From: Colwellia psychrerythraea
Lineage (GTDB): Bacteria; Pseudomonadota; Gammaproteobacteria; Enterobacterales; Alteromonadaceae
NCBI GenBank assembly: GCA_002163005.1
Contig: MAAF01000025.1
Location: 62,001-126,000 of the forward strand
DNA length: 64,000 bases
Reading direction: 5' to 3'
Every line of letters begins with the position of its first letter. Within the stretch, counting starts at the first letter, position 1. Of the stretch, positions 1 through 64,000 are shown one piece after another. A model generated the notes under the pieces. It did not search any database. It was not told where the DNA came from and worked only from the letters and a program-made list of their open reading frames with translations. The translations under genes and the position numbers were made by a program.

Positions 1-411
<411 letters not shown>

Positions 412-810
412 TCAGCCTTTGGTTAAACGTAGTTAATATTTAATTTAGATATGGGTTAGATATAACTTAAATGTGGTTATAAAGTAACTATATTGATAAA
501 ACGCGACTTAGGAAACTGAGTCGCGTTTTTTGATCTAGGCGAAAGAATTAGTTTAACTCGTTTTAAAATGACGTCTTTTAATATAAAAATAGTTTTAATG
601 TTAATTTATATTTATCTTTTTTATACAGTTGAGTCTGTGAGTTGTAATTTTTAATAAAAAAGGAATTTTGCAACATTTACTTTTTTGACTGTAAATTAAA
701 TAATTGAATCTAAATGATTTTAAAGATATTCTTGTGAAATAAATTATGAAAAAGGCACTATGCCTTACAATAAGTTATAAATAATCTCAAACTCGGAGTT
801 AAAATCAGCT
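412..810. other. Intergenic region serS to RibD_C-like gene
   Basis: About 400 bases with no supportable gene on either strand. It holds the serS terminator near 498-531 and then a very AT-rich stretch that presumably carries the promoter of the next gene. A GGAG at about 795-798 is the likely ribosome binding site of that gene. No repeat or RNA gene was recognised. Confidence 0.6.
498..531 (+). terminator. Intrinsic terminator after serS
   Basis: The arms ACGCGACT (501-508) and AGTCGCGT (519-526) pair perfectly. A-rich bases lie before the stem and a run of six T follows it. The position, about 90 bases after the serS stop with nothing in between, fits a rho-independent terminator. Confidence 0.9.
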
Positions 811-1374
811 ATGAAGTGTTCCGTTTATATCGCAACAAGTGCAGATGGTTATATAGCATCACGTGATGGTGGTGTTGACTGGTTGCATACCGCAGGAAAC
901 CCTGAAGCGGATATGAGTAACAACCCTGATATGGGATTTAATGAGTTTATCGCCTCAATTGACTGTATGGTCATGGGGAGAAAGTGTATGGATGCTATTT
1001 CTAGCTTCAATTTAACACCTGAACAATGGCCTTATGGTGATACAAAAATCTATGTGTTAAGCAATTCATTGAAAAATCCTCCCGAAAATTTGAGGGGCAA
1101 AGTTGAAATGTATTCTGGCGATATCAAAAAGCTAATAAATCAACTTGAAGAAAATGGTTATAAGCATGCTTACATTGACGGTGGTACAACCATTACAGCT
1201 TTTATTAACCTTCAACTTATTGATGAAATGACAATCACTAAAGCACCAGTCATTTTAGGTAAAGGCCTTCCGCTTTTTGGCGAATTAAATAAAAGTATTA
1301 AGCTTATAAATTCAGAAGCTACTGTATTCCCGAATGACTTTATTCAAGAAAAGTTTGGTGTAAATTACTTATAA
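811..1374 (+). CDS. RibD C-terminal / dihydrofolate reductase-like protein
   Basis: A 187-residue protein of the RibD_C superfamily, resembling stand-alone DHFR-like proteins such as YyaP/YwjB. Family marks are the start KCSVYIATSADGYIA, the GGVDWL turn, CMVMGRKCMD, the strand IYVLSNS, YIDGGTTITAF and the late run containing TKAPVILGKGLPLFG. These are the NADPH-binding and core strands of the fold. Stand-alone members mostly have no proven substrate, so reductase activity on a pterin or pyrimidine compound is inference. It stands alone, with long non-coding flanks on both sides. Confidence 0.8.
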   Translation: MKCSVYIATSADGYIASRDGGVDWLHTAGNPEADMSNNPDMGFNEFIASIDCMVMGRKCMDAISSFNLTPEQWPYGDTKIYVLSNSLKNPPENLRGKVEMYSGDIKKLINQLEENGYKHAYIDGGTTITAFINLQLIDEMTITKAPVILGKGLPLFGELNKSIKLINSEATVFPNDFIQEKFGVNYL

Positions 1375-1909
1375 CACATATGAGCCTAATTCCTGTCAAT
1401 AGACAATAGTATTCTTTTAGCTGTCGTTAGGCCGCTAGTTGTCCGGCAATTCACAACGTTATCTACTTCGCTATGTCGGTGAGCCATTAAACAAACGTTT
1501 ACGGCAAACACATATAGAGGCTCTCTTAACGTGATCTCATCACTGCCTGTTCGGTCTATCCGTAAAGTAAACAGGGGCACTAGACATTTATCGGTTAACC
1601 CTACGCTGGTACTATTCAAGCAAGATGACTCTTTGTTTTATACAAAGTTCAGTTAGTTTCAGACTCAGCTAAAGTGTAAACGCCTTTGTTTAAATTCTAG
1701 CTAATAGCTTCTTAGACAAAGTTAACATTGCAAATCAATTCCTACTTTGCAAGTCCAGTTAAGCATAACGCAAAAACACTAACAGTAACTCTTCTATCTG
1801 TTTGATTTTTAGGTTTAAATAATATGGCGTGTATTATGCTGTGTAAGTTAAGAGAATGAAGTAATCAGAGTTAATTATAGATATTCGTAACTGCATATAA
1901 GGGATCACG
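1375..1909. other. Long intergenic region without a supportable gene
   Basis: About 535 bases. A 77-codon minus-strand frame at 1386-1619 resembles no family and has no clear ribosome binding site, so it is not called. A GTTAGGC at about 1424-1430 opposite a GCCTAA at 1384 resembles integron core sites, but no attC fold could be built around it. The last ~60 bases presumably hold the promoter of the lipoprotein gene at 1910. Confidence 0.5.
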
Positions 1910-2344
1910 ATGAATAAATTTAAGCTGTTCATGCTTCCGTTGGCATTACCATTACTTTTGAACTGTGGAGCAGGAGATGGTGGCGACAATAGTAGTGCTG
2001 ATGTCGATGCTGTTGAAACACCCCCAATAGAAAATATCACGGAGGATACAGCCCACCACACCACATTACTAAAAGACAACCCAAACTCTCAAGTATCATC
2101 AGTAAAAATATTCGACAATTATTCAATAGATATCGATATGAAAGAAATAAATATGCAGGGAGAGTTCCTGTTTTTAAAAATTATTGACAAACATAAAAAG
2201 GCACTCTTTTTAGGGCAAGTTGTTCATCATGACAATATTAAAGTTCCCCTCACTATTGTCGCTGATTCGTTTCCGTTGGTAGTTGAGTTGTATTCTGAAT
2301 CAAAAGAAGACAAAACAATAAGTTACGAGGTTTATTATGATTAA
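1910..2344 (+). CDS. Small lipoprotein encoded with an LruC-domain protein
   Basis: 144 residues of no recognised family. The N-terminus is a type II signal peptide: basic MNKFK, a leucine-rich core and a lipobox LLLNC with the lipidated Cys at residue 19. A Gly/Asp/Ser-rich linker follows, then a folded part of about 80 residues rich in charged beta strands and ending YEVYYD. It overlaps the next gene by 8 bases, so the two are probably translated together. Position +2 is Gly rather than Asp, which favours the outer membrane. An accessory role for the LruC protein is inference from the overlap only. Confidence 0.7.
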   Translation: MNKFKLFMLPLALPLLLNCGAGDGGDNSSADVDAVETPPIENITEDTAHHTTLLKDNPNSQVSSVKIFDNYSIDIDMKEINMQGEFLFLKIIDKHKKALFLGQVVHHDNIKVPLTIVADSFPLVVELYSESKEDKTISYEVYYD

Positions 2345-3830
2345 TTTATTATTGAGGTATCTATTCGTTTTTACCAGTTTAGTGAGTGTTTCCTTGTTTT
2401 CAGCTGCGGTTAATGCTGAAGACGAAAGCAAAAGGTTAAAGCACACTATTTCTCAAGGTAGTGGTGATATTAATTTATTATTAGCACAAGGGAATAAAGC
2501 CATTAGTCCTTCTTTTTTAGAAACACTACGGCTTCAAAATAATGGATTATTAATGCTCGGTGTTGATATTAATGAAGCATCATCTGGAAGCGAAAAATCC
2601 ACTAGTCAAGGTGTTGCCATTGAGCATCTAACCCTAACGGTTATCACCGATGAAGGTACTTATATATTCACCGATTTTTCAACTAAAACAAAATGTTCAC
2701 TGGCCAAAATTAATAGTGAAAACCGTCAGTTTTATTACACTTTACTCGGACGTACAGGCTCAAACAGCATTACAGGCAGTAATTTAGACGGCACGTCTTT
2801 TGATGATACTTTGAAGATACCAGTAGATATTGATTTATCGAGCGCTCTTTCAATTCAACTTGATATTCAATTGCTGGAAACAAATGAGAGCTTAGGTGAT
2901 CCAGAAGAATTTTACGATTATAGTGCAGGTTTTGAAGATTTAGCGTTGTTAACTTCTACAGACGTTGAGTTCCTTGATACACAGGCTGCTGGAAGAGAAG
3001 ATGCCCCATTGGTTGTACTTTCTGATAATCCTACAGCAGTTGCTAGTAAAGTATATTACCCATCTTCTATCTCATACTATTTAGTAGGATATGAAGACCA
3101 GTATCCTCAGTTAGGCGATTACGATTTTAATGATTTAATTGTCGCATACCGCGTAAACTTTGGTTTAAACGAAGAATTTAAGGTGGTGACGATTAGTGCA
3201 GAAGGGTACCTTATCGCCCGAGGCGGAAGCTATGATCACAGTTGGCATCTTAGAATAGCATTGCCAGAAGGGTCTCAAGCAGACGGGAGTTACCAGCTTT
3301 ATATTCCACCAGGGGTATCATCGGGCAGTGAACTCATTCAATATATTGATACCAGTTCAGGTTTAGATATTACCTTGTTTAACAATACTACATCATTATT
3401 TTACGACCCAGCCTCGCCATTTACTAACACGCTGTGGGACAGCGAGCATATATTAGGGCACAAGTTTTCTTTTGAGATAACACTAAGTACCCCTGTTACT
3501 TTGGAAGCCATGGATGAAGCGCCTTTTGACCCTTATTTGTATGTACATGACACTAATTTAGAAATACACCTACAAGGTAAGTCACCTGTTATGCCTGAGT
3601 CAGATAATATAAGTAAAGGTTTAACGTCGTTTAGCGATGAAAACGGTTACCCATTTGCTCTAGTCTTTCCTGAAGACTGGCAGTACCCTAATGAATATGT
3701 CGATATTGGCGCAGCCTACCCACAATTACTTGAATATATTCAATCAAACCGTCAAAGCCAAGTAGATTGGTACAAAATTGGTGTTGCTTCGGGTATTACC
3801 AAACACAAAAAAGCAGATTGGGCATGGTAA
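2337..3830 (+). CDS. LruC domain-containing exported protein
   Basis: 497 residues starting with a Sec signal peptide (MINLLLRYLFVF... cleaved near VNA|ED). The diagnostic element is the acidic motif GDYDFNDL near residue 260 followed by IVAYRV, as in the LruC/DUF4842 family of surface or secreted proteins. The C-terminal block FPEDWQYPNEYVDIGAAYP and the late DWYK are also typical of the family. The function of LruC proteins is not established; the D/N-rich motif suggests metal binding or surface attachment. The start overlaps the upstream lipoprotein gene by 8 bases. No sorting motif is visible at the C-terminus. Confidence 0.8.
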   Translation: MINLLLRYLFVFTSLVSVSLFSAAVNAEDESKRLKHTISQGSGDINLLLAQGNKAISPSFLETLRLQNNGLLMLGVDINEASSGSEKSTSQGVAIEHLTLTVITDEGTYIFTDFSTKTKCSLAKINSENRQFYYTLLGRTGSNSITGSNLDGTSFDDTLKIPVDIDLSSALSIQLDIQLLETNESLGDPEEFYDYSAGFEDLALLTSTDVEFLDTQAAGREDAPLVVLSDNPTAVASKVYYPSSISYYLVGYEDQYPQLGDYDFNDLIVAYRVNFGLNEEFKVVTISAEGYLIARGGSYDHSWHLRIALPEGSQADGSYQLYIPPGVSSGSELIQYIDTSSGLDITLFNNTTSLFYDPASPFTNTLWDSEHILGHKFSFEITLSTPVTLEAMDEAPFDPYLYVHDTNLEIHLQGKSPVMPESDNISKGLTSFSDENGYPFALVFPEDWQYPNEYVDIGAAYPQLLEYIQSNRQSQVDWYKIGVASGITKHKKADWAW

Positions 3831-4080
3831 TTAGGTTCTGTTGCGTTCAACATTTTAGCCAACTTATTATCTGACAAGACAAGTAGGATATGTAACTGTT
3901 TGCTCGATTCCATTTGTTTTTACTTGTTACAAACAAATATTAATCGCTTATTACGGCGCTATAAACTCACGTGCTTGTCACTCTCCTGACATAGGAGGCC
4001 AACATTTATTACTGCGGCTCTTGAGCGCTATACCTATATTGTCTACAATAGCGCACTTTTCTTTACTACAAGCCACCAAC

Positions 4081-4329
4081 ATGACCGATACTAATACGTT
4101 ACCAGCTTTACCAGACCGCCTTTCTGTTAACCCTCGCAGCCCACACCATGTAGAAGAAGTTTTTGAACACGATATTGGTATTCGCCTCAACGGCAAAGAG
4201 CATTTCGACGTCGAAGAATATTGTATCAGTGAAGGTTGGGTAAAAATCCCGGCACACAAAGCGTTGGACCGTCGTGGACAACCGTTGATGAGAACGGTAA
4301 AAGGCACTGTTGAAGCGTTTTACCGCTAA
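4081..4329 (+). CDS. DUF3297 family protein
   Basis: 82 residues in one conserved block: LPDRLSVNPRSPHH, FEHDIGIRLNGKEHFDVEEY, CISEGWVKIP, and a C-terminal KGTVEAFYR. These define DUF3297, a small soluble family found widely in gammaproteobacteria with no known function. The frame stays open 60 bases upstream to an ATG at 4021, but similarity begins at the ATG at 4081 (MTDTNTLPALP), so that start was chosen. It is monocistronic: no neighbour on the same strand lies within 240 bases. Confidence 0.88.
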   Translation: MTDTNTLPALPDRLSVNPRSPHHVEEVFEHDIGIRLNGKEHFDVEEYCISEGWVKIPAHKALDRRGQPLMRTVKGTVEAFYR

Positions 4330-4988
4330 GCCGTATTACCTTTTCCTTACTGAATTGACGCAATAGGTAAATTTTTTGTAATGCTACTTTCTATTGTCGT
4401 CAAAATAGGGTCTAGTGAGATATTTATACCCGTTATCATTCAAAGTGCAAGATTTCAATGGGAGTTAAAAGTACTTTAGGCAAGGCTTTCATTTTAAACA
4501 ATGGTTGTTCCCTTGTTCAAATGAATAACGTCGCTTAAATTGCTTTTAGCCCCATCAAAGAAGTGCTTGAGCAACATCACTACGTCGTTGCACCTTCTTG
4601 TAAGGGAATAACCATTACTACAAAGGTGCGCCTTGTATTGAAATTGGTCAAGCACTCTGAAGCATGCAACTTGAACGGTAACGGGTATAGACCCTATAAA
4701 TTATCTCATTCTGCAGATAATCTGTCTTGTCTCTTCATGAGGCGATAAGTCTTAATCTATAGATTTATTCGAAAAATCAATCCAATTACCTACTAGCTTC
4801 ATATGGCAATTCACTAACACGGTGAAATTTAGCGCTAAATCATACCTAATTTGTATCTAATTCTGAAAATAAAATAGGAAATGTTATGGATTTTAACATT
4901 CGAGGCAACTATATTATTGTCCCTTAGCAAAAGTATTGCTCTTCTGGATAATCATCATAACTAGGCTCTAAGTACTTAGGATAAATTT
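4330..4988. other. Intergenic region carrying the repeat element
   Basis: About 660 bases between the DUF3297 gene and the tiny membrane protein gene. Apart from the 265-base inverted-repeat element, no coding potential with start, ribosome binding site and family similarity was found. Confidence 0.6.
4425..4689. repeat. MITE-like element with 25-base terminal inverted repeats
   Basis: The left end begins TATACCCGTTATCATTCAA at 4425. The right end, 4665-4689 read on the minus strand, begins TATACCCGTTACCGTTCAA. About 19-20 of 25 terminal bases match. Inside, AATGGTTGTTCCCTT (about 4499-4513) is mirrored by AAGGGAATAACCATT (about 4602-4616), so most of the element can fold into a long hairpin. 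It encodes no transposase. A 61-codon frame inside it is not considered a gene. A shortened relative lies at 32716-32776. Confidence 0.75.
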
Positions 4989-5168
4989 ATGCAATTATTT
5001 ATAGGTTTCGTTTTAGTAGCGTTTGGCGTATTTCTATTTTTTATTGATATCCCGTTATTAGCGGTGATTTCATTTTTTATTGGCTTTGGTGTGTTACGAG
5101 GATATAGAAAAGGTAAAATTTTTTATTTAATCGGCGGACGCTCAAATAACGGTAGCTGTTGTGGTTAA
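4989..5168 (+). CDS. Small membrane protein with CCG tail
   Basis: 59 residues, beginning MQLFIGFVLVAFGVFLFF. Two hydrophobic helices (about residues 2-20 and 22-36) are followed by a basic stretch RGYRKGK and a short tail that ends GSCCG. An AGGAT precedes the ATG at a usable distance. Base use by codon position looks like that of real genes nearby, but no family was recognised. The adjacent cysteines at the C-terminus could bind metal or a thiol partner; that is speculation. Confidence 0.55.
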   Translation: MQLFIGFVLVAFGVFLFFIDIPLLAVISFFIGFGVLRGYRKGKIFYLIGGRSNNGSCCG

Positions 5169-5413
5169 AGCATAAAAAGCTAATTAATAAGGAAATAAAA
5201 GACTTGGCTATGTTCTTAACTTCAACAATATTGCTGCTTACACCTGACGTTATATGCCAGTCAGATACCAGAGGATCTGTTGATGGTATCGAATTAATTT
5301 TCCGCTTTAGCTAATGTGCCCTCTAATGTTAACTACTTGATAAAGGTTGATTAAGATTGAAAGGGGGTTACACTATTTTTATACATAAAGACATTGTATG
5401 AGAGTTAAGAAAT

Positions 5414-5764
5414 ATGAAAACAGTTGCTATAAAACAATCACTTCTGTTATTGAGTTGCTTATCACTCGCTTCTTGTAGCTTGTTAGATACTCATCAAATA
5501 AAAGATAATAATAGCCAAATTAAAGTTATTAGTAATTACGAGCAAGTAAAAGATTGTCGCTATATTAACGAATTAGTAGGATCGAAAGGGCATTGGTACA
5601 CCTTCTTTTTTATCTCTAATACAGAGCTCACTCATGCCAGTATTAATGACTTAAAAAACCAAGCAAATGAAGTAGGCGCTGATACTGTGTATATTGAAGA
5701 GCATATGGGGTTTGGTACTTCAGTGACTTTTCTTGGGCAAGCTTTTGATTGTTTAAACAGATAA
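5414..5764 (+). CDS. DUF4156 family lipoprotein
   Basis: 116 residues. A signal peptide with lipobox LASC places the lipidated Cys at residue 21. The mature part contains VKDCRYINELVGSKGHWY, then INDLKNQANEVGADTVYIEE and a final Cys in AFDCLNR. This pattern of two cysteines, G-S-x-G and a helix ending in GA(D/N)TV, is that of DUF4156 lipoproteins such as E. coli YjeI. The family is a periplasmic-facing lipoprotein of unknown function, related in fold to RcsF. It is monocistronic. Confidence 0.8.
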   Translation: MKTVAIKQSLLLLSCLSLASCSLLDTHQIKDNNSQIKVISNYEQVKDCRYINELVGSKGHWYTFFFISNTELTHASINDLKNQANEVGADTVYIEEHMGFGTSVTFLGQAFDCLNR

Positions 5765-6120
5765 AGTGGCATTAATCGCCATAAATACTCGTTAGCTTAA
5801 GTCATTTAAGGGCAGGGAATACCTCTAACATACTAGCTACCCATCACATTATTAAGACAATGTATGTAAAGCGGGGATTGACATTACTACCGCCATTGCC
5901 TATTGAAGCTTTTTTATTTGGTCTCTTATTTGGTTCAAATGACAAATAAAGAGTAAGAAATAACACCAAACAGATAAGTTGGTTGCAAGCCAAAACAATT
6001 GTATGTTTACATTATTAGAGGACTATCCAGACTTCACTAGACAGTTTGAACAGTCCACAATTACTGATAAACTAATTAATGTGTTAATTTTTAGCCAAAT
6101 TCATGTCAGGTTATTAATAC
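5765..6120. other. Intergenic region downstream of hpaI
   Basis: About 355 bases between the DUF4156 gene and the 3' end of hpaI, which converge here. No gene is supported; a 64-codon plus-strand frame at 5979-6173 runs into the hpaI antisense and has no family match. A hairpin lies at its right edge. Confidence 0.6.
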
Positions 6121-6131
6121 TTAATAACCTG
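6107..6131. terminator. Hairpin at the 3' end of the hpa operon
   Basis: CAGGTTATTAA and TTAATAACCTG pair perfectly around a three-base loop and overlap the hpaI stop codon. There is no good T-run on either side, so it may act as a weak terminator or protect the 3' end of the mRNA. Confidence 0.5.
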
Positions 6132-6921
6132 CGGTCATATTGCTTGTTTCGTCTGTATTACAAAATTGAATAGCTAAATTACGTACTGAGGTTGCCAATA
6201 GACTAGCATCAACACCAACACCAACAAAGCTAGCGCCTTTAGCGGCATAACCTTCAGCTAAAACTTTATCAACAGCTAATACCCCAGCGGCTTTACCGGC
6301 TTTTACAATAGTTTCAATTCCTTGCTCTACTGCGGCAACCACTTCGGGGTGTCCTGGGTTTCCAACATAGCCCATTGATGCTGATAAGTCAGATGGACCG
6401 ATAAACACGCCGTGAACGCCGTCAATTGCAACGATCTCTTCTAAATTATCAATAGCTTGCTTAGTTTCCGCCTGTACAATTAAGCAAATTTCATCATTGG
6501 CTTTTTGTAAATAATCAGGAATACCGTTCCAGTGTGCGGCGCGTGCCATTGAGGTACCTAACCCCCGGATACCTTGTGGTGGATATAGCGAGTCTTGCAC
6601 TAACTGACGTGCCTGCTCTGCCGTATTAACCATAGGAATAAGTAAGGTTTGTGCGCCTATATCTAACAATTGCTTAATGATGGCGGTGGTACCCTCGGGT
6701 GGTCTAACGAGTGCTGGAACGTCATAAGGTGCTATCGCCTGTAAATGACTTTGAATGCTACGCAAATCATAAGGAGCATGTTCCGCATCAATTAAAAGCC
6801 AGTCAAAACCGGCTCCAGCACCAATTTCAGCACAAATGCTATCTGGTAACCCCATCCATAAACCAAATTGCGTTTTAGTAGACGTTAACGCCTTTTTAAA
6901 TTTATTTTGTGGTAATTTCAT
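6121..6921 (-). CDS. hpaI: 4-hydroxy-2-oxoheptane-1,7-dioate aldolase
   Basis: The 266-residue class II pyruvate aldolase cleaves 4-hydroxy-2-oxoheptanedioate to pyruvate and succinate semialdehyde, the last step of the homoprotocatechuate meta-cleavage route. Residues known from E. coli HpaI are all present with a constant offset of three: His48 (DAEHAP), Arg73 (LVRPPEG), Glu152 (QAETK) and Asp178 (GPSDLS). It is the last gene of the minus-strand unit hpaE-D-F-H-I, with 33 bases between it and hpaH. Its product, succinate semialdehyde, needs a dehydrogenase. The only candidate seen beside the cluster is the gabD remnant at 12131. Confidence 0.95.
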   Translation of the reverse strand: MKLPQNKFKKALTSTKTQFGLWMGLPDSICAEIGAGAGFDWLLIDAEHAPYDLRSIQSHLQAIAPYDVPALVRPPEGTTAIIKQLLDIGAQTLLIPMVNTAEQARQLVQDSLYPPQGIRGLGTSMARAAHWNGIPDYLQKANDEICLIVQAETKQAIDNLEEIVAIDGVHGVFIGPSDLSASMGYVGNPGHPEVVAAVEQGIETIVKAGKAAGVLAVDKVLAEGYAAKGASFVGVGVDASLLATSVRNLAIQFCNTDETSNMTAGY

Positions 6922-6954
6922 GATTATACTTTCCTAAATAAAATGACAAGAGGC

Positions 6955-7758
6955 CTAAATGAAATGACAAGAAATAGTACCTAATGGGCCATAATCGGCG
7001 TTAACAGTATCACCCGCTTTGACTACTACTGGCGCGGTAAAAGAACCGGACAAAATAATTTGACCCGGCTCTAAAGATACACCATGAGGAGCAAAACGCT
7101 TAGCCACCCAACAAATACCATTGGCTGGATGATTAAGCACTGCTGCAGCTAAGCCAGTTTCTTCAACCACACCATTAATATTTAAAATACCACCACACCA
7201 ACGTAAATCCATTTCTAATGGCTTAATGGGTCGTCCGCCGATAATAATGGCAGCATTACCCGCGTTGTCAGCAACCGTATCAAATACTTTTCGGGTGTAA
7301 CCAGTTTCAGGATCTTTACGGTGCGTTCGCGCGTCAATAATCTCTAACGTAGGAACAACATAGTCAGTCGCATTTAAGACATCAAAAATGGTAACGTTTT
7401 CACCTTCAAGACGATCTTTTAAAACAAACGCTAGTTCGACTTCTATGCGCGGGTCACAAAACTTTGATACGTCAATTTGAGCACCGTCATTAAAAACCAT
7501 GCTATCTAAAAGCACACCAAAATCAGGCTCTTCAATGTTTAATGCTTTTTGCATTGCGCGTGAAGTATAACCAATCTTATAACCAACTACTTTTTGGCCT
7601 TGTGCTATCTTTTTATTCACCCAACTTTTTTGAATGGCATAGCCATCTTCTAAAGTCATTTCTGGATGCTTTATTGATAACGGTAAGCCCGCTTTACTGT
7701 TAACTTCTGCTTCTAAATGGTCTATCGCTGCTTGTTCAATAACATCTTTACTGAGCAT
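6955..7758 (-). CDS. hpaH: 2-oxo-hept-3-ene-1,7-dioate hydratase
   Basis: 267 residues of the FAH-related hydratase family (as MhpD and HpaH). It adds water to 2-oxohept-3-ene-1,7-dioate, producing the substrate of HpaI. Visible family marks are the N-terminal helix with VGYKIGYTSRAMQ, then EPDFGVLLDSMVF, the metal-binding region RIEVELAFVLKD, and the C-terminal LEPGQIILSGSFT. Its length equals that of E. coli HpaH. It lies 33 bases before hpaI and 40 bases after hpaF in transcription order, so it is part of the same operon. Confidence 0.95.
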   Translation of the reverse strand: MLSKDVIEQAAIDHLEAEVNSKAGLPLSIKHPEMTLEDGYAIQKSWVNKKIAQGQKVVGYKIGYTSRAMQKALNIEEPDFGVLLDSMVFNDGAQIDVSKFCDPRIEVELAFVLKDRLEGENVTIFDVLNATDYVVPTLEIIDARTHRKDPETGYTRKVFDTVADNAGNAAIIIGGRPIKPLEMDLRWCGGILNINGVVEETGLAAAVLNHPANGICWVAKRFAPHGVSLEPGQIILSGSFTAPVVVKAGDTVNADYGPLGTISCHFI

Positions 7759-7798
7759 GTTAAAAATCCTCTAAAATACTTTTTTAATTACTTTCAAA

Positions 7799-8182
7799 CT
7801 ACTTCGCAAGATAATCACGAAGGTTGTTATGATTAAATTTATGAACAGGCAATTCTGATAGCTCAAATGAAATGGCTAGGCCTTGGCTTTCATAAAGTGC
7901 AGCTAAGTGCTCAGTTAACACACTAAACAAAACTTTCGCGGCACTGGCTTTTTGTTCTTCACTGCGACCTGAGCCAATGCGCACATGTAAGTGCACAAAG
8001 CCAAAGGTAGCCGTGCCGTCTGCGACTCTAAAATATTCACAATTGTGTGCTCGACAGCGAATACCTGCCAACGGAAAAATACCCGTACCAACCGCCTCAT
8101 CAATTAAACGTGCAAACAAGCCATCTAAATCAAGTGACTCGTTAGTTAAATTTCCAGAATGTTCTAGAATGAAATGTGGCAT
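7799..8182 (-). CDS. hpaF: 5-carboxymethyl-2-hydroxymuconate delta-isomerase
   Basis: A 127-residue tautomerase-superfamily enzyme that isomerises 5-carboxymethyl-2-hydroxymuconate before hydration. The start MPHFILEHSGNL carries the catalytic Pro that becomes residue 1 after Met removal, and the length matches E. coli HpaF (126). The middle contains RCRAHNCEYFRVADG and HLHVRIGSGRSEEQK, both typical. It lies 14 bases after hpaD in the operon. A distant relative with the same MPH start is found outside the cluster at 58200. Confidence 0.95.
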   Translation of the reverse strand: MPHFILEHSGNLTNESLDLDGLFARLIDEAVGTGIFPLAGIRCRAHNCEYFRVADGTATFGFVHLHVRIGSGRSEEQKASAAKVLFSVLTEHLAALYESQGLAISFELSELPVHKFNHNNLRDYLAK

Positions 8183-8196
8183 AAAAAAATATCTCT

Positions 8197-9048
8197 TTAT
8201 TCAACAGGGAAAATTGCATTAATTTGGCCTGTGCCAGAGCTACCAAAATAAGGAGTAACAACTTCAACCTTACCTTTGTATTCATCCCAACCTAATGCGC
8301 CAAGTAACATAGCAGTGTCATGCATAAAACCTTCGCCATGGCACTTCAATGCATATTCAGGTAACATTTCAACGAACTCTTTCCATTCGCCTTGTTCCCA
8401 CATTTCAACCACACGATGATCAATATTTTCTAACAACGGTGACCATACTTTATGTAAAAACTGGTCTGCAACACCATTTTGAGCAAAGCGGTGTGACAAT
8501 GAACCTGAAGCAAAAATAGCTACTGTGCCATCATAATCTTCTTCAATTGCTTTTCTTAATGCTGCGCCAAGTTTAGCGCTATCGTCTAAATCATGAACCT
8601 GACACATAGCTGAAATAGAGACCACCTTAAACTGCTTGTCTTCATTCATGTAACGCATTGGAACTAAAGTACCGTATTCCATCGCTAAGGTCGTTTCTGA
8701 ATGCGCTCTAGTTGGCACACCAGCATCAGTAGCTGCTTTAGCAATTAAATCACCCAATTCAACATTGCCTTCATAGCTAAATGGCATGTTTTTGATAAAA
8801 TGTGGTAATTCATTACTGGTGTACACACCTTCAAAATGTGCCGCGTTGTTAATATGATAACCAGAGTTAACCAACCAATGAGTATCAAATACTACAATGG
8901 TATCGACACCTAACTCACGACAACGTCGTGATATTTCTTTATGACCGTTAATTGCCGCTTCACGACAACCTTTATGTTCGCCATCCATCTCTGATAAATA
9001 CATAGATGGTACATGTGTTATTTTGGCAGCAAATGCAAGTTTACCCAT
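8197..9048 (-). CDS. hpaD: 3,4-dihydroxyphenylacetate 2,3-dioxygenase
   Basis: 283 residues of the class III (LigB-type) extradiol dioxygenases. It opens the ring of homoprotocatechuate next to the diol, giving 5-carboxymethyl-2-hydroxymuconate semialdehyde. The N-terminal AAKITHVPSM carries a predicted iron ligand, His12. Further on come VVFDTHWL, the ASGSLSHRF block and the C-terminal VVTPYFGSSGTGQINAIFPVE. It is the second gene of the hpaEDFHI unit. The first 16 and last 38 residues align without gaps to the 69-residue protein at 48197-48406. Confidence 0.95.
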   Translation of the reverse strand: MGKLAFAAKITHVPSMYLSEMDGEHKGCREAAINGHKEISRRCRELGVDTIVVFDTHWLVNSGYHINNAAHFEGVYTSNELPHFIKNMPFSYEGNVELGDLIAKAATDAGVPTRAHSETTLAMEYGTLVPMRYMNEDKQFKVVSISAMCQVHDLDDSAKLGAALRKAIEEDYDGTVAIFASGSLSHRFAQNGVADQFLHKVWSPLLENIDHRVVEMWEQGEWKEFVEMLPEYALKCHGEGFMHDTAMLLGALGWDEYKGKVEVVTPYFGSSGTGQINAIFPVE

Positions 9049-9086
9049 AATTCAATTCTCCTAATAATTATAATTGTAACTGTAAT

Positions 9087-10601
9087 TTACGATGCACCTA
9101 AAACTGGAACCTTATGGGTACCATGTGCAATACAAACATTTTTAGTTTCCATATAGAAATCGAAACTCCAATCACCACCATCACGACCAATACCTGACGA
9201 TTTTACGCCACCAAAAGGTGAAGGTAAGTTACGGTTATTTTCTGAGTTAACCCAAAGCATTCCGGATTCAACATACTTGGCCATACGCATCGCTCGACCT
9301 GTGTTTTCAGTCCAAATATAGCCAGATAAGCCATAGTCAGTATCATTTGCAATAGCAATAGCGTCTTCTTCTGTATCAAAACCAATAGTCGTTAAAACAG
9401 GACCAAAGATTTCTTCTTGGGCAATACGCATAGTCGTATCAGCATCGGTAAATAGGGTTGGAGAAACATAACAACCATTACCAAGATCTTCACGATGAAT
9501 ACCACCAACTTTAGTGGTTGCACCATCTTGCTGGGCAATGGTCATGTAACTCATCACTTTATCAAAATGCCCTTTGTGAGCCAGCGGTCCAACTTCAGTA
9601 ATCGGATCCAGTGGATGACCTACTTTTAAGTTACGCACACGTTTTTCTAATGCAGCTAAAAACTTATCTTTAATACCATTTTGAATTAATAAGCGACTAG
9701 ATGAGGTACAACGCTGTCCATTAAGGCTGTAAATCATAAATACAACCGCATCGAGTGCACGATCAAAATTAGCATCATCAAATACAATGACAGGGTTCTT
9801 TCCACCTAATTCAAAATGCACTCGTTTTAATGTATCTGCACCTTGACGCATAATACGACGGCCTGTAGCAGAGTCACCGACTAAAGCAACAGCTTTAATC
9901 GCCGGATGTTCAGTTAAACGTTTACCAACCGTTGCACCAAATCCATTAACCGTATTCCATACACCATCAGGAATACCGGCATCTTTAGCAATTTCAGCTA
10001 AAAGCATGGCGCTTAATGGTGTCATCTCAGCTGGTTTATGAACAATAGTACAGCCTGACGCTAAGGCTGGCGCTATTTTCCATGTTGCCAACATAAATGG
10101 CGTGTTCCAAGGTGTGATAATGCCAACAGGGCCAATAGGTGAACGCACGGTAAAGTTAGTGTGCTCTTCTTGATGAAGCGATAAACCATTCGCTGCTTCA
10201 GGTGCTTTATCTGCAAAAAATCGAAAGTTTGCTGCACCACGTATCGCTGCTTGTTTCATAAACCGAATAGGTTGACCACAATCCATTGACTCAACCAAGG
10301 CAATCTCATCGGCACGTTCAACTACCATATCTGCAAAATGGTGTAATATTCTCTTACGTTCAGCGCCTGGCATTTCACGCCATGCAGGGAATGCATTTTT
10401 TGCTGCTTCACACGCTTTATCAACGTCGGCAATTGTGCCCTTAGATATCTCACCAATAGCAGTATTATCTACTGGGGTATGGTTTGTAAAAGTATCGTCA
10501 TTCGTATAAAACTCACCGCCAATAAAATGTCCTACGGGTGCATTTTTAAATCGTATTAAATATTGTTTTGCTCTATTAAGATTTTGCTCAAATTCAGACA
10601 T
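9087..10601 (-). CDS. hpaE: 5-carboxymethyl-2-hydroxymuconate semialdehyde dehydrogenase
   Basis: 504 residues of the NAD(P)-dependent aldehyde dehydrogenase family. It oxidises the ring-cleavage semialdehyde to 5-carboxymethyl-2-hydroxymuconate. The cofactor region is TPWNTPFMLATWKIAPALA; the catalytic Glu is in HFELGGKNP and the nucleophile Cys in NGQRCTSSSR. It is the first gene of the minus-strand hpa unit, with GGAG seven bases before the ATG. A perfect 14-base palindrome (10666-10679) lies 65 bases upstream, in the region shared with divergent hpaG. Assignment to HpaE rather than a general aldehyde dehydrogenase rests on this context. Confidence 0.93.
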   Translation of the reverse strand: MSEFEQNLNRAKQYLIRFKNAPVGHFIGGEFYTNDDTFTNHTPVDNTAIGEISKGTIADVDKACEAAKNAFPAWREMPGAERKRILHHFADMVVERADEIALVESMDCGQPIRFMKQAAIRGAANFRFFADKAPEAANGLSLHQEEHTNFTVRSPIGPVGIITPWNTPFMLATWKIAPALASGCTIVHKPAEMTPLSAMLLAEIAKDAGIPDGVWNTVNGFGATVGKRLTEHPAIKAVALVGDSATGRRIMRQGADTLKRVHFELGGKNPVIVFDDANFDRALDAVVFMIYSLNGQRCTSSSRLLIQNGIKDKFLAALEKRVRNLKVGHPLDPITEVGPLAHKGHFDKVMSYMTIAQQDGATTKVGGIHREDLGNGCYVSPTLFTDADTTMRIAQEEIFGPVLTTIGFDTEEDAIAIANDTDYGLSGYIWTENTGRAMRMAKYVESGMLWVNSENNRNLPSPFGGVKSSGIGRDGGDWSFDFYMETKNVCIAHGTHKVPVLGAS

Positions 10602-10665
10602 CTCAACTCCATATTATCTGGTGATCCAGTATTATTATTCTTTCCAATACGAAAGAACCTTATTG

Positions 10666-10679
10666 CTTAACATGTTAAG
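10666..10679. promoter_or_regulatory. Predicted HpaR-type operator upstream of hpaE
   Basis: CTTAACATGTTAAG is a perfect 14-base palindrome 65 bases upstream of hpaE, in the hpaE/hpaG divergent region. Its core TTAACATGTTAA recurs at 33892, 46916 and 48458. Assignment to HpaR (MarR family, encoded at 11688) is inference from position and recurrence. Confidence 0.75.
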
Positions 10680-10773
10680 TATAAGGTGTGGTTGATGTCA
10701 AGTGATTACGCAATAAAACCCTAACTAATCACTTAAATGTTAATAAACCCTCCTATTTGTTGTACTTATTTAT

Positions 10774-10785
10774 TTAACACGTTAT
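10774..10785. promoter_or_regulatory. Predicted HpaR-type operator upstream of hpaG
   Basis: TTAACACGTTAT, one base from the full TTAAC-RY-GTTAA pattern, ends 39 bases before the hpaG start. With the site at 10666 it brackets the divergent promoters of hpaE and hpaG-hpaR, which would allow autoregulation of hpaR. Confidence 0.65.
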
Positions 10786-10824
10786 ATTGTTTGGCATTGG
10801 TAATTAAAATAGAGGATAAATAAT

Positions 10825-11685
10825 ATGCGATTTTTAACGTTTAATCATGCTGGTAAAGAATCTTGGGGTGTTATCACTGAGAAGGGAGTTATTGATTTAG
10901 GAAATTTAATTGGTGGTAGCTTATTACAAGTATTGCAAGACGATAAGCTAGATGCGATGAAAAAACTGGCAAGTGCCCTTGACGTTGATTATAGCGCAGA
11001 AGACATTGAGTTTTTACCACCGATAAGCAACCCCGGTAAAATTGCCTGTGTTGGTGTTAACTATGCTAACAGAAATGCTGAGTATAAAGATGGCTCTGAA
11101 GCCCCTAAATACCCGAGCTTATTTATTCGCACGCCGGATTCATTGACCGGTCATTCCAAACCATTAATTAGACCACCAGAGTCGCATAAATTGGATTACG
11201 AAGGTGAAATTGTCATAATTATAGGTAAAGAGGGGCGTCGTATTGCTGAAGAAGACGCTTACGAGCATATTGCCGGTCTAACCATCATGAACGAAGGTAC
11301 GTTACGTGATTGGGTGCGCCATGCTAAGTTTAATGTTACTCAAGGAAAAAACTTTATTCATTCCGGTTCAATTGGTCCTTGGATGGTAACAGCAGATGAA
11401 TTTACCTCAGAGCAATTTGAAAATATGCGGGTTACTACCAAAGTTAATGGTGAAATTAGACAAGATGATACTACTGCTAGTATGATGTTTCCTTTTAAAT
11501 ATATCATTAGCTACTTTTCAAAGTTTTTCCACTTAAAACCAGGTGATGTTATTGCAACAGGCACCCCAAATGGTGCTGGTGCTCGTTTTGAGCCGCCACG
11601 TTATTTAGCGCCTGGTGATGTTGTTGAGATAAATGTCGAAGGTGTGGGTACGTTAGTTAATGGTGTTAAGGACGAAGAAGTATAG
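10825..11685 (+). CDS. hpaG: 5-oxopent-3-ene-1,2,5-tricarboxylate decarboxylase / FAH-family isomerase
   Basis: 286 residues of the fumarylacetoacetate hydrolase fold. In this route HpaG decarboxylates 5-oxopent-3-ene-1,2,5-tricarboxylate and isomerises the product to 2-oxohept-3-enedioate. The core shows IACVGVNYANRN, PSLFIRTPDSLTGH, the metal-binding LDYEGEIVIIIG, a TLRDW element and KPGDVIATGTPNGAG. E. coli HpaG has two fused copies (about 430 residues); this protein is a single copy and no second one was seen in the window. It is divergent from hpaE and two bases before hpaR. Whether one copy does both reactions is open. Confidence 0.88.
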   Translation: MRFLTFNHAGKESWGVITEKGVIDLGNLIGGSLLQVLQDDKLDAMKKLASALDVDYSAEDIEFLPPISNPGKIACVGVNYANRNAEYKDGSEAPKYPSLFIRTPDSLTGHSKPLIRPPESHKLDYEGEIVIIIGKEGRRIAEEDAYEHIAGLTIMNEGTLRDWVRHAKFNVTQGKNFIHSGSIGPWMVTADEFTSEQFENMRVTTKVNGEIRQDDTTASMMFPFKYIISYFSKFFHLKPGDVIATGTPNGAGARFEPPRYLAPGDVVEINVEGVGTLVNGVKDEEV

Positions 11686-11687
11686 TT

Positions 11688-12134
11688 ATGACAAAAAGAC
11701 TCCGTAGTTTCGAACGATCTCTGCCTATGACCCTTTTACAAACAAGGGAAGCAGTGATGAAAAAATTTATTCCATCACTCAAAGAGCATGGTTTAACACC
11801 GCAGCAGTGGCGGGTCATTCGAGCTTTGGAGCATGAAAATGGTCTTGAAATAAGTACGCTAGCAAAACGTTGCCACTTACTTATGCCCAGCTTATCTCGA
11901 ATTATTAATCACCTAGATAAAGAAACGCTGATTCAACGTAAAACGGTTGATAGTGATCAACGACGTTCAAAAATATTCCTGACTGAACTTGGTCTGGAAC
12001 TATTTTCTAAAGTGGCGCCGAAATCTGTTGAAAGGTATGTTGAAATAGAAGAAAAATACGGTGTTAGAAAACTGGAATTACTCTATGAGCTTCTAGATGA
12101 TCTTATAAAAACACTCGAAGAGAATGATATATGA
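11688..12134 (+). CDS. hpaR: MarR-family repressor of the homoprotocatechuate operon
   Basis: 148 residues. The start RSFERSLPMTLLQTREAVM and the following LTPQQWRVIRALEH are typical of HpaR/HpcR. The winged helix-turn-helix spans about residues 45-100 (ISTLAKRCHLLMPSLSRIINHLDKE, then DQRRSKIFLTELG). HpaR proteins repress the meta-cleavage operon and are released by hydroxyphenylacetates. It lies two bases after hpaG. Its stop overlaps the ATG of the gabD remnant (ATGA), a sign that a third gene was once translationally coupled. A paralogue lies at 48530. Confidence 0.92.
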   Translation: MTKRLRSFERSLPMTLLQTREAVMKKFIPSLKEHGLTPQQWRVIRALEHENGLEISTLAKRCHLLMPSLSRIINHLDKETLIQRKTVDSDQRRSKIFLTELGLELFSKVAPKSVERYVEIEEKYGVRKLELLYELLDDLIKTLEENDI

Positions 12135-12479
12135 CTCAATTAATTGATTCTACTTTATTAAAATCAAGCAGCTAATGATGTTAATAACTTAGTTCAACAA
12201 GCAATTAATCAAGGTGCAGAGGTCAAAATTGGCGTAAAAATATCACTGCTAGCACCCTGCTATTTCGACCTCACAATTCTCACTAATCTTGACGTTAAGA
12301 TGGATATATTTAGTGAAGAGATTTTTGGTCCTGTTGCACCTATTTTTAAATTAAGTAATGAACAAGAAGCGACTGAAATGGCCAATGATACTGAATTTGG
12401 GTTAGCTTCATATGTCTTTACTAATAATATCAATGTAAAACACCTTAATTTTAAGTGTCTAGTGATATACTCTTCTTAA
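12131..12479 (+). pseudogene. gabD: Succinate-semialdehyde dehydrogenase remnant with large internal deletion
   Basis: An ATG overlapping the hpaR stop opens MTQLIDSTLLK, like the GabD N-terminus, but hits TAA after 14 codons. Overlapping this, in another frame from 12171, a stretch reads as GabD C-terminal sequence: FSEEIFGPVAPIFKL, then ATEMANDTEFGLASYVFT. It ends near 12435, and the last in-frame stop is at 12477-12479. The cofactor domain, catalytic Glu and Cys and the C-terminus are missing. An intact GabD would oxidise the succinate semialdehyde made by HpaI, so its place directly after hpaG-hpaR makes sense. It is now surely inactive, and another SSADH elsewhere is needed. Confidence 0.8.
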
Positions 12480-12482
12480 TTA

Positions 12483-12498
12483 TTCCAACACGTTGGAA
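12483..12498. promoter_or_regulatory. Palindrome TTCCAACACGTTGGAA
   Basis: A near-perfect 16-base inverted repeat just after the gabD remnant. Its AACACGTT centre equals that of the predicted operators at 10774 and 17233, but the arms are CC/GG instead of TT/AA. It lies about 195 bases before the YitT gene. A protein-binding site is possible but unproven. Confidence 0.35.
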
Positions 12499-12502
12499 AT
12501 GA

Positions 12503-12654
12503 ATACCAATTCTATTAAATTTATCCCCAACTTAGCGGTTAATTAGCGAACTTAGAACAAGCAAAATAGGTTAAATATTCTATATTTTACTAATTTTTTG
12601 ATGTTATTAGCTTGCTAATGAACTCCCGAAGGCCGAGTTTAAAAGACTTGGTAT
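12503..12654. repeat. ATACCAA-type inverted-repeat element
   Basis: ATACCAATTCTATTAAA at 12503-12519 is mirrored by TTTAAAAGACTTGGTAT at 12638-12654 (15 of 17 match). At about 150 bases with no coding content, it looks like a MITE. Related elements with the same ends are at 28981-29142 and 22869-22916. Confidence 0.65.
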
Positions 12655-12692
12655 AATTATGACAGTCGTCTTGTTCTTGAAGGTTTTTATAG

Positions 12693-13538
12693 ATGAAAAT
12701 AGTTGCCTCTGAATTAAAAAATATTCTTTTAATTACCTTAGGATCTGCATTACTCGCTTTTGGTGTTACAGCCTTTTTACTACCCGCCCAAATTGCTACT
12801 GGCGGTACTCCAGGGATGTCAATAATAATCCATTATGTCACTAATGTAGGCGTTTCCTTGGCTATGTTGATGGTGAATATTCCACTCATAATAGCCGGAA
12901 TAAAATTTATTACGCCTGCCTTTGCAGCCAGAACTATTTTTTCAGTCTCTATGACTTCGTTATTTATTGAGATCTATCCAAATTTATTCATATTTCCGAC
13001 AATTTCCGACATGCTACTTTCGACCCTTTATGGCGGTATTTGTATAGGTGTTGGTGTTGGTTTTATTTTAAAAGGGCAGGCTTCTGCTGGAGGGACTACA
13101 ATAATAGCGAAGATAATATCAAACTATACATCAATAAAACCTGCTCAAGCAATATTGGTTTTAGATGTCATTATTATTTGCGCAACCGCCTTCATATACA
13201 AAGATATGGAACTAGCATTATGGAGCCTAATGAGTATTTATGTTTCAGCAAAAGTTATTGATAAAATACTCAGCGGTAGTGTTTCCGAAAAAGTTGTTCA
13301 TATAGTATCGAAACACTCTCAAGAAATAGGAGTTAAAATATCTGAAGATTTAGGTCGAAAAGGTACTATTTTATCGGGTCATAGTTTAACGCTACAAACT
13401 CCAAAAGAAGTGCTCTTTGTTGTAGTCGGTTCTAGAGAAATAGAAAAATTAAAAGCAATTATTAATCAGCATGACGAGCAAGCATTAGTTATTGTTATGG
13501 AAGCTTCTGAAATGATGGGCTCAAGCCTACTCACATAA
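12693..13538 (+). CDS. YitT family membrane protein (DUF161 + DUF2179)
   Basis: 281 residues. Five to six hydrophobic helices fill residues 10-195, with the family marks FLLPAQIATGGTPGMSII and GFILKGQASAGGTTIIAKII. A soluble C-terminal DUF2179-like domain (about 210-280) has a conserved glycine pattern around GRKGTILSGHS. YitT proteins occur in many bacteria and are thought to be transporters, but no substrate is established. It sits alone between the hpa genes and the AEC transporter. A link to aromatic-acid uptake is possible by position only. Confidence 0.85.
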   Translation: MKIVASELKNILLITLGSALLAFGVTAFLLPAQIATGGTPGMSIIIHYVTNVGVSLAMLMVNIPLIIAGIKFITPAFAARTIFSVSMTSLFIEIYPNLFIFPTISDMLLSTLYGGICIGVGVGFILKGQASAGGTTIIAKIISNYTSIKPAQAILVLDVIIICATAFIYKDMELALWSLMSIYVSAKVIDKILSGSVSEKVVHIVSKHSQEIGVKISEDLGRKGTILSGHSLTLQTPKEVLFVVVGSREIEKLKAIINQHDEQALVIVMEASEMMGSSLLT

Positions 13539-13695
13539 CTGTCTATTTAAAGGCACTTTAAATGAACCAAAAGGGCAGCGTTTGTTTGAAATGTAAACAG
13601 CGTTATCGCACATTCATGTAGCTACACCACTTCATACGCTCTGCCTTACTATCTATCAATCAGCTGTAAACATAATCTCGAAAGGTCAATAGACC

Positions 13696-14637
13696 CTATA
13701 AAGATGAAATAAACCAAAGCATCAGATTAATAGTTAAAAAAGAAACTAAGGTTGCTGGCAATAGTACTGCGGAGCAAAGCGAACCATATTGATATCGCAT
13801 ACCAATAACGGCAAAAATGCTGAACATTGGCATGCAGGCCAGAATAATAGCTACTTGTTTGAATAATAATGGCATTGTTGGAAACAACAATATAAAGAAA
13901 AAGACACACAAAGGATGTAAAATTAATTTACCAATAACAATGCTACTTATATCATTAATCATTCCTTTCACTTCCAAACCAACTAACATACCGCCAATTG
14001 CAAACAAAGAAACGCCACCAACGGTAACAGCTAGCACATCAATCACATGACTTACTAATTTAGGTGGTTGTATATCTATCACGGTACTGGCAACACCAAT
14101 AGCTATCGCTATAATTATCGGGTTTTTGATTAATTGCGAGATTGATTTAACAAATGCTACAAAAAAGTGACTGTTCTTTTGTTGACCAGTATCTGCTAAC
14201 GCTAGTGCTAACGGTAAAATAAAAAGGTTTTCAATAATTAGCGTTAAGGCAAAAGGCACTAAAGCTTGATCGCCAAACAGCTGAATAATAATGGGAAAAC
14301 CGACCATTAAACTATTAGAGACACTAGCACCTAAACCAAATAGTGCGCATTCGGTTATAGACTTTTTTCTTAAGCGAGCGAGAATGAATAAAGTCGCGAA
14401 AGATAAAAGTGAGCCTAAGCCATACACCAACAAGTAATCGTAATGTAAAATATCTTGAAAAGAACGAGAGCTTAATGCCTTAAACAGAGCCGCGGGTAAG
14501 CCAATGTTAACCACAAACCAAGCCAAAGGGCGAACATTTTCTTTAGGCATCCAACCCGTTTTCACCACAATGTAGCCAATGGCGATGAGCAAAAAGGTAG
14601 GGCTAGTTAACGATAGAATATAACTAAAATCCTGCAT
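13696..14637 (-). CDS. AEC family (auxin efflux carrier-like) transporter
   Basis: 313 residues with about ten hydrophobic helices and the family features PTFLLIAIGYIVVKTGWM near the N-terminus, a GLGASVSNSLMVGFPI block mid-protein and a late VLACMP-like helix (ILACMPMFSIFAVI). Bacterial AEC members include malonate and malate carriers, but most are uncharacterised. It lies 75 bases downstream of the hpaB-type oxygenase on the same strand, with a terminator hairpin between them. Uptake or export of hydroxyphenylacetate or a pathway acid is a reasonable guess, not shown. Confidence 0.82.
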   Translation of the reverse strand: MQDFSYILSLTSPTFLLIAIGYIVVKTGWMPKENVRPLAWFVVNIGLPAALFKALSSRSFQDILHYDYLLVYGLGSLLSFATLFILARLRKKSITECALFGLGASVSNSLMVGFPIIIQLFGDQALVPFALTLIIENLFILPLALALADTGQQKNSHFFVAFVKSISQLIKNPIIIAIAIGVASTVIDIQPPKLVSHVIDVLAVTVGGVSLFAIGGMLVGLEVKGMINDISSIVIGKLILHPLCVFFFILLFPTMPLLFKQVAIILACMPMFSIFAVIGMRYQYGSLCSAVLLPATLVSFLTINLMLWFISSL

Positions 14638-14671
14638 GATACCGAATCAACTTTTGAAAACCAGAAATAAC

Positions 14672-14694
14672 AAAGCCCACTAGCAGTGGGCTTT
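14672..14694 (-). terminator. Terminator after the hydroxylase oxygenase gene
   Basis: AAAGCCCAC (14672-14680) pairs with GTGGGCTTT (14686-14694) around a five-base loop. It lies 19 bases beyond the oxygenase stop on the minus strand. The T-run after it is interrupted, so some readthrough into the AEC gene is likely. Confidence 0.7.
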
Positions 14695-14712
14695 AAAACG
14701 TGATGATGATTA

Positions 14713-15888
14713 TTAAACCATAGTAGGATCTGGATCCATTCCCATCAGAGAGCGACCAAGCACCTGTTTACACACATCATAGTCAGTGTAAGCATGCGCT
14801 GCTGTCATATTACAGTCACGCCATAATCGCTGAATTTCGTTATCGTGGATCCAAGTAGAGCCACCAGCAACTTCAAACAAACGATTAACGGCTTCACAGC
14901 ACATTTTAATTGCATAAGCCTGATTGGTTCGCCAGAATGCAAGTTCTTCATCTGTTGGGTAGCGCTTCTGCTCAGAAAGCGCTTTATGCTCATCCCAGGT
15001 TTTTTCCATGAAAGCACGTGCTGCAGCCACCTGATGAGTTGATTCAGCCAAACGCATGATTGGCGGAATTTCTTTACCACTGCTGGCGAGCGTATAGGCA
15101 CGGGTACGATTCTTTGTCATCTCTTTATAAACAGTCAACATCCGCTCAGCTATACCTATTGCCATTGCTGCAAAACCTGAAGCAAAATAAGGGCGATAAG
15201 GTGCATAAAATATTTTACTATCAGGGTACAAGCCAAAGCCTGAAGACTGACCTGTCATCATCGCCTTAGCTTTCTCGATACGATGCTCAGGAATAAAGGT
15301 ATTTTCCTTAATCTTAAGCGTCTTAGTACCAGAAGGCTTCATACCCGCAGAATACCAATCATCCTCAATTTCATAATCGCTGGCAGGTACAACACCGAAG
15401 CTGTAATCTTTTTCGCCAGTTTCAGGATTAAGACGCAGGAAGCCTAAGATAGCCCATTGAGCGTGATCGCAGCCCGAACTCCAGCGCATATCACCATTAA
15501 AAATCACACCACCCTCGCACTCCTCGGTTATACCAAAGGGTGCAATAGAGCTACTGGCGACTGCATCTGGATTTTCCCCCCAGAACTCTTCCTGAGCCTG
15601 TTTTGAAAACATAGCCATTTGATGACTATGCGTGATAAGCAGGCTAAATGCCCAAGCAGTACCACCACAAGCACCTGCAAGCGCGGCAACGCAATCAGCC
15701 ACTTCTGGCAATGATAATTCCAAACCACCATAAGCCTTAGGCTGAAGAGCGCGATGAAGTTGGATTGACTTTAGTAGATGAATATTCGCATCAGGCACTT
15801 TGCGCTCCTGCTCAGCTGTTACTGCATTAGCAGCAATCTGCGGAAGAATCTTCTTTAGTTCATCAAGCATAGGATTAGGTTTATTCAT
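14713..15888 (-). CDS. 4-hydroxyphenylacetate 3-monooxygenase, oxygenase component (acyl-CoA dehydrogenase-like)
   Basis: 391 residues of the acyl-CoA dehydrogenase-fold flavin monooxygenases, like the C2 component of Acinetobacter baumannii p-hydroxyphenylacetate hydroxylase and HsaA. It uses reduced flavin and O2 to turn 4-hydroxyphenylacetate into homoprotocatechuate. Family blocks are LQPKAYGGLELSL, AGACGGTAWAFSLL, GDMRWSSGCDHAQWAIL, AGMKPSGTKTLKI and the C-terminal VAGGSTWIHDNEIQRLWRD. It is not related to E. coli HpaB. The flavin reductase partner is the C1-type gene at 17303. An operator palindrome lies 90 bases upstream. It is slightly shorter than the Acinetobacter protein. Confidence 0.88.
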   Translation of the reverse strand: MNKPNPMLDELKKILPQIAANAVTAEQERKVPDANIHLLKSIQLHRALQPKAYGGLELSLPEVADCVAALAGACGGTAWAFSLLITHSHQMAMFSKQAQEEFWGENPDAVASSSIAPFGITEECEGGVIFNGDMRWSSGCDHAQWAILGFLRLNPETGEKDYSFGVVPASDYEIEDDWYSAGMKPSGTKTLKIKENTFIPEHRIEKAKAMMTGQSSGFGLYPDSKIFYAPYRPYFASGFAAMAIGIAERMLTVYKEMTKNRTRAYTLASSGKEIPPIMRLAESTHQVAAARAFMEKTWDEHKALSEQKRYPTDEELAFWRTNQAYAIKMCCEAVNRLFEVAGGSTWIHDNEIQRLWRDCNMTAAHAYTDYDVCKQVLGRSLMGMDPDPTMV

Positions 15889-16231
15889 TATTCATTACCT
15901 TCTTTATTATGATGTGTAACTTGTTAGCCAATCTTATATTAAAATATAAACGAAGCTGCCTGCAACACGAGATTTATTTAACGTGTTAACAGTATCATGG
16001 ATTGTATAGCAATAATAAATGGACCTTTCGCAGCCTTTATTGTACTTTACATAGGAAATGTATCAGTTGTATTTAAATAAAATAATAGATAAAACCTCTG
16101 TGATTTATTAGTAACTAATTGATTTTGAGTTGTATAATCATATAGCCTGTAGCTTTTTATAATTATTTGATAGCACAAAGTATAGAAAATTTAGTTTCAA
16201 CAAATAAATAACACACTTAGAGTGGGAATTA
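15889..16231. other. Divergent promoter region, oxygenase / AraC regulator
   Basis: About 340 AT-rich bases between two divergent genes. It contains the palindrome at 15978-15989 and no open frame worth calling. Promoters for both genes and the AraC-type binding sites are presumably here, but no AraC half-site repeat was identified with confidence. Confidence 0.55.
15978..15989. promoter_or_regulatory. Predicted HpaR-type operator upstream of the oxygenase gene
   Basis: TTAACGTGTTAA, a perfect match to TTAAC-RY-GTTAA, lies 90 bases upstream of the oxygenase start. It is followed by CAGTAT, which also flanks the palindrome at 33883-33912. Confidence 0.7.
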
Positions 16232-17146
16232 ATGAAAAATAAAATTCAACTGTCAAACGTGCATACTGATGACTATATTCCTAATATAGATTTAGGCCAA
16301 TCCTACGATCAACGTTATATTGATACTGATATTCATTACGAAAGCCTAGAGAAGTTAGCTAACTTTTTTGGGCGTAATATGCCAGTACATCATCATGATC
16401 GTTTTTATCAATTACACGTGATCCTGACAGGGACTATCCATGTTAATTTAGATGAAAAGAGTTATGTTGTACAAGCTCCAATGTTTTTTTTAACCCCGCC
16501 AACAGTGCCTCATGCCTTTATTACTGATAATAATGCAAAAGGGCATGTTATTACCGTAAGACAACAATTAGTGTGGCAATTAATGGAAAGCATGATGGCA
16601 ACAGGGTGGGATAAAAGCAATTTTATGACAAGCCCCTTGTGTGTTTCATTGGTACCGAAAAAAAATAAAAATGCTGTTCATTTACTTCAACTTCTCTCGT
16701 TAATCGCTGACGAAAACCAGCAGTCAGGGGTAGAGCAGGACATTGCTTTAAAGGCATTACTACAGTTGATATTGATAGATATTTTACGGCTTGCAGATCA
16801 AAGCCAGCCTCAACAAAAAATGCGTAAAGAGGATATCCGAATTTTTCACCTTTTTAATCAACTTATTGAAAGCCACTATAAAGAGCATTTAACCTTAAGT
16901 CAGTACTCAGCAAAAATAAGCATCACCGAGGCCCGCCTTAATGAAATTTGTCGCAGATTAGCAGGGCTACCATCAAAGCGTCTTATTATGGATAGGTTAA
17001 TTCAAGAAGCTCGAAGGTTATTATCCTTTTCATCAGTATCTATCACTGAAATAGGCTACGAACTCGGCTTTAAAGACCCTGCATATTTTGCACGATTCTT
17101 TCGCAAAAATGCTGGCGTTACGGCAAGTAAATACAGGAATAGATAA
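16232..17146 (+). CDS. hpaA: AraC-family activator, HpaA-like
   Basis: 304 residues. The N-terminal cupin (about 45-130) has a His-rich MPVHHHDRFYQLHVI strand and FLTPPTVPHAF, as in HpaA-type sensors. The C-terminal AraC helix-turn-helix pair (about 205-304) includes ITEARLNEICRRLAGLPSKRLI and ITEIGYELGFKDPAYFARFFRK. HpaA proteins activate the 4-hydroxyphenylacetate hydroxylase genes when bound to hydroxyphenylacetate. Here the gene is placed between the oxygenase (divergent) and the reductase (same strand, 156 bases downstream), which supports that role. The reductase has its own palindrome, so it may be transcribed separately. Confidence 0.85.
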   Translation: MKNKIQLSNVHTDDYIPNIDLGQSYDQRYIDTDIHYESLEKLANFFGRNMPVHHHDRFYQLHVILTGTIHVNLDEKSYVVQAPMFFLTPPTVPHAFITDNNAKGHVITVRQQLVWQLMESMMATGWDKSNFMTSPLCVSLVPKKNKNAVHLLQLLSLIADENQQSGVEQDIALKALLQLILIDILRLADQSQPQQKMRKEDIRIFHLFNQLIESHYKEHLTLSQYSAKISITEARLNEICRRLAGLPSKRLIMDRLIQEARRLLSFSSVSITEIGYELGFKDPAYFARFFRKNAGVTASKYRNR

Positions 17147-17232
17147 TAATTTACTTATTACTTACTCTATGAAAAGTACCATTAAAGCAACGAAAATTAT
17201 CTTTCCAGAAAATTATCACTCCTTATAATTAC

Positions 17233-17244
17233 TTAACACGTTAA
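17233..17244. promoter_or_regulatory. Predicted HpaR-type operator upstream of the reductase gene
   Basis: TTAACACGTTAA lies 58 bases before the start of the flavin reductase gene. It is the same palindrome class as the other predicted operators. Confidence 0.7.
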
Positions 17245-17302
17245 ATTTATCTGTACGTGAAAATTAAATAGATAAAACTAATTAATCTAAAGGTGATACC
17301 AA

Positions 17303-18241
17303 ATGTCTAACACAGAATTTGATGCAAAAAATTTGCGTCGTGCGCTTTCTCAATTTCCTACTGGCGTCACAGTGATAACAACAACAGATACTGACGGTAA
17401 TCCAGTCGGCGTAACAGCCAGTAGTTTTAATTCAGTCTCCATGGACCCTGCCTTGATCCTTTGGAGCATTGATAAAGGGGCAAATAGCCTTTCAGCTTTT
17501 CAAGAATCAAAATATTTTGCGGTAAATGTATTGGCAAGTGATCAAGTTGCAACCTCTAATAATTTTGCTAGTCGAGGAACAGACAAATTTGCCAATGCTC
17601 AGTATTCCTTAGGGTTAGGAAATGCTCCTATTCTTGAACATTATGCTGCTCAATTTGAATGTAAAACTTGGGCCGTTTATGACGGTGGAGATCATTTGAT
17701 TCTTGTTGGTGAAGTGATCGAGTATCGCCATAATGACATTGCTGCACCATTGGTATTTGCTCGTGGAAGTTATGCTATCTCAACGCAGCACCCAGAAATG
17801 ATTAAGCCAGCCGAGACCGATAACAAAGACAATGATACTGACTTTGTTAATGATTACTTACTCTATTTGTTAAGAGAAACTTATCAGCGATTCAGTGCAG
17901 ACTTATATCCAAAACTTAACCAAGCATGTGATGTTACGCCGGAAGAGTGGCGTATATTAGCTCGCATGACGAGTGCACCAACGATTAAAGTTAACAAACT
18001 TATCGATATGGTCATGCAACCAGAAGACTCATTAAGAGAAACCATCGCTTGGATGGTGGCCAAAGAGCTCATCTCCTATCTTGATCATGAAACTTTGCAA
18101 GCGACTGAACAAGGTAAAAAGATTGCCGAACAAATGAAAGCTATCGCTTTAAATGAAGAAAGACAATTACTTGAACAATTGAGCAAAGAGCAAACACAGC
18201 ATTTAAAAGCAAGTTTAAAAGCTATAATCAATAAATTATAA
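17303..18241 (+). CDS. 4-hydroxyphenylacetate 3-monooxygenase, flavin reductase component with MarR-like C-terminal domain
   Basis: 312 residues in two parts. Residues 1-165 are a short-chain flavin reductase (RALSQFPTGVTVITT, VGVTASSFNSVSMDPALILWS, FAVNVLA, the GDHLILVGEV loop). Residues 175-312 are a MarR-like winged-helix domain (VTPEEWRILARM, then a wing and long helices). This fusion and its length match the C1 component of A. baumannii p-hydroxyphenylacetate hydroxylase (315 residues). There the tail binds hydroxyphenylacetate and relieves inhibition of FMN reduction. It would supply FMNH2 to the oxygenase at 14713. A strong bidirectional terminator follows. Confidence 0.9.
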   Translation: MSNTEFDAKNLRRALSQFPTGVTVITTTDTDGNPVGVTASSFNSVSMDPALILWSIDKGANSLSAFQESKYFAVNVLASDQVATSNNFASRGTDKFANAQYSLGLGNAPILEHYAAQFECKTWAVYDGGDHLILVGEVIEYRHNDIAAPLVFARGSYAISTQHPEMIKPAETDNKDNDTDFVNDYLLYLLRETYQRFSADLYPKLNQACDVTPEEWRILARMTSAPTIKVNKLIDMVMQPEDSLRETIAWMVAKELISYLDHETLQATEQGKKIAEQMKAIALNEERQLLEQLSKEQTQHLKASLKAIINKL

Positions 18242-18256
18242 GATAGTTTGTAATCT

Positions 18257-18296
18257 AAAAAAGGCCGTTTTGACTCTCGTCAAAACGGCCTTTTTT
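18257..18296. terminator. Bidirectional intrinsic terminator
   Basis: GGCCGTTTTGAC (18263-18274), the loop TCTC and GTCAAAACGGCC form a perfect 12-base-pair stem. Six A precede it and six T follow, so it can end transcripts from both the reductase gene (plus) and the fused paa gene (minus). Confidence 0.95.
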
Positions 18297-18337
18297 CATA
18301 GTTTAATCTTGCATAAGTTTAGTTGAACATATACTTA

Positions 18338-20473
18338 TTACCGCGTTAAATTTTTATTTTCAGCCACTAAATTTTCTAATAAAGGTGCCACTTGCCAATA
18401 ATTACTTCCTAGCTTTTGCTGAAACTCTTTAATGGTAGCGACTACTTTCTCTAAACCAATTTCATCGGCATAACACATAGGACCGCCTAAGTAGCGTGGA
18501 AATCCATAACCATTAAGCCAAATAGCATCAATATCACTAGCGCGAGTGGCTATGCCTTGCTCAAGTATATACGCGCCTTCATTAATCAAAGCAAAAATCA
18601 GTCGTTGTTGAATTTCTTCATCACTGATGTCACTGCGTTGTTTAATACCTAACTTAGCCGCATTAGCTCTAATAAGATTAACGGCAGCATCATCTGGACT
18701 GCGTTTGTTAGTTTGTTCATCATATTGATAAAAACCTGCGTGAGTTTTTTGTCCTAATCGGCCTGCTTCTACCAGGGTATCAGCGGCAGCAAAGAAGCAA
18801 GGGTCATCTGGGCGATCAGTATTTGCTTGGCGTGCTTTATAACCTATGTCTATACCTGACATATCGTTAACTGCTAAGGGTCCCATGGCCATTCCCCACT
18901 GCACCATAGCTTTGTCAACTTGTTGTGGCGTTGCACCTTCTAGTAATAGCATGTTGGCTTCTCTACCATAACAAGCATACATGCGATTGCCGACAAAGCC
19001 GTAGCAAACTTTCACAGCTACGCTTATTTTACCCATCTTTTTACCTAAGGTCATTGCCGTAGTAAGTGTTTGGCTGTCAGTATATTTAGTGGCAACTACT
19101 TCCAATAACTTCATAATATTGGCAGGGCTAAAAAAGTGCATGCCGACGACTTTTTCCGGTCGTGTGGTAGCTTTGGCTATTTCATCAATATCTAAGTATG
19201 AGGTATTACTCGCGAGAATTGCTTCAGGCTTACAAACTTTATCTAGCTGAGAAAATATTTGTTGTTTTACCGCCATAGTTTCAAAGGCTGCTTCTACGAC
19301 TAGGTCAACTTGCGCTAAATCTTGATAGTCACAAGTGCCAGTAATTAATGCCATACATTGATTAACTTTTTCTTTGCTTATAATGCCACGTGTTTGGGCT
19401 TGCTGATAACGGTTGGCAATAGCATTAATGCCTTTGGCTAAATTACTTTGATTCATTTCTAGCAGTGTGACACTAATGCCTGCATTAGCAAAACACATGG
19501 CAATACCGCCGCCCATAGTGCCTGCACCAATAACGGCAACTGACTTTATTTCAGCAGGCGTTGGCTTGGTTTCACCAGAAATCATTAGTTTAGCCGCTGT
19601 TTTTTCAGCAAAAAAGGCGTGGCGCATTGCACGTGATTGCGCAGAGCCTCTACATGCTAAAAAGTATTCACGTTCTTTCACCGTCGCTTCATTCAAAGGT
19701 AACGTAAATGCATTTTCTATTGAGTTAACGGCGCTTTGTGGCGCTTGTTGACCACGAGATTTTTTGGCTAATTTATCTCTGAATTGCTGACATAACACTT
19801 TTGCCGCTTGTTTTTCTTCACTATTTAGTGCCATTGGCTGTTGAGTGATTATTTTACTTGTTTGCTTTTGTTCAAGCAGCGCTTTGGCAAAGGTAATTGT
19901 TTCGTTAAGTAAATGGTCTTTTTTAGTATTATCTGCGCTGATTAGTTGATCAATAATGCCATAGCCATCAAGTTGCTCTACTTTTTGCGGTTTTCCTGAT
20001 GTGATCATTGTTAGCGCTAATTCAACGCCCGCAATTCTTGGTAATAACTGTGTGCCGCCAGCACCTGGAATGAGACCAAGATTAACCTCAGGTAATCCAA
20101 GTTTTGTGCCTTTAACTGCTATTCGATAATGACAGGCAAGCGCTAACTCAAAACCTCCGCCTAATACGTTACCAAATAGTGCCGCTATGATGGGTTTATT
20201 ACATTGGTTGATACGTTGTAACACATCCGGTAAATGAGGCTCTTTTGGCGTTTTACCAAATTCTTTGATATCAGCCCCAGCAATAAACGTTTTACCTTGG
20301 CAATAAATAACAATAGCGTTGATATTTTCATTCTGTTCTGCCTGAGCAATAGCATCTACAACTCCTTGTCGAACTGCATGTGATAGCGCATTGACTGGTG
20401 GATTATCAATATTGATAATCGCAATGTTATCCGCATGAGGTGTCGTTGGTATAAGTAGTACAGGGGCTGTCAT
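18338..20473 (-). CDS. Fused enoyl-CoA hydratase / 3-hydroxyacyl-CoA dehydrogenase of phenylacetate catabolism
   Basis: 711 residues. The N-terminal crotonase domain (about 1-190) has IAALFGNVLGGGFELALAC and GLPEVNLGLIPGAGGTQLLPR. The NAD-binding domain begins at the glycine motif VIGAGTMGGGIA near residue 315, followed by ASNTSYLDI, VVGMHFFSPAN and C-terminal dehydrogenase domains. It would perform both the 2,3-dehydroadipyl-CoA hydratase (PaaF) and 3-hydroxyadipyl-CoA dehydrogenase (PaaH) steps, which are separate genes in E. coli. No other hydratase/dehydrogenase for these steps is in the paa cluster. A general fatty-acid FadJ-like role cannot be excluded from sequence alone. Confidence 0.88.
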   Translation of the reverse strand: MTAPVLLIPTTPHADNIAIINIDNPPVNALSHAVRQGVVDAIAQAEQNENINAIVIYCQGKTFIAGADIKEFGKTPKEPHLPDVLQRINQCNKPIIAALFGNVLGGGFELALACHYRIAVKGTKLGLPEVNLGLIPGAGGTQLLPRIAGVELALTMITSGKPQKVEQLDGYGIIDQLISADNTKKDHLLNETITFAKALLEQKQTSKIITQQPMALNSEEKQAAKVLCQQFRDKLAKKSRGQQAPQSAVNSIENAFTLPLNEATVKEREYFLACRGSAQSRAMRHAFFAEKTAAKLMISGETKPTPAEIKSVAVIGAGTMGGGIAMCFANAGISVTLLEMNQSNLAKGINAIANRYQQAQTRGIISKEKVNQCMALITGTCDYQDLAQVDLVVEAAFETMAVKQQIFSQLDKVCKPEAILASNTSYLDIDEIAKATTRPEKVVGMHFFSPANIMKLLEVVATKYTDSQTLTTAMTLGKKMGKISVAVKVCYGFVGNRMYACYGREANMLLLEGATPQQVDKAMVQWGMAMGPLAVNDMSGIDIGYKARQANTDRPDDPCFFAAADTLVEAGRLGQKTHAGFYQYDEQTNKRSPDDAAVNLIRANAAKLGIKQRSDISDEEIQQRLIFALINEGAYILEQGIATRASDIDAIWLNGYGFPRYLGGPMCYADEIGLEKVVATIKEFQQKLGSNYWQVAPLLENLVAENKNLTR

Positions 20474-20664
20474 ATTGTTGCTTTCCTAATTTAATTGTAT
20501 TGATTTACCTAATATCATCCTCATGTGGTTACAGTGAGACGTTTAGGGGTAATGCACAAAGTTGTGTATAAGAGAAGCACACAATGACGCGCTTTTTTGA
20601 AAGAGATGAAGCGCTTTGTTATTTTTAATCATGCAGTATCTTAGCTGGGTTTATAAAACTAAAA

Positions 20665-21594
20665 TTAAGACACAAATCGCTGAAAAAACTTATTGCTTGC
20701 TTCAGGCAACTTTCCCTGAGCATTATTCATATTTTCTCCTATGTAAGTTGTAGAAGGCTCAACTAATGTTTTATACATTCTCTTTACTAAATCATGGGCC
20801 TCATATCCTACCCAGCCTTGTGTAAGCATAGCCTGTGGGAAATCAGGATCACGTAATAAAATCCGTCGATAATCGTGAATTAATATTGCTCTAAGTAAAA
20901 AGCAATCTGTAGTACTAAGTTGCTCAGACTTATCTTGTGTATTTAAAAGTTGTTGGCAAAGAGGTCGATAAAAATTAAGAAAATCACGATAGCTCGTTTC
21001 TAACGCTGATAATTTCCAACGATCTTTAATCAGTGATTTGATCACACTTTGTGAGTTTAAATCAGCAATACTACCGTTAAGTATAATAACATTGCCTGCT
21101 AAGCCTAGTTCGTGAATAGCTTCATCTAATGATGATGCATCGCAAGAAGGGTGTGCATAAAGTCCTGACACCAATGTATTAAAACCTTGCCATAGTAAAC
21201 TTTTTCGAAATTCTTCTTTTTTATCTTCCGGCACTGAAATGGGCAACACTAAAATCCAGTTTTCATTCCAGTCAGCTTGGTCAGCGGCATAAATTCTTCT
21301 TGCTGCTTTTTCGTAATGCGCCATGGCAAAATCGGTAAAACAGTAATAACTACACCGGCCAACTTTATTTACTTGTAACCAGTTGCTTTGTACTAAACGA
21401 TAGACTGATGTTCGTACTTGACGATCGTTAAAGCCTAAAGGCTCAAGTGTTTTTATCAAACTTGAAAGCCAAAGCCAGCTGCCATGTTGAGAAACAGTGT
21501 CACCAAAAATAGTGACCACCATTGAGGTACAACTAATGCTACTTTTTTTTATATGTTGCTTAATAGTAAGGTTAAGTTTACTGGTTTTTGTCAT
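20665..21594 (-). CDS. paaX: PaaX family transcriptional repressor
   Basis: 309 residues, close to E. coli PaaX (316). The N-terminal helix-turn-helix is around FGDTVSQHGSWLWLSSLIKTL and FNDRQVRTSVYRLVQSNWL. A central cas2-like region has WILVLPISVPEDKKEEFRKSLLWQGF, and the C-terminal part has DYRRILLRDPDFPQAML. PaaX represses paa promoters and is released by phenylacetyl-CoA. It lies between paaE and the fused gene on the same strand with its own gaps (147 and 191 bases). A TGATAC at 21613, similar to E. coli PaaX half-sites, sits 19 bases upstream, hinting at autoregulation. Confidence 0.93.
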   Translation of the reverse strand: MTKTSKLNLTIKQHIKKSSISCTSMVVTIFGDTVSQHGSWLWLSSLIKTLEPLGFNDRQVRTSVYRLVQSNWLQVNKVGRCSYYCFTDFAMAHYEKAARRIYAADQADWNENWILVLPISVPEDKKEEFRKSLLWQGFNTLVSGLYAHPSCDASSLDEAIHELGLAGNVIILNGSIADLNSQSVIKSLIKDRWKLSALETSYRDFLNFYRPLCQQLLNTQDKSEQLSTTDCFLLRAILIHDYRRILLRDPDFPQAMLTQGWVGYEAHDLVKRMYKTLVEPSTTYIGENMNNAQGKLPEASNKFFQRFVS

Positions 21595-21741
21595 GCTTTT
21601 TCCTATATTCTTTGATACTTATCTTGTATTGCCACTTATTAAATTGTAGTCAATTTAGTAAGTGGCAAGCAACTAGGAAATAACGATAAAGTTAATATTT
21701 AGCAAGACGGTGACCGAATAATGTAATGTTCAAGCAAATGA

Positions 21742-22848
21742 TTATCTATCATCAAAGCTGACAACAACTTCATCTGAAATAGGATGTGATTGACAGGTAA
21801 GAATGTAACCAGCATCAATTTCGTGTTGCTCAAGACCATGATTAATATCCATGTCAACTTGACCTTTGACCAACTTAGCTTTACAGGTTGAGCATACTCC
21901 AGCTTTACACGAGTAGGGTAGTTCTACCCCATTAGCCATACCTGCATCTAAAATATTGGCGCCAACTGTAGCTAAGTCAAAGTTATTGCTACGACCATCG
22001 GCAATTACTGTTACTTTACTGGTACGGTCTTCACCATATTCATGGACACGAATTTTGGCTTTGTCTAACACGAGTTGTGCGTCTTCAGATGAGCTAGCAA
22101 ATAACTCATAATGAATCTGATTTTCTGCTAACCCTTCAATTCTAAAACCCCGAGATACCTCAGATATCATTGATTCAGGTCCACAAATGAAGGCTTCATC
22201 TGTTGTGTTTATGTCAATAAGCTTTTGTTTTTGTAATTGATAGCCTTTCTTGTTATCAATTCGTCCATTAAGTAAATCAGCGCCTTGATCTTCTTGGCTC
22301 ATGATGTTGACCCAATTAAAGCGCGTTAAATAACGATTTTTAATAAAGCTTAGTTCTTCTTTGAACATCATAGTGTGGGTTTTTTGATTACCATAAACCA
22401 AGGTTATTTGTGAATTTGGCTCGCGAGAAAAAATTGACTTTATTAACGATAAAATTGGTGTAATACCACTACCAGCAGCGAGTAACATATATTTTTTGCT
22501 GCGCTGGCTATCTAACTCATTCTCATTTAGCTTTAACGTAAAATCGCCTTGTGGAGGCATTACTTTAATGCTATTGCCAACTTTAAAATTATCATTTGCG
22601 AAGTTAGAAAATACACCTTTATCTACTCGCTTGATTGCTATAGACAATTGCGTTTCATCAATACCGGAACAAATGGAGTAACAACGACGAATGATTTCTC
22701 CGTCAATAGAGACTTGTAGTGTTAAAAATTGCCCAGGAGTAAAAGAAAATTTTTGCTTTAACTCGTCAGGAATATGTAAACTCAAGCAAATAGCCGAGTC
22801 AGTTTCTGGCTTAATATCGGCGATAGTAAGAGAATAAAAATTTGTCAT
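21742..22848 (-). CDS. paaE: 1,2-phenylacetyl-CoA epoxidase, reductase subunit
   Basis: 368 residues: an N-terminal FAD-binding domain (RRCYSICSG near residue 55), a nucleotide-binding domain (YMLLAAGSGITPILS), and a C-terminal plant-type 2Fe-2S domain whose ligands are CKAGVCSTC (C-x4-C-x2-C) plus a last Cys in LTCQSH. It passes electrons from NADPH to the PaaABC(D) oxygenase. It follows paaD in the operon but is separated from it by 76 bases holding a perfect 19-base-pair hairpin, so its expression relative to paaABCD may differ. Confidence 0.95.
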   Translation of the reverse strand: MTNFYSLTIADIKPETDSAICLSLHIPDELKQKFSFTPGQFLTLQVSIDGEIIRRCYSICSGIDETQLSIAIKRVDKGVFSNFANDNFKVGNSIKVMPPQGDFTLKLNENELDSQRSKKYMLLAAGSGITPILSLIKSIFSREPNSQITLVYGNQKTHTMMFKEELSFIKNRYLTRFNWVNIMSQEDQGADLLNGRIDNKKGYQLQKQKLIDINTTDEAFICGPESMISEVSRGFRIEGLAENQIHYELFASSSEDAQLVLDKAKIRVHEYGEDRTSKVTVIADGRSNNFDLATVGANILDAGMANGVELPYSCKAGVCSTCKAKLVKGQVDMDINHGLEQHEIDAGYILTCQSHPISDEVVVSFDDR

Positions 22849-22868
22849 GTCGCACCTTCTTGTTATTT

Positions 22869-22916
22869 ATACCAACTGAAATAATGAATTGAATCTATCA
22901 TTATTTCAGTTGGTAT
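22869..22916. repeat. Perfect 19-base-pair hairpin between paaD and paaE
   Basis: ATACCAACTGAAATAATGA (22869-22887) and its exact complement (22898-22916) flank a ten-base loop. The ATACCAA end matches the longer inverted-repeat elements at 12503 and 28981, so this may be a collapsed copy. In the paa transcript it would form a stable intercistronic stem. No T-run follows on the minus strand, so termination is not expected to be strong. Confidence 0.8.
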
Positions 22917-22924
22917 TATTGCGA

Positions 22925-23467
22925 TTAAATATGCTTAAAAAGATCAAAGGATTCATGGCAGCTATTACACTGAAATAAGGCTTTACATGCAGTTGAGCCA
23001 TATTCACTGAGTAACTTAGTGTCAGCACTGCTACATTGCGGGCAAAGCACTTTACTGTCACTATTAAGGGGTTGCTCATGACCACCAATCACATCATTTG
23101 GTGGAGCAATACCATAGTCTCTTAGCTGATTTCGACCTTTATCTGTCATCCAGTCAGTTGTCCATGCAGGTGATAATTCGGTGATTATTACCGTTTTTTC
23201 AATGCCATGTGCTTTAAAAGCTATTGTGATATCTTCAGCAATAGCATCCATAGCAGGACAACCTGAGTAAGTAGGGGTAATGGTGACTGTTGCCTGTTTA
23301 CCTTGACGTTTGATATCTTTTAAAATACCGATATCCCACAAAGATAATGCAGGGATCTCTGGATCTTTAACCTGATCTAAACATTGCCATAACTCAGGAA
23401 ATTCAGAATTACGACGAAACTGTTCACGTTCAAATTGTGTTGGGGATTTTGTCGGGATAACTTGCAT
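22925..23467 (-). CDS. paaD: Phenylacetyl-CoA epoxidase maturation protein
   Basis: 180 residues from the ATG at 23467, chosen because GGAG lies just upstream; the frame continues open to 23518, inside paaC. The MIP18/DUF59 domain covers about 25-125 (VKDPEIPALSLWDIGIL, TITPTYSGCPAMDAI, ELSPAWTTDWMT). The C-terminus is a zinc ribbon with CPQC and CNSC pairs. PaaD is needed for an active PaaABC complex, probably for metal-centre insertion. It follows paaC at 16 bases. Confidence 0.93.
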   Translation of the reverse strand: MQVIPTKSPTQFEREQFRRNSEFPELWQCLDQVKDPEIPALSLWDIGILKDIKRQGKQATVTITPTYSGCPAMDAIAEDITIAFKAHGIEKTVIITELSPAWTTDWMTDKGRNQLRDYGIAPPNDVIGGHEQPLNSDSKVLCPQCSSADTKLLSEYGSTACKALFQCNSCHESFDLFKHI

Positions 23468-23483
23468 TATAGTCTCCATAAAA

Positions 23484-24275
23484 CTACCACTTAGCACCAG
23501 GGAATGAACGGTGAACAAATTGCATTTCAGTTAATAAATGCCCTAAGTGCTCGGTGTGATAACCTTGTCGGCCACCGCTAACAGCCCACTCTTGATCAGG
23601 TACCGTTAACGTTGCTTCCTCAATGATCGCCGTTACTTCTTTTAGCCAATCGGCTTTCAATAGTGTGCAATCAACCGCAACTCCAGCATCAACAAGACGT
23701 TGCTCTAAATCATCAAGTTCAAATAATTCATGGCTATAACCCCATATATCATTTAAGGCTAGTTGCATTCTTTCGTGGCTTTCGGTTGTGCCATCACCTA
23801 AACGTAAGGTCCAACTTTTTGAGCGACGACAATGATAATTCGTTTCTTTTGCTGCTTTTACGGCAATAGCGGCAAGGGTTTCATCGCTTGATTTTTTCAA
23901 TTGCTCAAGAAAATATTTATTATAAACATCAATTAATAATTGGCGCGCAGTGCTATAAGCAAAATCACCTTTATGTAACTCATGTAATAAATGGTTTTGA
24001 AATTGTCTTTCATCGCGCAAATAAGCAAAGTTATCTTCGGTTATATCATCAGTGCTATTTTGTTCATTACTAAGCTGTGCTGCATAGGTGTAATACATGC
24101 GTGCATGACCAATGAAGTCGAGTGCAACATTACCTAAAGCAACATCTTCTTCAATAAATGGGGCTCTTGATACCCATTCTGAAAGACGGTGACCGATAAC
24201 AATCGCATCGTCACCCAGACGTGCAGCGTAATCAATCGTATCTTGTTTGCTCACTGTTTCTGTAGAACTAGTCAT
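23484..24275 (-). CDS. paaC: 1,2-phenylacetyl-CoA epoxidase, structural subunit
   Basis: 263 residues (E. coli PaaC 248). A ferritin-like helical protein: RLGDDAIVIGHRLSEWVSRAPFIEEDVALGNVALDFIGHAR near the start and NYHCRRSKSWTLRLGDGTTESHERMQ in the middle are typical. PaaC pairs with PaaA in the oxygenase core but lacks a working di-iron site in studied members. AGGAG lies before the ATG, and 13 bases separate it from paaB. Confidence 0.95.
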   Translation of the reverse strand: MTSSTETVSKQDTIDYAARLGDDAIVIGHRLSEWVSRAPFIEEDVALGNVALDFIGHARMYYTYAAQLSNEQNSTDDITEDNFAYLRDERQFQNHLLHELHKGDFAYSTARQLLIDVYNKYFLEQLKKSSDETLAAIAVKAAKETNYHCRRSKSWTLRLGDGTTESHERMQLALNDIWGYSHELFELDDLEQRLVDAGVAVDCTLLKADWLKEVTAIIEEATLTVPDQEWAVSGGRQGYHTEHLGHLLTEMQFVHRSFPGAKW

Positions 24276-24288
24276 CTTTTACTCCTGA

Positions 24289-24576
24289 TTACATTGCGCC
24301 AACTTCTTTGGGAATATCATAATAAGTCGCATGACGATAAGGTTTATCATCAGAGGGATCAAAAAAGCTATCACTGTCATCTTCTTGTGATGCGCAAATA
24401 TCTTTTGATTTAACTACCCAAATACTAACGCCTTCACTGCGACGAGTATAAACATCGCGCGCATATTCTAAGGCTTGTTCTTTATCTTCGGCATGTAAGC
24501 TGCCAGCATGTTTATGATCTAACCCGCGTTTTGAACGAAGGAATACTTCAAATAATTCTAATTTTTCTAAGCTCAT
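24289..24576 (-). CDS. paaB: 1,2-phenylacetyl-CoA epoxidase, subunit B
   Basis: 95 residues from the ATG at 24576, which has GGAGAAAG just upstream and gives exactly the length of E. coli PaaB; the frame is open 11 codons further. Family blocks: LFEVFLRSKRGLDHKHAGSLHA, ARDVYTRRSEGVSIWVV and the C-terminal HATYYDIPKEVGAM. PaaB bridges PaaAC dimers in the epoxidase complex. It sits between paaA (50 bases) and paaC (13 bases). Confidence 0.95.
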   Translation of the reverse strand: MSLEKLELFEVFLRSKRGLDHKHAGSLHAEDKEQALEYARDVYTRRSEGVSIWVVKSKDICASQEDDSDSFFDPSDDKPYRHATYYDIPKEVGAM

Positions 24577-24626
24577 CTTCTTTCTCCTCAATACTAATTT
24601 TAATAACAACCTTTAGATTATCGTTG

Positions 24627-25595
24627 TTAGGCGGCTGTTTCTGCTTTGGCTTGTTTTTGTGATTTTTTTTGTTGGTATGCTGACATTGCATCACGTACCC
24701 AAGCGCCTTCTTCGTGGGCTTTTACATGATGTTGAATTCGCTGGCGGTTACTATGTCCGTTGCCATTAATTACCGCGTAGAATTCTTCCCAGTTAATTTC
24801 GCCGCTGTCATGTTGACCTTTTTCTTCGTTCCACACTAAATCTTTATCTGGGTGTTCTAGGCCTAAATAAGCAATTTGTGGCGCGGTTTGATCAATAAAC
24901 TTTTGACGTAAATCATCATTAGTTTCGCGTTTTATTTTCCATTTCATTGACTTAGCGCTATGGGCTGATTCTGAGTCATGTGGACCAAACATCATCAATG
25001 CAGGCCAGTAAAAACGATTTAGCGAATCTTGCGCCATTTGTTTCTGTGCTGGTGTACCTTTAGCAAGTTCCATCATGATCACGTAACCTTGACGCTGATG
25101 AAAACTTTCTTCCTTACAAATACGGATCATACCGCGTGAATAAGGACCATAAGAGGTACGTTGTAATGACACCTGATTAACGATAGCAGCGCCATCAACT
25201 AACCAACCAATCGCGCCCATATCACCCCATGTTTGTGCAGGATAATTGAAGATAGAAGCATATTTAGCTTGACCACTTTGTAAAGCGGCAATCAATTCAC
25301 TGCGCTCAATACCTAAGGTTTCAGTTGCACTATACAAATACAAACCGTGACCACCTTCATCCTGAACTTTAGACAGCAATACTGCTTTACGGCGTAAAGA
25401 GGGAGCACGCGTTATCCAATTGCCTTCTGGCTGCATACCGATGACTTCTGAATGGGCATGTTGTGACATTTGACGGATTAAATTTTTACGATAGGCTTCT
25501 GGCATCCAATCTTTTGGTTCGATTTTTTGCTCGCTATCTATTTTTTGTTGGAAAACAGCTTCTAGCTCTGCTTCACTTTTATTATATTCGGCCAT
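24627..25595 (-). CDS. paaA: 1,2-phenylacetyl-CoA epoxidase, catalytic subunit
   Basis: 322 residues from ATG 25595, where the family's N-terminus ([19 protein letters not shown]) begins behind an AGGA. The open frame runs 32 codons further upstream through promoter-like sequence. The di-iron helices lie in the region from [18 protein letters not shown] through [13 protein letters not shown] to [13 protein letters not shown]. With PaaB, C and E it epoxidises the ring of phenylacetyl-CoA. The 126 bases between paaJ and paaA hold a PaaX-like site and a TTAATATGTTAA, so a separate promoter for paaABCDE is likely. Confidence 0.95.
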
Positions 25596-25609
25596 TTCTA
25601 TTCCTATCG

Positions 25610-25673
25610 TTAATATGTTAACTACTTTAATGATACGATTATTTTTAGTTATGTCAATACCGTGTATCACAAT
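25610..25673. promoter_or_regulatory. Candidate control region upstream of paaA (PaaX-like site and palindrome variant)
   Basis: On the minus strand ATTGTGATACACGGT (25659-25673) matches 12 of 15 positions of the published E. coli PaaX consensus WWTRTGATTCGYGWT. A second TGATAC is at 25631. Near the ribosome binding site, TTAATATGTTAA (25610-25621) is one base off the HpaR-type palindrome. Both assignments are inference. Confidence 0.45.
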
Positions 25674-25721
25674 AAATTGTATTATTTTCAATCAGCATAA
25701 TTTTCAGTTGGTTACGTGTGA

Positions 25722-26924
25722 TTAAACTCTTTCGATGATGATAGCAATGCCTTGTCCAACACCAATACACATGGTGCATAACGCATAACGACCTTGTGCG
25801 CGTTCAAGCTGGTACATGGCGGTAGTGACTAATCTAGCGCCACTAGCACCTAATGGATGCCCTAAAGCAATTGCGCCACCATTTGGATTTACATGCGCGG
25901 CATCGTCCGGTAAACCTAAGGCGCGTAATACTGCTAATCCTTGTGCGGCAAAGGCTTCGTTTAATTCTATTACATCCATTTGGTCAATGGTTAAGCCTGC
26001 TTTTTTCAGTACTTTATTAGTGGCCGAAACGGGCCCATAACCCATAATGCGCGGTGATAAACCTGCCGTTGCCATCGCTACTACGCGGGCTTTTGGAATT
26101 AAGTTATTCGCTTTAATTGCTTTTTCTGAAGCAAGTAATAAGGCACAAGCGCCGTCATTTACACCGGAAGCATTACCGGCGGTAACCGTGCCATTTTCTT
26201 TAAAAGGCGTGGCTAATTTGGCTAATGTTTCGATTGGGCTTAAACGCAAATGTTCGTCATCTGCAACGATGATATCGTCGCCTCTACGTTGTTTAATGTG
26301 GACGGGTACAATTTCATGGCTAAAAAGTCCAGCTTGTTGTGCCGCTAACGCTTTTGTTTGGCTATTAAAGGCAAAAGTATCTTGATCTACACGGCTTATA
26401 TTAAATTCTTCAGCAACATTTTCTGCCGTTTCGGGCATAGAATCTACGCCATATTCGTTCGCCATTAACTTGTTAACAAAGCGCCAGCCTATCGTAGTAT
26501 CAAAAATTTCTGCTTGACGGCTAAAAGCACTAGTCGCTTTAGGCATAACTAAAGGAGCTCTTGACATTGATTCAACACCACCAGCAATAATCAAATCGGT
26601 TTCACCACTAGCTATTGCACGCGCGCCACTGCCAATTGCATCAATACCTGAGCCACATAAACGGTTTAGGGTAACGCCTGGTACATCAATAGGAAGGCCT
26701 GCAAGTAAGCCACTCATGCGCGCAACATTACGATTATCTTCACCGGCTTGGTTGGCACAACCGTAGAAAACATCATCAACACTAGCCCAATCTACTTGAG
26801 GATTGCGTTTGATTAATTCTCTAATCGGAATAGCACCTAAATCATCCGCTCTTACGCTAGATAATGCACCACCATAGCGGCCAAATGGGGTTCTGATTGC
26901 GTCGCAAATGTATGTATTGTTCAT
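25722..26924 (-). CDS. paaJ: 3-oxoadipyl-CoA / 3-oxo-5,6-dehydrosuberyl-CoA thiolase
   Basis: 400 residues, one less than E. coli PaaJ. Thiolase marks: catalytic Cys in [60 protein letters not shown] and the second catalytic Cys in [13 protein letters not shown]. It splits the beta-keto intermediates of phenylacetate breakdown, releasing acetyl-CoA and leading to succinyl-CoA. It follows paaI at 14 bases and ends the paaG-I-J unit. PcaF-type thiolases are very similar; the cluster decides the name. Confidence 0.93.
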
Positions 26925-26938
26925 AATAATTTCCTTGG

Positions 26939-27424
26939 CTATTTATTTTCAGGTAATACACTGCGTTTTATACGCGCAGAGTTACCTTTAAAAATTGCAA
27001 TAAGTTGTTGGTTTTGATTAGTGACCTTTATGTGATAAACACCACTACGCCCGCCTTGGTGTAACTCTTCAGCGGTGGCGGTTAGTGTGTCGTCTTCAAA
27101 AGCAGGGTGGATAAAGTCAATGGTGCAGCTTAACGCTACCGCTGCTTGATTCTGTGAATTACAGGCAAAAGCAAAAGCGGAATCAGCCAACGAGAATATT
27201 TGACCGCCATGACAGGTTTTATGACCATTTAGCATAGAGTCTTTTACGTTCATAACAGCAATTGCACCACCGCACTTTACTTGCATTAACTCAATGCCTA
27301 AGGCTTGAGAAGCGGCATCATTTTCGAACATATATCTGGCGCAGCGTTGAGCTAGCTGATCGGCTTCGCTGATATTCAGGTTTTTTTCTTCTGTTACTGA
27401 CAACGTTGTGGCTAAATCTGTCAC
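26939..27424 (-). CDS. paaI: Hydroxyphenylacetyl-CoA thioesterase
   Basis: 161 residues of the hot-dog fold. The block containing GHKTCHGGQIFSLADSAFAFACN carries the active-site Asp and nucleotide-binding loop of PaaI-type thioesterases. A C-terminal GRSGVYHIKVTNQ follows. PaaI removes CoA from misprocessed ring-hydroxylated or dead-end intermediates and so prevents CoA trapping. It is two bases after the paaG stop, so the two are coupled. Confidence 0.93.
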   Translation of the reverse strand: MTDLATTLSVTEEKNLNISEADQLAQRCARYMFENDAASQALGIELMQVKCGGAIAVMNVKDSMLNGHKTCHGGQIFSLADSAFAFACNSQNQAAVALSCTIDFIHPAFEDDTLTATAEELHQGGRSGVYHIKVTNQNQQLIAIFKGNSARIKRSVLPENK

Positions 27425-27426
27425 AA

Positions 27427-28218
27427 TTATTCTCCTGTAAACGTTGGCTGACGTTTTTCCATGAATGCACTAACGCCTTCACGGTAATCACTGGTGCGAC
27501 CTAGTGTACGCATCGCTTGCTTTTCTAACTCTAATTGTTGGTGCATAGGTGTTGAGAATGAATTGTTCATGAGTTGCTTGATCATCGCTAAACCTTTGGT
27601 GGGTTGCGTTGCTAAATGAAGTGCTAAAGTCATGGTTTCATCCATTAATTTTTCATCATCAACACATTGCCAGATCATGCCCCAATTTTGTGCTTGCTCG
27701 GCTGATAACTTGTCACCAAGTAATGCTAACGCTTTAGCCCTAGGTAAGCCTAATGCCCGTACTAAATTAAAGGTTCCGCCCGAATCAGGTACTAAACCTA
27801 TTTTACAAAATGCTTGAATGAATTTAGCGCTTTTAGCCGCGAGTACAATATCGCAAGCTAAAGCAATACTGGCACCTGCACCGGCGGCAACACCATTAAC
27901 AGCACACAACACGGGTTTTTCCATGGTCATAATATTGCGAATAAGTGGGTTGTAATTTTTTTCAACCGACTCACCTAAATCTGGCGCTTCATCAGAAACT
28001 TTTACTGAGCGATCGCTTAGGTCTTGTCCGGCACAAAAGCCTCTACCTGTGCCAGTGATAACCAAGCAACGTACATCACTGTTGTCACGAGCATCTTTCA
28101 TTGCTTCACGTACTTCGTCATGCATTAGGCTATTAAAACTATTGAGTGAAGCAGGGCGGTTTAAGGTTAAAACAGCTACGCCCTGATCTTTTTGATATGT
28201 GATGGTTGAAAAACTCAT
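27427..28218 (-). CDS. paaG: 1,2-epoxyphenylacetyl-CoA isomerase
   Basis: 263 residues of the crotonase superfamily (E. coli PaaG 262). It converts the ring epoxide to the oxepin-CoA form and isomerises later double bonds. Marks: GFCAGQDLSD, PVLCAVNGVAAGAGASIALACD (oxyanion loop) and GLVPDSGGTFNLVRALG. It is the first gene of the minus-strand paaGIJ unit and divergent from paaY across 161 bases. Confidence 0.94.
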   Translation of the reverse strand: MSFSTITYQKDQGVAVLTLNRPASLNSFNSLMHDEVREAMKDARDNSDVRCLVITGTGRGFCAGQDLSDRSVKVSDEAPDLGESVEKNYNPLIRNIMTMEKPVLCAVNGVAAGAGASIALACDIVLAAKSAKFIQAFCKIGLVPDSGGTFNLVRALGLPRAKALALLGDKLSAEQAQNWGMIWQCVDDEKLMDETMTLALHLATQPTKGLAMIKQLMNNSFSTPMHQQLELEKQAMRTLGRTSDYREGVSAFMEKRQPTFTGE

Positions 28219-28379
28219 TTTACTCTCCGCATTTTTGTCGTTGTTATTTTATGTCAATATTAATTTATGGCTGCTTAGCCGTATTTCAGTAGACACCTTG
28301 TTGTAGATCAGTAACACTAGTTAACTTATTAAGTATCTGTTTATTCGGTAACTCTCAGTAACTCTTTAAGGAATCTTTT

Positions 28380-28973
28380 ATGCCAAGTTATGCTATTGAA
28401 AATCTTGTACCTGTTGTTGATCCGCTTGCTTATGTTCATCCAACGGCAGTTTTAATTGGTGACGTTATTATTGATAAACATTGTTATATTGGCCCTAATG
28501 CCGTTTTACGTGGCGATTTTGGCCGTATTGTTGTTAAACAAGGTGCAAACGTACAAGACACTTGCGTTGTTCATAGCTTTCCTGAAAAAGACTGTATTAT
28601 TGAAGAAAATGGCCATATTGGTCATGGTGCTATTCTTCATGGTTGTCATATTGGCGAAAATGCTTTAATTGGCATGAACGCGGTTATCATGGACGATGCT
28701 GTTATTGGCGCTGAATCTTTAGTTGCGGCAACAGCATTTGTTAAATCTGCTTTTGAATGTCCACCAAGAAGTTTATTAGCGGGAAGCCCTGCAACGATTA
28801 AACGTCAGTTGAGCGATAAAGAAGTTGCTTGGAAAACCAATGGCACCAAGCAATATCATCACTTAACAAAACGTTGCCTACAAAGTTTGCAACAAATAGA
28901 ACCGTTAACTGAAATTCAAAGTAATCGACCACGCTTTACCGACAGTGCCTATAAACCTAAGCATGAAGGCTAA
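28380..28973 (+). CDS. paaY: Phenylacetate catabolism thioesterase, hexapeptide-repeat protein
   Basis: 197 residues (E. coli PaaY 196). A left-handed parallel beta-helix is built from hexapeptide repeats: VLIGDVIIDKHCYIGPNAVLRGDFGRI, then HIGHGAILHGCHIGENALIGMNAVIMDDAVIG, followed by a C-terminal helix. The His residues of a gamma-carbonic-anhydrase-type metal site are kept. PaaY is a thioesterase that hydrolyses 2-hydroxycyclohepta-1,4,6-triene-1-formyl-CoA and other inhibitory CoA esters. It is the only plus-strand paa gene besides paaK. Confidence 0.93.
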   Translation: MPSYAIENLVPVVDPLAYVHPTAVLIGDVIIDKHCYIGPNAVLRGDFGRIVVKQGANVQDTCVVHSFPEKDCIIEENGHIGHGAILHGCHIGENALIGMNAVIMDDAVIGAESLVAATAFVKSAFECPPRSLLAGSPATIKRQLSDKEVAWKTNGTKQYHHLTKRCLQSLQQIEPLTEIQSNRPRFTDSAYKPKHEG

Positions 28974-28980
28974 TAAACTA

Positions 28981-29142
28981 ATACCAATCTCACTAACTAA
29001 GTGATCATTTCTACTTGTTAAAACGCCCAACTACTTCGTTATTTATTTAATAATTAGAACAACTAGTTATTAAAATAAACGCCTTGTATTTTGCCGTTTT
29101 TCCTATGTATAAAATAGATCACCTAATTAATGAAACTGGTAT
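28981..29142. repeat. ATACCAA-type inverted-repeat element between paaY and paaZ
   Basis: The left end (28981-29006, beginning ATACCAATCTCACTAACTAA) mirrors the right end (29117-29142, minus-strand reading ATACCAGTTTCATTAATTAG), with both arms ending in GATC. It is 162 bases, non-coding, and placed between two convergent genes. It shares its ends with the elements at 12503 and 22869. Confidence 0.7.
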
Positions 29143-29151
29143 AACTAGATA

Positions 29152-29176
29152 AACATCCTCAGTAAAAGAGGATGTT
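29152..29176 (-). terminator. Probable terminator after paaZ
   Basis: AACATCCTC (29152-29160) and GAGGATGTT (29168-29176) form a nine-base-pair stem with a seven-base loop just beyond the paaZ stop. The minus-strand continuation is TTATC-like, so the T-run is short. Confidence 0.6.
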
Positions 29177-29188
29177 ATCAATAGCTAA

Positions 29189-31237
29189 TTATGCTTCTTG
29201 TCTTTCTACTAGCGTCATAATGTCGTATAAAGCGACAATTACCTGATCTTGGTTAGTGACCTCTACGTCCCATACCACAACACCTGTCGCTCTTTCTTCT
29301 TCTGGACGTTTATCTTTTTTAATTTTCTTTTTAACGGTTATTTTTACTTGAATGGTATCGCCAATAGGAACTGGTTCAACAAAGCGTAAATTTTCCAAAC
29401 CGTAGTTTGCTAATACTGGTCCAGGAGCAGGATCAACAAACATGCCCGCAGCAGCAGAAATAACAAAATATCCGTGCGCAACACGCTGGCCGAACATAGA
29501 ATCTTTAGCGGCTATTTCATCAAAGTGAGCATAAAAATGATCACCAGACACCGCACCAAAGTTAACAATGTCAGCTTCAGTAACGGTACGCCTGTGAGTC
29601 GTTAAACTTTCACCAACTTGTAATTCTTCGAAATACTTTCTAAATGGATGTTTATCGTTACCAGTAGTAGCAGCACCAGACATATATTCTTTAGTGATAG
29701 CCATTAACGTTGTTGGTGAGCCTTGAATGGCAGTACGTTGCATGTAATGTTTTACAGCACGTGAACCACCCAATTCTTCACCGCCACCCGCACGACCAGG
29801 TCCACCGTGAACAAGGGTTGGTAATGGTGAGCCATGACCCGTTGATTCTTTGGCACAATCTCTATTTAGTACTAACATACGACCGTGGTACGCAGCAGCA
29901 CAAAGTACTATTTTAGCGGCTTCATCATTATCATAAGTGACTAGTGAAGCAACTAAACTACCTTTGCCTAAACGAGCAATCTCAACTGCTTCATCAATAG
30001 AGTTATATGGCATAAGCGTACTTACCGGACCAAAAGCTTCTATGCTATGAGGTGCATCGGTTTCTAGTGGTTTGTCACAATAAAGTAACGTTGGTGGGTA
30101 AAAAGCATCGGTCTTAAGGTTATCACCAGTGAGTTCAAGTTTACTTAAATCACCACCGTAAACTACTTCGCAAAAATCACTCAGTTGTGCAACTTTATTT
30201 TCAACATCCAACCGTTGGCTTTTACCCACTAAAGGTCCCATGCGAACACCTTTAACACTTGGATCACCTAAGGTCACTTTACTCAAGCGAGCAATTAAGG
30301 CTTCTTGTACTGCAGATACTTTACTTTTTGGCACAATAATACGTCGAATAGCGGTACATTTCTGTCCTGCTTTCACCGTCATTTCATTGGAGACTTCTTT
30401 GATGAATAATTGAAACTCTTCATCTTCTACTCCAACGCTTTCTCCTAAAATGCAACTGTTTAATGAATCAGCTTCCATGGTAAAGGGAATGCTATTGGCA
30501 ACGATGTTTTCGTGGCTACGTAATTTTTGACCTGTGCTTGCAGAGCCAGTAAAAGTAACAACATCTTGCTCATTTAATCGTGCAAGTAAATCACCAACAC
30601 CACCACAAATTAATTGAATGGAACCTTCTGGCAAGATGCCACAAGCAATAATTTCTTCTACCATGGCTTGGGTTAAATATGCAGTAGCAGTGGCTGGTTT
30701 AACAATAACGGGCATACCGGCAATCAAACTAGGGGCAATCTTTTCTAGCATTCCCCAACATGGAAAGTTAAAGGCATTTATATGTACGGCAACACCGGGC
30801 TTTGATGTTAAAATATGACGGGCGGCAAAGGTTCCTTTGGCAGAAAGCACTTCAGCGGGACCTTCAACGATAAACTTTTCATTGGCGAATTCTCTGCGTG
30901 CTATACCTGAGTAGCTAAACATTGTGCTTAAGCCACCTTCAATATCTATCCAGCTATCAACTTTAGTTGCACCTGTTTTAGCTGATACCGCATAGAAATG
31001 CTCTTTCTTTGACATTAAATGCTTAGCGACATTTTTAATGGCATTAGCTCTGTCGTGAATAGTCATTTCGCGTAGTGCTTTACCGCCAACGTTTCGACCA
31101 TGTTCTAGCATTTTGTTAAAATCTATACCACTACTGCTAACTTCACAGATTTCACTGCCATTAAGCGCATCGTAAACTTTAACCCCTTGCTCTTGGCCTT
31201 CAAACCAAGTGCCGCAACAATAACTTTTTGATATCAT
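29189..31237 (-). CDS. paaZ: Bifunctional oxepin-CoA hydrolase / 3-oxo-5,6-dehydrosuberyl-CoA semialdehyde dehydrogenase
   Basis: 682 residues (E. coli PaaZ 681). Residues 1 to about 520 are an aldehyde dehydrogenase domain ([34 protein letters not shown], nucleophile Cys in GQKCTAIRR). The C-terminal 140 residues are a MaoC-type hydratase whose catalytic pair D-x4-H lies in [10 protein letters not shown]. Together they open the oxepin ring and oxidise the reactive aldehyde. Divergent from paaK across 171 bases that contain a TGATAC PaaX-like core at 31321. Confidence 0.96.
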
Positions 31238-31408
31238 TAACTAATCCTCATTAACCAACTGTTTATTTTTATTTTTCATAACTACTTTTATTAAATAATT
31301 ACAAAGCTAAATTTAAAAAGTGATACATTTATATTGATTTACATCAAAGAAGTGTTTTATATTATCAGCAATTACTTAACATCGAAAGTATTTTTTTAGG
31401 GGAACAAA

Positions 31409-32704
31409 ATGTCATCGAAAAAGCCAGGTTATGAAGCTATTGAAACAGCAAGTGTAGATGAATTACGGGATTTACAGTTTGGTCGACTCAAAACAACACT
31501 GAATAATGCTTACAATCATTCACCAGTCTATAGAAAGAAATTTGATGAGCATGGTGTTCACCCAGATGATTTAACTTGTCTTGCAGATTTAAGTAAGTTT
31601 CCTTTTACCACAAAAGCAGATATGCGAGATAATTATCCATTTGGCCTATTTGCTTTACCAATGGAGCAAATAGTACGTGTACATGCGTCAAGCGGTACTA
31701 CGGGTAAACCAACAGTAGTTGGTTATAGTCAAAATGACATTGATACTTGGGCTAACGTAGTTGCTCGTTCTATCTATGCTGCTGGCGGAAGGCCTAAAGA
31801 TAAGGTGCATGTTGCTTATGGTTATGGTTTGTTCACTGGTGGGTTAGGCGCACATTATGGTGCAGAACGTTTAGGTTGTACGGTTATACCTATGGGCGGA
31901 GGCCAAACAGAAAAACAAGTACAATTACTCAAAGATTTTGACCCTGACTTAATTATGGTGACACCTTCTTATATGCTCAATATTGCCGATGAAATTCTTC
32001 GTCAAGGTATTGACCCTGAAAAAATGGCACTACGCACGGGGATTTTTGGTGCTGAGCCTTGGACAGATGGCATGCGTCAAGATCTACAATCACGTATGTC
32101 AATGAATGCTGTAGACATCTATGGTTTATCAGAAATGATGGGGCCAGGTGTTGCACAAGAATGTATAGAAACTATGGACGGGCCAACGATTTGGGAAGAT
32201 CATTTCTACCCTGAAATCATTAACCCTGTAACGGGTGAAGTTGTGGCTGATGGTGAGGAAGGCGAATTAGTTTTCACTAGCTTAACCAAAGAAGCAATGC
32301 CAATGATCCGTTATCGTACCCGTGATTTAACGCGCTTGTTACCAGGCTCGGCAAGAACGATGCGTCGTATGGATAAAATAACGGGCCGTAGTGATGACAT
32401 GTTAATTATTCGTGGTGTAAATGTTTTCCCAACGCAAATTGAAACACAAATTTGTGCAATTCAAGGATTAACGCCTCATTATCAAATTGAAGTGGGTAAA
32501 AAAGGTAATATGGATACGATTAAAGTGCAGGTTGAACTTGCACCTGAGTCTGTGAATGAAAATTACGATGAGCTGGTAAGAAAGTTAAATCATAAAATTA
32601 AAACCTTTATTGGTATATCATGCGCGATCGAATTGAAACAGCCTAATGAGCTACCTCGTTCACAAGGTAAAGCACAGCGAGTGATTGATCATCGTAAAGC
32701 GTAA
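31409..32704 (+). CDS. paaK: Phenylacetate-CoA ligase
   Basis: 431 residues of the adenylate-forming family (E. coli PaaK 437). The P-loop VHASSGTTGKPTVVGY lies near residue 92. IYGLSEMMGPGVAQEC and YRTRDLTRLLPG are the core A5 and A7 motifs, and GRSDDMLIIRGVNVFPTQIE starts the mobile C-terminal domain. It activates phenylacetate to phenylacetyl-CoA, the entry step of the paa route and source of the PaaX inducer. AGGGGA precedes the ATG. Confidence 0.96.
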   Translation: MSSKKPGYEAIETASVDELRDLQFGRLKTTLNNAYNHSPVYRKKFDEHGVHPDDLTCLADLSKFPFTTKADMRDNYPFGLFALPMEQIVRVHASSGTTGKPTVVGYSQNDIDTWANVVARSIYAAGGRPKDKVHVAYGYGLFTGGLGAHYGAERLGCTVIPMGGGQTEKQVQLLKDFDPDLIMVTPSYMLNIADEILRQGIDPEKMALRTGIFGAEPWTDGMRQDLQSRMSMNAVDIYGLSEMMGPGVAQECIETMDGPTIWEDHFYPEIINPVTGEVVADGEEGELVFTSLTKEAMPMIRYRTRDLTRLLPGSARTMRRMDKITGRSDDMLIIRGVNVFPTQIETQICAIQGLTPHYQIEVGKKGNMDTIKVQVELAPESVNENYDELVRKLNHKIKTFIGISCAIELKQPNELPRSQGKAQRVIDHRKA

Positions 32705-32715
32705 TATCTAACGTA

Positions 32716-32776
32716 TATATCTGTTACCACTCAAAGTGCAGAATTTCAGTGAGAATCTTGACTGGTAACGGGTATG
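32716..32776. repeat. Shortened relative of the 4425 inverted-repeat element
   Basis: TATATCTGTTACCACTCAA at 32716 and GGTAACGGGTAT at 32764-32775 are the two ends of the element described at 4425-4689, with only about 25 bases between them. It lies between convergent paaK and the FeaR-like gene. Confidence 0.65.
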
Positions 32777-32796
32777 AATAGATTAAAAAATGATAT

Positions 32797-33732
32797 TTAT
32801 GCACCCCGTAGACGAATTTGTCTCGGAGTGTGTGAATATTGGGCTTTAAAGCAACGATTAAAATGCGATAAATCACCAAACCCCCACGCTAAAGCAACAT
32901 TACTGATAGAGATATTATTAAACTCTTTATTGGTTAAGTCTTTGTAACACCCTTCCAATCGTAATTGTTGAATATAACGAGAAACAGAAATATTTTGGCT
33001 TTTAAACAGCATATGTAAATAGCGTTTACTAATGTTTTCAGTTTGAGCGATAAAATCTACACCCAGTCTAAAGTCTTTGATATGCATATTGATCAGGCGT
33101 TTAATTCTTTGTAAATGTTGTTCAGGTGAGCTTTCTATAATTTTTGTATGACTGCTTTTTTGATTTTTAAGTGAGGTTATTAGTAAATCGAGCAGGTTAG
33201 CTTCCATACTTTGTAATGCTTCAGGATTGAGCTGACTCATACGTTGCGACAACGAATAAACAAATTGTGCCAGCATGCCGTTGGTTGGCTCTTCGTTACC
33301 CATTCTCAAACCTAAATAGTCATCAGGTGTTTGAAACATTTCTTGTAAAGCCAGTTGTGGCATTGCGAATACCGCTTGTTGATAACTTTCTTGAAATTCT
33401 AGTTGATAGGGTTCACTTGAACTGCAAATGATAAAGTCGCCTGGGGCTAATCTTGCTTCTCTGCCATAGTGTTTGGTACTGCAGTTACCTGTCAGTTGAA
33501 ACTTTATCAAGTAATAAGCATCAGTAACGCGAGCAATATCAACTTTTGATCTTTGAGCAACAATAGGGCTACTTGATACTTGAGCAAGGCTAAAACGATT
33601 CAATCTTTTACTGCTTATAGAGGCGTTAAATTCATTATTTTTAAGTGAAGATAATGCACTGCAACTCATGGGACAAAAACTATTTGATACTTCATGATTG
33701 AATGAATCCAAACTAGTGATCAATGTTGTCAT
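32797..33732 (-). CDS. AraC-family regulator, FeaR-like
   Basis: 311 residues. Residues 20-185 form an AraC-binding-like domain (RVTDAYYLIKFQLTGNCSTKHYGRE, APGDFIICSSSEPYQLEF). The C-terminal 100 residues hold the two helix-turn-helices (ISKRYLHMLFKSQNISVSRYIQQLRLEGC and ISNVALAWGFGDLSHFNRCFKAQYSHTPRQIR). The domain order resembles FeaR, the E. coli activator of tyramine/phenylethylamine oxidation genes. It is divergent from the TonB receptor-aldehyde dehydrogenase-aau operon, which makes it the likely activator of that operon. The inducer is not evident from sequence. Confidence 0.82.
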   Translation of the reverse strand: MTTLITSLDSFNHEVSNSFCPMSCSALSSLKNNEFNASISSKRLNRFSLAQVSSSPIVAQRSKVDIARVTDAYYLIKFQLTGNCSTKHYGREARLAPGDFIICSSSEPYQLEFQESYQQAVFAMPQLALQEMFQTPDDYLGLRMGNEEPTNGMLAQFVYSLSQRMSQLNPEALQSMEANLLDLLITSLKNQKSSHTKIIESSPEQHLQRIKRLINMHIKDFRLGVDFIAQTENISKRYLHMLFKSQNISVSRYIQQLRLEGCYKDLTNKEFNNISISNVALAWGFGDLSHFNRCFKAQYSHTPRQIRLRGA

Positions 33733-34044
33733 ATACTAACTCCTAAAAGATTATGCTTATAAAACAATTATTTATGATTTTCTAAAACAAGTCTCAATTG
33801 TGTTTTTACTTTTATTCGTTGCACTTTCAGTCAATTTTATTGTTCTCTCTAGACCAAGATATTAAGTTTTAAGCTTGCTTTAATAATACTGTTAACATGT
33901 TAACAGTATTATATCTAAATGATAATTCAAAGATGTTTTTTATCATGTGGAGTACAGATGTTGTTAATTTGTTAGTAAATAATTAGATATAAAAATAAAA
34001 AATAATTTACAGCTAATTTATCAAAATTATCTATGGGGAAAGAA
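33733..34044. other. Divergent promoter region of the amine-oxidation operon
   Basis: About 310 AT-rich bases between the FeaR-like gene and the TonB receptor gene. Its main feature is the 30-base palindrome at 33883-33912. No open frame of note. GGGGAAAG just before 34045 is the receptor's ribosome binding site. Confidence 0.65.
33883..33912. promoter_or_regulatory. 30-base perfect palindrome upstream of the TonB/aau operon
   Basis: Each 15-base arm is exact: the left one is ATAATACTGTTAACA and the right one its complement. The centre is TTAACATGTTAA, the same core found upstream of hpa genes, the porin and the mini-HpaD operon. It lies 132 bases before the receptor start and 150 bases before the divergent regulator, fitting an operator that controls both. 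Confidence 0.75.
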
Positions 34045-36339
34045 ATGAAAATAAATAAAGCTAAAGTAGCTATAGCCATCAGTGCAGCGTTTACATTTTG
34101 TAGTTCTGCTGTTGTACAAGCAGAAAATGTTATCGAAAAAATAATGATTACAGCTTCAAAAAAGCAAGAGTCTATTCAAGCCAGTAACGTTGCGGTAACA
34201 GCATTTTCTGGTGACGCTTTACGCGAGCTAAATTTGACCGATAGTACAGATATTGCCAGTCAAACACCTGGCTTGAACATAGGTACGCCTGTTGGGGAAG
34301 GGAATAACCCTTCCATTAGTTTACGTGGTGTTGGTCTCAATGATTTCAATGATAATAATGAAGGCCCTATTGCTGTTTATCGTGATGAAATTTACCAATC
34401 GGCGATGCCGGGATTAACTTTTCAGTTATTTGATTTAGAGCGCGTTGAAGTACTTAGAGGGCCACAAGGTACACTTTATGGCCGAAATGCTACGGGTGGA
34501 TTAGTCCATTTTATTTCTAAAAAACCAACTGACGAACTTGAAGGTTTTGCTAGTGTCACTTTTGCACAATATAACCAAATCAAAACAGAAGCGGCGATAT
34601 CAGGTGGTTTAACAGACGCTATACAAGCTCGTTTATCGCTAGCGACAAATAATCACGATGGTTATGTAACTAACCGGATAGGAAAAGATGCTAATGAGGC
34701 TGATAATTTAGCCTATCGTTTGCAAGTAAATTTTGATTTGTCCGATAACTTCCAAGCGTTGGTAAATGTTCATGGTGCTAAATCCGATACAATTGCACCG
34801 CAGTATCAACATCAAGCGACCGACGATGGCTCTGGCACGGCAGGCATTAGTGATTATTATGGTTATAAAGACACAGACGGCGATGTATGGGCAGGTGAAT
34901 ATGATCGTGAAGGATTATTAAAAATTGATTCAAAAGGTGCATCAATTCACCTTGATTATGATGGTGGTGATTACACGTTAACGTCAATAACCGCAGTTGA
35001 AGATGTTGAAAAAATTCACCAAGAAGATACTGACGTAGGGCCTTTTGATGGTATTACGCCACAGTTTATTTCAGAAAATCAACAGTTCAGCCAAGAGTTC
35101 AGGGTTGCCTTCTCAACAGGTTCAATGGACTGGATGTTTGGTGCATATTATTTTGAAAATGAAGTGACAGGCGCATTAGATTTAGCACTTAACTTTCCAG
35201 GGCCTTTAGTTGATGTTATTACAGGTGCTCCAGAGGGATCTTTTGGATCAGACATGGTGAACTTTGTTGATTATGATGTTGACTATGTTCAAGAAACAGA
35301 GTCATCTGCTATTTTTGGTCAAGTTGAAATTCCATTAAATGAACAATTAAATTTAACCGTTGGTCTTCGATATACCACTGAAGAACGTACCATGACTTAT
35401 CAAAATAAAGCGACGGGTAATCCAGATGCTGTTGTTAATTCTTGCATAATTCCCGCTGGAGATGTTTGTGACTTCGGTTTTGGATCAGATTTTCCGGGCA
35501 CAGACCATTACCTAAATTTTTCTAGCAGTAATGCTGACTTTGGCAGTTTAGGAAAAATTGATGATGACAATATTTCTGGTCGAATTAGTTTAGATTATAC
35601 GCCTACACAAGATTTATTAGTGTTCTTTAATGTGGCAACAGGTTTTAAAAGTGGTGGCTTTAATGGCGGATTTTTAGATTTTACTGACGGTGTTACCATC
35701 GAAGATGTACCATTTGAATCTGAAGAACTGCTTAGTTATGAACTTGGTTTTAAATCAACCCTCGCAGATGGCGATATTCGCTTTAATGCGACCGCTTTTT
35801 ATTACGATTATGAAAACTACCAAGCGCTAACATTTGCGGGTTTAAGCCAATTTATTGATAATTCTGACGCGACAATTAATGGTGCTGATTTAGAGCTAAT
35901 TTGGTTACCGGGAGAAAACTGGGACATCAGTTTAGGCGCAAGTTTTATCAATTCGGAAGTAGATGAAATTTCAATACGTGGTGCAGAAACTTTTCAAGAT
36001 ACTGAAATGGTGTTAGCACCAAGCTATAGCTTAAATGGTTTAGTGCGTTATCAAGCAACAGAAAAACTATCAGTACAAGTTGATTTTAATCACCAAGATG
36101 AACAGTTCTTTGACATTACCAACAGCGAAGTATCTCACGAAAGTGCTTATACCGTTTTTAATGCCAGAATTGGGTTTGATATTAGTGAGAACTTTGCTAT
36201 TTCAGCATTTGTTAAAAACCTAACAGATGAAGAATACCGTGTATACAGTTTTGATTTTACCGGTGCTGCTGGTTACAACCAAAACTTTTATGCCGCACCT
36301 CGTTGGGTAGGCGTTACCTTGAATTATACCTTTGAATAG
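34045..36339 (+). CDS. TonB-dependent outer membrane receptor
   Basis: 764 residues from ATG 34045, preferred over 34033 because GGGGAAAG lies just before it and a clean signal peptide (to VVQA|EN) results. The TonB-box-like IEKIMITASKK is followed by a plug domain (LRELNLTDSTDIASQTPGLNI, SISLRGVGLNDF, ERVEVLRGPQGTLYGRNATGGLVHFISKKP) and a 22-strand barrel ending in Phe-Glu (LNYTFE). It opens a probable operon with the aldehyde dehydrogenase and aau genes, so its ligand may relate to aromatic amine use. Iron, copper or a cofactor are alternatives. No siderophore genes are near. Confidence 0.9.
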   Translation: MKINKAKVAIAISAAFTFCSSAVVQAENVIEKIMITASKKQESIQASNVAVTAFSGDALRELNLTDSTDIASQTPGLNIGTPVGEGNNPSISLRGVGLNDFNDNNEGPIAVYRDEIYQSAMPGLTFQLFDLERVEVLRGPQGTLYGRNATGGLVHFISKKPTDELEGFASVTFAQYNQIKTEAAISGGLTDAIQARLSLATNNHDGYVTNRIGKDANEADNLAYRLQVNFDLSDNFQALVNVHGAKSDTIAPQYQHQATDDGSGTAGISDYYGYKDTDGDVWAGEYDREGLLKIDSKGASIHLDYDGGDYTLTSITAVEDVEKIHQEDTDVGPFDGITPQFISENQQFSQEFRVAFSTGSMDWMFGAYYFENEVTGALDLALNFPGPLVDVITGAPEGSFGSDMVNFVDYDVDYVQETESSAIFGQVEIPLNEQLNLTVGLRYTTEERTMTYQNKATGNPDAVVNSCIIPAGDVCDFGFGSDFPGTDHYLNFSSSNADFGSLGKIDDDNISGRISLDYTPTQDLLVFFNVATGFKSGGFNGGFLDFTDGVTIEDVPFESEELLSYELGFKSTLADGDIRFNATAFYYDYENYQALTFAGLSQFIDNSDATINGADLELIWLPGENWDISLGASFINSEVDEISIRGAETFQDTEMVLAPSYSLNGLVRYQATEKLSVQVDFNHQDEQFFDITNSEVSHESAYTVFNARIGFDISENFAISAFVKNLTDEEYRVYSFDFTGAAGYNQNFYAAPRWVGVTLNYTFE

Positions 36340-36400
36340 GGCTGATAAGCATTTAAGTTCACATTGATTTTGTGACAAATTAAAATTAAATAGGTGTTTT

Positions 36401-37822
36401 ATGAATAAGTTTACAATGATTATAAATGGTCAACAAAGCCAGTCTACGCAGTATAGTGATGTCATTAATCCTGCTACGGGACAAGCTTTTGCGCAATGTC
36501 AGCAGGGAAGTGTTGATGATTTAAATCAAGCTGTCGCGTCAGCAAAAAGTGCTTTCAACGCGTGGAGTCAAACTAGCTCCGCAGAAAGAAAAGCGAAAAT
36601 GTTAGCACTGGCGGGCGCGTTAGAAGCAAATATGCCTGAATTGATGACCTTAATTACCCAAGAAACAGGGAAACCTATGGGTGGCTTGAATAATGTTGGT
36701 TCAGGCATGGAAGTTGGTGGGTCAATTGCTTGGACACAGATGACAGCTGAACTTGAGTTAGCGGTAGATGTTGTTCAAGATAATAAAGATGCACGTATTG
36801 AGGTTCATCGTAAACCGTTAGGTGTGGTTGGTTCGATAACACCATGGAATTGGCCATTAATGATCGCCATATGGCATATTATCCCAGCGTTAAGAACAGG
36901 TAACACTGTGGTAATAAAACCGTCAGAGTTAACGCCATTATCAACATTACGATTTGTTGAATTGGCGAATGAGATCCTACCCCCAGGTGTATTAAATGTT
37001 GTAACAGGTGAGGGTGATGTTGGTCATGCGCTAACAACACATAAAGATGTGAGTAAGATTATTTTTACCGGTTCAACACCAACTGGTAAAAATATCATGA
37101 GGTCTTCAGCCAGTAATCTTAAGCGACTGACTTTAGAGTTGGGCGGCAATGATGCAGGCATTGTATTGCCTGATGTAGACGTTAAAACGACCGCTAATCA
37201 GCTATTTTCTGCTTGTTTTCATAATAATGGACAAACCTGTGCCGCGCTAAAAAGACTTTATGTTCATGAAGATATTTATGAGGAAGTTTGTCAAGAAATG
37301 GCTCAACTTGCTAAGCAAGTTACCGTGGGTAATGGCTTAGAAGAAGGTATTGAATTAGGACCTATCCAAAATGCTAAGCAGTTACAAATTGTCGTTGATC
37401 TGGCCGCAGATGCGAAAGCTTGTGGTGGTCGGTTCTTAGCTGGCGGTAATAAAATTGCAGGCGAAGGTTACTTTTTTGAACCGACTATCGTTGCTGATTT
37501 AACCGATGGTTGCCGCTTGGTTGATGAAGAACCATTTGGTCCTATCGTACCTATTATTAAATTTACTGATGTCGACGCAGTGATAGCTAAAGCAAATGAA
37601 AATGATGCTGGCTTAGGTGGTTCAATATGGTCAGCAGATGTTGTTAACGCAACAGCGTTAGCCAAGCAGATGGAATGTGGATCTGTATGGATCAATACTC
37701 ATGGCGCTATTCAACCTAATGCACCTTTTGGTGGTATTAAACAGTCAGGCTTTGGCGTAGAGTTTGGTCTTTATGGTTTAGAAGAATATACCTCAATTCA
37801 GACATTGAGAATTCCTAAATAG
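36401..37822 (+). CDS. Aldehyde dehydrogenase, probably for phenylacetaldehydes
   Basis: 473 residues of the NAD(P)-dependent aldehyde dehydrogenase family: GSITPWNWPLMIAIWHIIPALRTGN, IFTGSTPTGKNIM, catalytic Glu in LELGGNDAG, nucleophile Cys in NNGQTCAALKR and EEPFGPIVPI. Set between the TonB receptor and aauB, it most likely oxidises phenylacetaldehyde, 4-hydroxy- or 3,4-dihydroxyphenylacetaldehyde, the products of the amine dehydrogenase, to the acids used by paa and hpa. It lacks a signal peptide and so acts in the cytoplasm, meaning the aldehydes must cross the inner membrane. Exact substrate range is inference from context. Confidence 0.88.
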   Translation: MNKFTMIINGQQSQSTQYSDVINPATGQAFAQCQQGSVDDLNQAVASAKSAFNAWSQTSSAERKAKMLALAGALEANMPELMTLITQETGKPMGGLNNVGSGMEVGGSIAWTQMTAELELAVDVVQDNKDARIEVHRKPLGVVGSITPWNWPLMIAIWHIIPALRTGNTVVIKPSELTPLSTLRFVELANEILPPGVLNVVTGEGDVGHALTTHKDVSKIIFTGSTPTGKNIMRSSASNLKRLTLELGGNDAGIVLPDVDVKTTANQLFSACFHNNGQTCAALKRLYVHEDIYEEVCQEMAQLAKQVTVGNGLEEGIELGPIQNAKQLQIVVDLAADAKACGGRFLAGGNKIAGEGYFFEPTIVADLTDGCRLVDEEPFGPIVPIIKFTDVDAVIAKANENDAGLGGSIWSADVVNATALAKQMECGSVWINTHGAIQPNAPFGGIKQSGFGVEFGLYGLEEYTSIQTLRIPK

Positions 37823-37867
37823 TGCAATGGCAGTAGTGATACAAATTATTAATTTAAGGAATAAAAT

Positions 37868-39088
37868 ATGAAAGTAGATACACACTTTAAGAAAATTTTT
37901 TTAGTGTGTTGCCTCTTTTTTTCTATGAGCGTTTTTATGACTGCACAGGCAAGTCAAAAAGCGGCTGATGATGTGGCACCAAGGACGGATTTGCCCCCAT
38001 TGCCAGTAGAAAAAACAGGTAACGTAGAAGTCTTGCCGAGTCAATTTCCAGAAACGTGGATGTATGTTGATGAATCAAGCTTTATGAGTATGTTTGGCGG
38101 CAAAATGATTTTACTTGATGTTGCAGAAAGTAAACATGCTGACCGTATCAAAGGCACTGCAGATAAAAACTTGCTCGGTAATTTTATTCAGGCGAAGAAA
38201 CGGCCTGAATTTTATATTATGGAGTCATTCCATACTCGTGGCGCAAGAGGGCCGAAAACAGATGTGCTAACTATCTATAACAAAACGACTATGGCCACGT
38301 CTAAAGAAATTATTTGGCCAGACACTCGTTTACAGTCTTTACCTAGGCGTCATGCAATGGCATTGACGCCTGATGAAAAGTTTTTATTTGTTGCTAACTT
38401 TAGCCCAGCGGCATCTATTACTGTGGTTGATTTAGACACAAAAGAAATTACCGCAACTATAGGTACTCCAGGTTGTGTTTTAACCTTTGCTACCGGTAGT
38501 CGAAGTGTTTCTTCATTGTGTAGTAATGGTGGCATGTTAACTACCGTGCTAAATGATGCAGGAAGGCTTAAATCACAACATAGGATCAAAGCCTTTTTTG
38601 ATACCGATAAAACGCCTATCTTTGAAAGACCTGTAATTATTAATGATATCGCTTATTTTCCGAGCTTTACTGGGGAAGTTCACGTGTTTGATTTTTCAGG
38701 TGAGGTGGCTAAATATCTAGAGCATTGGAGCTTAGTTACTGAGGATGAAAAGAAGAAAAACTGGCGACCGGGTGGCTTAGCGTTAAATGATGTTGATGAA
38801 CAAGGGATCATGTATCAAATTATGCATGCCGATGGCTATGACGGTTCACAAACCCATGGCGGTAGTCAGGTTTGGCTTTTTGATATGAAAACTAAGCAAC
38901 GTCTGAAAGTGATTGATATACCTAGTTGGGCGGTTTCTGTCGCGGTAACTAGAGGTAAGGAGCCCCTAATGGTTATTACTAACGGTGAATTACAGCTTGA
39001 TATCTTTAACCCAAGAACAGGAAAGTTGATACAAACCATCAGCGATTTTGGTAACTCAACACCACTACTTGTACATAAGGCGTATTAA
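37868..39088 (+). CDS. aauB: Aromatic amine dehydrogenase, large (alpha) subunit
   Basis: 406 residues. A Sec signal peptide (to QASQ) leads into a seven-bladed beta-propeller of the amine dehydrogenase heavy-chain family: PRTDLPPLPVEKTGNVEVLP, ILDV-type strands, ESFHTRGARGPKTDVLTIYN, PRRHAMALTPDEKFLFVANF and YDGSQTHGGSQVWLFD. The protein forms the alpha2 part of the periplasmic alpha2beta2 enzyme that deaminates primary amines. Aromatic amine (AauB) rather than methylamine specificity (MauB) is inferred from the B-E-D-A order without mauF/G and from the paa/hpa surroundings. Two bases separate it from aauE. Confidence 0.88.
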   Translation: MKVDTHFKKIFLVCCLFFSMSVFMTAQASQKAADDVAPRTDLPPLPVEKTGNVEVLPSQFPETWMYVDESSFMSMFGGKMILLDVAESKHADRIKGTADKNLLGNFIQAKKRPEFYIMESFHTRGARGPKTDVLTIYNKTTMATSKEIIWPDTRLQSLPRRHAMALTPDEKFLFVANFSPAASITVVDLDTKEITATIGTPGCVLTFATGSRSVSSLCSNGGMLTTVLNDAGRLKSQHRIKAFFDTDKTPIFERPVIINDIAYFPSFTGEVHVFDFSGEVAKYLEHWSLVTEDEKKKNWRPGGLALNDVDEQGIMYQIMHADGYDGSQTHGGSQVWLFDMKTKQRLKVIDIPSWAVSVAVTRGKEPLMVITNGELQLDIFNPRTGKLIQTISDFGNSTPLLVHKAY

Positions 39089-39090
39089 TC

Positions 39091-39648
39091 ATGAGTTATG
39101 TGTTTTCTGATGCGAGTGCTTTGTTTTTAATGTGGGTTTTTGCGCAAGCAGGTTTGCACAAAGTGCAGTCTGTTAATGGTCTTTATTATGCAAACTTGAT
39201 CGCACAATATTTAAATTTACAGGCTTACATAGATCATAATATTCAAGCAAAGTCACAGCTTAAATTACTCGCTAAAGCTATTGGCTTAATAGAAGTAACC
39301 TTGGCTTTAGTACTTGTTATACCAAGTACTAGAGCGATTGCCGCCATGTTAGCAATCGTTATATTAATGTCTTATTTGTTACTGATGGCTTATCAAATAG
39401 TGCAAGGTAAGAAAAATTTAGATTGTGGTTGTATGGGCCCAGCAGGGCAGATAAATATAAGTGGCAGTTTATTACTGCGTAATGGTATTTTTTCTGTTTT
39501 AGCTTTGTTGTGTTTAGCACCCGGAAACAACTTTTTTACCAGCGCAATGGTAATGACGATAATTATCTCTTTGGTGATGATTTTATTAAATTTAACGTTT
39601 GAGCAGCTTATTGTTAATGCTCAACGACTAAAAGTGCTTAGTCACTAA
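39091..39648 (+). CDS. aauE: MauE/AauE membrane protein for amine dehydrogenase maturation
   Basis: 185 residues with about five hydrophobic segments, matching MauE/DoxX-like membrane proteins. The family's conserved short motif is present as DCGCMGP at residues 111-117. MauE works with MauD to form the many disulfides and stabilise the small subunit in the periplasm. It lies between aauB (2 bases) and aauD (17 bases). The CxC pair probably exchanges disulfides with AauD. Confidence 0.88.
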   Translation: MSYVFSDASALFLMWVFAQAGLHKVQSVNGLYYANLIAQYLNLQAYIDHNIQAKSQLKLLAKAIGLIEVTLALVLVIPSTRAIAAMLAIVILMSYLLLMAYQIVQGKKNLDCGCMGPAGQINISGSLLLRNGIFSVLALLCLAPGNNFFTSAMVMTIIISLVMILLNLTFEQLIVNAQRLKVLSH

Positions 39649-39665
39649 AAATTGAGGATGTAAAT

Positions 39666-40271
39666 ATGGATTTACTCGTTATATCAAATATAGTTCTTTG
39701 GATCATAGTAGTTGTTTTTGCTGTGGTTATTTATGCTCTTACTCGCCAAATAGGCGTACTTTATGAGCGTGTTGCGCCTGCTGGCGCGCTGGCTATTAAT
39801 CAAAAGCTTGAAACTGGCCAAGTAGCACCTGAGCTAACGTTACAAACAATGGCCTCAACGTTAGTTAATGTTGGCGGTTCGCGTGACAATGGCCACTCAC
39901 AACTGTTGTTTTTTATTTCGCCAACTTGTCCTGTGTGTAAAACATTATTACCGGCAATTAAATCAGCGGCTAAAGCTGAAGCTGATTGGGTTGATGTCGT
40001 GTTTGCTAGTGATGGCAAAAATGACGACCATCAAGGCTTAATTGATCAACAAGGTTTAGCAAATTTTCCTTATATTGTTTCAGAAGTATTGGGTAAAAGT
40101 TTTGGGATTGCCAAATTGCCGTATGCAGTATTGATTGATCAACAAGGTGTTATTGCATCGATGGGCATTATTAACTCTAGAGAGCATATTGATAGTTTGT
40201 TTGAAGCAAAAGAACATCAAGTCGCTTCTATTCAAGAGTTTATGTCTAAACAAGCCTACCCAGCTAAATAA
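39666..40271 (+). CDS. aauD: Thioredoxin-like protein for small-subunit disulfide formation
   Basis: 201 residues: one N-terminal membrane anchor (about 4-25), then a periplasmic thioredoxin fold with the active-site pair C88-P-V-C91 in FFISPTCPVCKTLLPA and a cis-Pro-type loop KLPYAVLID. MauD proteins are required for making a stable small subunit; in Alcaligenes faecalis, mutation of this gene abolished growth on aromatic amines. It lies 12 bases before aauA, whose product has 14 cysteines in 174 residues. Confidence 0.9.
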   Translation: MDLLVISNIVLWIIVVVFAVVIYALTRQIGVLYERVAPAGALAINQKLETGQVAPELTLQTMASTLVNVGGSRDNGHSQLLFFISPTCPVCKTLLPAIKSAAKAEADWVDVVFASDGKNDDHQGLIDQQGLANFPYIVSEVLGKSFGIAKLPYAVLIDQQGVIASMGIINSREHIDSLFEAKEHQVASIQEFMSKQAYPAK

Positions 40272-40283
40272 TGGAAATGACAC

Positions 40284-40808
40284 ATGAATTTTATTGATAA
40301 ATTTTTTGAAAAAAGAGCGCGTAATGTTGCGCAATTGAGTAATCGTCGAGGTTTTATTAAAGGGGTAGCTGCCACACTAGTTGGTGCATCTTCCATTCCT
40401 TTATTACCGGTGGCTAGAGCCAGTGATACTCCGGTATTACCGCAAGAAGCTGGCGATCCATCAAGCTGTGATTATTGGCGTTATTGCGCCATTGACGGTT
40501 TTTTATGTGACTGTTGTGGAGGCAGTTACAATACTTGTCCACCAGGAACAGAAATGTCACCTATCACGTGGATTGGCACCTGTCGGAACCCTATCGACGG
40601 TCGTAATTATGTTATTTCATACAATGATTGTTGTGGTAAAACCCAATGTGGCACTTGTTTATGTCAACGCGATGAAGGTGACAGACCTTTATACCGCTCT
40701 GATAAATCAAACGATGTGAATTGGTGTTTAGGGGCAACTAGCTCTGTTTATCATTGTTCTACCGCGATTGTTGTTGGTATTGCCTTTGATGAAGGTAGTA
40801 GCAAGTGA
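40284..40808 (+). CDS. aauA: Aromatic amine dehydrogenase, small (beta) subunit with TTQ cofactor
   Basis: 174 residues. Residues 18-46 are a twin-arginine signal (SNRRGFIKG, then a hydrophobic stretch to ARA). The tryptophan tryptophylquinone pair is W96 (SPITWIGTC) and W147 (VNWCLGA), 51 apart as in known enzymes (57/108 in methylamine, 109/160 in aromatic amine dehydrogenase). The catalytic Asp, 19 after the first Trp, is D115. Fourteen cysteines would form disulfides. The enzyme converts R-CH2-NH2 to aldehyde and ammonia. The start of the cytochrome gene overlaps the stop codon. Confidence 0.92.
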   Translation: MNFIDKFFEKRARNVAQLSNRRGFIKGVAATLVGASSIPLLPVARASDTPVLPQEAGDPSSCDYWRYCAIDGFLCDCCGGSYNTCPPGTEMSPITWIGTCRNPIDGRNYVISYNDCCGKTQCGTCLCQRDEGDRPLYRSDKSNDVNWCLGATSSVYHCSTAIVVGIAFDEGSSK

Positions 40809-41251
40809 GTGCGTTAAGTTTATGCGTAAAACGCGTTGTTTGGGGCCTATGTATTTTTTGTAGTGTCCAAACTAATGCTGCAGATAACCTTTTAGAGATG
40901 AATACCGACAGAGCTAAATTCAATTATCAAATGTTCTGTCAAGGTTGTCATACGCCTGATGGTACTGGTGGGAAATCAGTGCCTAAAATTAAAAACTATA
41001 TTGGTTACTTTCTACAGAATCAAATTGCTCGCGAGTATTTAGTCAGAGTTCCTGGTTCTGCTAATTCGTCGCTAAATGATGAACAGTTGGCGGAAGTCCT
41101 CAACTGGATGATTATTGAACTTGGTGGTGAGAGTGTGCCAAAAAACATGCAATATTATACAGCTAATGAGGTTGCTAAATTACGACAGCACCCCTTATTT
41201 GAAGTTGTAGAGTATAGAGAAATGTTAGTAAAAAAATTATCAGTTAAATAG
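40805..41251 (+). CDS. Monohaem cytochrome c of the amine dehydrogenase operon
   Basis: 148 residues starting with GTG that overlaps the aauA stop (GTGA), so the two are coupled. A signal peptide to NAA|D is followed by one haem site C45-Q-G-C48-H49 and a later Met-containing region near WMIIELGG and the MQYYTANEV segment. Alcaligenes faecalis aau also has a small monohaem cytochrome gene directly after aauA. It probably takes electrons from reduced TTQ. No azurin or amicyanin gene is present in the window. Confidence 0.85.
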   Translation: MSALSLCVKRVVWGLCIFCSVQTNAADNLLEMNTDRAKFNYQMFCQGCHTPDGTGGKSVPKIKNYIGYFLQNQIAREYLVRVPGSANSSLNDEQLAEVLNWMIIELGGESVPKNMQYYTANEVAKLRQHPLFEVVEYREMLVKKLSVK

Positions 41252-41290
41252 CTTTTAGTTTACTTTACATTAATAAATTTAGGACAACCG

Positions 41291-41884
41291 ATGAAAACAG
41301 TTACCAACAATAAATTTAATAAAATATCACCGATTGCTTTTTTAACTTGTTTTGTCATGAATCAACCTGTCATTGCTAATGAGCAAAGTAATATTGATGA
41401 TTTAGCCAAGGCTTGTATTACATGTCATGGTCAAAAGGGTATTTCTACTGACACAACTTTTCCGAATTTAGCGGGACAAAAACAGGGGTATCTTAATCAA
41501 GAAATTAAAGCGTTTCGTGATGGTAAACGAGATAATCCGCAAATGTTACCTTTTGTCAATTCGCTCAGTGATGATGATATTACGCAGTTAGCGCATTACT
41601 TCTCACAGCAAAAAAATGATGCAAAAGCGAGTGAAACGTATAATAAAAAAGGAGAAAATGTTCGAGCTCGCTGCATTTCTTGTCATGGCATGAAGGGGAT
41701 TACTGTGACAGAATTATGGCCAAATTTAGCGGGGCAGCAAGCAAAGTATCTACAAAAACAATTGCATGCATTTAAAAGTGGTAAACGGCAGTCACCTATA
41801 ATGCAGGTAATAGCACAAGAGTTAACAGATGAGCAGATAGAAGCCGTTGCAGAATATTATAGTCAGCAAGCAGCTAGTCAGTAA
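41291..41884 (+). CDS. Dihaem cytochrome c4-like protein
   Basis: 197 residues with a Sec signal and two tandem cytochrome c domains. The haem sites are C42-I-T-C45-H46 and C128-I-S-C131-H132, each followed by G-x-K-G-I and later by FPNLAGQ or WPNLAGQ and an axial Met (NPQMLPF, SPIMQVI). This is the c4 pattern. It is the last gene of the aau operon, 39 bases after the monohaem cytochrome. It probably carries electrons on to a terminal oxidase. Confidence 0.9.
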   Translation: MKTVTNNKFNKISPIAFLTCFVMNQPVIANEQSNIDDLAKACITCHGQKGISTDTTFPNLAGQKQGYLNQEIKAFRDGKRDNPQMLPFVNSLSDDDITQLAHYFSQQKNDAKASETYNKKGENVRARCISCHGMKGITVTELWPNLAGQQAKYLQKQLHAFKSGKRQSPIMQVIAQELTDEQIEAVAEYYSQQAASQ

Positions 41885-41910
41885 ACAGGAGGGGTTATTT
41901 GGGTATAGCT

Positions 41911-41999
41911 ATAGCCAAGTAACCTCAAGATGCAGGAACATATTCTTTTTGAATTCGCTTAGGCGTCCTGAAATTTGTATCTTGAAGTAGCTTGGGTAT
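41911..41999. repeat. Short inverted-repeat element after the aau operon
   Basis: ATAGCCAAGTAACCTCAAGA (from 41911) is mirrored by a right end whose minus-strand reading is ATACCCAAGCTACTTCAAGA (to 41999), with about 50 bases between. It lies between convergent transcripts (cytochrome c4-like and uspA) and may also help termination. Confidence 0.65.
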
Positions 42000-42008
42000 T
42001 AATAGTAT

Positions 42009-42515
42009 TTATTTGCCTAATGGAATAATTAATAGTGGTCTTTTGGTATTTAACATCACTTTGTTAGCGGTAGAACCAGAGAAAAATTGTCCCATAGCAG
42101 AGTGAGTACGTGTTCCCATAACAATCACATCAGCGTCTATTTCATCCGCTACTTTAATGATAGTTTCCCAAGAAACGCCGTCTTCAATACGCGACTCTAC
42201 TTTGCTGATATCAAGGCAATCATGAAATTCAACCTCTTCTTCGAAAAAGCGACTAATACGTTGTTCAATTTTAGTTTTTAAATTGACCAAGCTTTTTTGA
42301 TAAATCCCTTCAACATCTTTGGTATCAACTAGATTTTTAATAAGGTTTTGCGCAGAGCTTGATAACGGCTCTATTACGTGTAAATAAGTTATTTCAGATT
42401 CATACTTACCACACAAGCTAATCGCTGCACGAAAAGCAGGTCTTGAGCCCTTTTCTATATCAGAAGCGTAAAGGATTTTATTGATTTTTGTTTTGCTTTT
42501 AGTGTTAGTTGTCAT
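42009..42515 (-). CDS. Universal stress protein (UspA family)
   Basis: 168 residues of a single Usp domain: KILYASDIEKGSRPAFRAAISL at the start, a central region ending VADEIDADVIVMGTRTHSAMGQFFSGSTANKVM, then RPLLIIPLG. The G-x2-G-x9-G-S/T type ATP-binding loop is present in MGTRTHSAMGQFFSGST. It lies just downstream of the TRAP transporter genes. UspA proteins are often linked to TRAP systems and can tune them (as TeaD does), though a hairpin separates the units here. Confidence 0.88.
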   Translation of the reverse strand: MTTNTKSKTKINKILYASDIEKGSRPAFRAAISLCGKYESEITYLHVIEPLSSSAQNLIKNLVDTKDVEGIYQKSLVNLKTKIEQRISRFFEEEVEFHDCLDISKVESRIEDGVSWETIIKVADEIDADVIVMGTRTHSAMGQFFSGSTANKVMLNTKRPLLIIPLGK

Positions 42516-42566
42516 GTTTCTACCTTTTGAATAAGTTGTCTTTAATGCATGTGGCTAAAAATGAAA

Positions 42567-42608
42567 AAGGTAACATCGTTAACTAATACGGTTAAACAAT
42601 GTTACCTT
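42567..42608 (-). terminator. Terminator after the TRAP operon
   Basis: AAGGTAACAT (42567-42576) pairs with ATGTTACCTT (42599-42608), and GTTAA/TTAAC bases extend the stem inside. On the minus strand the stem is followed by TTTTTCATTTTT. It lies just beyond the dctM stop and before uspA. Confidence 0.75.
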
Positions 42609-42618
42609 CGATTTTTTA

Positions 42619-43947
42619 TTATCGATAGAGCCAAATAGGTAAGGCTAGGGCGATAGGAGCAACTAACGTGATTAATAATAAACGTAATATATCGGCACAC
42701 CAAAATGGTGTTACGCCTTTAAATATGGTGCCTGCTTTGACGTCTTTTAGCACCGCACTTAATACAAATACATTCATACCAACGGGGGGGGTTATTAAAC
42801 TAATTTCTGTAACAACCACTACAACAATACCAAACCAAACTAAGTCGAACCCTAAACTTTGCACTAAAGGATAAAAAATAGGCACGGTTAATAGCATCAT
42901 AGATAAACTTTCAAAAACCATACCTAGCACTATATATATTGCCAAAATAGCAAATATTACCAACATCGGAGAGACATCAAGGCCACTGACCAAGGCAAAT
43001 AAATCGCTTGGTAAACCAGCACGGTTAATAAAATCAGAAAAAATCAATGCACCGATAAGTACAGTGAACAACATGGTAGTGGTTCTAGCGGTATCAGACA
43101 GTGTTTCAAAAAGTGTTAGGATAGTAAGTGATTTTCTAGCGAGTGCGATTATAAATGCACCTCCAGCGCCAACACCAGCCGCTTCTGTCGGGGTAAATAT
43201 ACCAATATAAATACCGCCCATCACCACAGTAAATAATGTGAGTACACCCCAAACACCTTTCATAGCACTTATACGTTCAGGCCAAGACATTTTATCGCCA
43301 CAAGGTCCTGTTGAAGGATCACGCCATACCGTAAATTTTACTGCGCCGAGATACATTAAAATACCAATAAATCCAGGAATAAAACCTGCGGCAAATAATT
43401 CGCGAATACTGGTTTCAGTCATCAATCCATATAGCACTAAAATAACGCTTGGTGGAATCAAAATACCTAAAGTCCCGCCAGCAGCAATAGACGCTGTTGC
43501 TAAAGAGTCAGCATAACCATATTTACGCATAGGCGGCATGGCCACTTTAGCCATAGTAGCCGATGTAGCTAAACTTGAGCCACAAATGGCAGAAAAACCA
43601 CCACAAGCAACAACAGTTGCCATTGATAAACCACCTTTTTTATGGCCTAAAAATGCGTAAGAAGCACGATAAAGCTCCTGTGATAAACCTGACTTTGTGA
43701 CTAAATTCCCCATTAAAATAAATAAAGGAATAACAGACAAACTATACTCTTGTGCGGTATCAATAATTCGCTTTGATGCCATGGACAGACTCGCTGTCCA
43801 ACGAAAGTCAGCGATATTATCTAGTGTGAGTCCTTGTAATACAGCAAAGCCACCAAAACCAACTAGACCCATAGAGAAAGCAATAGGGATACGTACCACA
43901 ATAATAAGCAGTAATAGAATAGCAAAACCAATGAGTGCAATTGTCAT
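42619..43947 (-). CDS. dctM: TRAP transporter, large membrane subunit
   Basis: 442 residues with about twelve hydrophobic helices. Family marks: VRIPIAFSMGLVGFGG, SVIPLFILMGNLVTKSGLS, VACGGFSAICGSSLATSATMAKVAMP, GTLGILIPPSVILVLYG and the C-terminal SLITPPVGMNVFVLS. It forms the sodium-driven transport channel for a solute delivered by the periplasmic DctP. It overlaps no gene but is one base after dctQ. The substrate cannot be read from this subunit. Confidence 0.95.
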   Translation of the reverse strand: MTIALIGFAILLLLIIVVRIPIAFSMGLVGFGGFAVLQGLTLDNIADFRWTASLSMASKRIIDTAQEYSLSVIPLFILMGNLVTKSGLSQELYRASYAFLGHKKGGLSMATVVACGGFSAICGSSLATSATMAKVAMPPMRKYGYADSLATASIAAGGTLGILIPPSVILVLYGLMTETSIRELFAAGFIPGFIGILMYLGAVKFTVWRDPSTGPCGDKMSWPERISAMKGVWGVLTLFTVVMGGIYIGIFTPTEAAGVGAGGAFIIALARKSLTILTLFETLSDTARTTTMLFTVLIGALIFSDFINRAGLPSDLFALVSGLDVSPMLVIFAILAIYIVLGMVFESLSMMLLTVPIFYPLVQSLGFDLVWFGIVVVVVTEISLITPPVGMNVFVLSAVLKDVKAGTIFKGVTPFWCADILRLLLITLVAPIALALPIWLYR

Positions 43948-43948
43948 A

Positions 43949-44509
43949 TTATTTCGCCTCCTGTGAGCTTGATAAAGGGTGAGTTGATTGTTGTTCGGGG
44001 GTATGAGGGAAGAGCAAAATATAAATACCGTAAGTGATTACAGCACCAGCCGTAACCCAACTCATAATCGCGATATATTGCACTACATGACCCATAGGAA
44101 TAGCAAGGTATTCACTTTCTTCACCACGTCGAATTGAACGTGCCCCAATGAAAAATATGCGATGAGCAACATAATAAAGCGAGCTCGACATCACGAAAAT
44201 GGATAATAAGCCCAATACTTTGATAACTTTTTTACCAATGAACCTATCTAAAATATCAACAACAACGTGGCCACCGCGCCACGTGATGATGGGCATTTCA
44301 GCAAAGACCAAAATAGCGATGCATATCTCGGTCAATTCAGAGGCGGCATCTAATGAGTTATCAAATAAATAGCGACCTAACACATCGGTACACGTGAGTA
44401 ACATTAATAATAATAAGGTTAAAGCCGCAACAACTTCTAGAAAAAAGGCTAGCCATTTGACTAAGCCTCGTTCTTCGTAGTGCGTTGATAACCAAGCACT
44501 AAATGACAT
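43949..44509 (-). CDS. dctQ: TRAP transporter, small membrane subunit
   Basis: 186 residues with four membrane helices. The family core is FLEVVAALTLLLLMLLTCTDVLGRYLF, then FAEMPIITWRGGHVVVDILD. DctQ anchors DctM and contacts the binding protein. It lies 11 bases after dctP and one base before dctM, in one operon. Confidence 0.93.
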   Translation of the reverse strand: MSFSAWLSTHYEERGLVKWLAFFLEVVAALTLLLLMLLTCTDVLGRYLFDNSLDAASELTEICIAILVFAEMPIITWRGGHVVVDILDRFIGKKVIKVLGLLSIFVMSSSLYYVAHRIFFIGARSIRRGEESEYLAIPMGHVVQYIAIMSWVTAGAVITYGIYILLFPHTPEQQSTHPLSSSQEAK

Positions 44510-44520
44510 AGAACAACTCC

Positions 44521-45537
44521 TTACTTAGCCTGGTTTCGAGCGATTTTACGCAATTCTTTTAATGCAGCATCAGCATCAACGCCTTTACTTTTAACGCTTT
44601 CTACCCATTCATCATCTAAGCCTTTACTGATTTGCTTAAACTCTTGAGCTAATTGCTTATTACTTGTAACAGTAACACCGTTATTTTTAGCGAAAGTTAA
44701 GCCCTTTGCGTCGGCGTTATCCCAAGCACTACCGGCCATGGCTGAAAGTTTTTCACCTGAAACGCTCATGATAGCGTCACGATCTTTTTTAGGTAAATCA
44801 GCTAAAAAATCTGGGTTAATGAAAATTGAGAAACTGCCTAGGTACATGCCACCGGGTACCGCTAATACGTTAGGCGCTACTTCATATAAACGTAAAGATT
44901 GTTGTTCACCCATAGGCATAAATACACCGTCAATTACACCTTGTTGTAACATTTCATATACTTTAGAACCAGGCGCTGCGATTGGTGTAATTGCAAGACG
45001 TTTACCTAAGTCACTTTGAATACCACCACCGATACGAATTTTTTTACCTTTTAAATCAGCTAAGGTGGAGATTGGTTTTATGGTATGCACATAACCAGGG
45101 CCATGAGTAAATATGGCAGCTAAGGTTAAACCTTCAAATTCTTCTGCTTTATTAAAATATTTTTGTTGTACACGCCAAAGGGCAACAGAAGCAGCTTCAG
45201 CATTAACGCCAAGACCCGGTTGTTCTGCAATTTGTGGTAATTTAAAACGACCTGGCACATAACCGTGATAACTAAAGCTAGCATCTACTACACCATCTTC
45301 TACTAGATCAAACATACTTTTGGGATGACCCATACCGTATTCTAGTTTTATTTTTACTCTACCTTCAGTCGCTTCTTCAATCCATTTGCCCCAAGTAGGC
45401 CACATTTCTGCATTCATTGCATGACCAGGTGGCAACCAAGTGGCAACACGTAAAACAGTTTCAGCAACAGCAGATGCTGATAATGCTAAACAAAAACCTA
45501 ATGCGGCAGTGACTTTAATTAAAGGTGCTTTATTCAT
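44521..45537 (-). CDS. dctP: TRAP transporter solute-binding protein
   Basis: 338 residues with a Sec signal (to AVAE). DctP-family features: LRVATWLPPGHAMNAEMWPTWGKWIEE, VEDGVVDASFSYHGYVPGRF, the substrate-carboxylate Arg region LKGKKIRIGGG and LQQGVIDGVFMPMGEQQ. The usual ligands are C4-dicarboxylates, keto acids or aromatic acids. Given the neighbouring DcaP-like porin and the aromatic acid pathways, an aryl acetate or dicarboxylate ligand is plausible but unproven. First gene of the dctPQM operon; no HpaR-type palindrome was seen directly upstream. Confidence 0.93.
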   Translation of the reverse strand: MNKAPLIKVTAALGFCLALSASAVAETVLRVATWLPPGHAMNAEMWPTWGKWIEEATEGRVKIKLEYGMGHPKSMFDLVEDGVVDASFSYHGYVPGRFKLPQIAEQPGLGVNAEAASVALWRVQQKYFNKAEEFEGLTLAAIFTHGPGYVHTIKPISTLADLKGKKIRIGGGIQSDLGKRLAITPIAAPGSKVYEMLQQGVIDGVFMPMGEQQSLRLYEVAPNVLAVPGGMYLGSFSIFINPDFLADLPKKDRDAIMSVSGEKLSAMAGSAWDNADAKGLTFAKNNGVTVTSNKQLAQEFKQISKGLDDEWVESVKSKGVDADAALKELRKIARNQAK

Positions 45538-45737
45538 AGTTTTCTCTCCTAAAGTTAATGTTTTTTGTAGCTATTTATTTTTTATATAAATTTTATTTTA
45601 TTAGTGATAATTTTATTTTGGTTTACCACTAGATTCTAGCGAGTGCGCTTTACTTTAAGTAGTGCTTTTCTCGTATTCACATTACTCAATATAAGGTACA
45701 CGCTTTGGTGTCCTTCATGATGTTCGTTATAAAAAAG

Positions 45738-45757
45738 GGAGGGGGATATCCCCCTCC
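45738..45757 (-). terminator. Terminator after the porin gene
   Basis: GGAGGGGG-ATAT-CCCCCTCC is a perfect inverted repeat with a four-base centre. On the minus strand it is followed by C and TTTTTT. It lies about 48 bases beyond the porin stop. Confidence 0.9.
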
Positions 45758-45804
45758 AAAAGCGTAACAACAAAATGGGCACTGTTACGCAATCAAGGTT
45801 TTTA

Positions 45805-46851
45805 CTAAAGTACGTAACGCATTGTTAGTTGACCGTAGTTAGAGTCAACATCTTGGTCATCTCTTGAGTAGTTACCTATTTCAAAACCTACAGCTAACTG
45901 CTTAGTTAAGTTCTTGAATAAGTTAACGCTCCACTGAGTACTTTCCATACCCGAAATATCAGCTTCAGCATTAGCGTAAGCTACTGTACTTCTTAAATCC
46001 TCGGTCCAGAAGTGACGATATGAGGCAATATATGATACGGTGTCTTCAGCTTCTTCTCCAACGACATCAGTTGCTGAAACAACACCTACGTAGCGACCAA
46101 CATTACCACCGTGTACTTGGAAACGAATATCATCCTTACCAAAAGTCTTAATGCGACCTGCCACAGAGTAACCAATACCTGTTTCGCTATTACCTAACGC
46201 GGTATGTAATTTACGGCCAAGACCGGCAACAGAAATATTACCCCAATCGCCTTTGAAGCTATATTTAGCAACAACATCTGGCACATTATCCATGGTGTCG
46301 TCGCCGCCAAAGGTGTGTGGGTTTTCAAGTGATACTTGGAAATCACCCATGGTATAACGTACTTGACCTTGACGTATAAACGCTAAACCCATTGCAGGAC
46401 CGGCAAAATCCGCTGTTTCAGGAATAGCACTGGTATTCATGAAGGTGGTCCAAGTTTGTCCAGCCAAAACACTTTTGTATTTGATAAAGGCATGGCGAAT
46501 ACGTGGATTAGCAGAATTAGAAATAATTTCATTACCTCCACCCCCCCAAAAATCCATTTCAATAAAGCCCATTACTTCACCGTGGGTATATTTCATATTG
46601 AAACGAGTTTCATTAGCAAATAAGTTAAATTGTGATTTGCTTTCAGATAACGCAACGGCTGTGCCAGCACCTAACCAAAATGGACGGTAAGCTACATCAC
46701 CATCAACATAGCGAGCATCTACTTTAATGTAGCCACCAAAAGAAATTTTATCTTCTTCAGATAACTTGATTTCGTAGCCTGCATTGGCAGCGCCTGCTGC
46801 AACAAGTAAGCTCGAAGCGAGTAATAATTTTTTAGACTTATTATTAAACAT
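45805..46851 (-). CDS. DcaP-like outer membrane porin
   Basis: 348 residues. Signal peptide to ANA|G, then a barrel with ISFGGYIKVDARYVDGD, FNLFANETRFNMKY, GFIEMDFWGGGGNEI, RIRHAFIKYKSVLAGQTWTTFMN and a final LTMRYVL strand, matching DcaP-type trimeric porins. In Acinetobacter DcaP takes up negatively charged small molecules such as dicarboxylates. An operator palindrome lies 65 bases upstream, placing it with the hpa/aau regulon. Uptake of hydroxyphenylacetate or similar acids across the outer membrane is inferred. Confidence 0.85.
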   Translation of the reverse strand: MFNNKSKKLLLASSLLVAAGAANAGYEIKLSEEDKISFGGYIKVDARYVDGDVAYRPFWLGAGTAVALSESKSQFNLFANETRFNMKYTHGEVMGFIEMDFWGGGGNEIISNSANPRIRHAFIKYKSVLAGQTWTTFMNTSAIPETADFAGPAMGLAFIRQGQVRYTMGDFQVSLENPHTFGGDDTMDNVPDVVAKYSFKGDWGNISVAGLGRKLHTALGNSETGIGYSVAGRIKTFGKDDIRFQVHGGNVGRYVGVVSATDVVGEEAEDTVSYIASYRHFWTEDLRSTVAYANAEADISGMESTQWSVNLFKNLTKQLAVGFEIGNYSRDDQDVDSNYGQLTMRYVL

Positions 46852-46915
46852 TACTGTTTCCCCTATTAGATATGTTATTTTTTTTGTTTTTTTGTATGCT
46901 TAAGCAGCTCATTGC

Positions 46916-46927
46916 TTAACATGTTAA
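46916..46927. promoter_or_regulatory. Predicted HpaR-type operator upstream of the porin
   Basis: TTAACATGTTAA with flanking GC on the left (ATTGC), the same left flank as at 10661. It lies 64 bases before the porin start and is identical in the core to the sites at 10667, 33892 and 48458. Confidence 0.72.
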
Positions 46928-46971
46928 ATAGTATTGACTGTAGCCTTACCTGTTGTCAACTAATTAATATA

Positions 46972-48180
46972 TTAATTAGTTTTGTTTTGATCATTACTTT
47001 TGAAGTTAATAGTCAAGTGATGACTTAATAAAGCAAGAATAGGGGAAGTAAAAATAAAAAAAGCTAGCGTAAACAAACCATAGGACATGAAGTAGGGGGC
47101 CAGTTGGGCAACAAGTGCACCAATAATTAATTGGATAAATCCTAGCAGCCCAGAAGCTGTTCCAGCGGTAGATAGTGAGCAAGCTATAGCACCTGACTGT
47201 GCACTTGGTTGGCTTAACCCTCTTCCAAAGGTAAGTAATGCCATGGGGGCAAAAAGGGAAATGTAGTCAAGTAAATTAAAATAAACGAACAACAATAAGA
47301 CACTTGCAGCTAATAAAGATATTCCGTGCCCTAAAGTGATCATGGCATCAATTGGAATGCGTTTAGCTAAATTTCCAGAGCAAAAGCTACCGAACATAAA
47401 TGCAAGTGCAACCAATAAAAACCAATTACCGAAATCAGCAGAATTACCACCTAACTTATTGATAACTATATAAGGTGCGCTACCAATAAAAATATAAAAA
47501 CCACAGGCAATAAATGTACTAGATAATGCGTAACCAAGATACTCCTTAGATTTTATTATTTCTTTATATTGCTGCAATACTTTTTTTAACTTCAAGCTAG
47601 ATGTTTTTCTTGGACATGTTTCAGTTAACTTTTTTACGGCAATCAAACAAACACAAAAGGCAATCGTTGCAGAAATAATGAAGATGGTTTGCCAGTGATA
47701 ATATAAATTAATATATCCACCTAACGTTGGAGCGATCGTTTGAGAAAGCGCTATTGCCATCACCAGATAACTCATTTTACTTGCGGATTTTTCTCGGCCA
47801 TATATGTCTAACGTCATCGTGCGAGCCATAGACATGCAAGCACTACCGCCTAATGCTTGAAGTACTCTTGCAGCGATAAGCAAATTTATATCCGTCGATA
47901 ATGCTGCAAAAATACAGCCAAAGAAATGAATAAGTAAACCAGAAATTAATACCGGATACCGGCCAAAATAATCGGCTAAAGAGCCTGATATTAATTGCCC
48001 AAATGCTAGTGTTAATAAATAACAACTATAGGTTAATTGCATTGTAGCTATATCAGTATGTAAAACGTTAACTACCGTAGGCATTGCTGGAATAAATAAG
48101 TTCAATGCTAATGGGCTGGTCATTGCTATAACAATAAGCAGCATTAATGAGGGCTGCTTATTGGTGTTATATTTATTCAT
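46972..48180 (-). CDS. MFS transporter, Bcr/CflA type
   Basis: 402 residues with twelve hydrophobic helices. The first block SPLALNLFIPAMPTVVNVLHTD, then QLTYSCYLLTLAFGQLISGSLADYFGRYPVLISGL and RVLQALGGSACMSMARTMTLD, is that of the drug-exporter subfamily Bcr/CflA (TIGR00710). It lies 16 bases after the mini-HpaD gene and shares its operator. Export or import of aromatic compounds is possible; export of toxic phenolics would suit the family. Confidence 0.87.
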   Translation of the reverse strand: MNKYNTNKQPSLMLLIVIAMTSPLALNLFIPAMPTVVNVLHTDIATMQLTYSCYLLTLAFGQLISGSLADYFGRYPVLISGLLIHFFGCIFAALSTDINLLIAARVLQALGGSACMSMARTMTLDIYGREKSASKMSYLVMAIALSQTIAPTLGGYINLYYHWQTIFIISATIAFCVCLIAVKKLTETCPRKTSSLKLKKVLQQYKEIIKSKEYLGYALSSTFIACGFYIFIGSAPYIVINKLGGNSADFGNWFLLVALAFMFGSFCSGNLAKRIPIDAMITLGHGISLLAASVLLLFVYFNLLDYISLFAPMALLTFGRGLSQPSAQSGAIACSLSTAGTASGLLGFIQLIIGALVAQLAPYFMSYGLFTLAFFIFTSPILALLSHHLTINFKSNDQNKTN

Positions 48181-48196
48181 ATTGTGGAGTTAACTA

Positions 48197-48406
48197 TTAA
48201 TCGATAGGAAAAATAATATTGATTAGTGCAGTACCTGCGTTTGGAAAGTATTCGCCAATAATTTTGCTTATTCTGGGGGGGGTATCGCAACTGAGTATGC
48301 CGTAAAGCAAATTACCTTGTGTCTTCAATCCTACATTCTCAAGACTGTTATAAGATAGCATAGTGGGCACATAAGCGGTTTTAGCTGCATAATTGACTTC
48401 ATCCAT
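48197..48406 (-). CDS. Mini-HpaD: 69-residue internally deleted dioxygenase-like protein
   Basis: The first 16 residues (MDEVNYAAKTAYVPTM) and the last 38 (from NLLYGIL to INIIFPID) align without gaps to the ends of HpaD at 8197, with 7/16 and 13/38 identical. The roughly 215 residues between, including the catalytic core, are missing. The N-terminal metal ligand His12 of HpaD is Tyr here. It still has an AGGA ribosome binding site, an open frame, an upstream operator and a coupled MFS gene. It cannot be an extradiol dioxygenase. It may be decaying, or a small protein kept for another role. Confidence 0.7.
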   Translation of the reverse strand: MDEVNYAAKTAYVPTMLSYNSLENVGLKTQGNLLYGILSCDTPPRISKIIGEYFPNAGTALINIIFPID

Positions 48407-48457
48407 GAGATATTCCTCGTTAATTGGAGAAAATAATTTAGTTATGTAGCAATCTAA

Positions 48458-48469
48458 TTAACATGTTAA
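48458..48469. promoter_or_regulatory. Predicted HpaR-type operator upstream of mini-HpaD/MFS
   Basis: TTAACATGTTAA, extended to an 18-base perfect palindrome (48455-48472, TAA and TTA arms). It lies 52 bases before the mini-HpaD start and just after the stop of the MarR gene at 48530. Confidence 0.75.
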
Positions 48470-48529
48470 TTATTGTCAAGAGGAAACACTTTTATTTTTG
48501 TTTCAATATTATCTTTAACTTAAAAGAAA

Positions 48530-48952
48530 TCAGGGCTTTATTTTACCTACTATTGTGAGTAGCTCAGTAAGTTGTAACATTTTTTCTTCACTTATTTGCT
48601 CGGTCATTTTCTTATAACATTGCTCTAACCTAGGACTAATGTCATCAAACACTTGTTGAGCATGCATTGTTAGGCTAAGCAGCACTCGGCGTTGATCTAT
48701 TGTAGATTTTTGACGTTGAACAAAGTTTTGTTGCTCTAAACGTTTAATAATACCTGTTAAGCTAGGGCTCAAAATACAACAACATTCAGCTAGTTGTTTT
48801 GATTCCATTGGACCAAATTCATTTAATGCTCGAATAATGCGCCACTGTTGTTCGGTTAGGGGGACTTCTTGCAAAACAGGCCGGAAAAAAACCATTACTG
48901 CCTCGCGAGCTTTTAAAAGGTTTACTGGTAAAGAGTCGTCAAATTTACGCAT
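48530..48952 (-). CDS. MarR-family regulator, HpaR paralogue
   Basis: 140 residues. RKFDDSLPVNLLKAREAVMVFFRPVLQEVPLTEQQWRIIRALNE aligns closely with the N-terminus of HpaR at 11688 (SLPMTLLQTREAVM, LTPQQWRVIRALEH). The winged helix follows (SKQLAECCCILSPSLTGIIKRLEQQNFV, then DQRRVLLSLT). It stands upstream of the mini-HpaD/MFS unit on the same strand with a palindrome between. It probably binds the same TTAAC-RY-GTTAA motif; its effector is likely a hydroxyphenyl acid or amine. Three adjacent Cys (CCC) in the recognition helix region are unusual. Confidence 0.88.
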   Translation of the reverse strand: MRKFDDSLPVNLLKAREAVMVFFRPVLQEVPLTEQQWRIIRALNEFGPMESKQLAECCCILSPSLTGIIKRLEQQNFVQRQKSTIDQRRVLLSLTMHAQQVFDDISPRLEQCYKKMTEQISEEKMLQLTELLTIVGKIKP

Positions 48953-49142
48953 TTTAAGGTTTTTTCCTGTAAGAAAAGAGCTAGATTAAATATTTTATTA
49001 ATTAAGGCTGTCGAATTTTATATTGGTAGCCATATTAGCGAGCATGCTAACATACCTTTAAATTTATTTTAACTTATCACTTAACGAAGTGCAGTAATTT
49101 CAAGGTTGGGTATATAAAATGACAATAATGCCCCTTGAGGAA

Positions 49143-52100
49143 TTATTCAATATAAAAGGAGTAATAAAGATCCGTAGATTGCTCAATACCACTGACAATT
49201 TCTAACCAAAATCGATTCAGAATGAACATTCTCACCGTGAGTTCATTAATTGGCTCATAAACGCCAATACCGTATTTTAAATACACTCTATTGCCTAAAT
49301 AACCACTAACAGTCGCTTGGGTTTGATCACCTTCACCTTCGGTATCAACGGCGATATTATTAATCAGCGGTATTTTTTCAATTTGATCAAATAAACCCGC
49401 GCTATTGGTAACCCCAAAGCCAACCAACAAGCTGGCTGCAGCACTGCTGTTTTCTGCTCCGGTATCTAAGCCTCTGCCTCTAACTAAGTAGGATAAAATT
49501 TCAGGCATTTCCATTGCAGGTGATGAGAAAAGCTGCATATCTAATGCATTGGCTAAACCGGTTATTTGTATACCGACATCAATGTCTTCAGATTTAATAT
49601 GTCTACTGGCACGCAAGTTAAAGTAAGGGTTATCCATAGGCCCATTAAATGTGAACTCTCCCTTTTCTATTTTAAGTTTTTGACCATACGCTTGAAAAGT
49701 ACCATCGGAAGACTGTATTTTGCCAAACAGTTGGAACGGGTTTTTTTGTTGTTGGCTAATTTGTAATTGACCAAATAAGTGGCTTTTTAATCCTTGGCCT
49801 GATACTTCAAATGCTCGCTCAATATTAACGCTGATGTTAGTTTTTATGTCAAAACCAGAAGATTCTTTGACTACTGCTTTGCCATATTGATCGAGAATAA
49901 TGACATCATCACTCAATGAAACACTGCTTTCGGGCAGCTTTTCAATATTAAACGTGCCATCTAAGACGTCTATATTGCCACTGATGGTTAATGTTTTTTC
50001 TACTAGAGAAAAATTCAAGTCGGGTGAAACACTCATGACTAATTGTGGAGGGAAAACTAACGGTAATGCTTCGCCAGTTAAATCTATATCCATAGTTAAA
50101 CTGTCTTGCCATGACATATTCCCCCGTAATTTTGCCTGTTTATCCTCGAGATAAAAATCACCATCCAGTATTGCCTGATTATTTTTAATGGCGACTGAAG
50201 TAGAGATATTGTCTAAGGTATTGGCATTTTGTAGTAATCGAAACTTCCCTTTAGTTAATGCTATGTCACCATTAATTAAAGGGGATCCAAGTGTGCCATC
50301 AACCGATACATCTGCTGTCACTTTACCTTGTAAAGTAATAACATCCGTTAAAATGCCTTGAAAAGGTAATAAGTTAATTTGATTCAATGATATTTGTACA
50401 TTCACTGTAGAGTCGGTAAAAGTGAAATCATCAGCAGCGTTACTAACGGCGTTACCAGCTGAGTTATCATCAATAAAACTATTATCAATAAAAGTAATGG
50501 TTGAAATAGCTTGCACTAAGGGTAGGTCGTTGGTCGCTATTAACTCCAATTTGTTAGTCAATTGCTTTTCATCAACAGTCACCGTAAACAGCCCTTGAGA
50601 CCATTGTGAGAGGATGTGCTCACCGAAATCATCGCTGACTTTCAAATACCCCGGCGACAAGGCAAAGTGTGCTTTTGCTTCGATGGGCTGTTGAGTAGAC
50701 CACTTTACTTTGATATCACCGTCAACTTTGCTGATTATCTCAGTGTCTTTCGGTAAAAATAGTTCATCAATGGCAGTGAAGTCGATATTCAATTTAAGGG
50801 CGACATCGCCGGAATCACCTAGGTTAACTTGATGAGGTAAGCAAACCCCTAATCCTTCACCTTGCCAGCAATGACTTGCTACGATGCTTTCTCTTTTCGT
50901 TAAATCGATATTAACATCAAATTTTTTATCATTTTGAAGAGTAATATTTTTATAGGTGAATGCAGCTTTATCGATTGAACTTTGCCAATAGGTAAATTCA
51001 TCATCCCAATGACCAGATAAGACAAGTGTTCCTGCGAAATCTCCTAACCACTGTGCATCTATTTGATGATTACTGGCGTTGCCTGTTACATTGAATATAA
51101 AATTATCAACACGATAACTGTTATTGTCTTTAATCCAATCCAGTTGTTCATTGTTTACTGTTAATTGGATTTCGTGACCACTCATTGGTTGATAGCTCGC
51201 CTCAATTGCTAACGAATTACTATACCATTGCTGCCAATTTAGCTTGGTCAATTGACTTTGTAGGCTAACAGTAGGCTTGTCTTGCTCTCCGCTAACCGAA
51301 AAATGGCTGGTAAAACCACCATTGACTGCATGATGCCACTGATTAATATTGTCTACGGTTAATTGACCCTTAATATCCCAAAAATTACGATTAGATGTTT
51401 GCAGTGTTAATACACTATTATTAAAGTCGATAAACAGTTTACCTGGTTGTAGATTACCTAATTGATTCAAACCAATATCTGCTTGTATTGTTAGGTCTAA
51501 CGCATTTATATTTCCTGAAATGTCAGTATCACTAAGCGTGACAGACCATTTTTTATCTGACCATGCACCATTACTGGTTATGTTTCCTTGTAATCTGCCG
51601 GTAATCGTCTCAGGAAGGTATTCTGTCAACAAGTCAGCTTGTTCTTTACTTGTTCCTAACTCAGATAAAGTCGGTATGTTTATTTCTGGTAAGGTGAATC
51701 CTGTTGATTTAGCGGATAACTGCCAGGTAATATCATCGGGTAATAAGCCTATAGCACCCGTTAAATTTAATTGGCTTGTTGAATCTTTATCATTAAAAAG
51801 AAACTCATCAATAGTAAGGTGAGCTGTCTGGTGGCTTGCCTTAAATTTTACCTGTGCATTGTTATAGCCATAACCTTTAATCTGACTGGTTAAATCCATC
51901 GTTTGTTCTTTTACATCGCCCGACAGCGATAAAGACAATGAGGAATATTCACCATACCTAGATAACGATAAAGGCGTTGGAATTTTCTGAATGTCAAGGG
52001 TGAGGCTAAATGGCATGGCTTCATCAATTAAGTTCATTTTTCCTTGGCTTTTGAGCGCTAAGTTACCTTCGCTAATCACGTCAAAGGATAAGTCTTCAAA

Positions 52101-53099
52101 TGAACCTTGTATTGAAAGTTGCTGAGAACTGTCATCAATTTCTGACCACCATGACACCTTGTGTAGTTGGCTCACTAAGTGGGTTGTTAGCTGGTAGGGC
52201 GGTTGTAACTTAGCCTCAGCAGTTAATTGGCTAATAGAGAATTCTGATGTTGTGGTTTCAAATTGGCTGATACTGACATCGGTGTTAACCCAATTTCCGC
52301 TTAAGTGATTATTTGTTGAACGCCAGAGTGGGCAGCTTTGTTGGCATTTATTCTCTTGATAATTGCCTTGGTCATAATCTTGCCCAATGTTTTGAGAGTT
52401 GTTTTGATGATTTTTAGTGTCTACAGCGAAGTTATCAAGGTGTAATTGCTCAATAATCAGCGCAATAGGTAAGTTAATTTCGGGTAATTGAGTAAAGGCG
52501 TTATTGACTAAAGTGGTTGTGCTCTGATTTGTGACAGGTTCTGTTTGTTCATCCTCATCAAGTACTAAAGTTAACTGCTTTGCTGTTGGTTGCAAGATGT
52601 AAAACTCACTCTTGTTAATCGACAGTTGCGCAATGAATTGCTCAATTGTTATCTCAGTTTCATTGATAACTAGCTGAGTTTCTTTGAGCTCAACAGAATC
52701 GGTTTTAATTGAAAAGGGCATTTCAAAAAGTTGAGAAGAGGAATTTTTGTCTGCTGAAACTTGATTGTTGCTCTGATCGTCCGAAAAATAACGTAAATAG
52801 AAAAAGTCAGCTTTGGCTGATTTAATGCATAATGTTTTATTCCAGATACAAGCAAAGTTAATCTCTGTTGATAATTCCTCAACCCTAATATCAATATTAT
52901 CTAGCTGTAACTTAAATGAGTTTAATTTTACATCTCGTACTAAAGAGCCACTGTTATAGTCAAAGGTAATACCATCAATATTATTGAGTAATATTAACGT
53001 GAGCTGTGTGCCCCATGGGGTAGTGAGTAATACGGTGATAAAGCAAAGTAAAATTGCCAGGTACTTGGATACGATTAAACTGATTCTGCGCCACATCAT
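49143..53099 (-). CDS. tamB: Translocation and assembly module subunit TamB
   Basis: 1318 residues. An N-terminal membrane anchor (YLAILLCFITVLLTTPWG) is followed by a very long periplasmic beta-rich region and the C-terminal DUF490/TamB domain (about 950-1318), with repeated short strands such as LTISGNIDVLDGTFNIEKLPESSV, AYGQKLKIEKGEFTFNGP and the end LEIVSGIEQSTDLYYSFYIE. TamB is a bridge-like protein spanning the periplasm that works with TamA and is implicated in outer-membrane protein insertion and phospholipid traffic. Its ATG overlaps the tamA stop (ATGA). Confidence 0.93.
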   Translation of the reverse strand: MMWRRISLIVSKYLAILLCFITVLLTTPWGTQLTLILLNNIDGITFDYNSGSLVRDVKLNSFKLQLDNIDIRVEELSTEINFACIWNKTLCIKSAKADFFYLRYFSDDQSNNQVSADKNSSSQLFEMPFSIKTDSVELKETQLVINETEITIEQFIAQLSINKSEFYILQPTAKQLTLVLDEDEQTEPVTNQSTTTLVNNAFTQLPEINLPIALIIEQLHLDNFAVDTKNHQNNSQNIGQDYDQGNYQENKCQQSCPLWRSTNNHLSGNWVNTDVSISQFETTTSEFSISQLTAEAKLQPPYQLTTHLVSQLHKVSWWSEIDDSSQQLSIQGSFEDLSFDVISEGNLALKSQGKMNLIDEAMPFSLTLDIQKIPTPLSLSRYGEYSSLSLSLSGDVKEQTMDLTSQIKGYGYNNAQVKFKASHQTAHLTIDEFLFNDKDSTSQLNLTGAIGLLPDDITWQLSAKSTGFTLPEINIPTLSELGTSKEQADLLTEYLPETITGRLQGNITSNGAWSDKKWSVTLSDTDISGNINALDLTIQADIGLNQLGNLQPGKLFIDFNNSVLTLQTSNRNFWDIKGQLTVDNINQWHHAVNGGFTSHFSVSGEQDKPTVSLQSQLTKLNWQQWYSNSLAIEASYQPMSGHEIQLTVNNEQLDWIKDNNSYRVDNFIFNVTGNASNHQIDAQWLGDFAGTLVLSGHWDDEFTYWQSSIDKAAFTYKNITLQNDKKFDVNIDLTKRESIVASHCWQGEGLGVCLPHQVNLGDSGDVALKLNIDFTAIDELFLPKDTEIISKVDGDIKVKWSTQQPIEAKAHFALSPGYLKVSDDFGEHILSQWSQGLFTVTVDEKQLTNKLELIATNDLPLVQAISTITFIDNSFIDDNSAGNAVSNAADDFTFTDSTVNVQISLNQINLLPFQGILTDVITLQGKVTADVSVDGTLGSPLINGDIALTKGKFRLLQNANTLDNISTSVAIKNNQAILDGDFYLEDKQAKLRGNMSWQDSLTMDIDLTGEALPLVFPPQLVMSVSPDLNFSLVEKTLTISGNIDVLDGTFNIEKLPESSVSLSDDVIILDQYGKAVVKESSGFDIKTNISVNIERAFEVSGQGLKSHLFGQLQISQQQKNPFQLFGKIQSSDGTFQAYGQKLKIEKGEFTFNGPMDNPYFNLRASRHIKSEDIDVGIQITGLANALDMQLFSSPAMEMPEILSYLVRGRGLDTGAENSSAAASLLVGFGVTNSAGLFDQIEKIPLINNIAVDTEGEGDQTQATVSGYLGNRVYLKYGIGVYEPINELTVRMFILNRFWLEIVSGIEQSTDLYYSFYIE

Positions 53100-54925
53100 A
53101 ACTCGGCACCTAAACTAATATGAATACGCCAATTTTTGTCGTCATCATCTATGCCGTAGGCAAAATCAAATTTAACTGCGCCAACAGGTGACAGGTAATG
53201 TATACCTGAGCCAACTGAATATACCGGATTAAATTCACCTTTGTTTGCCACACTGCCGCCATCAGAAAATAACGCAACACGCCATTTTTTGTTTAAATAA
53301 TATTGGTATTCAATACTCGCTACCATCAGGCGAGTACCGCCAACGATAACTTGATCTGGGTTATCAGGATTTGATGATGATGGAATAGTAGAACCAATGG
53401 ATTGATAAGCAAAGCCACGAATACTTTGATCTCCACCGGCATAAAACCGTAATGAAGGGGCCAATTCGGCGTCTCTATCAATATAAATAGCGCCTAACTC
53501 AGCGCGGGTAACTAAACGGTGGTTTGTTTTCAACGTGGTAATATAATTCCAACGTCCGTGTATTCTAAAAAAACTATTATCAGAGCCAGCTTTTAAATGT
53601 GCCCCTTCTATATTATAAATTTGTCTAAAGCCAGAACTAGGATCCAAAGCAGAGCCAGAGCGAATTGTTCTAGACCAAATAACGCCAGGGATAATGTATT
53701 GCACATTGTCCTCTTCAGACCAATCAATATTAGGATTTTTTTCATCAAAATCATAATGCCATGCTTCCTGATGTACTCGGGCATAAATTTGTCTATTCCA
53801 ATCGTCTTTGCTGATCACCCGACCAATTTGTGCAGAATAAACCTTTGATGTTAAATCAGGGTATTCATCATTTTCGACCGTTACTTTAAATTGCAAAAGG
53901 TCCTCAGTCGGGTGGCCTAATGGAATACTGTAAATAAAATTACCGGTAGGATTTATGGAAGAGTATTCAATTTTAGTTTCTTGAAAGTGCCCGTATTTAT
54001 TAATAAGTGGTGTACGCCAACCAACGGAAAGACGAAATTTAGTATCAGTGGCATAACCTACACCAAAATCAAATTGATGACTTTTTGCTGGAGTCAGTGT
54101 CACATTAATAGGAATTGCATAATCATCATTTACTTTATCTTGAACTCTATCGCCTTGTAGAGCCTGCACATTACTAAAATATTGTGTAGATTGAAGCTGC
54201 TGTTGTAATTTATGAAAATCATTGGTGTTATAAAAATCTGTTTTGTTAAAAGGGATCAAACTGGATAGTAAGTTAGCTTCAAGTGCAAAGTTGTTGAAAT
54301 TTACCTCACCAAAGCGATACCTAGGGCCACTTTCATAGGCAATATTGATATCTGCATAATGATAACCTTCTTTAATGATGATGTTACTGTCGATTAAAGT
54401 ACCGTCGAAATAGCCACGTTGTAGCGCCAAGGACAATAAGTCAGATTTCAAGTCTTCATATTTACCATGATGGAGTTTATCGCCTTGTTGAATATCAATA
54501 TTCTTTATCAAGGCAATAAAAGCAGGATCGTTTTTCGCTTCTCCAGCTACTTTGACATTGATATTATCCATTAAGGTTGGCTCATTTAATTTGATGATGA
54601 GTATCAGCTTCCAAGGATCTTTTTCAACGACAACACGGATATCTGCTTGATAATAACCTAATGAGTTTAATGCCTTGAGGGTATTCTCTTTTGCGGAATA
54701 GATAAATGCTGAACGTTCTAATTCTGATTCTGGCAGCGTTCCTAAATAAGAGTGAATATTCTTTTTAATAGCCTTAGATAATTCGCCATCAAGTGTCACG
54801 GTTAAATTACGGGCAATAGCGACATCAGTGAAGAATATAAGTAGGAAGGCAACCACTAATAATTTGGTTTTTAGTTGAAAAACCTTAGAAAGAGTGTTGA
54901 GAGAATTCGGGATGTTTGAAACCAT
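53096..54925 (-). CDS. tamA: Translocation and assembly module subunit TamA
   Basis: 609 residues of the Omp85 family. A signal anchor (LLVVAFLLIFFTDVAIA) is followed by three POTRA domains (about 45-280, e.g. VKVAGEAKNDPAFIALIKNIDIQQGDKL and YRFGEVNFNNFALE) and a 16-strand barrel with the lid-lock motif IRGFAYQSIG and a C-terminal SLGAEL. It acts in the outer membrane with TamB, encoded immediately downstream with a four-base overlap. Confidence 0.94.
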   Translation of the reverse strand: MVSNIPNSLNTLSKVFQLKTKLLVVAFLLIFFTDVAIARNLTVTLDGELSKAIKKNIHSYLGTLPESELERSAFIYSAKENTLKALNSLGYYQADIRVVVEKDPWKLILIIKLNEPTLMDNINVKVAGEAKNDPAFIALIKNIDIQQGDKLHHGKYEDLKSDLLSLALQRGYFDGTLIDSNIIIKEGYHYADINIAYESGPRYRFGEVNFNNFALEANLLSSLIPFNKTDFYNTNDFHKLQQQLQSTQYFSNVQALQGDRVQDKVNDDYAIPINVTLTPAKSHQFDFGVGYATDTKFRLSVGWRTPLINKYGHFQETKIEYSSINPTGNFIYSIPLGHPTEDLLQFKVTVENDEYPDLTSKVYSAQIGRVISKDDWNRQIYARVHQEAWHYDFDEKNPNIDWSEEDNVQYIIPGVIWSRTIRSGSALDPSSGFRQIYNIEGAHLKAGSDNSFFRIHGRWNYITTLKTNHRLVTRAELGAIYIDRDAELAPSLRFYAGGDQSIRGFAYQSIGSTIPSSSNPDNPDQVIVGGTRLMVASIEYQYYLNKKWRVALFSDGGSVANKGEFNPVYSVGSGIHYLSPVGAVKFDFAYGIDDDDKNWRIHISLGAEL

Positions 54926-55047
54926 TAATTAGATAATATTCCTGAAGAATTTATTACTGATTGAATGGTAAATTTTACGCTATAAATGTCATTCTGACTA
55001 TGGGAATAAGAAAACTCCCTGTGTTAAAATGGTGCAAGAATTAGATG

Positions 55048-56337
55048 CTAAAAATCAAATTGAAGATAAACAGTGTTGTAATTACTGCCACCTTTAATAC
55101 GACCAAACTGTGAAGCTGATTCAAATATAGAAGATCGATGGTGAATGCCATAGCCAAGCCAAGTCGCTTTTAAGGCATGAGCATTAAAAATATCACCTAA
55201 ATTTATATCTACAGAGAAATCTATTGCATTCATAAGTTTGCTTGGACTATAACCTTTTTCTTCCATCTCGGTTCTCTCAATATAAGTCACATCAGAGATA
55301 TATGATAATCCCTCGGCAAACCCTAAGCGCCAGCGTACGGGCCAATGAATGGTGTAATAAGCTTTGATGCCGAGTTGATATTCCTGTTCGCTATCTTGTA
55401 CCTCTGATTTCCAGTGCCAAGCCATACCGGTTATCAGATACAATTCAATGGGTAAACTAAATAATTCATCCGTTAGCGGTAAACCATAGAAAACAGAGGT
55501 TAGTTGATTGTTAAATTCGTCTTTCTCAGTGTCACCCGCAAGAATATCGCCAATATTAGAAGGGGTTGCCCAGCCGTGAGCAACGCGCAGATAACGACCA
55601 TTGCTGAGTGTGTTTTTTTTGCTTTTAGTTTTATCATCAAAAAACGCAACCCCAAGGTAAACCTCACTTTGCCAGCGTTTATCAACAATAGCACTTTGAT
55701 AAGCGTTATTATCTAATCTGGTTACACCGAGAGAACCAATGAAGTATAAGTTTGAAATCACATGATATCTTGATTCAATGGTTGCGTTTACATCAATACC
55801 CGCACCAATGCGTTCGTCTGTTAATTCATTTAAGGCATAATAGTTACTATTAAATTCAGCACTTTTATACCGTGCTGATAGTTTGGGCATAAATTCCCAG
55901 CTATCATGTTGAAAGTACCAACTACTGATGAAGTTTGCATACGGCTTACCATCAAGATCACTCAAGATTTCCACATCAAAATGATGGCTGTCACGGGTAT
56001 TTTTACGCCATTGAAAACCAAAATCAAAGGTATCTGCTTGTGTTTCATTTTGATATTCATTGGGAATATCGACAAAGCGCAGACGACCCAGGGCATTCAG
56101 TTCCCAATCAGCTCTTTTTAACAAGTGACCACCACCCTCGATGCCGCGAAGGAAAAAAGTATCACCTTCATAAAACATCATAGGTACGATACTGTTAACT
56201 TTATCATCCTCGGCATCAAATGGAATGCTCGCACTCCTAATGAGAAGACCTAAACCCCAGGGCTTTTCTTCAGCATTAGGTTCAGCGAGTATATTCATGC
56301 TGAATGATAATAAAATTAATGAAATGATTAAGCGCAT
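55048..56337 (-). CDS. MipA/OmpV family outer membrane protein
   Basis: 429 residues with a Sec signal peptide (to LAE). KPWGLGLLIRSASIPFD, VNSIVPMMFYEGDTFFLRGIEGG and GRLRFVDIP are typical of the MipA/OmpV barrel; aromatic-ended beta strands continue to the final YLQFDF. It is longer than classical MipA (about 250), with an additional barrel-like second half (from around GRYLRVAHGWATPSNIGDIL). In E. coli MipA scaffolds murein hydrolases, but many family members have no known role. It stands behind tamAB on the same strand with a 122-base gap. Confidence 0.75.
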   Translation of the reverse strand: MRLIISLILLSFSMNILAEPNAEEKPWGLGLLIRSASIPFDAEDDKVNSIVPMMFYEGDTFFLRGIEGGGHLLKRADWELNALGRLRFVDIPNEYQNETQADTFDFGFQWRKNTRDSHHFDVEILSDLDGKPYANFISSWYFQHDSWEFMPKLSARYKSAEFNSNYYALNELTDERIGAGIDVNATIESRYHVISNLYFIGSLGVTRLDNNAYQSAIVDKRWQSEVYLGVAFFDDKTKSKKNTLSNGRYLRVAHGWATPSNIGDILAGDTEKDEFNNQLTSVFYGLPLTDELFSLPIELYLITGMAWHWKSEVQDSEQEYQLGIKAYYTIHWPVRWRLGFAEGLSYISDVTYIERTEMEEKGYSPSKLMNAIDFSVDINLGDIFNAHALKATWLGYGIHHRSSIFESASQFGRIKGGSNYNTVYLQFDF

Positions 56338-56546
56338 AATTACTTCTCTAAAATCAATGGGATTTCATTATTTATGTTAGCAGTATAGTGAGACTCGTGG
56401 GAATTAATGTAAAGTAAGTAACACTATCACTTGCTAACTCATATTTTATTTAGACACTTTTGGATGCTGTTGCTAAATTTAATCAACAGTTTTTAATCAA
56501 CCCGCTTTAGCCTTATTGGGGCACAATAATTTACTTAGGAGTAACA

Positions 56547-56864
56547 ATGTCAATGATCGCGAATACACCTAAACCACCATACTTTGCTGTTATTTTCACG
56601 TCTACACGGACTGAAGGGGATAATGGTTATGGTGAAATGGCCAACAGAATGGTTGAACTAGCACAACAGCAAACAGGATTTTTGGGTGTGGAATCAGCAA
56701 GAGAAGAGCTTGGCATCACGGTTTCTTACTGGGCAGATCTAGATTCTATTAAAAATTGGAAAGCGAATTCTGAACATTTAGCAGCTCAAAAAACGGGTCG
56801 TAAGTCTTGGTATGACTCTTTTAAGGTTCGTATTTCGAAAGTAGAACGCGACTACGGTATTTAA
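56547..56864 (+). CDS. Antibiotic biosynthesis monooxygenase (ABM) domain protein
   Basis: 105 residues forming one ferredoxin-like ABM domain: YFAVIFTSTRTEGDNGYGEMANRMVELAQQQTGFLGVESAREE, then TVSYWADLDSIKNWKANSEHLAAQ. Such dimeric cofactor-free proteins include quinol monooxygenases and haem degraders, but this subgroup (YqjZ-like) has no proven substrate. AGGAG precedes the ATG. It is followed after 55 bases by the GyrI-like gene. Confidence 0.85.
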   Translation: MSMIANTPKPPYFAVIFTSTRTEGDNGYGEMANRMVELAQQQTGFLGVESAREELGITVSYWADLDSIKNWKANSEHLAAQKTGRKSWYDSFKVRISKVERDYGI

Positions 56865-56919
56865 GTCTTAAACTAATTCATTTAAAGTGACGTTAGGCTT
56901 TTATCGATATGGAATATAA

Positions 56920-57384
56920 ATGGACGTTGAAATAGTTAACTTTCCAGAAACCAAAGTAGCAGTTATTGAACACCATGGCTCGCTAGCACTTGAACACGAA
57001 TCTGTTATAAAGCTGGTTTCATGGTGTATAGAGAATAAGTTACCACCTTCTAATTTACACCGAAGTTATGGGGTTCATTATAATGATCCTAATAAAACCG
57101 CACCCGCTGATTATCGCGTAGACTTCTGTGTGTCGATTGTTCACGATGTTGAGAAAAATTCGCAGGGTGTGGTAACAAAAATAATACCAGCCAATCGTTG
57201 TGCCAAAACTCGCCACCTCGGCTCTCGCAAAAACATATCAGCGGCACTGACTTTATACCAAGAATGGTTACCACAAAGTGGTGAACAGCTAGCAGCGTTT
57301 CCTGTTTTTTTTCACTACGTTAATGTAGGTCCTCAAGTGCTGGAATCGGAAATGATCACCGATGTATACTTACCTATTCTTTAA
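56920..57384 (+). CDS. GyrI-like small-molecule binding domain protein
   Basis: 154 residues. VEIVNFPETKVAVIEHHGS at the start, a middle YGVHYNDPNKTAPADYRVDFCVSI and a late LYQEWLPQSGEQLAAFPVFFHYVN match the GyrI-like (SHS2) effector domain without a DNA-binding part. Members include the DNA gyrase inhibitor SbmC and AraC C-terminal sensors. Binding a toxic hydrophobic or cationic compound is the usual role. No ribosome binding site stands out (weak GGAATATAA). Confidence 0.83.
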   Translation: MDVEIVNFPETKVAVIEHHGSLALEHESVIKLVSWCIENKLPPSNLHRSYGVHYNDPNKTAPADYRVDFCVSIVHDVEKNSQGVVTKIIPANRCAKTRHLGSRKNISAALTLYQEWLPQSGEQLAAFPVFFHYVNVGPQVLESEMITDVYLPIL

Positions 57385-57488
57385 TGTATTTTATTTTTGT
57401 TTAAAAATGCTTAACAATATTTTAAACTGAAGAAATACAAAGAGTTGTTCATTTAAGTGGGCGTTACATTTATTAGGAGTATCTACAC

Positions 57489-58079
57489 ATTAAATCTCTA
57501 TGGATAGTCATATTTTTAACTATTTTAATTTGGTCGGGAATATCCCCTAAAGATCAGTTCACTTGGTTTCTCGAAGTGCTTCCTGCGTTAATCGGCGCTA
57601 CTTTATTAACGGTGACGTACAACTCATTCCGACTTACATCAATGTTATATTTTTTTATATTATTACATTGCGTTGTGTTAATGATAGGCGGCCATTATAC
57701 CTACGCTGAAGTGCCTTTTTTTGATGGTTTATTCGGAGCAGAACGTAATAATTACGACAAAGTTGGCCATTTCTTCCAAGGTTTTGTTCCTGCATTATTA
57801 GCGAGAGAAATCTTAATCCGTAAAAATGTCGTCAATGGTAACGTTTGGCGAAATGTTATTATTGTTTCTATTTGTTTAGCATTCAGTGCCTTCTATGAAT
57901 TAATTGAATGGTGGGTTGCGTTAATGTCTGGTGAAGATGCGGAAGCATTTTTAGGTACACAAGGTTATGTGTGGGATACTCAGTCAGATATGGGCTTGGC
58001 CTTGTTAGGGGCTATTTGTTCATTACTTGTCTTATCAAAAATCCATAATCACCAATTAAAAAGAGTAACCAGCAATTAA
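57489..58079 (+). CDS. DUF2238 membrane protein (YjdF-like), apparent ATT start
   Basis: 196 residues if begun at the ATT at 57489, which has TTAGGAG eight bases before it. No ATG or GTG exists in frame before 57576 (GTG), and starting there would remove the first helix and the family-conserved SPKDQFTWFLEVLP segment. Later blocks IGGHYTYAEVPFFDG, RNNYDKVGHFFQGFVPALLAREI and the run containing FSAFYELIEWW and QGYVWDTQSDM fit DUF2238. About six membrane helices. Function unknown. A rare ATT start, as in infC, is the simplest reading. Confidence 0.78.
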   Translation: MKSLWIVIFLTILIWSGISPKDQFTWFLEVLPALIGATLLTVTYNSFRLTSMLYFFILLHCVVLMIGGHYTYAEVPFFDGLFGAERNNYDKVGHFFQGFVPALLAREILIRKNVVNGNVWRNVIIVSICLAFSAFYELIEWWVALMSGEDAEAFLGTQGYVWDTQSDMGLALLGAICSLLVLSKIHNHQLKRVTSN

Positions 58080-58199
58080 ATCGAGACAGCTACTAGTTAC
58101 ATAGTAGTGGTTTAGTCGTCGCTCAGTTTTGCTGTGTCCCAACTTTAGTCATAAATTTTTAGTCCTTTATTAAGCCTGTGCGCTTAAGGAATTATTCAA

Positions 58200-58568
58200 A
58201 TGCCTCATGTAGAAATTAAATATTCAGATAATGTAGAGTTCGATATGGACAAAGTTTTTGATGCAATAGAAGAAGTCATTAACAAGAAAGACAATAGTGC
58301 AGGGGAATGCAAATCAAGAGCTTACCCTTGCTCTCAATATAAATACGCTCACATACTTGTTACCGTCACATTATTAACTAAACCACACAGAGACAAAATA
58401 TTTACCCAAAAGTTAAGTAGTGAAATAGAAAAGGTGATAAAAGCCCACTTGAAACAAAGCTTATATTTTTCGTTAAACATTGAATACAGTTTGAATTACT
58501 ACACTACCAATATTCATAATGTTGAAGGAGATAACCTGCAGTGTATGGCTGACAACGTAACCAGTTAA
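58200..58568 (+). CDS. CHMI-like tautomerase family protein (HpaF relative)
   Basis: 122 residues beginning MPHVEIKYSDNV, so Pro would be exposed at position 1 as in tautomerases. The later blocks ECKSRAYPCSQYKYAHILVTVTLLTKPHRDKIF and HLKQSLYFSLNIEYSLNYYTTNIHN fit the 5-carboxymethyl-2-hydroxymuconate isomerase family, although identity to HpaF at 7799 is low. It is far from the hpa genes and has no operator palindrome. Its substrate is unknown. Confidence 0.65.
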   Translation: MPHVEIKYSDNVEFDMDKVFDAIEEVINKKDNSAGECKSRAYPCSQYKYAHILVTVTLLTKPHRDKIFTQKLSSEIEKVIKAHLKQSLYFSLNIEYSLNYYTTNIHNVEGDNLQCMADNVTS

Positions 58569-58629
58569 CTATAACTTCAGCCATTACCTGCCTTTTAAAT
58601 AGGTGTTATACCCCAACACGGATAAACAC

Positions 58630-59343
58630 ATGTATCTTTTACTAACCGTTATCGTTTCAACCTTAATTGCTGGTTTAGCTATGCCTTTAGGTGCTGTCAT
58701 TGCGCACTTTGAAAGTATCAAAGAAAAGTGGATAGAAGAAGAATTTAGACACAGTGTTATGGCATTTGGGGGCGGGGCGTTATTGTCAGCCGTTGCGCTA
58801 GTTTTAGTACCTGAAGGCATGGCTACGCTTGACCCGTTATCGGTATGTTTTTGGTTTATTGTAGGGGGGCTTAGTTTTATGTTCCTTGATATTTACCTTA
58901 AAAAAATAGATACCCCAGCGAGTCAACTTGCCGCAATGCTCTCTGATTTTATTCCAGAATCAATTGCGTTAGGTGCGGCATTTGCAACGGGAGATAGCAG
59001 TGCTTTTTTACTTGCCGGGTTAATTGCACTACAAAATGTACCAGAAGGGTTTAGCGCTTATCGTGAATTAAGTACGACTGCGGTTTATAAACCGAGAAAA
59101 ATTATCATTATGTTTACCTTAATGGCGTTACTTGGTCCAATCTCTGGCGTGTCTGGCTATTTATGGTTATCCGATTACCCAGACGTTATCGCAGCTATCA
59201 TGCTTTTTGCCTCGGGCGGTATTCTCTATTCAATATTCCAAGATTTAGCACCCCAAGTAAAACTAGAAAAACATTGGGCTCCACCTATGGGCGCTGTGTT
59301 GGGCTTTGTTCTTGGCATGCTTGGTTTTATGTTTACAACATGA
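58630..59343 (+). CDS. ZIP family metal transporter
   Basis: 237 residues from ATG 58630; a GTG nine codons upstream is an alternative. Eight hydrophobic helices with ZIP marks: GAVIAHFESIKEKW (loop), FGGGALLSAVALVLVPEGM in helix 2, DFIPESIALGAAFATG in helix 4 and LIALQNVPEGFSAYRE in helix 5, where the E/N/P-E residues form the metal site. Likely uptake of zinc or a related divalent cation across the inner membrane. It is followed 49 bases later by a GNAT gene. Confidence 0.85.
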   Translation: MYLLLTVIVSTLIAGLAMPLGAVIAHFESIKEKWIEEEFRHSVMAFGGGALLSAVALVLVPEGMATLDPLSVCFWFIVGGLSFMFLDIYLKKIDTPASQLAAMLSDFIPESIALGAAFATGDSSAFLLAGLIALQNVPEGFSAYRELSTTAVYKPRKIIIMFTLMALLGPISGVSGYLWLSDYPDVIAAIMLFASGGILYSIFQDLAPQVKLEKHWAPPMGAVLGFVLGMLGFMFTT

Positions 59344-59392
59344 TGAGCGTTGGTTGTATTTCGTTACTTAAAAATATTAACAGGATTAACAG

Positions 59393-59890
59393 ATGTCTGA
59401 AGTCATTACTTATTATCTTGAAATGAACACACTAAATGAATTAAACCCCAAGCTGGAGTCTAGAGGTTTAACCATTACAGAAGTTGAAATTAAGAATTTT
59501 CGATTCAATCGCTTTCTATATCAGTATGTTGGAGAACCATGGGAATGGACTGATAAACTTACCCACAGTGATGGATCATGGAAAACTTATGCTGAGAGTC
59601 CAATGGTCAGTACTTATGTCGCTTATTATCGAGGTGCTATTGCCGGATATTTTGAGCTACAAAATACTTCATCAGGTGATGTAGAAATCATGTACTTTGG
59701 CTTGGCAGAAGACTTTATTGGTAAAGGTTTTGGCGGCTATTTTCTTACTTGTGCTATTAAATCGGCATGGTCACTGCCTGATGTAAAACGTGTTTGGTTG
59801 CATACCTGTAGTCTTGACCACCTGAGTGCTCTACAAAATTACAAAGCGCGCGGTTTTAAAATCTACAAAGAAGAAGTTGATGCTGGTTAG
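59393..59890 (+). CDS. GNAT family N-acetyltransferase
   Basis: 165 residues. The acetyl-CoA binding motif A is the block EIMYFGLAEDFIGKGFGGYFL (about residues 100-120), followed by VKRVWLHTCSLDHLSALQNYKARGFKIYKEE, a typical motif B with the Y-x-x-x-G-F. Acetyl acceptor unknown. It may be co-transcribed with the ZIP gene. Confidence 0.85.
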   Translation: MSEVITYYLEMNTLNELNPKLESRGLTITEVEIKNFRFNRFLYQYVGEPWEWTDKLTHSDGSWKTYAESPMVSTYVAYYRGAIAGYFELQNTSSGDVEIMYFGLAEDFIGKGFGGYFLTCAIKSAWSLPDVKRVWLHTCSLDHLSALQNYKARGFKIYKEEVDAG

Positions 59891-60209
59891 TCGGTGAAAT
59901 AGAACATCGTTTATCAATATAAGGACTACCCCTAAGCATTATTTACAGCTTTCAGCTAATGTTCACAATGGAATGATAGTCGTTTGCAGGTTATTTGGTT
60001 GCATCAATTGGTTACTTATCTTGAGGTTTAACTTTTTTTAAAGGCTGTTAAGTGTGCAAAGAAAAAGTAAGAGTTTTAAATTGTGATTGTTTGTCGAGGT
60101 CAACTGTACACCAAGCAGGTAGACAGCACTATTTTGGTGCAAAAAAGAACCCTTCAACCCGGTAATCGCTATACATTACCAGACAGTGGTTATTTATTTT
60201 GCCGTATAA

Positions 60210-60245
60210 AATAATTAACTGTTTGTAATAAAACAGTTAATTATT
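60210..60245. promoter_or_regulatory. Perfect inverted repeat upstream of a sigma-54 promoter
   Basis: AATAATTAACTGTTT (60210-60224) and its exact complement (60231-60245) surround the loop GTAATA. Its right edge is 13 bases before the -24 element. It could be a terminator of upstream transcripts or a binding site; being so close to the -24 box, repression or an unusual activator site are both possible. Confidence 0.6.
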
Positions 60246-60257
60246 AAATCGCAATAG

Positions 60258-60274
60258 ATGGCACGGCTGTTGCT
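60258..60274 (+). promoter_or_regulatory. Sigma-54 (RpoN) promoter
   Basis: TGGCACG-GCTG-TTGCT matches the -24/-12 consensus TGGCACG-N4-TTGCW at every position, with GG at 60260-60261 and GC at 60272-60273 (12 bases apart). The transcript would start near 60285 and reach the CBS gene about 50 bases later. It requires an enhancer-binding activator, not seen in the window. Confidence 0.85.
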
Positions 60275-60337
60275 TTGTATTATTCGACAACAAATAACAA
60301 TACCCAAACGAGCGACCCACCGCTTTAGGAGCCCAAC

Positions 60338-60781
60338 ATGCAGACCATAACCGCTGAAACCATCATGGACCGTTCACCGTTATCATTTCACCCCGATAGC
60401 GGGGTGATCGTCGCCCTGCGCCAGCTGCTAACCGCTAGTCTGTCCGGTGCACCGGTGGTTGATGCCGATAACAATCTAATCGGCTTTCTGTCCGAAGCTG
60501 ACTGTATGCGCGGCGCGCTGATGGGAGGCTACTTCTCGACGATCGGCGAGTTAGTACGCGACCGGATGACAACCGAAGTCGAATCGATCGGTGCCAATAC
60601 CAACCTGGTCGATGTCGCTGAGAAATTCCTGCACAACAATCGCCGGGTGCTGCCGGTGGTTGAGGAAGGCAAAGTGGTCGGACTGGTGCAGCGCCGCTGC
60701 GTACTCGAGCAACTACTGGAGCAAATCGATAACAAGAGCGAGCAGGTGGAGTATAGGAAGAATAAACGCCATTTCTCATAA
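60338..60781 (+). CDS. CBS-domain pair protein, GC-rich and probably acquired
   Basis: 147 residues with two CBS motifs: ETIMDRSPLSFHPDSGVIVALRQLLTASLSGAPVVDADNNLIGFLSEADC, and VRDRMTTEVESIGANTNLVDVAEKFLHNNRRVLPVVEEGKVVGLVQRR. Such pairs bind adenosine nucleotides and sense energy or redox state. The coding bases are about 54% GC in two sampled 60-base stretches, against visibly AT-rich flanks; only the last dozen codons return to AT-rich use. It is alone behind a sigma-54 promoter. Origin by transfer from a more GC-rich gammaproteobacterium is inferred. Confidence 0.88.
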   Translation: MQTITAETIMDRSPLSFHPDSGVIVALRQLLTASLSGAPVVDADNNLIGFLSEADCMRGALMGGYFSTIGELVRDRMTTEVESIGANTNLVDVAEKFLHNNRRVLPVVEEGKVVGLVQRRCVLEQLLEQIDNKSEQVEYRKNKRHFS

Positions 60782-61520
60782 AATCTAAAGTATGGAGTCA
60801 ATCTTTAGATTTCATACTCTGCTATTATTCCTCTTTTATTTCGATGAACCATCGCAATTCAGTCTGTTTTTTGGTATCACTCGACTAATTAAAGGTAAAA
60901 GACAATATGTGGATCTTCAAATAAAGTGAGAATTCTTGTTCAAGGGTTTTCAGGGCTGTAGCTAGATTTGGATAAATTAATTGAAGATTTTACGTCAGAA
61001 ATCGAGAGGGAATTACAAAAATCTTCACAAATCGCTAGAAACCTTAACTTTGAAGTCATGCCAAAGCAATTATGTGAAGGACCGCTGTGGTGGCGAAGCG
61101 GACTATTTATTGTGGTGAATTCAAGCGAGAATTAGGACCGCTTTTGGCAAGAGTGATCCTTAGCTCGTAATCAATGAGCAATGAAAAACAAGTCAGCGTT
61201 AATGACTTATTGGTGCCTTAGTTGACATTGGCGATAAATCATTTGCCATATATTTTCTAATGAATTATTTATATCATAATATTGATATTCTTCAGTCATA
61301 TACCGAATAAACATCTATTAAATTGATCTTATTATAAACTACACTATTCTTTAAGGAGGTTATTACTGATCCGTACTCATAATAAACTGCTGAATAATCA
61401 AACTCGTGGTATGAATTCAAAGATAATATGTCACGCATTAGCAGACGATTTTTAGCCAAGTCTTTACAGAGGTGTACAACCAATATCTTCATCTAACTCA
61501 GATATATCGAGAATACTTAC
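60782..61520. other. Long intergenic region, possible gene debris
   Basis: About 740 bases. A 55-codon TTG-started frame at 60968-61135 (MDKLIEDFTSEIERELQK..., ending SGLFIVVNSSEN) looks protein-like but has no recognised family or ribosome binding site and may be the residue of a broken gene. A 66-codon minus-strand frame at 61292-61492 has no support. Nothing resembling an immunity gene for the next protein was found. Confidence 0.4.
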
Positions 61521-63050
61521 ATGGATAAAAGGATAAATTCAACTGTTTATGTGGCAATAATCACGTTGATAGGTGGAATTGCAGCCGCTGTAGTGACATC
61601 TATTTATCAAGATGAAGTTTCAAAAAGAGAAATTAGTTTGAGGACTATAAGTCTCCTTGCTCAAGATTTATTACAAGCAAAGCCAATCATTCTCAGCAGT
61701 GAGTCGGGACCAGAACATTTAAATCGTATCCTTCAGCACAAAGAAGCTGCCTTTTTAGCAAAAGGCCTAACTCAACACCTGAAGGATAACCACAAGGGAA
61801 TGGACTTTAAAATTCTTCGCTCTTCATTATCCTCGGTAGAACGCAGATACTCATATGCTCAGTTATATCAAACAGCTAAAGTTGCTTCAATTATTTGTGA
61901 AAACCTAACTTGGGACGGCGAATCAAAGCCTATTTGGATTTCCGGGCGTCTTAGTAAATGTAAATCTTCACTTCTTGATGGAATTATATTATCAGTTAAA
62001 AAAATTGACCCAAATAACTTTCGCTTTCATATTGATGTTTCAAACGATAAAGGTGGAGCGTTTTGTCTGGGAGAAGATGATTTTTGCGATTTTTGGATTG
62101 ACTTAGGCGATCGCCTAGAGAGTACTTCCTATAAGTATCTAATACTCGCGGAGTATATTGGCTATGAAGACATTTATAATCAGAAAATTCCAATGGTTAC
62201 ATTTTCTGTGGTTTTACGGAAAAACCCTGTCATAGATTTTCCTAAAATGGTATCAGGGAAGGGTGACGATAGTTATTGGGATTATAAGTACAATAATCAA
62301 AAGGCCATCATCGAGCAAAATGAAAATCAACTTGCCGTAAAGTGCGAGCCATTTTTTGACCATGACAGTAAGACAAGTGCGGCTCCAGAGCCTCCTATTA
62401 TGACAAATTTTGGGGATGGTATTGTAAGAGCATGTGGTGCTATCGGGGGAAAAGTGAGTAGTCATGAATTTGAGGCACTAATTGACGATAATTGGAACAG
62501 CTTGATCAAATTGTATCCCAGAGATTGGTCAATTTTACCTAAAAAAGAAATTGTATCCAAGCTTAAACAGATATGGCTCACTCAGGATGGATTTAATCAT
62601 GTTTTTTGTGGTGATTGGGACGATGGTTTGATCGGTGGTCTCCATTTTCGAGGCCGCTATCTGCAATTGCAGAATGAGGGAAAAGCTTGCTACAAAGAGT
62701 CTCCCGATGAAGAAGTTATTGATGGCAAAATATATACAATCGGCGTAGTTAGTAAAGATGGTTCCAATCGACACTATAAAAAAGGATACGCCCTTAAACA
62801 AAGCGGATTAGATCTATTTTCTCTTGGTATTACCGCGTTTGAATACTGCAATAACGATGCAAACTGGAAGCCATATAAGTCCAATTTCGATAAGGTTTTC
62901 TATATCAACGATACTGATGAGAAAGTTGACTATCAAGTGATATGCAAAGCTAAAGATCCACTAGATAAGCTTACTTACGGAATACTAACAATATACCCAG
63001 ACGCAACCCCTAACAAGAGTGCTACATTTAGTGTTAGCAAGAATGATTAA
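61521..63050 (+). CDS. Membrane-anchored protein with C-terminal EndoU-like nuclease domain
   Basis: 509 residues. A single N-terminal membrane helix (residues 9-29) is followed by a region of about 290 residues of unknown fold, with coiled-coil-like start and paired acidic/cysteine stretches (FCLGEDDFCDFW). The C-terminal ~170 residues resemble bacterial EndoU nucleases: H360 in GFNHVFCGDW, H375 in GGLHFRGRYLQLQ and a Lys pair K420/K421, spaced as the His-His-Lys triad of EndoU ribonucleases; the end ILTIYPD is also typical. It may be an RNase or a toxin. No partner immunity gene is evident. The assignment is by motif only. Confidence 0.6.
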   Translation: MDKRINSTVYVAIITLIGGIAAAVVTSIYQDEVSKREISLRTISLLAQDLLQAKPIILSSESGPEHLNRILQHKEAAFLAKGLTQHLKDNHKGMDFKILRSSLSSVERRYSYAQLYQTAKVASIICENLTWDGESKPIWISGRLSKCKSSLLDGIILSVKKIDPNNFRFHIDVSNDKGGAFCLGEDDFCDFWIDLGDRLESTSYKYLILAEYIGYEDIYNQKIPMVTFSVVLRKNPVIDFPKMVSGKGDDSYWDYKYNNQKAIIEQNENQLAVKCEPFFDHDSKTSAAPEPPIMTNFGDGIVRACGAIGGKVSSHEFEALIDDNWNSLIKLYPRDWSILPKKEIVSKLKQIWLTQDGFNHVFCGDWDDGLIGGLHFRGRYLQLQNEGKACYKESPDEEVIDGKIYTIGVVSKDGSNRHYKKGYALKQSGLDLFSLGITAFEYCNNDANWKPYKSNFDKVFYINDTDEKVDYQVICKAKDPLDKLTYGILTIYPDATPNKSATFSVSKND

Positions 63051-63373
63051 ATTAAGGTATGTGTTGGCATGTTAAATCAACCAATCGCACTTCAGATTAT
63101 CATCCCTTTGTATTTGAGTTTTGCAGATATAGCAATGAGAGTTCCCCATAAAAAACTAATCCAAACTTGATATTTCATGTATAAATTTATGTCTTGAATG
63201 TGGTGTTTAGTGACGATTAAGTGATATTGTTTAAGCAATAAATTTGTAAATCAATCAGCTACACACATGCTACAAATAAAGAGTGTCGATTGGTCGTTAA
63301 TACTGTAAATTATTGATGCGTATCTAATTACAGCTTTTCTAAAAGTCATTAACAGGGCGTTAGTAGTTTCAAT
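63051..63373. other. Intergenic region with half of a dispersed repeat
   Basis: About 320 bases without a gene. A stretch at 63152-63215 (AAAACTAATCC at its start, GAATGTGGT and TAGTGAC at its end) recurs with changes at 63924-63989, beyond the next gene. Confidence 0.5.
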
Positions 63374-63838
63374 ATGAATTATCAAAATTTCGTAATCGCA
63401 AGAGTTCTACATGTTATTGCAGTCGTATTGTGGATAGGAGGGGTTGCCTTTGTTACAACCGTTCTAATTCCAGCAATAAGAAAATCTCAGGCTCCTGAAG
63501 AAAGGCTAAAAACCTTCGAATTACTAGAAAGTAAATTTAGTTTCCAATCAAAGCTCACTACTTTACTGGCGGGTATATCAGGTTTTTACATGCTTCATGC
63601 CATGGGCGGTTGGTTAACCATGTCATGGTGGACGTACTTAATGATATTTGTATGGTTTGTATTTACGCTCGTGTTATTTGTCCTAGAGCCACTATTTTTA
63701 CATAAATGGTTTCATCTAAAAGCTCAAGTAAACCCAGAAAAATCATTTTTTATTTTACAGGTAATGCATATCGTGCTGTTGCTAATTAGTTTACTTTCAA
63801 TTTTTGGTGGAGTTGCGGGGGCGCATGGTCTACTGTAA
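63374..63838 (+). CDS. CopD-like four-helix membrane protein
   Basis: 154 residues with four hydrophobic helices (about 8-30, 55-75, 85-107, 125-150). VARVLHVIAVVLWIGGVAFVTTVLIPAI-like sequence at the start, with His in helix 1 (RVLHV), and a late His in VMHIVLLLI suggest a CopD/DUF2269-type haem or copper binding membrane protein. GAGVAGAHGLL-like end. Function unknown. It is bracketed by the two copies of the 65-base repeat. Confidence 0.6.
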   Translation: MNYQNFVIARVLHVIAVVLWIGGVAFVTTVLIPAIRKSQAPEERLKTFELLESKFSFQSKLTTLLAGISGFYMLHAMGGWLTMSWWTYLMIFVWFVFTLVLFVLEPLFLHKWFHLKAQVNPEKSFFILQVMHIVLLLISLLSIFGGVAGAHGLL

Positions 63839-63865
63839 ATCCAAACCTCTACTAACAACTCATTG

Positions 63866-63903
63866 CACCGGAAATTTTAGGGCTGCACCCAAAAGTTCCG
63901 GTG
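63866..63903. terminator. Hairpin after the CopD-like gene
   Basis: CACCGGAA (63866-63873) and TTCCGGTG (63896-63903) form the outer stem; TTTTAGGG and CCCAAAA add an inner, bulged stem. No T-run follows, so a terminator is only probable. Confidence 0.45.
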
Positions 63904-63923
63904 AATTCCAATGTTATCGATAC

Positions 63924-63989
63924 AAAACACTAATCCGAATTCAGTTTTTGCCCATTAGTGCTAATGTCTCGAATGTGGTAGCTAGTGAC
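63924..63989. repeat. Second copy of the 65-base direct repeat
   Basis: AAAACACTAATCCGAATT at the start and ATGTCTCGAATGTGGT with TAGTGAC at the end match the copy at 63152-63215, with a diverged middle. The two copies flank the CopD-like gene in the same orientation. Confidence 0.5.
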
Positions 63990-64000
63990 CTTAGAACAAT

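Follow-up and report, generated by a model that had tools for sequence, protein, structure and literature searches.

A recurrent palindrome is very probably the HpaR operator of an apparent aromatic-compound regulon in Colwellia psychrerythraea

A 12-base palindrome in front of seven transcription units of Colwellia psychrerythraea is very probably, judged by sequence comparison, the operator read by HpaR, which represses 4-hydroxyphenylacetate (4-HPA) catabolism and belongs to the MarR family. It appears to place genes for taking up aromatic compounds, oxidising amines and breaking aromatic rings under common, switchable control, which two sister repressors may share. We name the regulator HpaR because the TIGR02337 cut-off is passed, the same palindrome stands at HpaR loci of other genera, and E. 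coli has a variant of it. The sites, their conservation, their co-occurrence with HpaR and their overlap with consensus promoters are direct observations.

Within the window (the whole stretch of DNA that was analysed, 64 kb), the strict pattern TTAACRYGTTAA has six exact copies, at 10667..10678, 15978..15989, 17233..17244, 33892..33903, 46916..46927 and 48458..48469, and none elsewhere; a seventh site at 10774..10785, TTAACACGTTAT, departs from it by a single mismatch. All seven are intergenic, with a start codon 39–129 bp downstream, which bears out the preliminary description of a palindrome ahead of seven units. Its estimate of well under one chance match also holds: over 100 dinucleotide shuffles of the window the mean count of TTAACRYGTTAA is 0.05, and no shuffle reaches six. 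At the site density of Colwellia without HpaR (0.80 per Mb), 64 kb would be expected to hold 0.051 sites (P for at least six ∼2.5e-11), and the shuffles and this density together rule out a chance origin of the cluster. Allowing up to two mismatches gives 88 matches in the window versus 71.8 expected, with 4 of 100 shuffles as high; the excess is little, and the signal is therefore the strict palindrome.

Two of the predicted operators serve the meta-cleavage genes. The one at 10667 (TTAACATGTTAA) lies 65 bp before hpaE of the hpaE-D-F-H-I unit (6121..10601, minus strand, drawn from ORFs), for which the gene names follow general family knowledge and a by-eye comparison with annotated E. coli BL21 hpa genes, and the one at 10774 lies 39 bp before an hpaG-like gene of the FAH family (10825..11685, plus; TIGR02303, 174.5 bits, below the cut-off of 276.4). 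Site 15978 (TTAACGTGTTAA) stands between the unit of the HPAH oxygenase component (C2) and AEC and the AraC-family regulator gene hpaA (16232..17146, plus; TIGR02297, 407.2 bits, cut-off 274.65), 89 bp before C2 (14713..15888, minus); site 17233 (TTAACACGTTAA) is 58 bp before the gene for the HPAH reductase component, C1 (17303..18241, plus). Against the Acinetobacter-type two-component 4-HPA hydroxylase profiles, C2 scores over the cut-off (NF045920, 719.9 versus 650 bits) and C1 under it (NF045919, 257 versus 340 bits).

Farther along, site 33892 (TTAACATGTTAA), set within a longer dyad (aatactg...cagtatt), lies between a gene for a FeaR-like AraC regulator (32797..33732, minus; NF007243, 161.3 bits, below the cut-off of 199) and, 129 bp away, one for a TonB-dependent receptor (34033..36339, plus; TIGR01783, 158.1 bits, below the cut-off of 223.5), presumed to be the first gene of the amine-oxidation operon. 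The aau-type aromatic amine dehydrogenase and cytochrome-like genes of that operon (37868..41884, plus; PF06433 and PF02975) include the heavy chain at 37868 and the light chain at 40284, and for the rest of the block the gene names follow general family knowledge. Site 46916 (TTAACATGTTAA) is 64 bp before a DcaP-like porin gene (45805..46851, minus; PF19577, 48.1 bits, cut-off 27). TRAP genes come after the porin gene. Site 48458 (TTAACATGTTAA) is 51 bp ahead of mini-HpaD, a 69-aa ORF (48197..48406, minus), and 277 bp ahead of a gene for a Bcr/CflA-family MFS transporter (46972..48180, minus; TIGR00710, 222.5 bits, cut-off 200.9). The site of this unit stands as originally reported, but mini-HpaD, which keeps parts of both the N and the C terminus of an HpaD-type dioxygenase, is probably the decayed relic of a second hpaD.

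Promoters here are matches to consensus -35/-10 boxes. Set beside the operator pattern given in the available excerpts of the literature (PMC7180172), 10667 reads TTAA-N4-TTAA and 10774 reads TTAA-N4-TTAT, and they overlap the predicted -10 of hpaE and that of hpaG-hpaR1 (TATATT), respectively. The C1 and DcaP operators follow directly 3' of a predicted -10, 2–3 bases past it, and 48458 lies inside the 17-bp spacer of TTGACA-N17-TAGATT. The positions of several operators, on or directly beside predicted -10 boxes, fit repression. We consider it improbable that HpaR instead activates at some of the sites and leaves the rest to AraC-type regulators: the C2 operator does adjoin its promoter, itself a weak prediction, rather than cover it, and excerpts of PMC7180172 report activation by HpaR at a T6SS promoter of Y. 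pseudotuberculosis, but the operator overlaps or sits between the promoter boxes at hpaE, hpaG and the MFS unit, and the spacing at C1 and DcaP argues the same way. So does the odd base of 10774, which is retained in all six genomes that carry HpaR and is explained by the conserved -10 letters of the hpaG promoter that lie there.

An eighth site, TTAATATGTTAA at 25610..25621, 14 bp before the likely ATG of paaA (25595), is kept only as a candidate weaker operator. It is located after a -35/-10-like pair, judged by eye, and shares all 12 letters with the E. coli hpaG site; its counterparts have the same letters in G028 and TTAATATATTAA in G018. On a weight matrix trained on 43 hpa-linked sites from outside the window genome it scores 16.0, a value equalled by the top score of one in 20 Markov windows; since sites of the relatives are in the training set, matrix scores for relatives are not independent. 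Degenerate sites at 6076, 26465 and 28321 were not counted, their scores of 11.3–11.5 being met 0.55 times per random window; 26465, a further TTAACNNGTTAA with a centre that is not RY, is also coding (within the paaJ ORF) and was dropped as an operator candidate.

The 4.6-Mb genome has 11 exact TTAACRYGTTAA sites, six of them in the window, versus 10 for the reversed control pattern, so that the excess is one of local clustering and a genome-wide surplus is rejected. Four of the five extra copies lie within unrelated ORFs; the fifth, alone in being clearly intergenic, precedes a gene for a 3-hydroxybenzoate-hydroxylase-like monooxygenase by 77 bp. The genome-wide scan that had been proposed as a check thus yields few extra copies, with the single clearly intergenic one ahead of an aromatic-hydroxylase-type gene; together with the comparative evidence on HpaR, this supports the putative regulon for uptake, amine oxidation and ring cleavage.

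HpaR scoring over the cut-off was found in six of 147 genomes searched (window genome included), two copies in each. Exact sites number 52 in the 23.8 Mb of these carriers (5–12 each), as against background counts of 120 in 149.2 Mb (0–7 each) for 33 HpaR-less Colwellia; the carriers are related, so their counts are not independent, and one genome without HpaR (G005) has seven exact sites, equal to two carriers. A hand-picked part of the 120, namely 21 sites in 20 stretches from 10 HpaR-less Colwellia, includes 12 within an ORF and none beside a match (E 1e-8) to a window protein, the monooxygenase, gloB or mltD.

In the five relatives with HpaR, many of these units again have sites, including where the genes have relocated. 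TTAACATGTTAA occurs at hpaE/hpaG in all six carriers: the 12 letters of the 10667 site are invariant in five aligned Colwellia while the flanks drift, and the site is also found in G017. The aau operon likewise has a site in 6/6 carriers: at the TonB receptor it is exact in G000, G018 and G019 and one-off in G017 and G028, and in G027, where a search for the TonB receptor of this operon found none, an exact site lies 66 bp before aauB. The receptor (E<=1e-150) is present in 5/6 carriers versus 0/33 non-carriers. No palindrome site was found in the HpaR2-MFS gap of G019 and G027, and a search of the five relatives for C2 at E 1e-20, run without a positive control, found none. Small C2 pieces are present in G017. 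Four relatives have a site at gloB/mltD, a position that matches no aromatic role, and G018 and G028 have one at an aldehyde dehydrogenase/HGLS pair; these sites overlap stop codons. A succinate-semialdehyde dehydrogenase gene, over the TIGR01780 cut-off, has its own predicted operator in G017 and G028 and directly follows hpaG-hpaR1 in G018.

Across 80 named HpaR loci (1.44 Mb) there are 39 TTAACNNGTTAA matches versus none for the reversed control, six in Colwellia loci and 33 in the other 75. Among the 32 non-Colwellia matches not in an unassigned ORF, 31 are TTAACATGTTAA, and marine gammaproteobacteria with a single HpaR have TTAACATGTTAA at hpa genes. Not every member of the HpaR family has the operator, as 25 of the 75 non-Colwellia loci, 19 of these 25 being betaproteobacterial, lack exact and one-off sites alike; 27 have one-off sites only, a figure without a chance control. 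In E. coli BL21 the one-base variant TTAATATGTTAA lies 31 bp before hpaG and tops the 14-kb hpa stretch (score 12.1, next 2.1); 45 kb of other E. coli DNA has one site level with it, at 12.4. A very remote alternative is that some other regulator (MarR/SlyA-type, HpaA or FeaR-like) reads the palindrome and its linkage to HpaR is incidental. Palindromes of such length are typical of the MarR superfamily, and these genomes encode further MarR proteins, but within the genus site density tracks the presence of HpaR, across genera the same 12 letters go with HpaR, and AraC-type proteins mostly bind asymmetric sites.

Both HpaR-like MarR proteins noticed earlier in the window are over the TIGR02337 cut-off of 121.2 bits. 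HpaR1 (11688..12134, plus; 146.5 bits; R1 group) is linked to the homoprotocatechuate meta-cleavage genes, directly after hpaG in the hpaG-hpaR1 unit with hpaEDFHI divergent, and HpaR2 (48530..48952, minus; 169.9 bits), related to Oceanospirillaceae HpaR, adjoins the probable hpaD relic and the MFS gene. The two types are 39% identical, and both occur in all six carriers. Of solved relatives, PDB 7el2 and 7el3, which we take to be HpaR of Acinetobacter baumannii, are the best match for HpaR1 and the second-best for HpaR2; the MarR family entries 5aip and 5aiq are presumably NadR.

It is possible, though we think it unlikely, that only HpaR2 reads the palindrome and that HpaR1 has shifted to other targets or roles. 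HpaR2 has the same recognition-helix region as E. coli HpaR (PSLTGI; PSLSRI in HpaR1), and HpaR1 has the lower TIGR02337 score and less identity to E. coli HpaR (37% versus 46%). Yet R1-type proteins are encoded in palindrome-flanked hpaG-hpaR1 units of three genomes outside Colwellia, and one is the sole HpaR of G335 (a 93% complete assembly), with two sites, both one-off, between hpaE and hpaG-hpaR1. Either type thus occurs alone beside the palindrome, R1 in that one genome with its one-mismatch sites and R2 in 12 genomes with one HpaR each, picked because their locus carried a site, which in 11 of the 12 adjoins HpaR or an hpa-like gene.

We hold with considerable confidence to the full explanation, in which HpaR1 and/or HpaR2 would repress the seven units from the palindrome, a ligand would release them and AraC proteins would activate. 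Here we infer binding, the assignment of protein to site, the ligand, repression and activation as follows. HpaR dimers would bind within the promoters, covering the -10, lying between the -35 and -10 boxes or sitting at the start point, and so block hpaEDFHI, hpaG-hpaR1, the C1 and C2 genes of HPAH, the TonB-receptor/aau operon, the MFS unit and the gene of the DcaP-like porin; 4-HPA or its 3,4-dihydroxy product would free HpaR from the sites, with HpaA and the FeaR-like protein contributing activation.

In the excerpted accounts of related systems, and in the E. coli BL21 sequence, the MarR-family HpaR of E. coli W and Y. pseudotuberculosis is alike in having a TTAA-N4-TTAA operator that covers the -10 of the promoter driving the meta operon, and in Y. 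pseudotuberculosis this is the footprinted sequence and hpaG1 is repressed by HpaR (PMC7180172). Known targets there, as far as those excerpts go, are the hpa-meta operon and the Yersinia T6SS, whereas the Colwellia palindrome also precedes the amine dehydrogenase/TonB receptor, porin, MFS and second hydroxylase genes, and Colwellia has two HpaR types. For comparison with the presumed A. baumannii HpaR, the excerpts describe HpaR as binding ahead of hpaA and of the meta operon and as letting go when 4-HPA is present; they name no amine-oxidation or receptor operon, in contrast to Colwellia (PMC12718150). NadR of Neisseria meningitidis is likewise a repressor of the MarR family, and 4-HPA attenuates its binding to DNA, but, in the excerpts, it controls the adhesin NadA through 22-bp operators, not catabolism (PMC4841544).

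Since the sites are not confined to hpa genes, the regulon would be wider than the hpa set: beyond the textbook role of HpaR, it would extend to the aromatic-amine-dehydrogenase/TonB-receptor operon, the DcaP-like porin, the MFS gene and a second hydroxylase, and perhaps to paaA. The monooxygenase outside the window is likely a member; this MobA-like FAD monooxygenase, encoded elsewhere in the genome behind the same palindrome, is found in 6/6 HpaR carriers and in 0/33 other Colwellia searched. Our joint reading, which we offer tentatively and at somewhat less than even confidence, is that R1 (of the hpaG operon) and R2 (Oceanospirillaceae-related, and located where a second hpa cluster has shrunk to a remnant), which would differ in origin and have diverged anciently, use a common operator and would together gate a pathway from outer membrane to central metabolism. 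The pathway would comprise TonB receptor, porin, amine dehydrogenase, hydroxylases and ring cleavage, joined in three relatives by succinate-semialdehyde dehydrogenase. The MobA-like enzyme would then be an alternative hydroxylase, acting on hydroxyphenylacetate, that took the place of the two-component enzyme in relatives.

These findings provide a testable regulon for the marine breakdown of hydroxyphenylacetates and of tyramine- or dopamine-like amines (the presumed substrates), and the shared operator suggests roles for the receptor, the porin and the distant monooxygenase. The succinate-semialdehyde dehydrogenase arrangement in G017, G028 and G018 bears on the coordination of GabD and Sad expression with that of the 4-HPA operon, a point that, in the excerpts of PMC12718150, is said to have stayed ambiguous. 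The two HpaR proteins also offer a natural case of paralogous repressors that have diverged and may act through a single site.

Both MarR proteins of the window, HpaR1 (in the hpaG-hpaR1 unit) and HpaR2 (beside the mini-HpaD and MFS genes), exceed the HpaR equivalog cut-off; the preliminary description had called both HpaR-like. The palindromes that it had placed before start codons are likewise borne out: six exact copies of TTAACRYGTTAA (10667, 15978, 17233, 33892, 46916 and 48458) and a one-mismatch copy at 10774 are all intergenic, 39–129 bp upstream of a start codon. Its estimate of well under one chance hit agrees with shuffling, which gives an expectation of 0.05 for the window, with none of 100 shuffles reaching six. 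The full genome (4.61 Mb, 121 contigs) holds 11 exact sites, compared to 10 for a reversed control pattern, so that the unusual feature is the cluster. The genome-wide scan for extra copies that had been suggested yields five outside the window. Four fall within ORFs, named by eye as cusB-like, napC/torC-like, sensor-like and pyrC-like; the site in the last lies in its first 50 bases, and a later true start would place it intergenically. The fifth lies 77 bp upstream of a monooxygenase gene on contig C18.

HpaR above the cut-off was found in six of 147 genomes searched (the window genome counted), with two copies in each. These six Colwellia carriers have 11, 12, 7, 10, 5 and 7 exact sites, and 33 other Colwellia have 0–7 (mean 3.6). 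The carriers are the window genome G000, and G017, G018, G019, G027 and G028; their loci were retrieved and mapped. We conclude that the regulon is real and conserved, and very probably under HpaR control. Its operator is ordinary; what is unusual is its breadth and its having two repressors.

Among named genomes we took the best 80 of 304 HpaR loci, five from Colwellia and 75 from elsewhere. They contain 39 TTAACNNGTTAA, Colwellia accounting for six of these, and the reversed control has no match in the same 1.44 Mb. With sites in unassigned ORFs left out, the 75 non-Colwellia loci divide into 23 with an exact site, 27 with one-off sites only (a class without a chance control) and 25 with neither, 19 of the last being betaproteobacterial; of the 32 exact sites retained, 31 read TTAACATGTTAA. 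In E. coli BL21, TTAATATGTTAA, 31 bp upstream of hpaG, is the top match in the 14-kb hpa stretch, although a 45-kb stretch from elsewhere in E. coli has one site with as high a score. HpaR footprints in Y. pseudotuberculosis are described as TTAA-N4-TTAA, one overlapping a -10 box (PMC7180172). Among the matches listed, a scope outside which most subscription literature falls, including the two primary HpaR papers, no title or abstract opening reports an HpaR site at an operon for an amine dehydrogenase or a receptor.

HpaR1 and HpaR2 are 39% identical. In a 92-row tree with long branches and unsure deeper joins, R1 proteins form one group (99/90) that takes in G335, G389 and G484, which belong to other families within the class; R2 proteins form another (100/99) among Oceanospirillaceae/Marinobacteraceae HpaR. 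Either type alone occurs with the palindrome, since a single R2-type HpaR is present in 12 of 12 named genomes checked (selected for having a site at their HpaR locus), and a single R1-type HpaR in just one genome, G335 (93% complete), where the sites are one-off. In G389 and G484 an R1-type protein is accompanied by a second relative below the cut-off. We infer from this distribution that HpaR1 and HpaR2 may both be able to read the palindrome.

The hpaE/hpaG gap has TTAACATGTTAA in all six carriers, as well as a second site of the 10774 type with its odd final T; in an alignment of five genomes (G017, rearranged, excluded), both sites and a -35-like block are conserved against a drifting background. 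The odd base belongs to the predicted hpaG -10 box, TATATT, and this would account for the persistence of the mismatch. The TonB receptor/aau (amine dehydrogenase) unit has an exact site in G000, G018 and G019 and a one-off site in G017 and G028. G027, in which the operon's TonB receptor was not found (E<=1e-150), has an exact site 66 bp upstream of aauB. The nearest aauB outside the six known carriers (65–68% identical) are in three same-family genomes; no site scoring at least 6.5 was found in the ∼4.1 kb fetched, a stretch that may miss the operon start. Exact sites lie upstream of the HPAH oxygenase (C2) or AEC gene in G000, G017, G019 and G027, before the reductase (C1) gene in G000 and G017, and on the DcaP/TRAP side, past the MFS gene, in G000, G019 and G028 (where the contig ends before the downstream gene); G017 has one between HpaR2 and TRAP-P. 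The HpaR2–MFS gap has an exact site in G000, a one-off in G028 and a weak one in G018, with none found in G019 or G027.

Several further sites were seen in the relatives. In four of the five, TTAACACGTTAA (L060:2467, L064:1498, L071:1532 and L082:1591) overlaps the gloB stop codon, 66–133 bp upstream of an mltD-like gene; the window genome's exact sites do not include it. The hpa loci of G017 (L057:13234) and G028 (L076:929) have an operator between the AEC transporter and succinate-semialdehyde-dehydrogenase genes, and in G018 (L061:6214-7671) the latter gene immediately follows hpaG-hpaR1. An exact site in G017 (L058:773) lies 126 bp upstream of a sulfatase gene, after which comes a gene for a FeaB-like aldehyde dehydrogenase, perhaps reflecting use of sulfated aromatics.

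Relative to promoters predicted from consensus matches, the hpaE and hpaG operators overlap the -10, that of the MFS gene sits in the spacer, those of C1 and the DcaP-like porin lie 2–3 bases or less past the -10, and that of the TonB receptor overlaps a -35-like box; the best prediction for C2 is weak and beside the operator. These positions fit repression by occlusion, by which HpaR would block the predicted promoters. For the inducer we rely on the literature, where 4-HPA and 3,4-HPA are suggested as HpaR ligands and calorimetry is described as not detecting ligand binding (PMC10364317).

Both ends of the 69-aa mini-HpaD ORF resemble HpaD, the C-terminal one at E 3.9e-6 and the N-terminal one weakly, at E 0.011. 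Marinobacterium loci (L107, L115, L116 and L117) have the order HpaR, operator, hpaD-like (53–54% to the window HpaD), distantly HpaE-like (27–29%), MFS (54–57% to the window MFS) and second hpaD-like gene (75–77%). The corresponding gap in G028 holds what we read as a decayed remnant, and that in G018 perhaps another. We take mini-HpaD to be a relic whose promoter and operator may now serve the MFS gene.

The C18 gene (L190:2757-4697), with its predicted HpaR-type site, encodes a MobA/phenol-2-monooxygenase-like protein that reaches 851.9 bits with NF006144 (phenol 2-monooxygenase; cut-off 560); its best solved relative is the 3-hydroxybenzoate hydroxylase 2dkh (687 bits). It occurs in six of six HpaR carriers versus none of the 33 other Colwellia (E<=1e-150; 39 searched). 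An exact operator lies in front of the gene in G000, G017, G019 (two copies) and G027, and a one-off version in G018; upstream of the G028 gene, which has one internal stop and adjoins the hpa cluster, no site scoring at least 6.5 was found. The five relatives yielded no C2 beyond the G017 fragments, and the six carriers no protocatechuate 3,4-dioxygenase beta subunit. We infer that the C18 monooxygenase is a putative hydroxyphenylacetate hydroxylase. In G017, the HPAH oxygenase gene is in small pieces and the reductase gene split in two (L057:14329-14618 and 16020-16829), with the operators of both intact. The window's HPAH reductase (17303-18241) has 312 aa, and its C-terminal half presumably resembles the MarR-like domain of the A. 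baumannii C1 protein.

At 25610-25621 of the window, directly upstream of the likely paaA start, lies the E. coli-type HpaR core TTAATATGTTAA, also present at paaA in G028, with TTAATATATTAA in G018; by eye, the alignment places a TTGACA-N17-TATCAT-like pair before these sites. This candidate paaA site means that HpaR is possibly coupled to the phenylacetate pathway.
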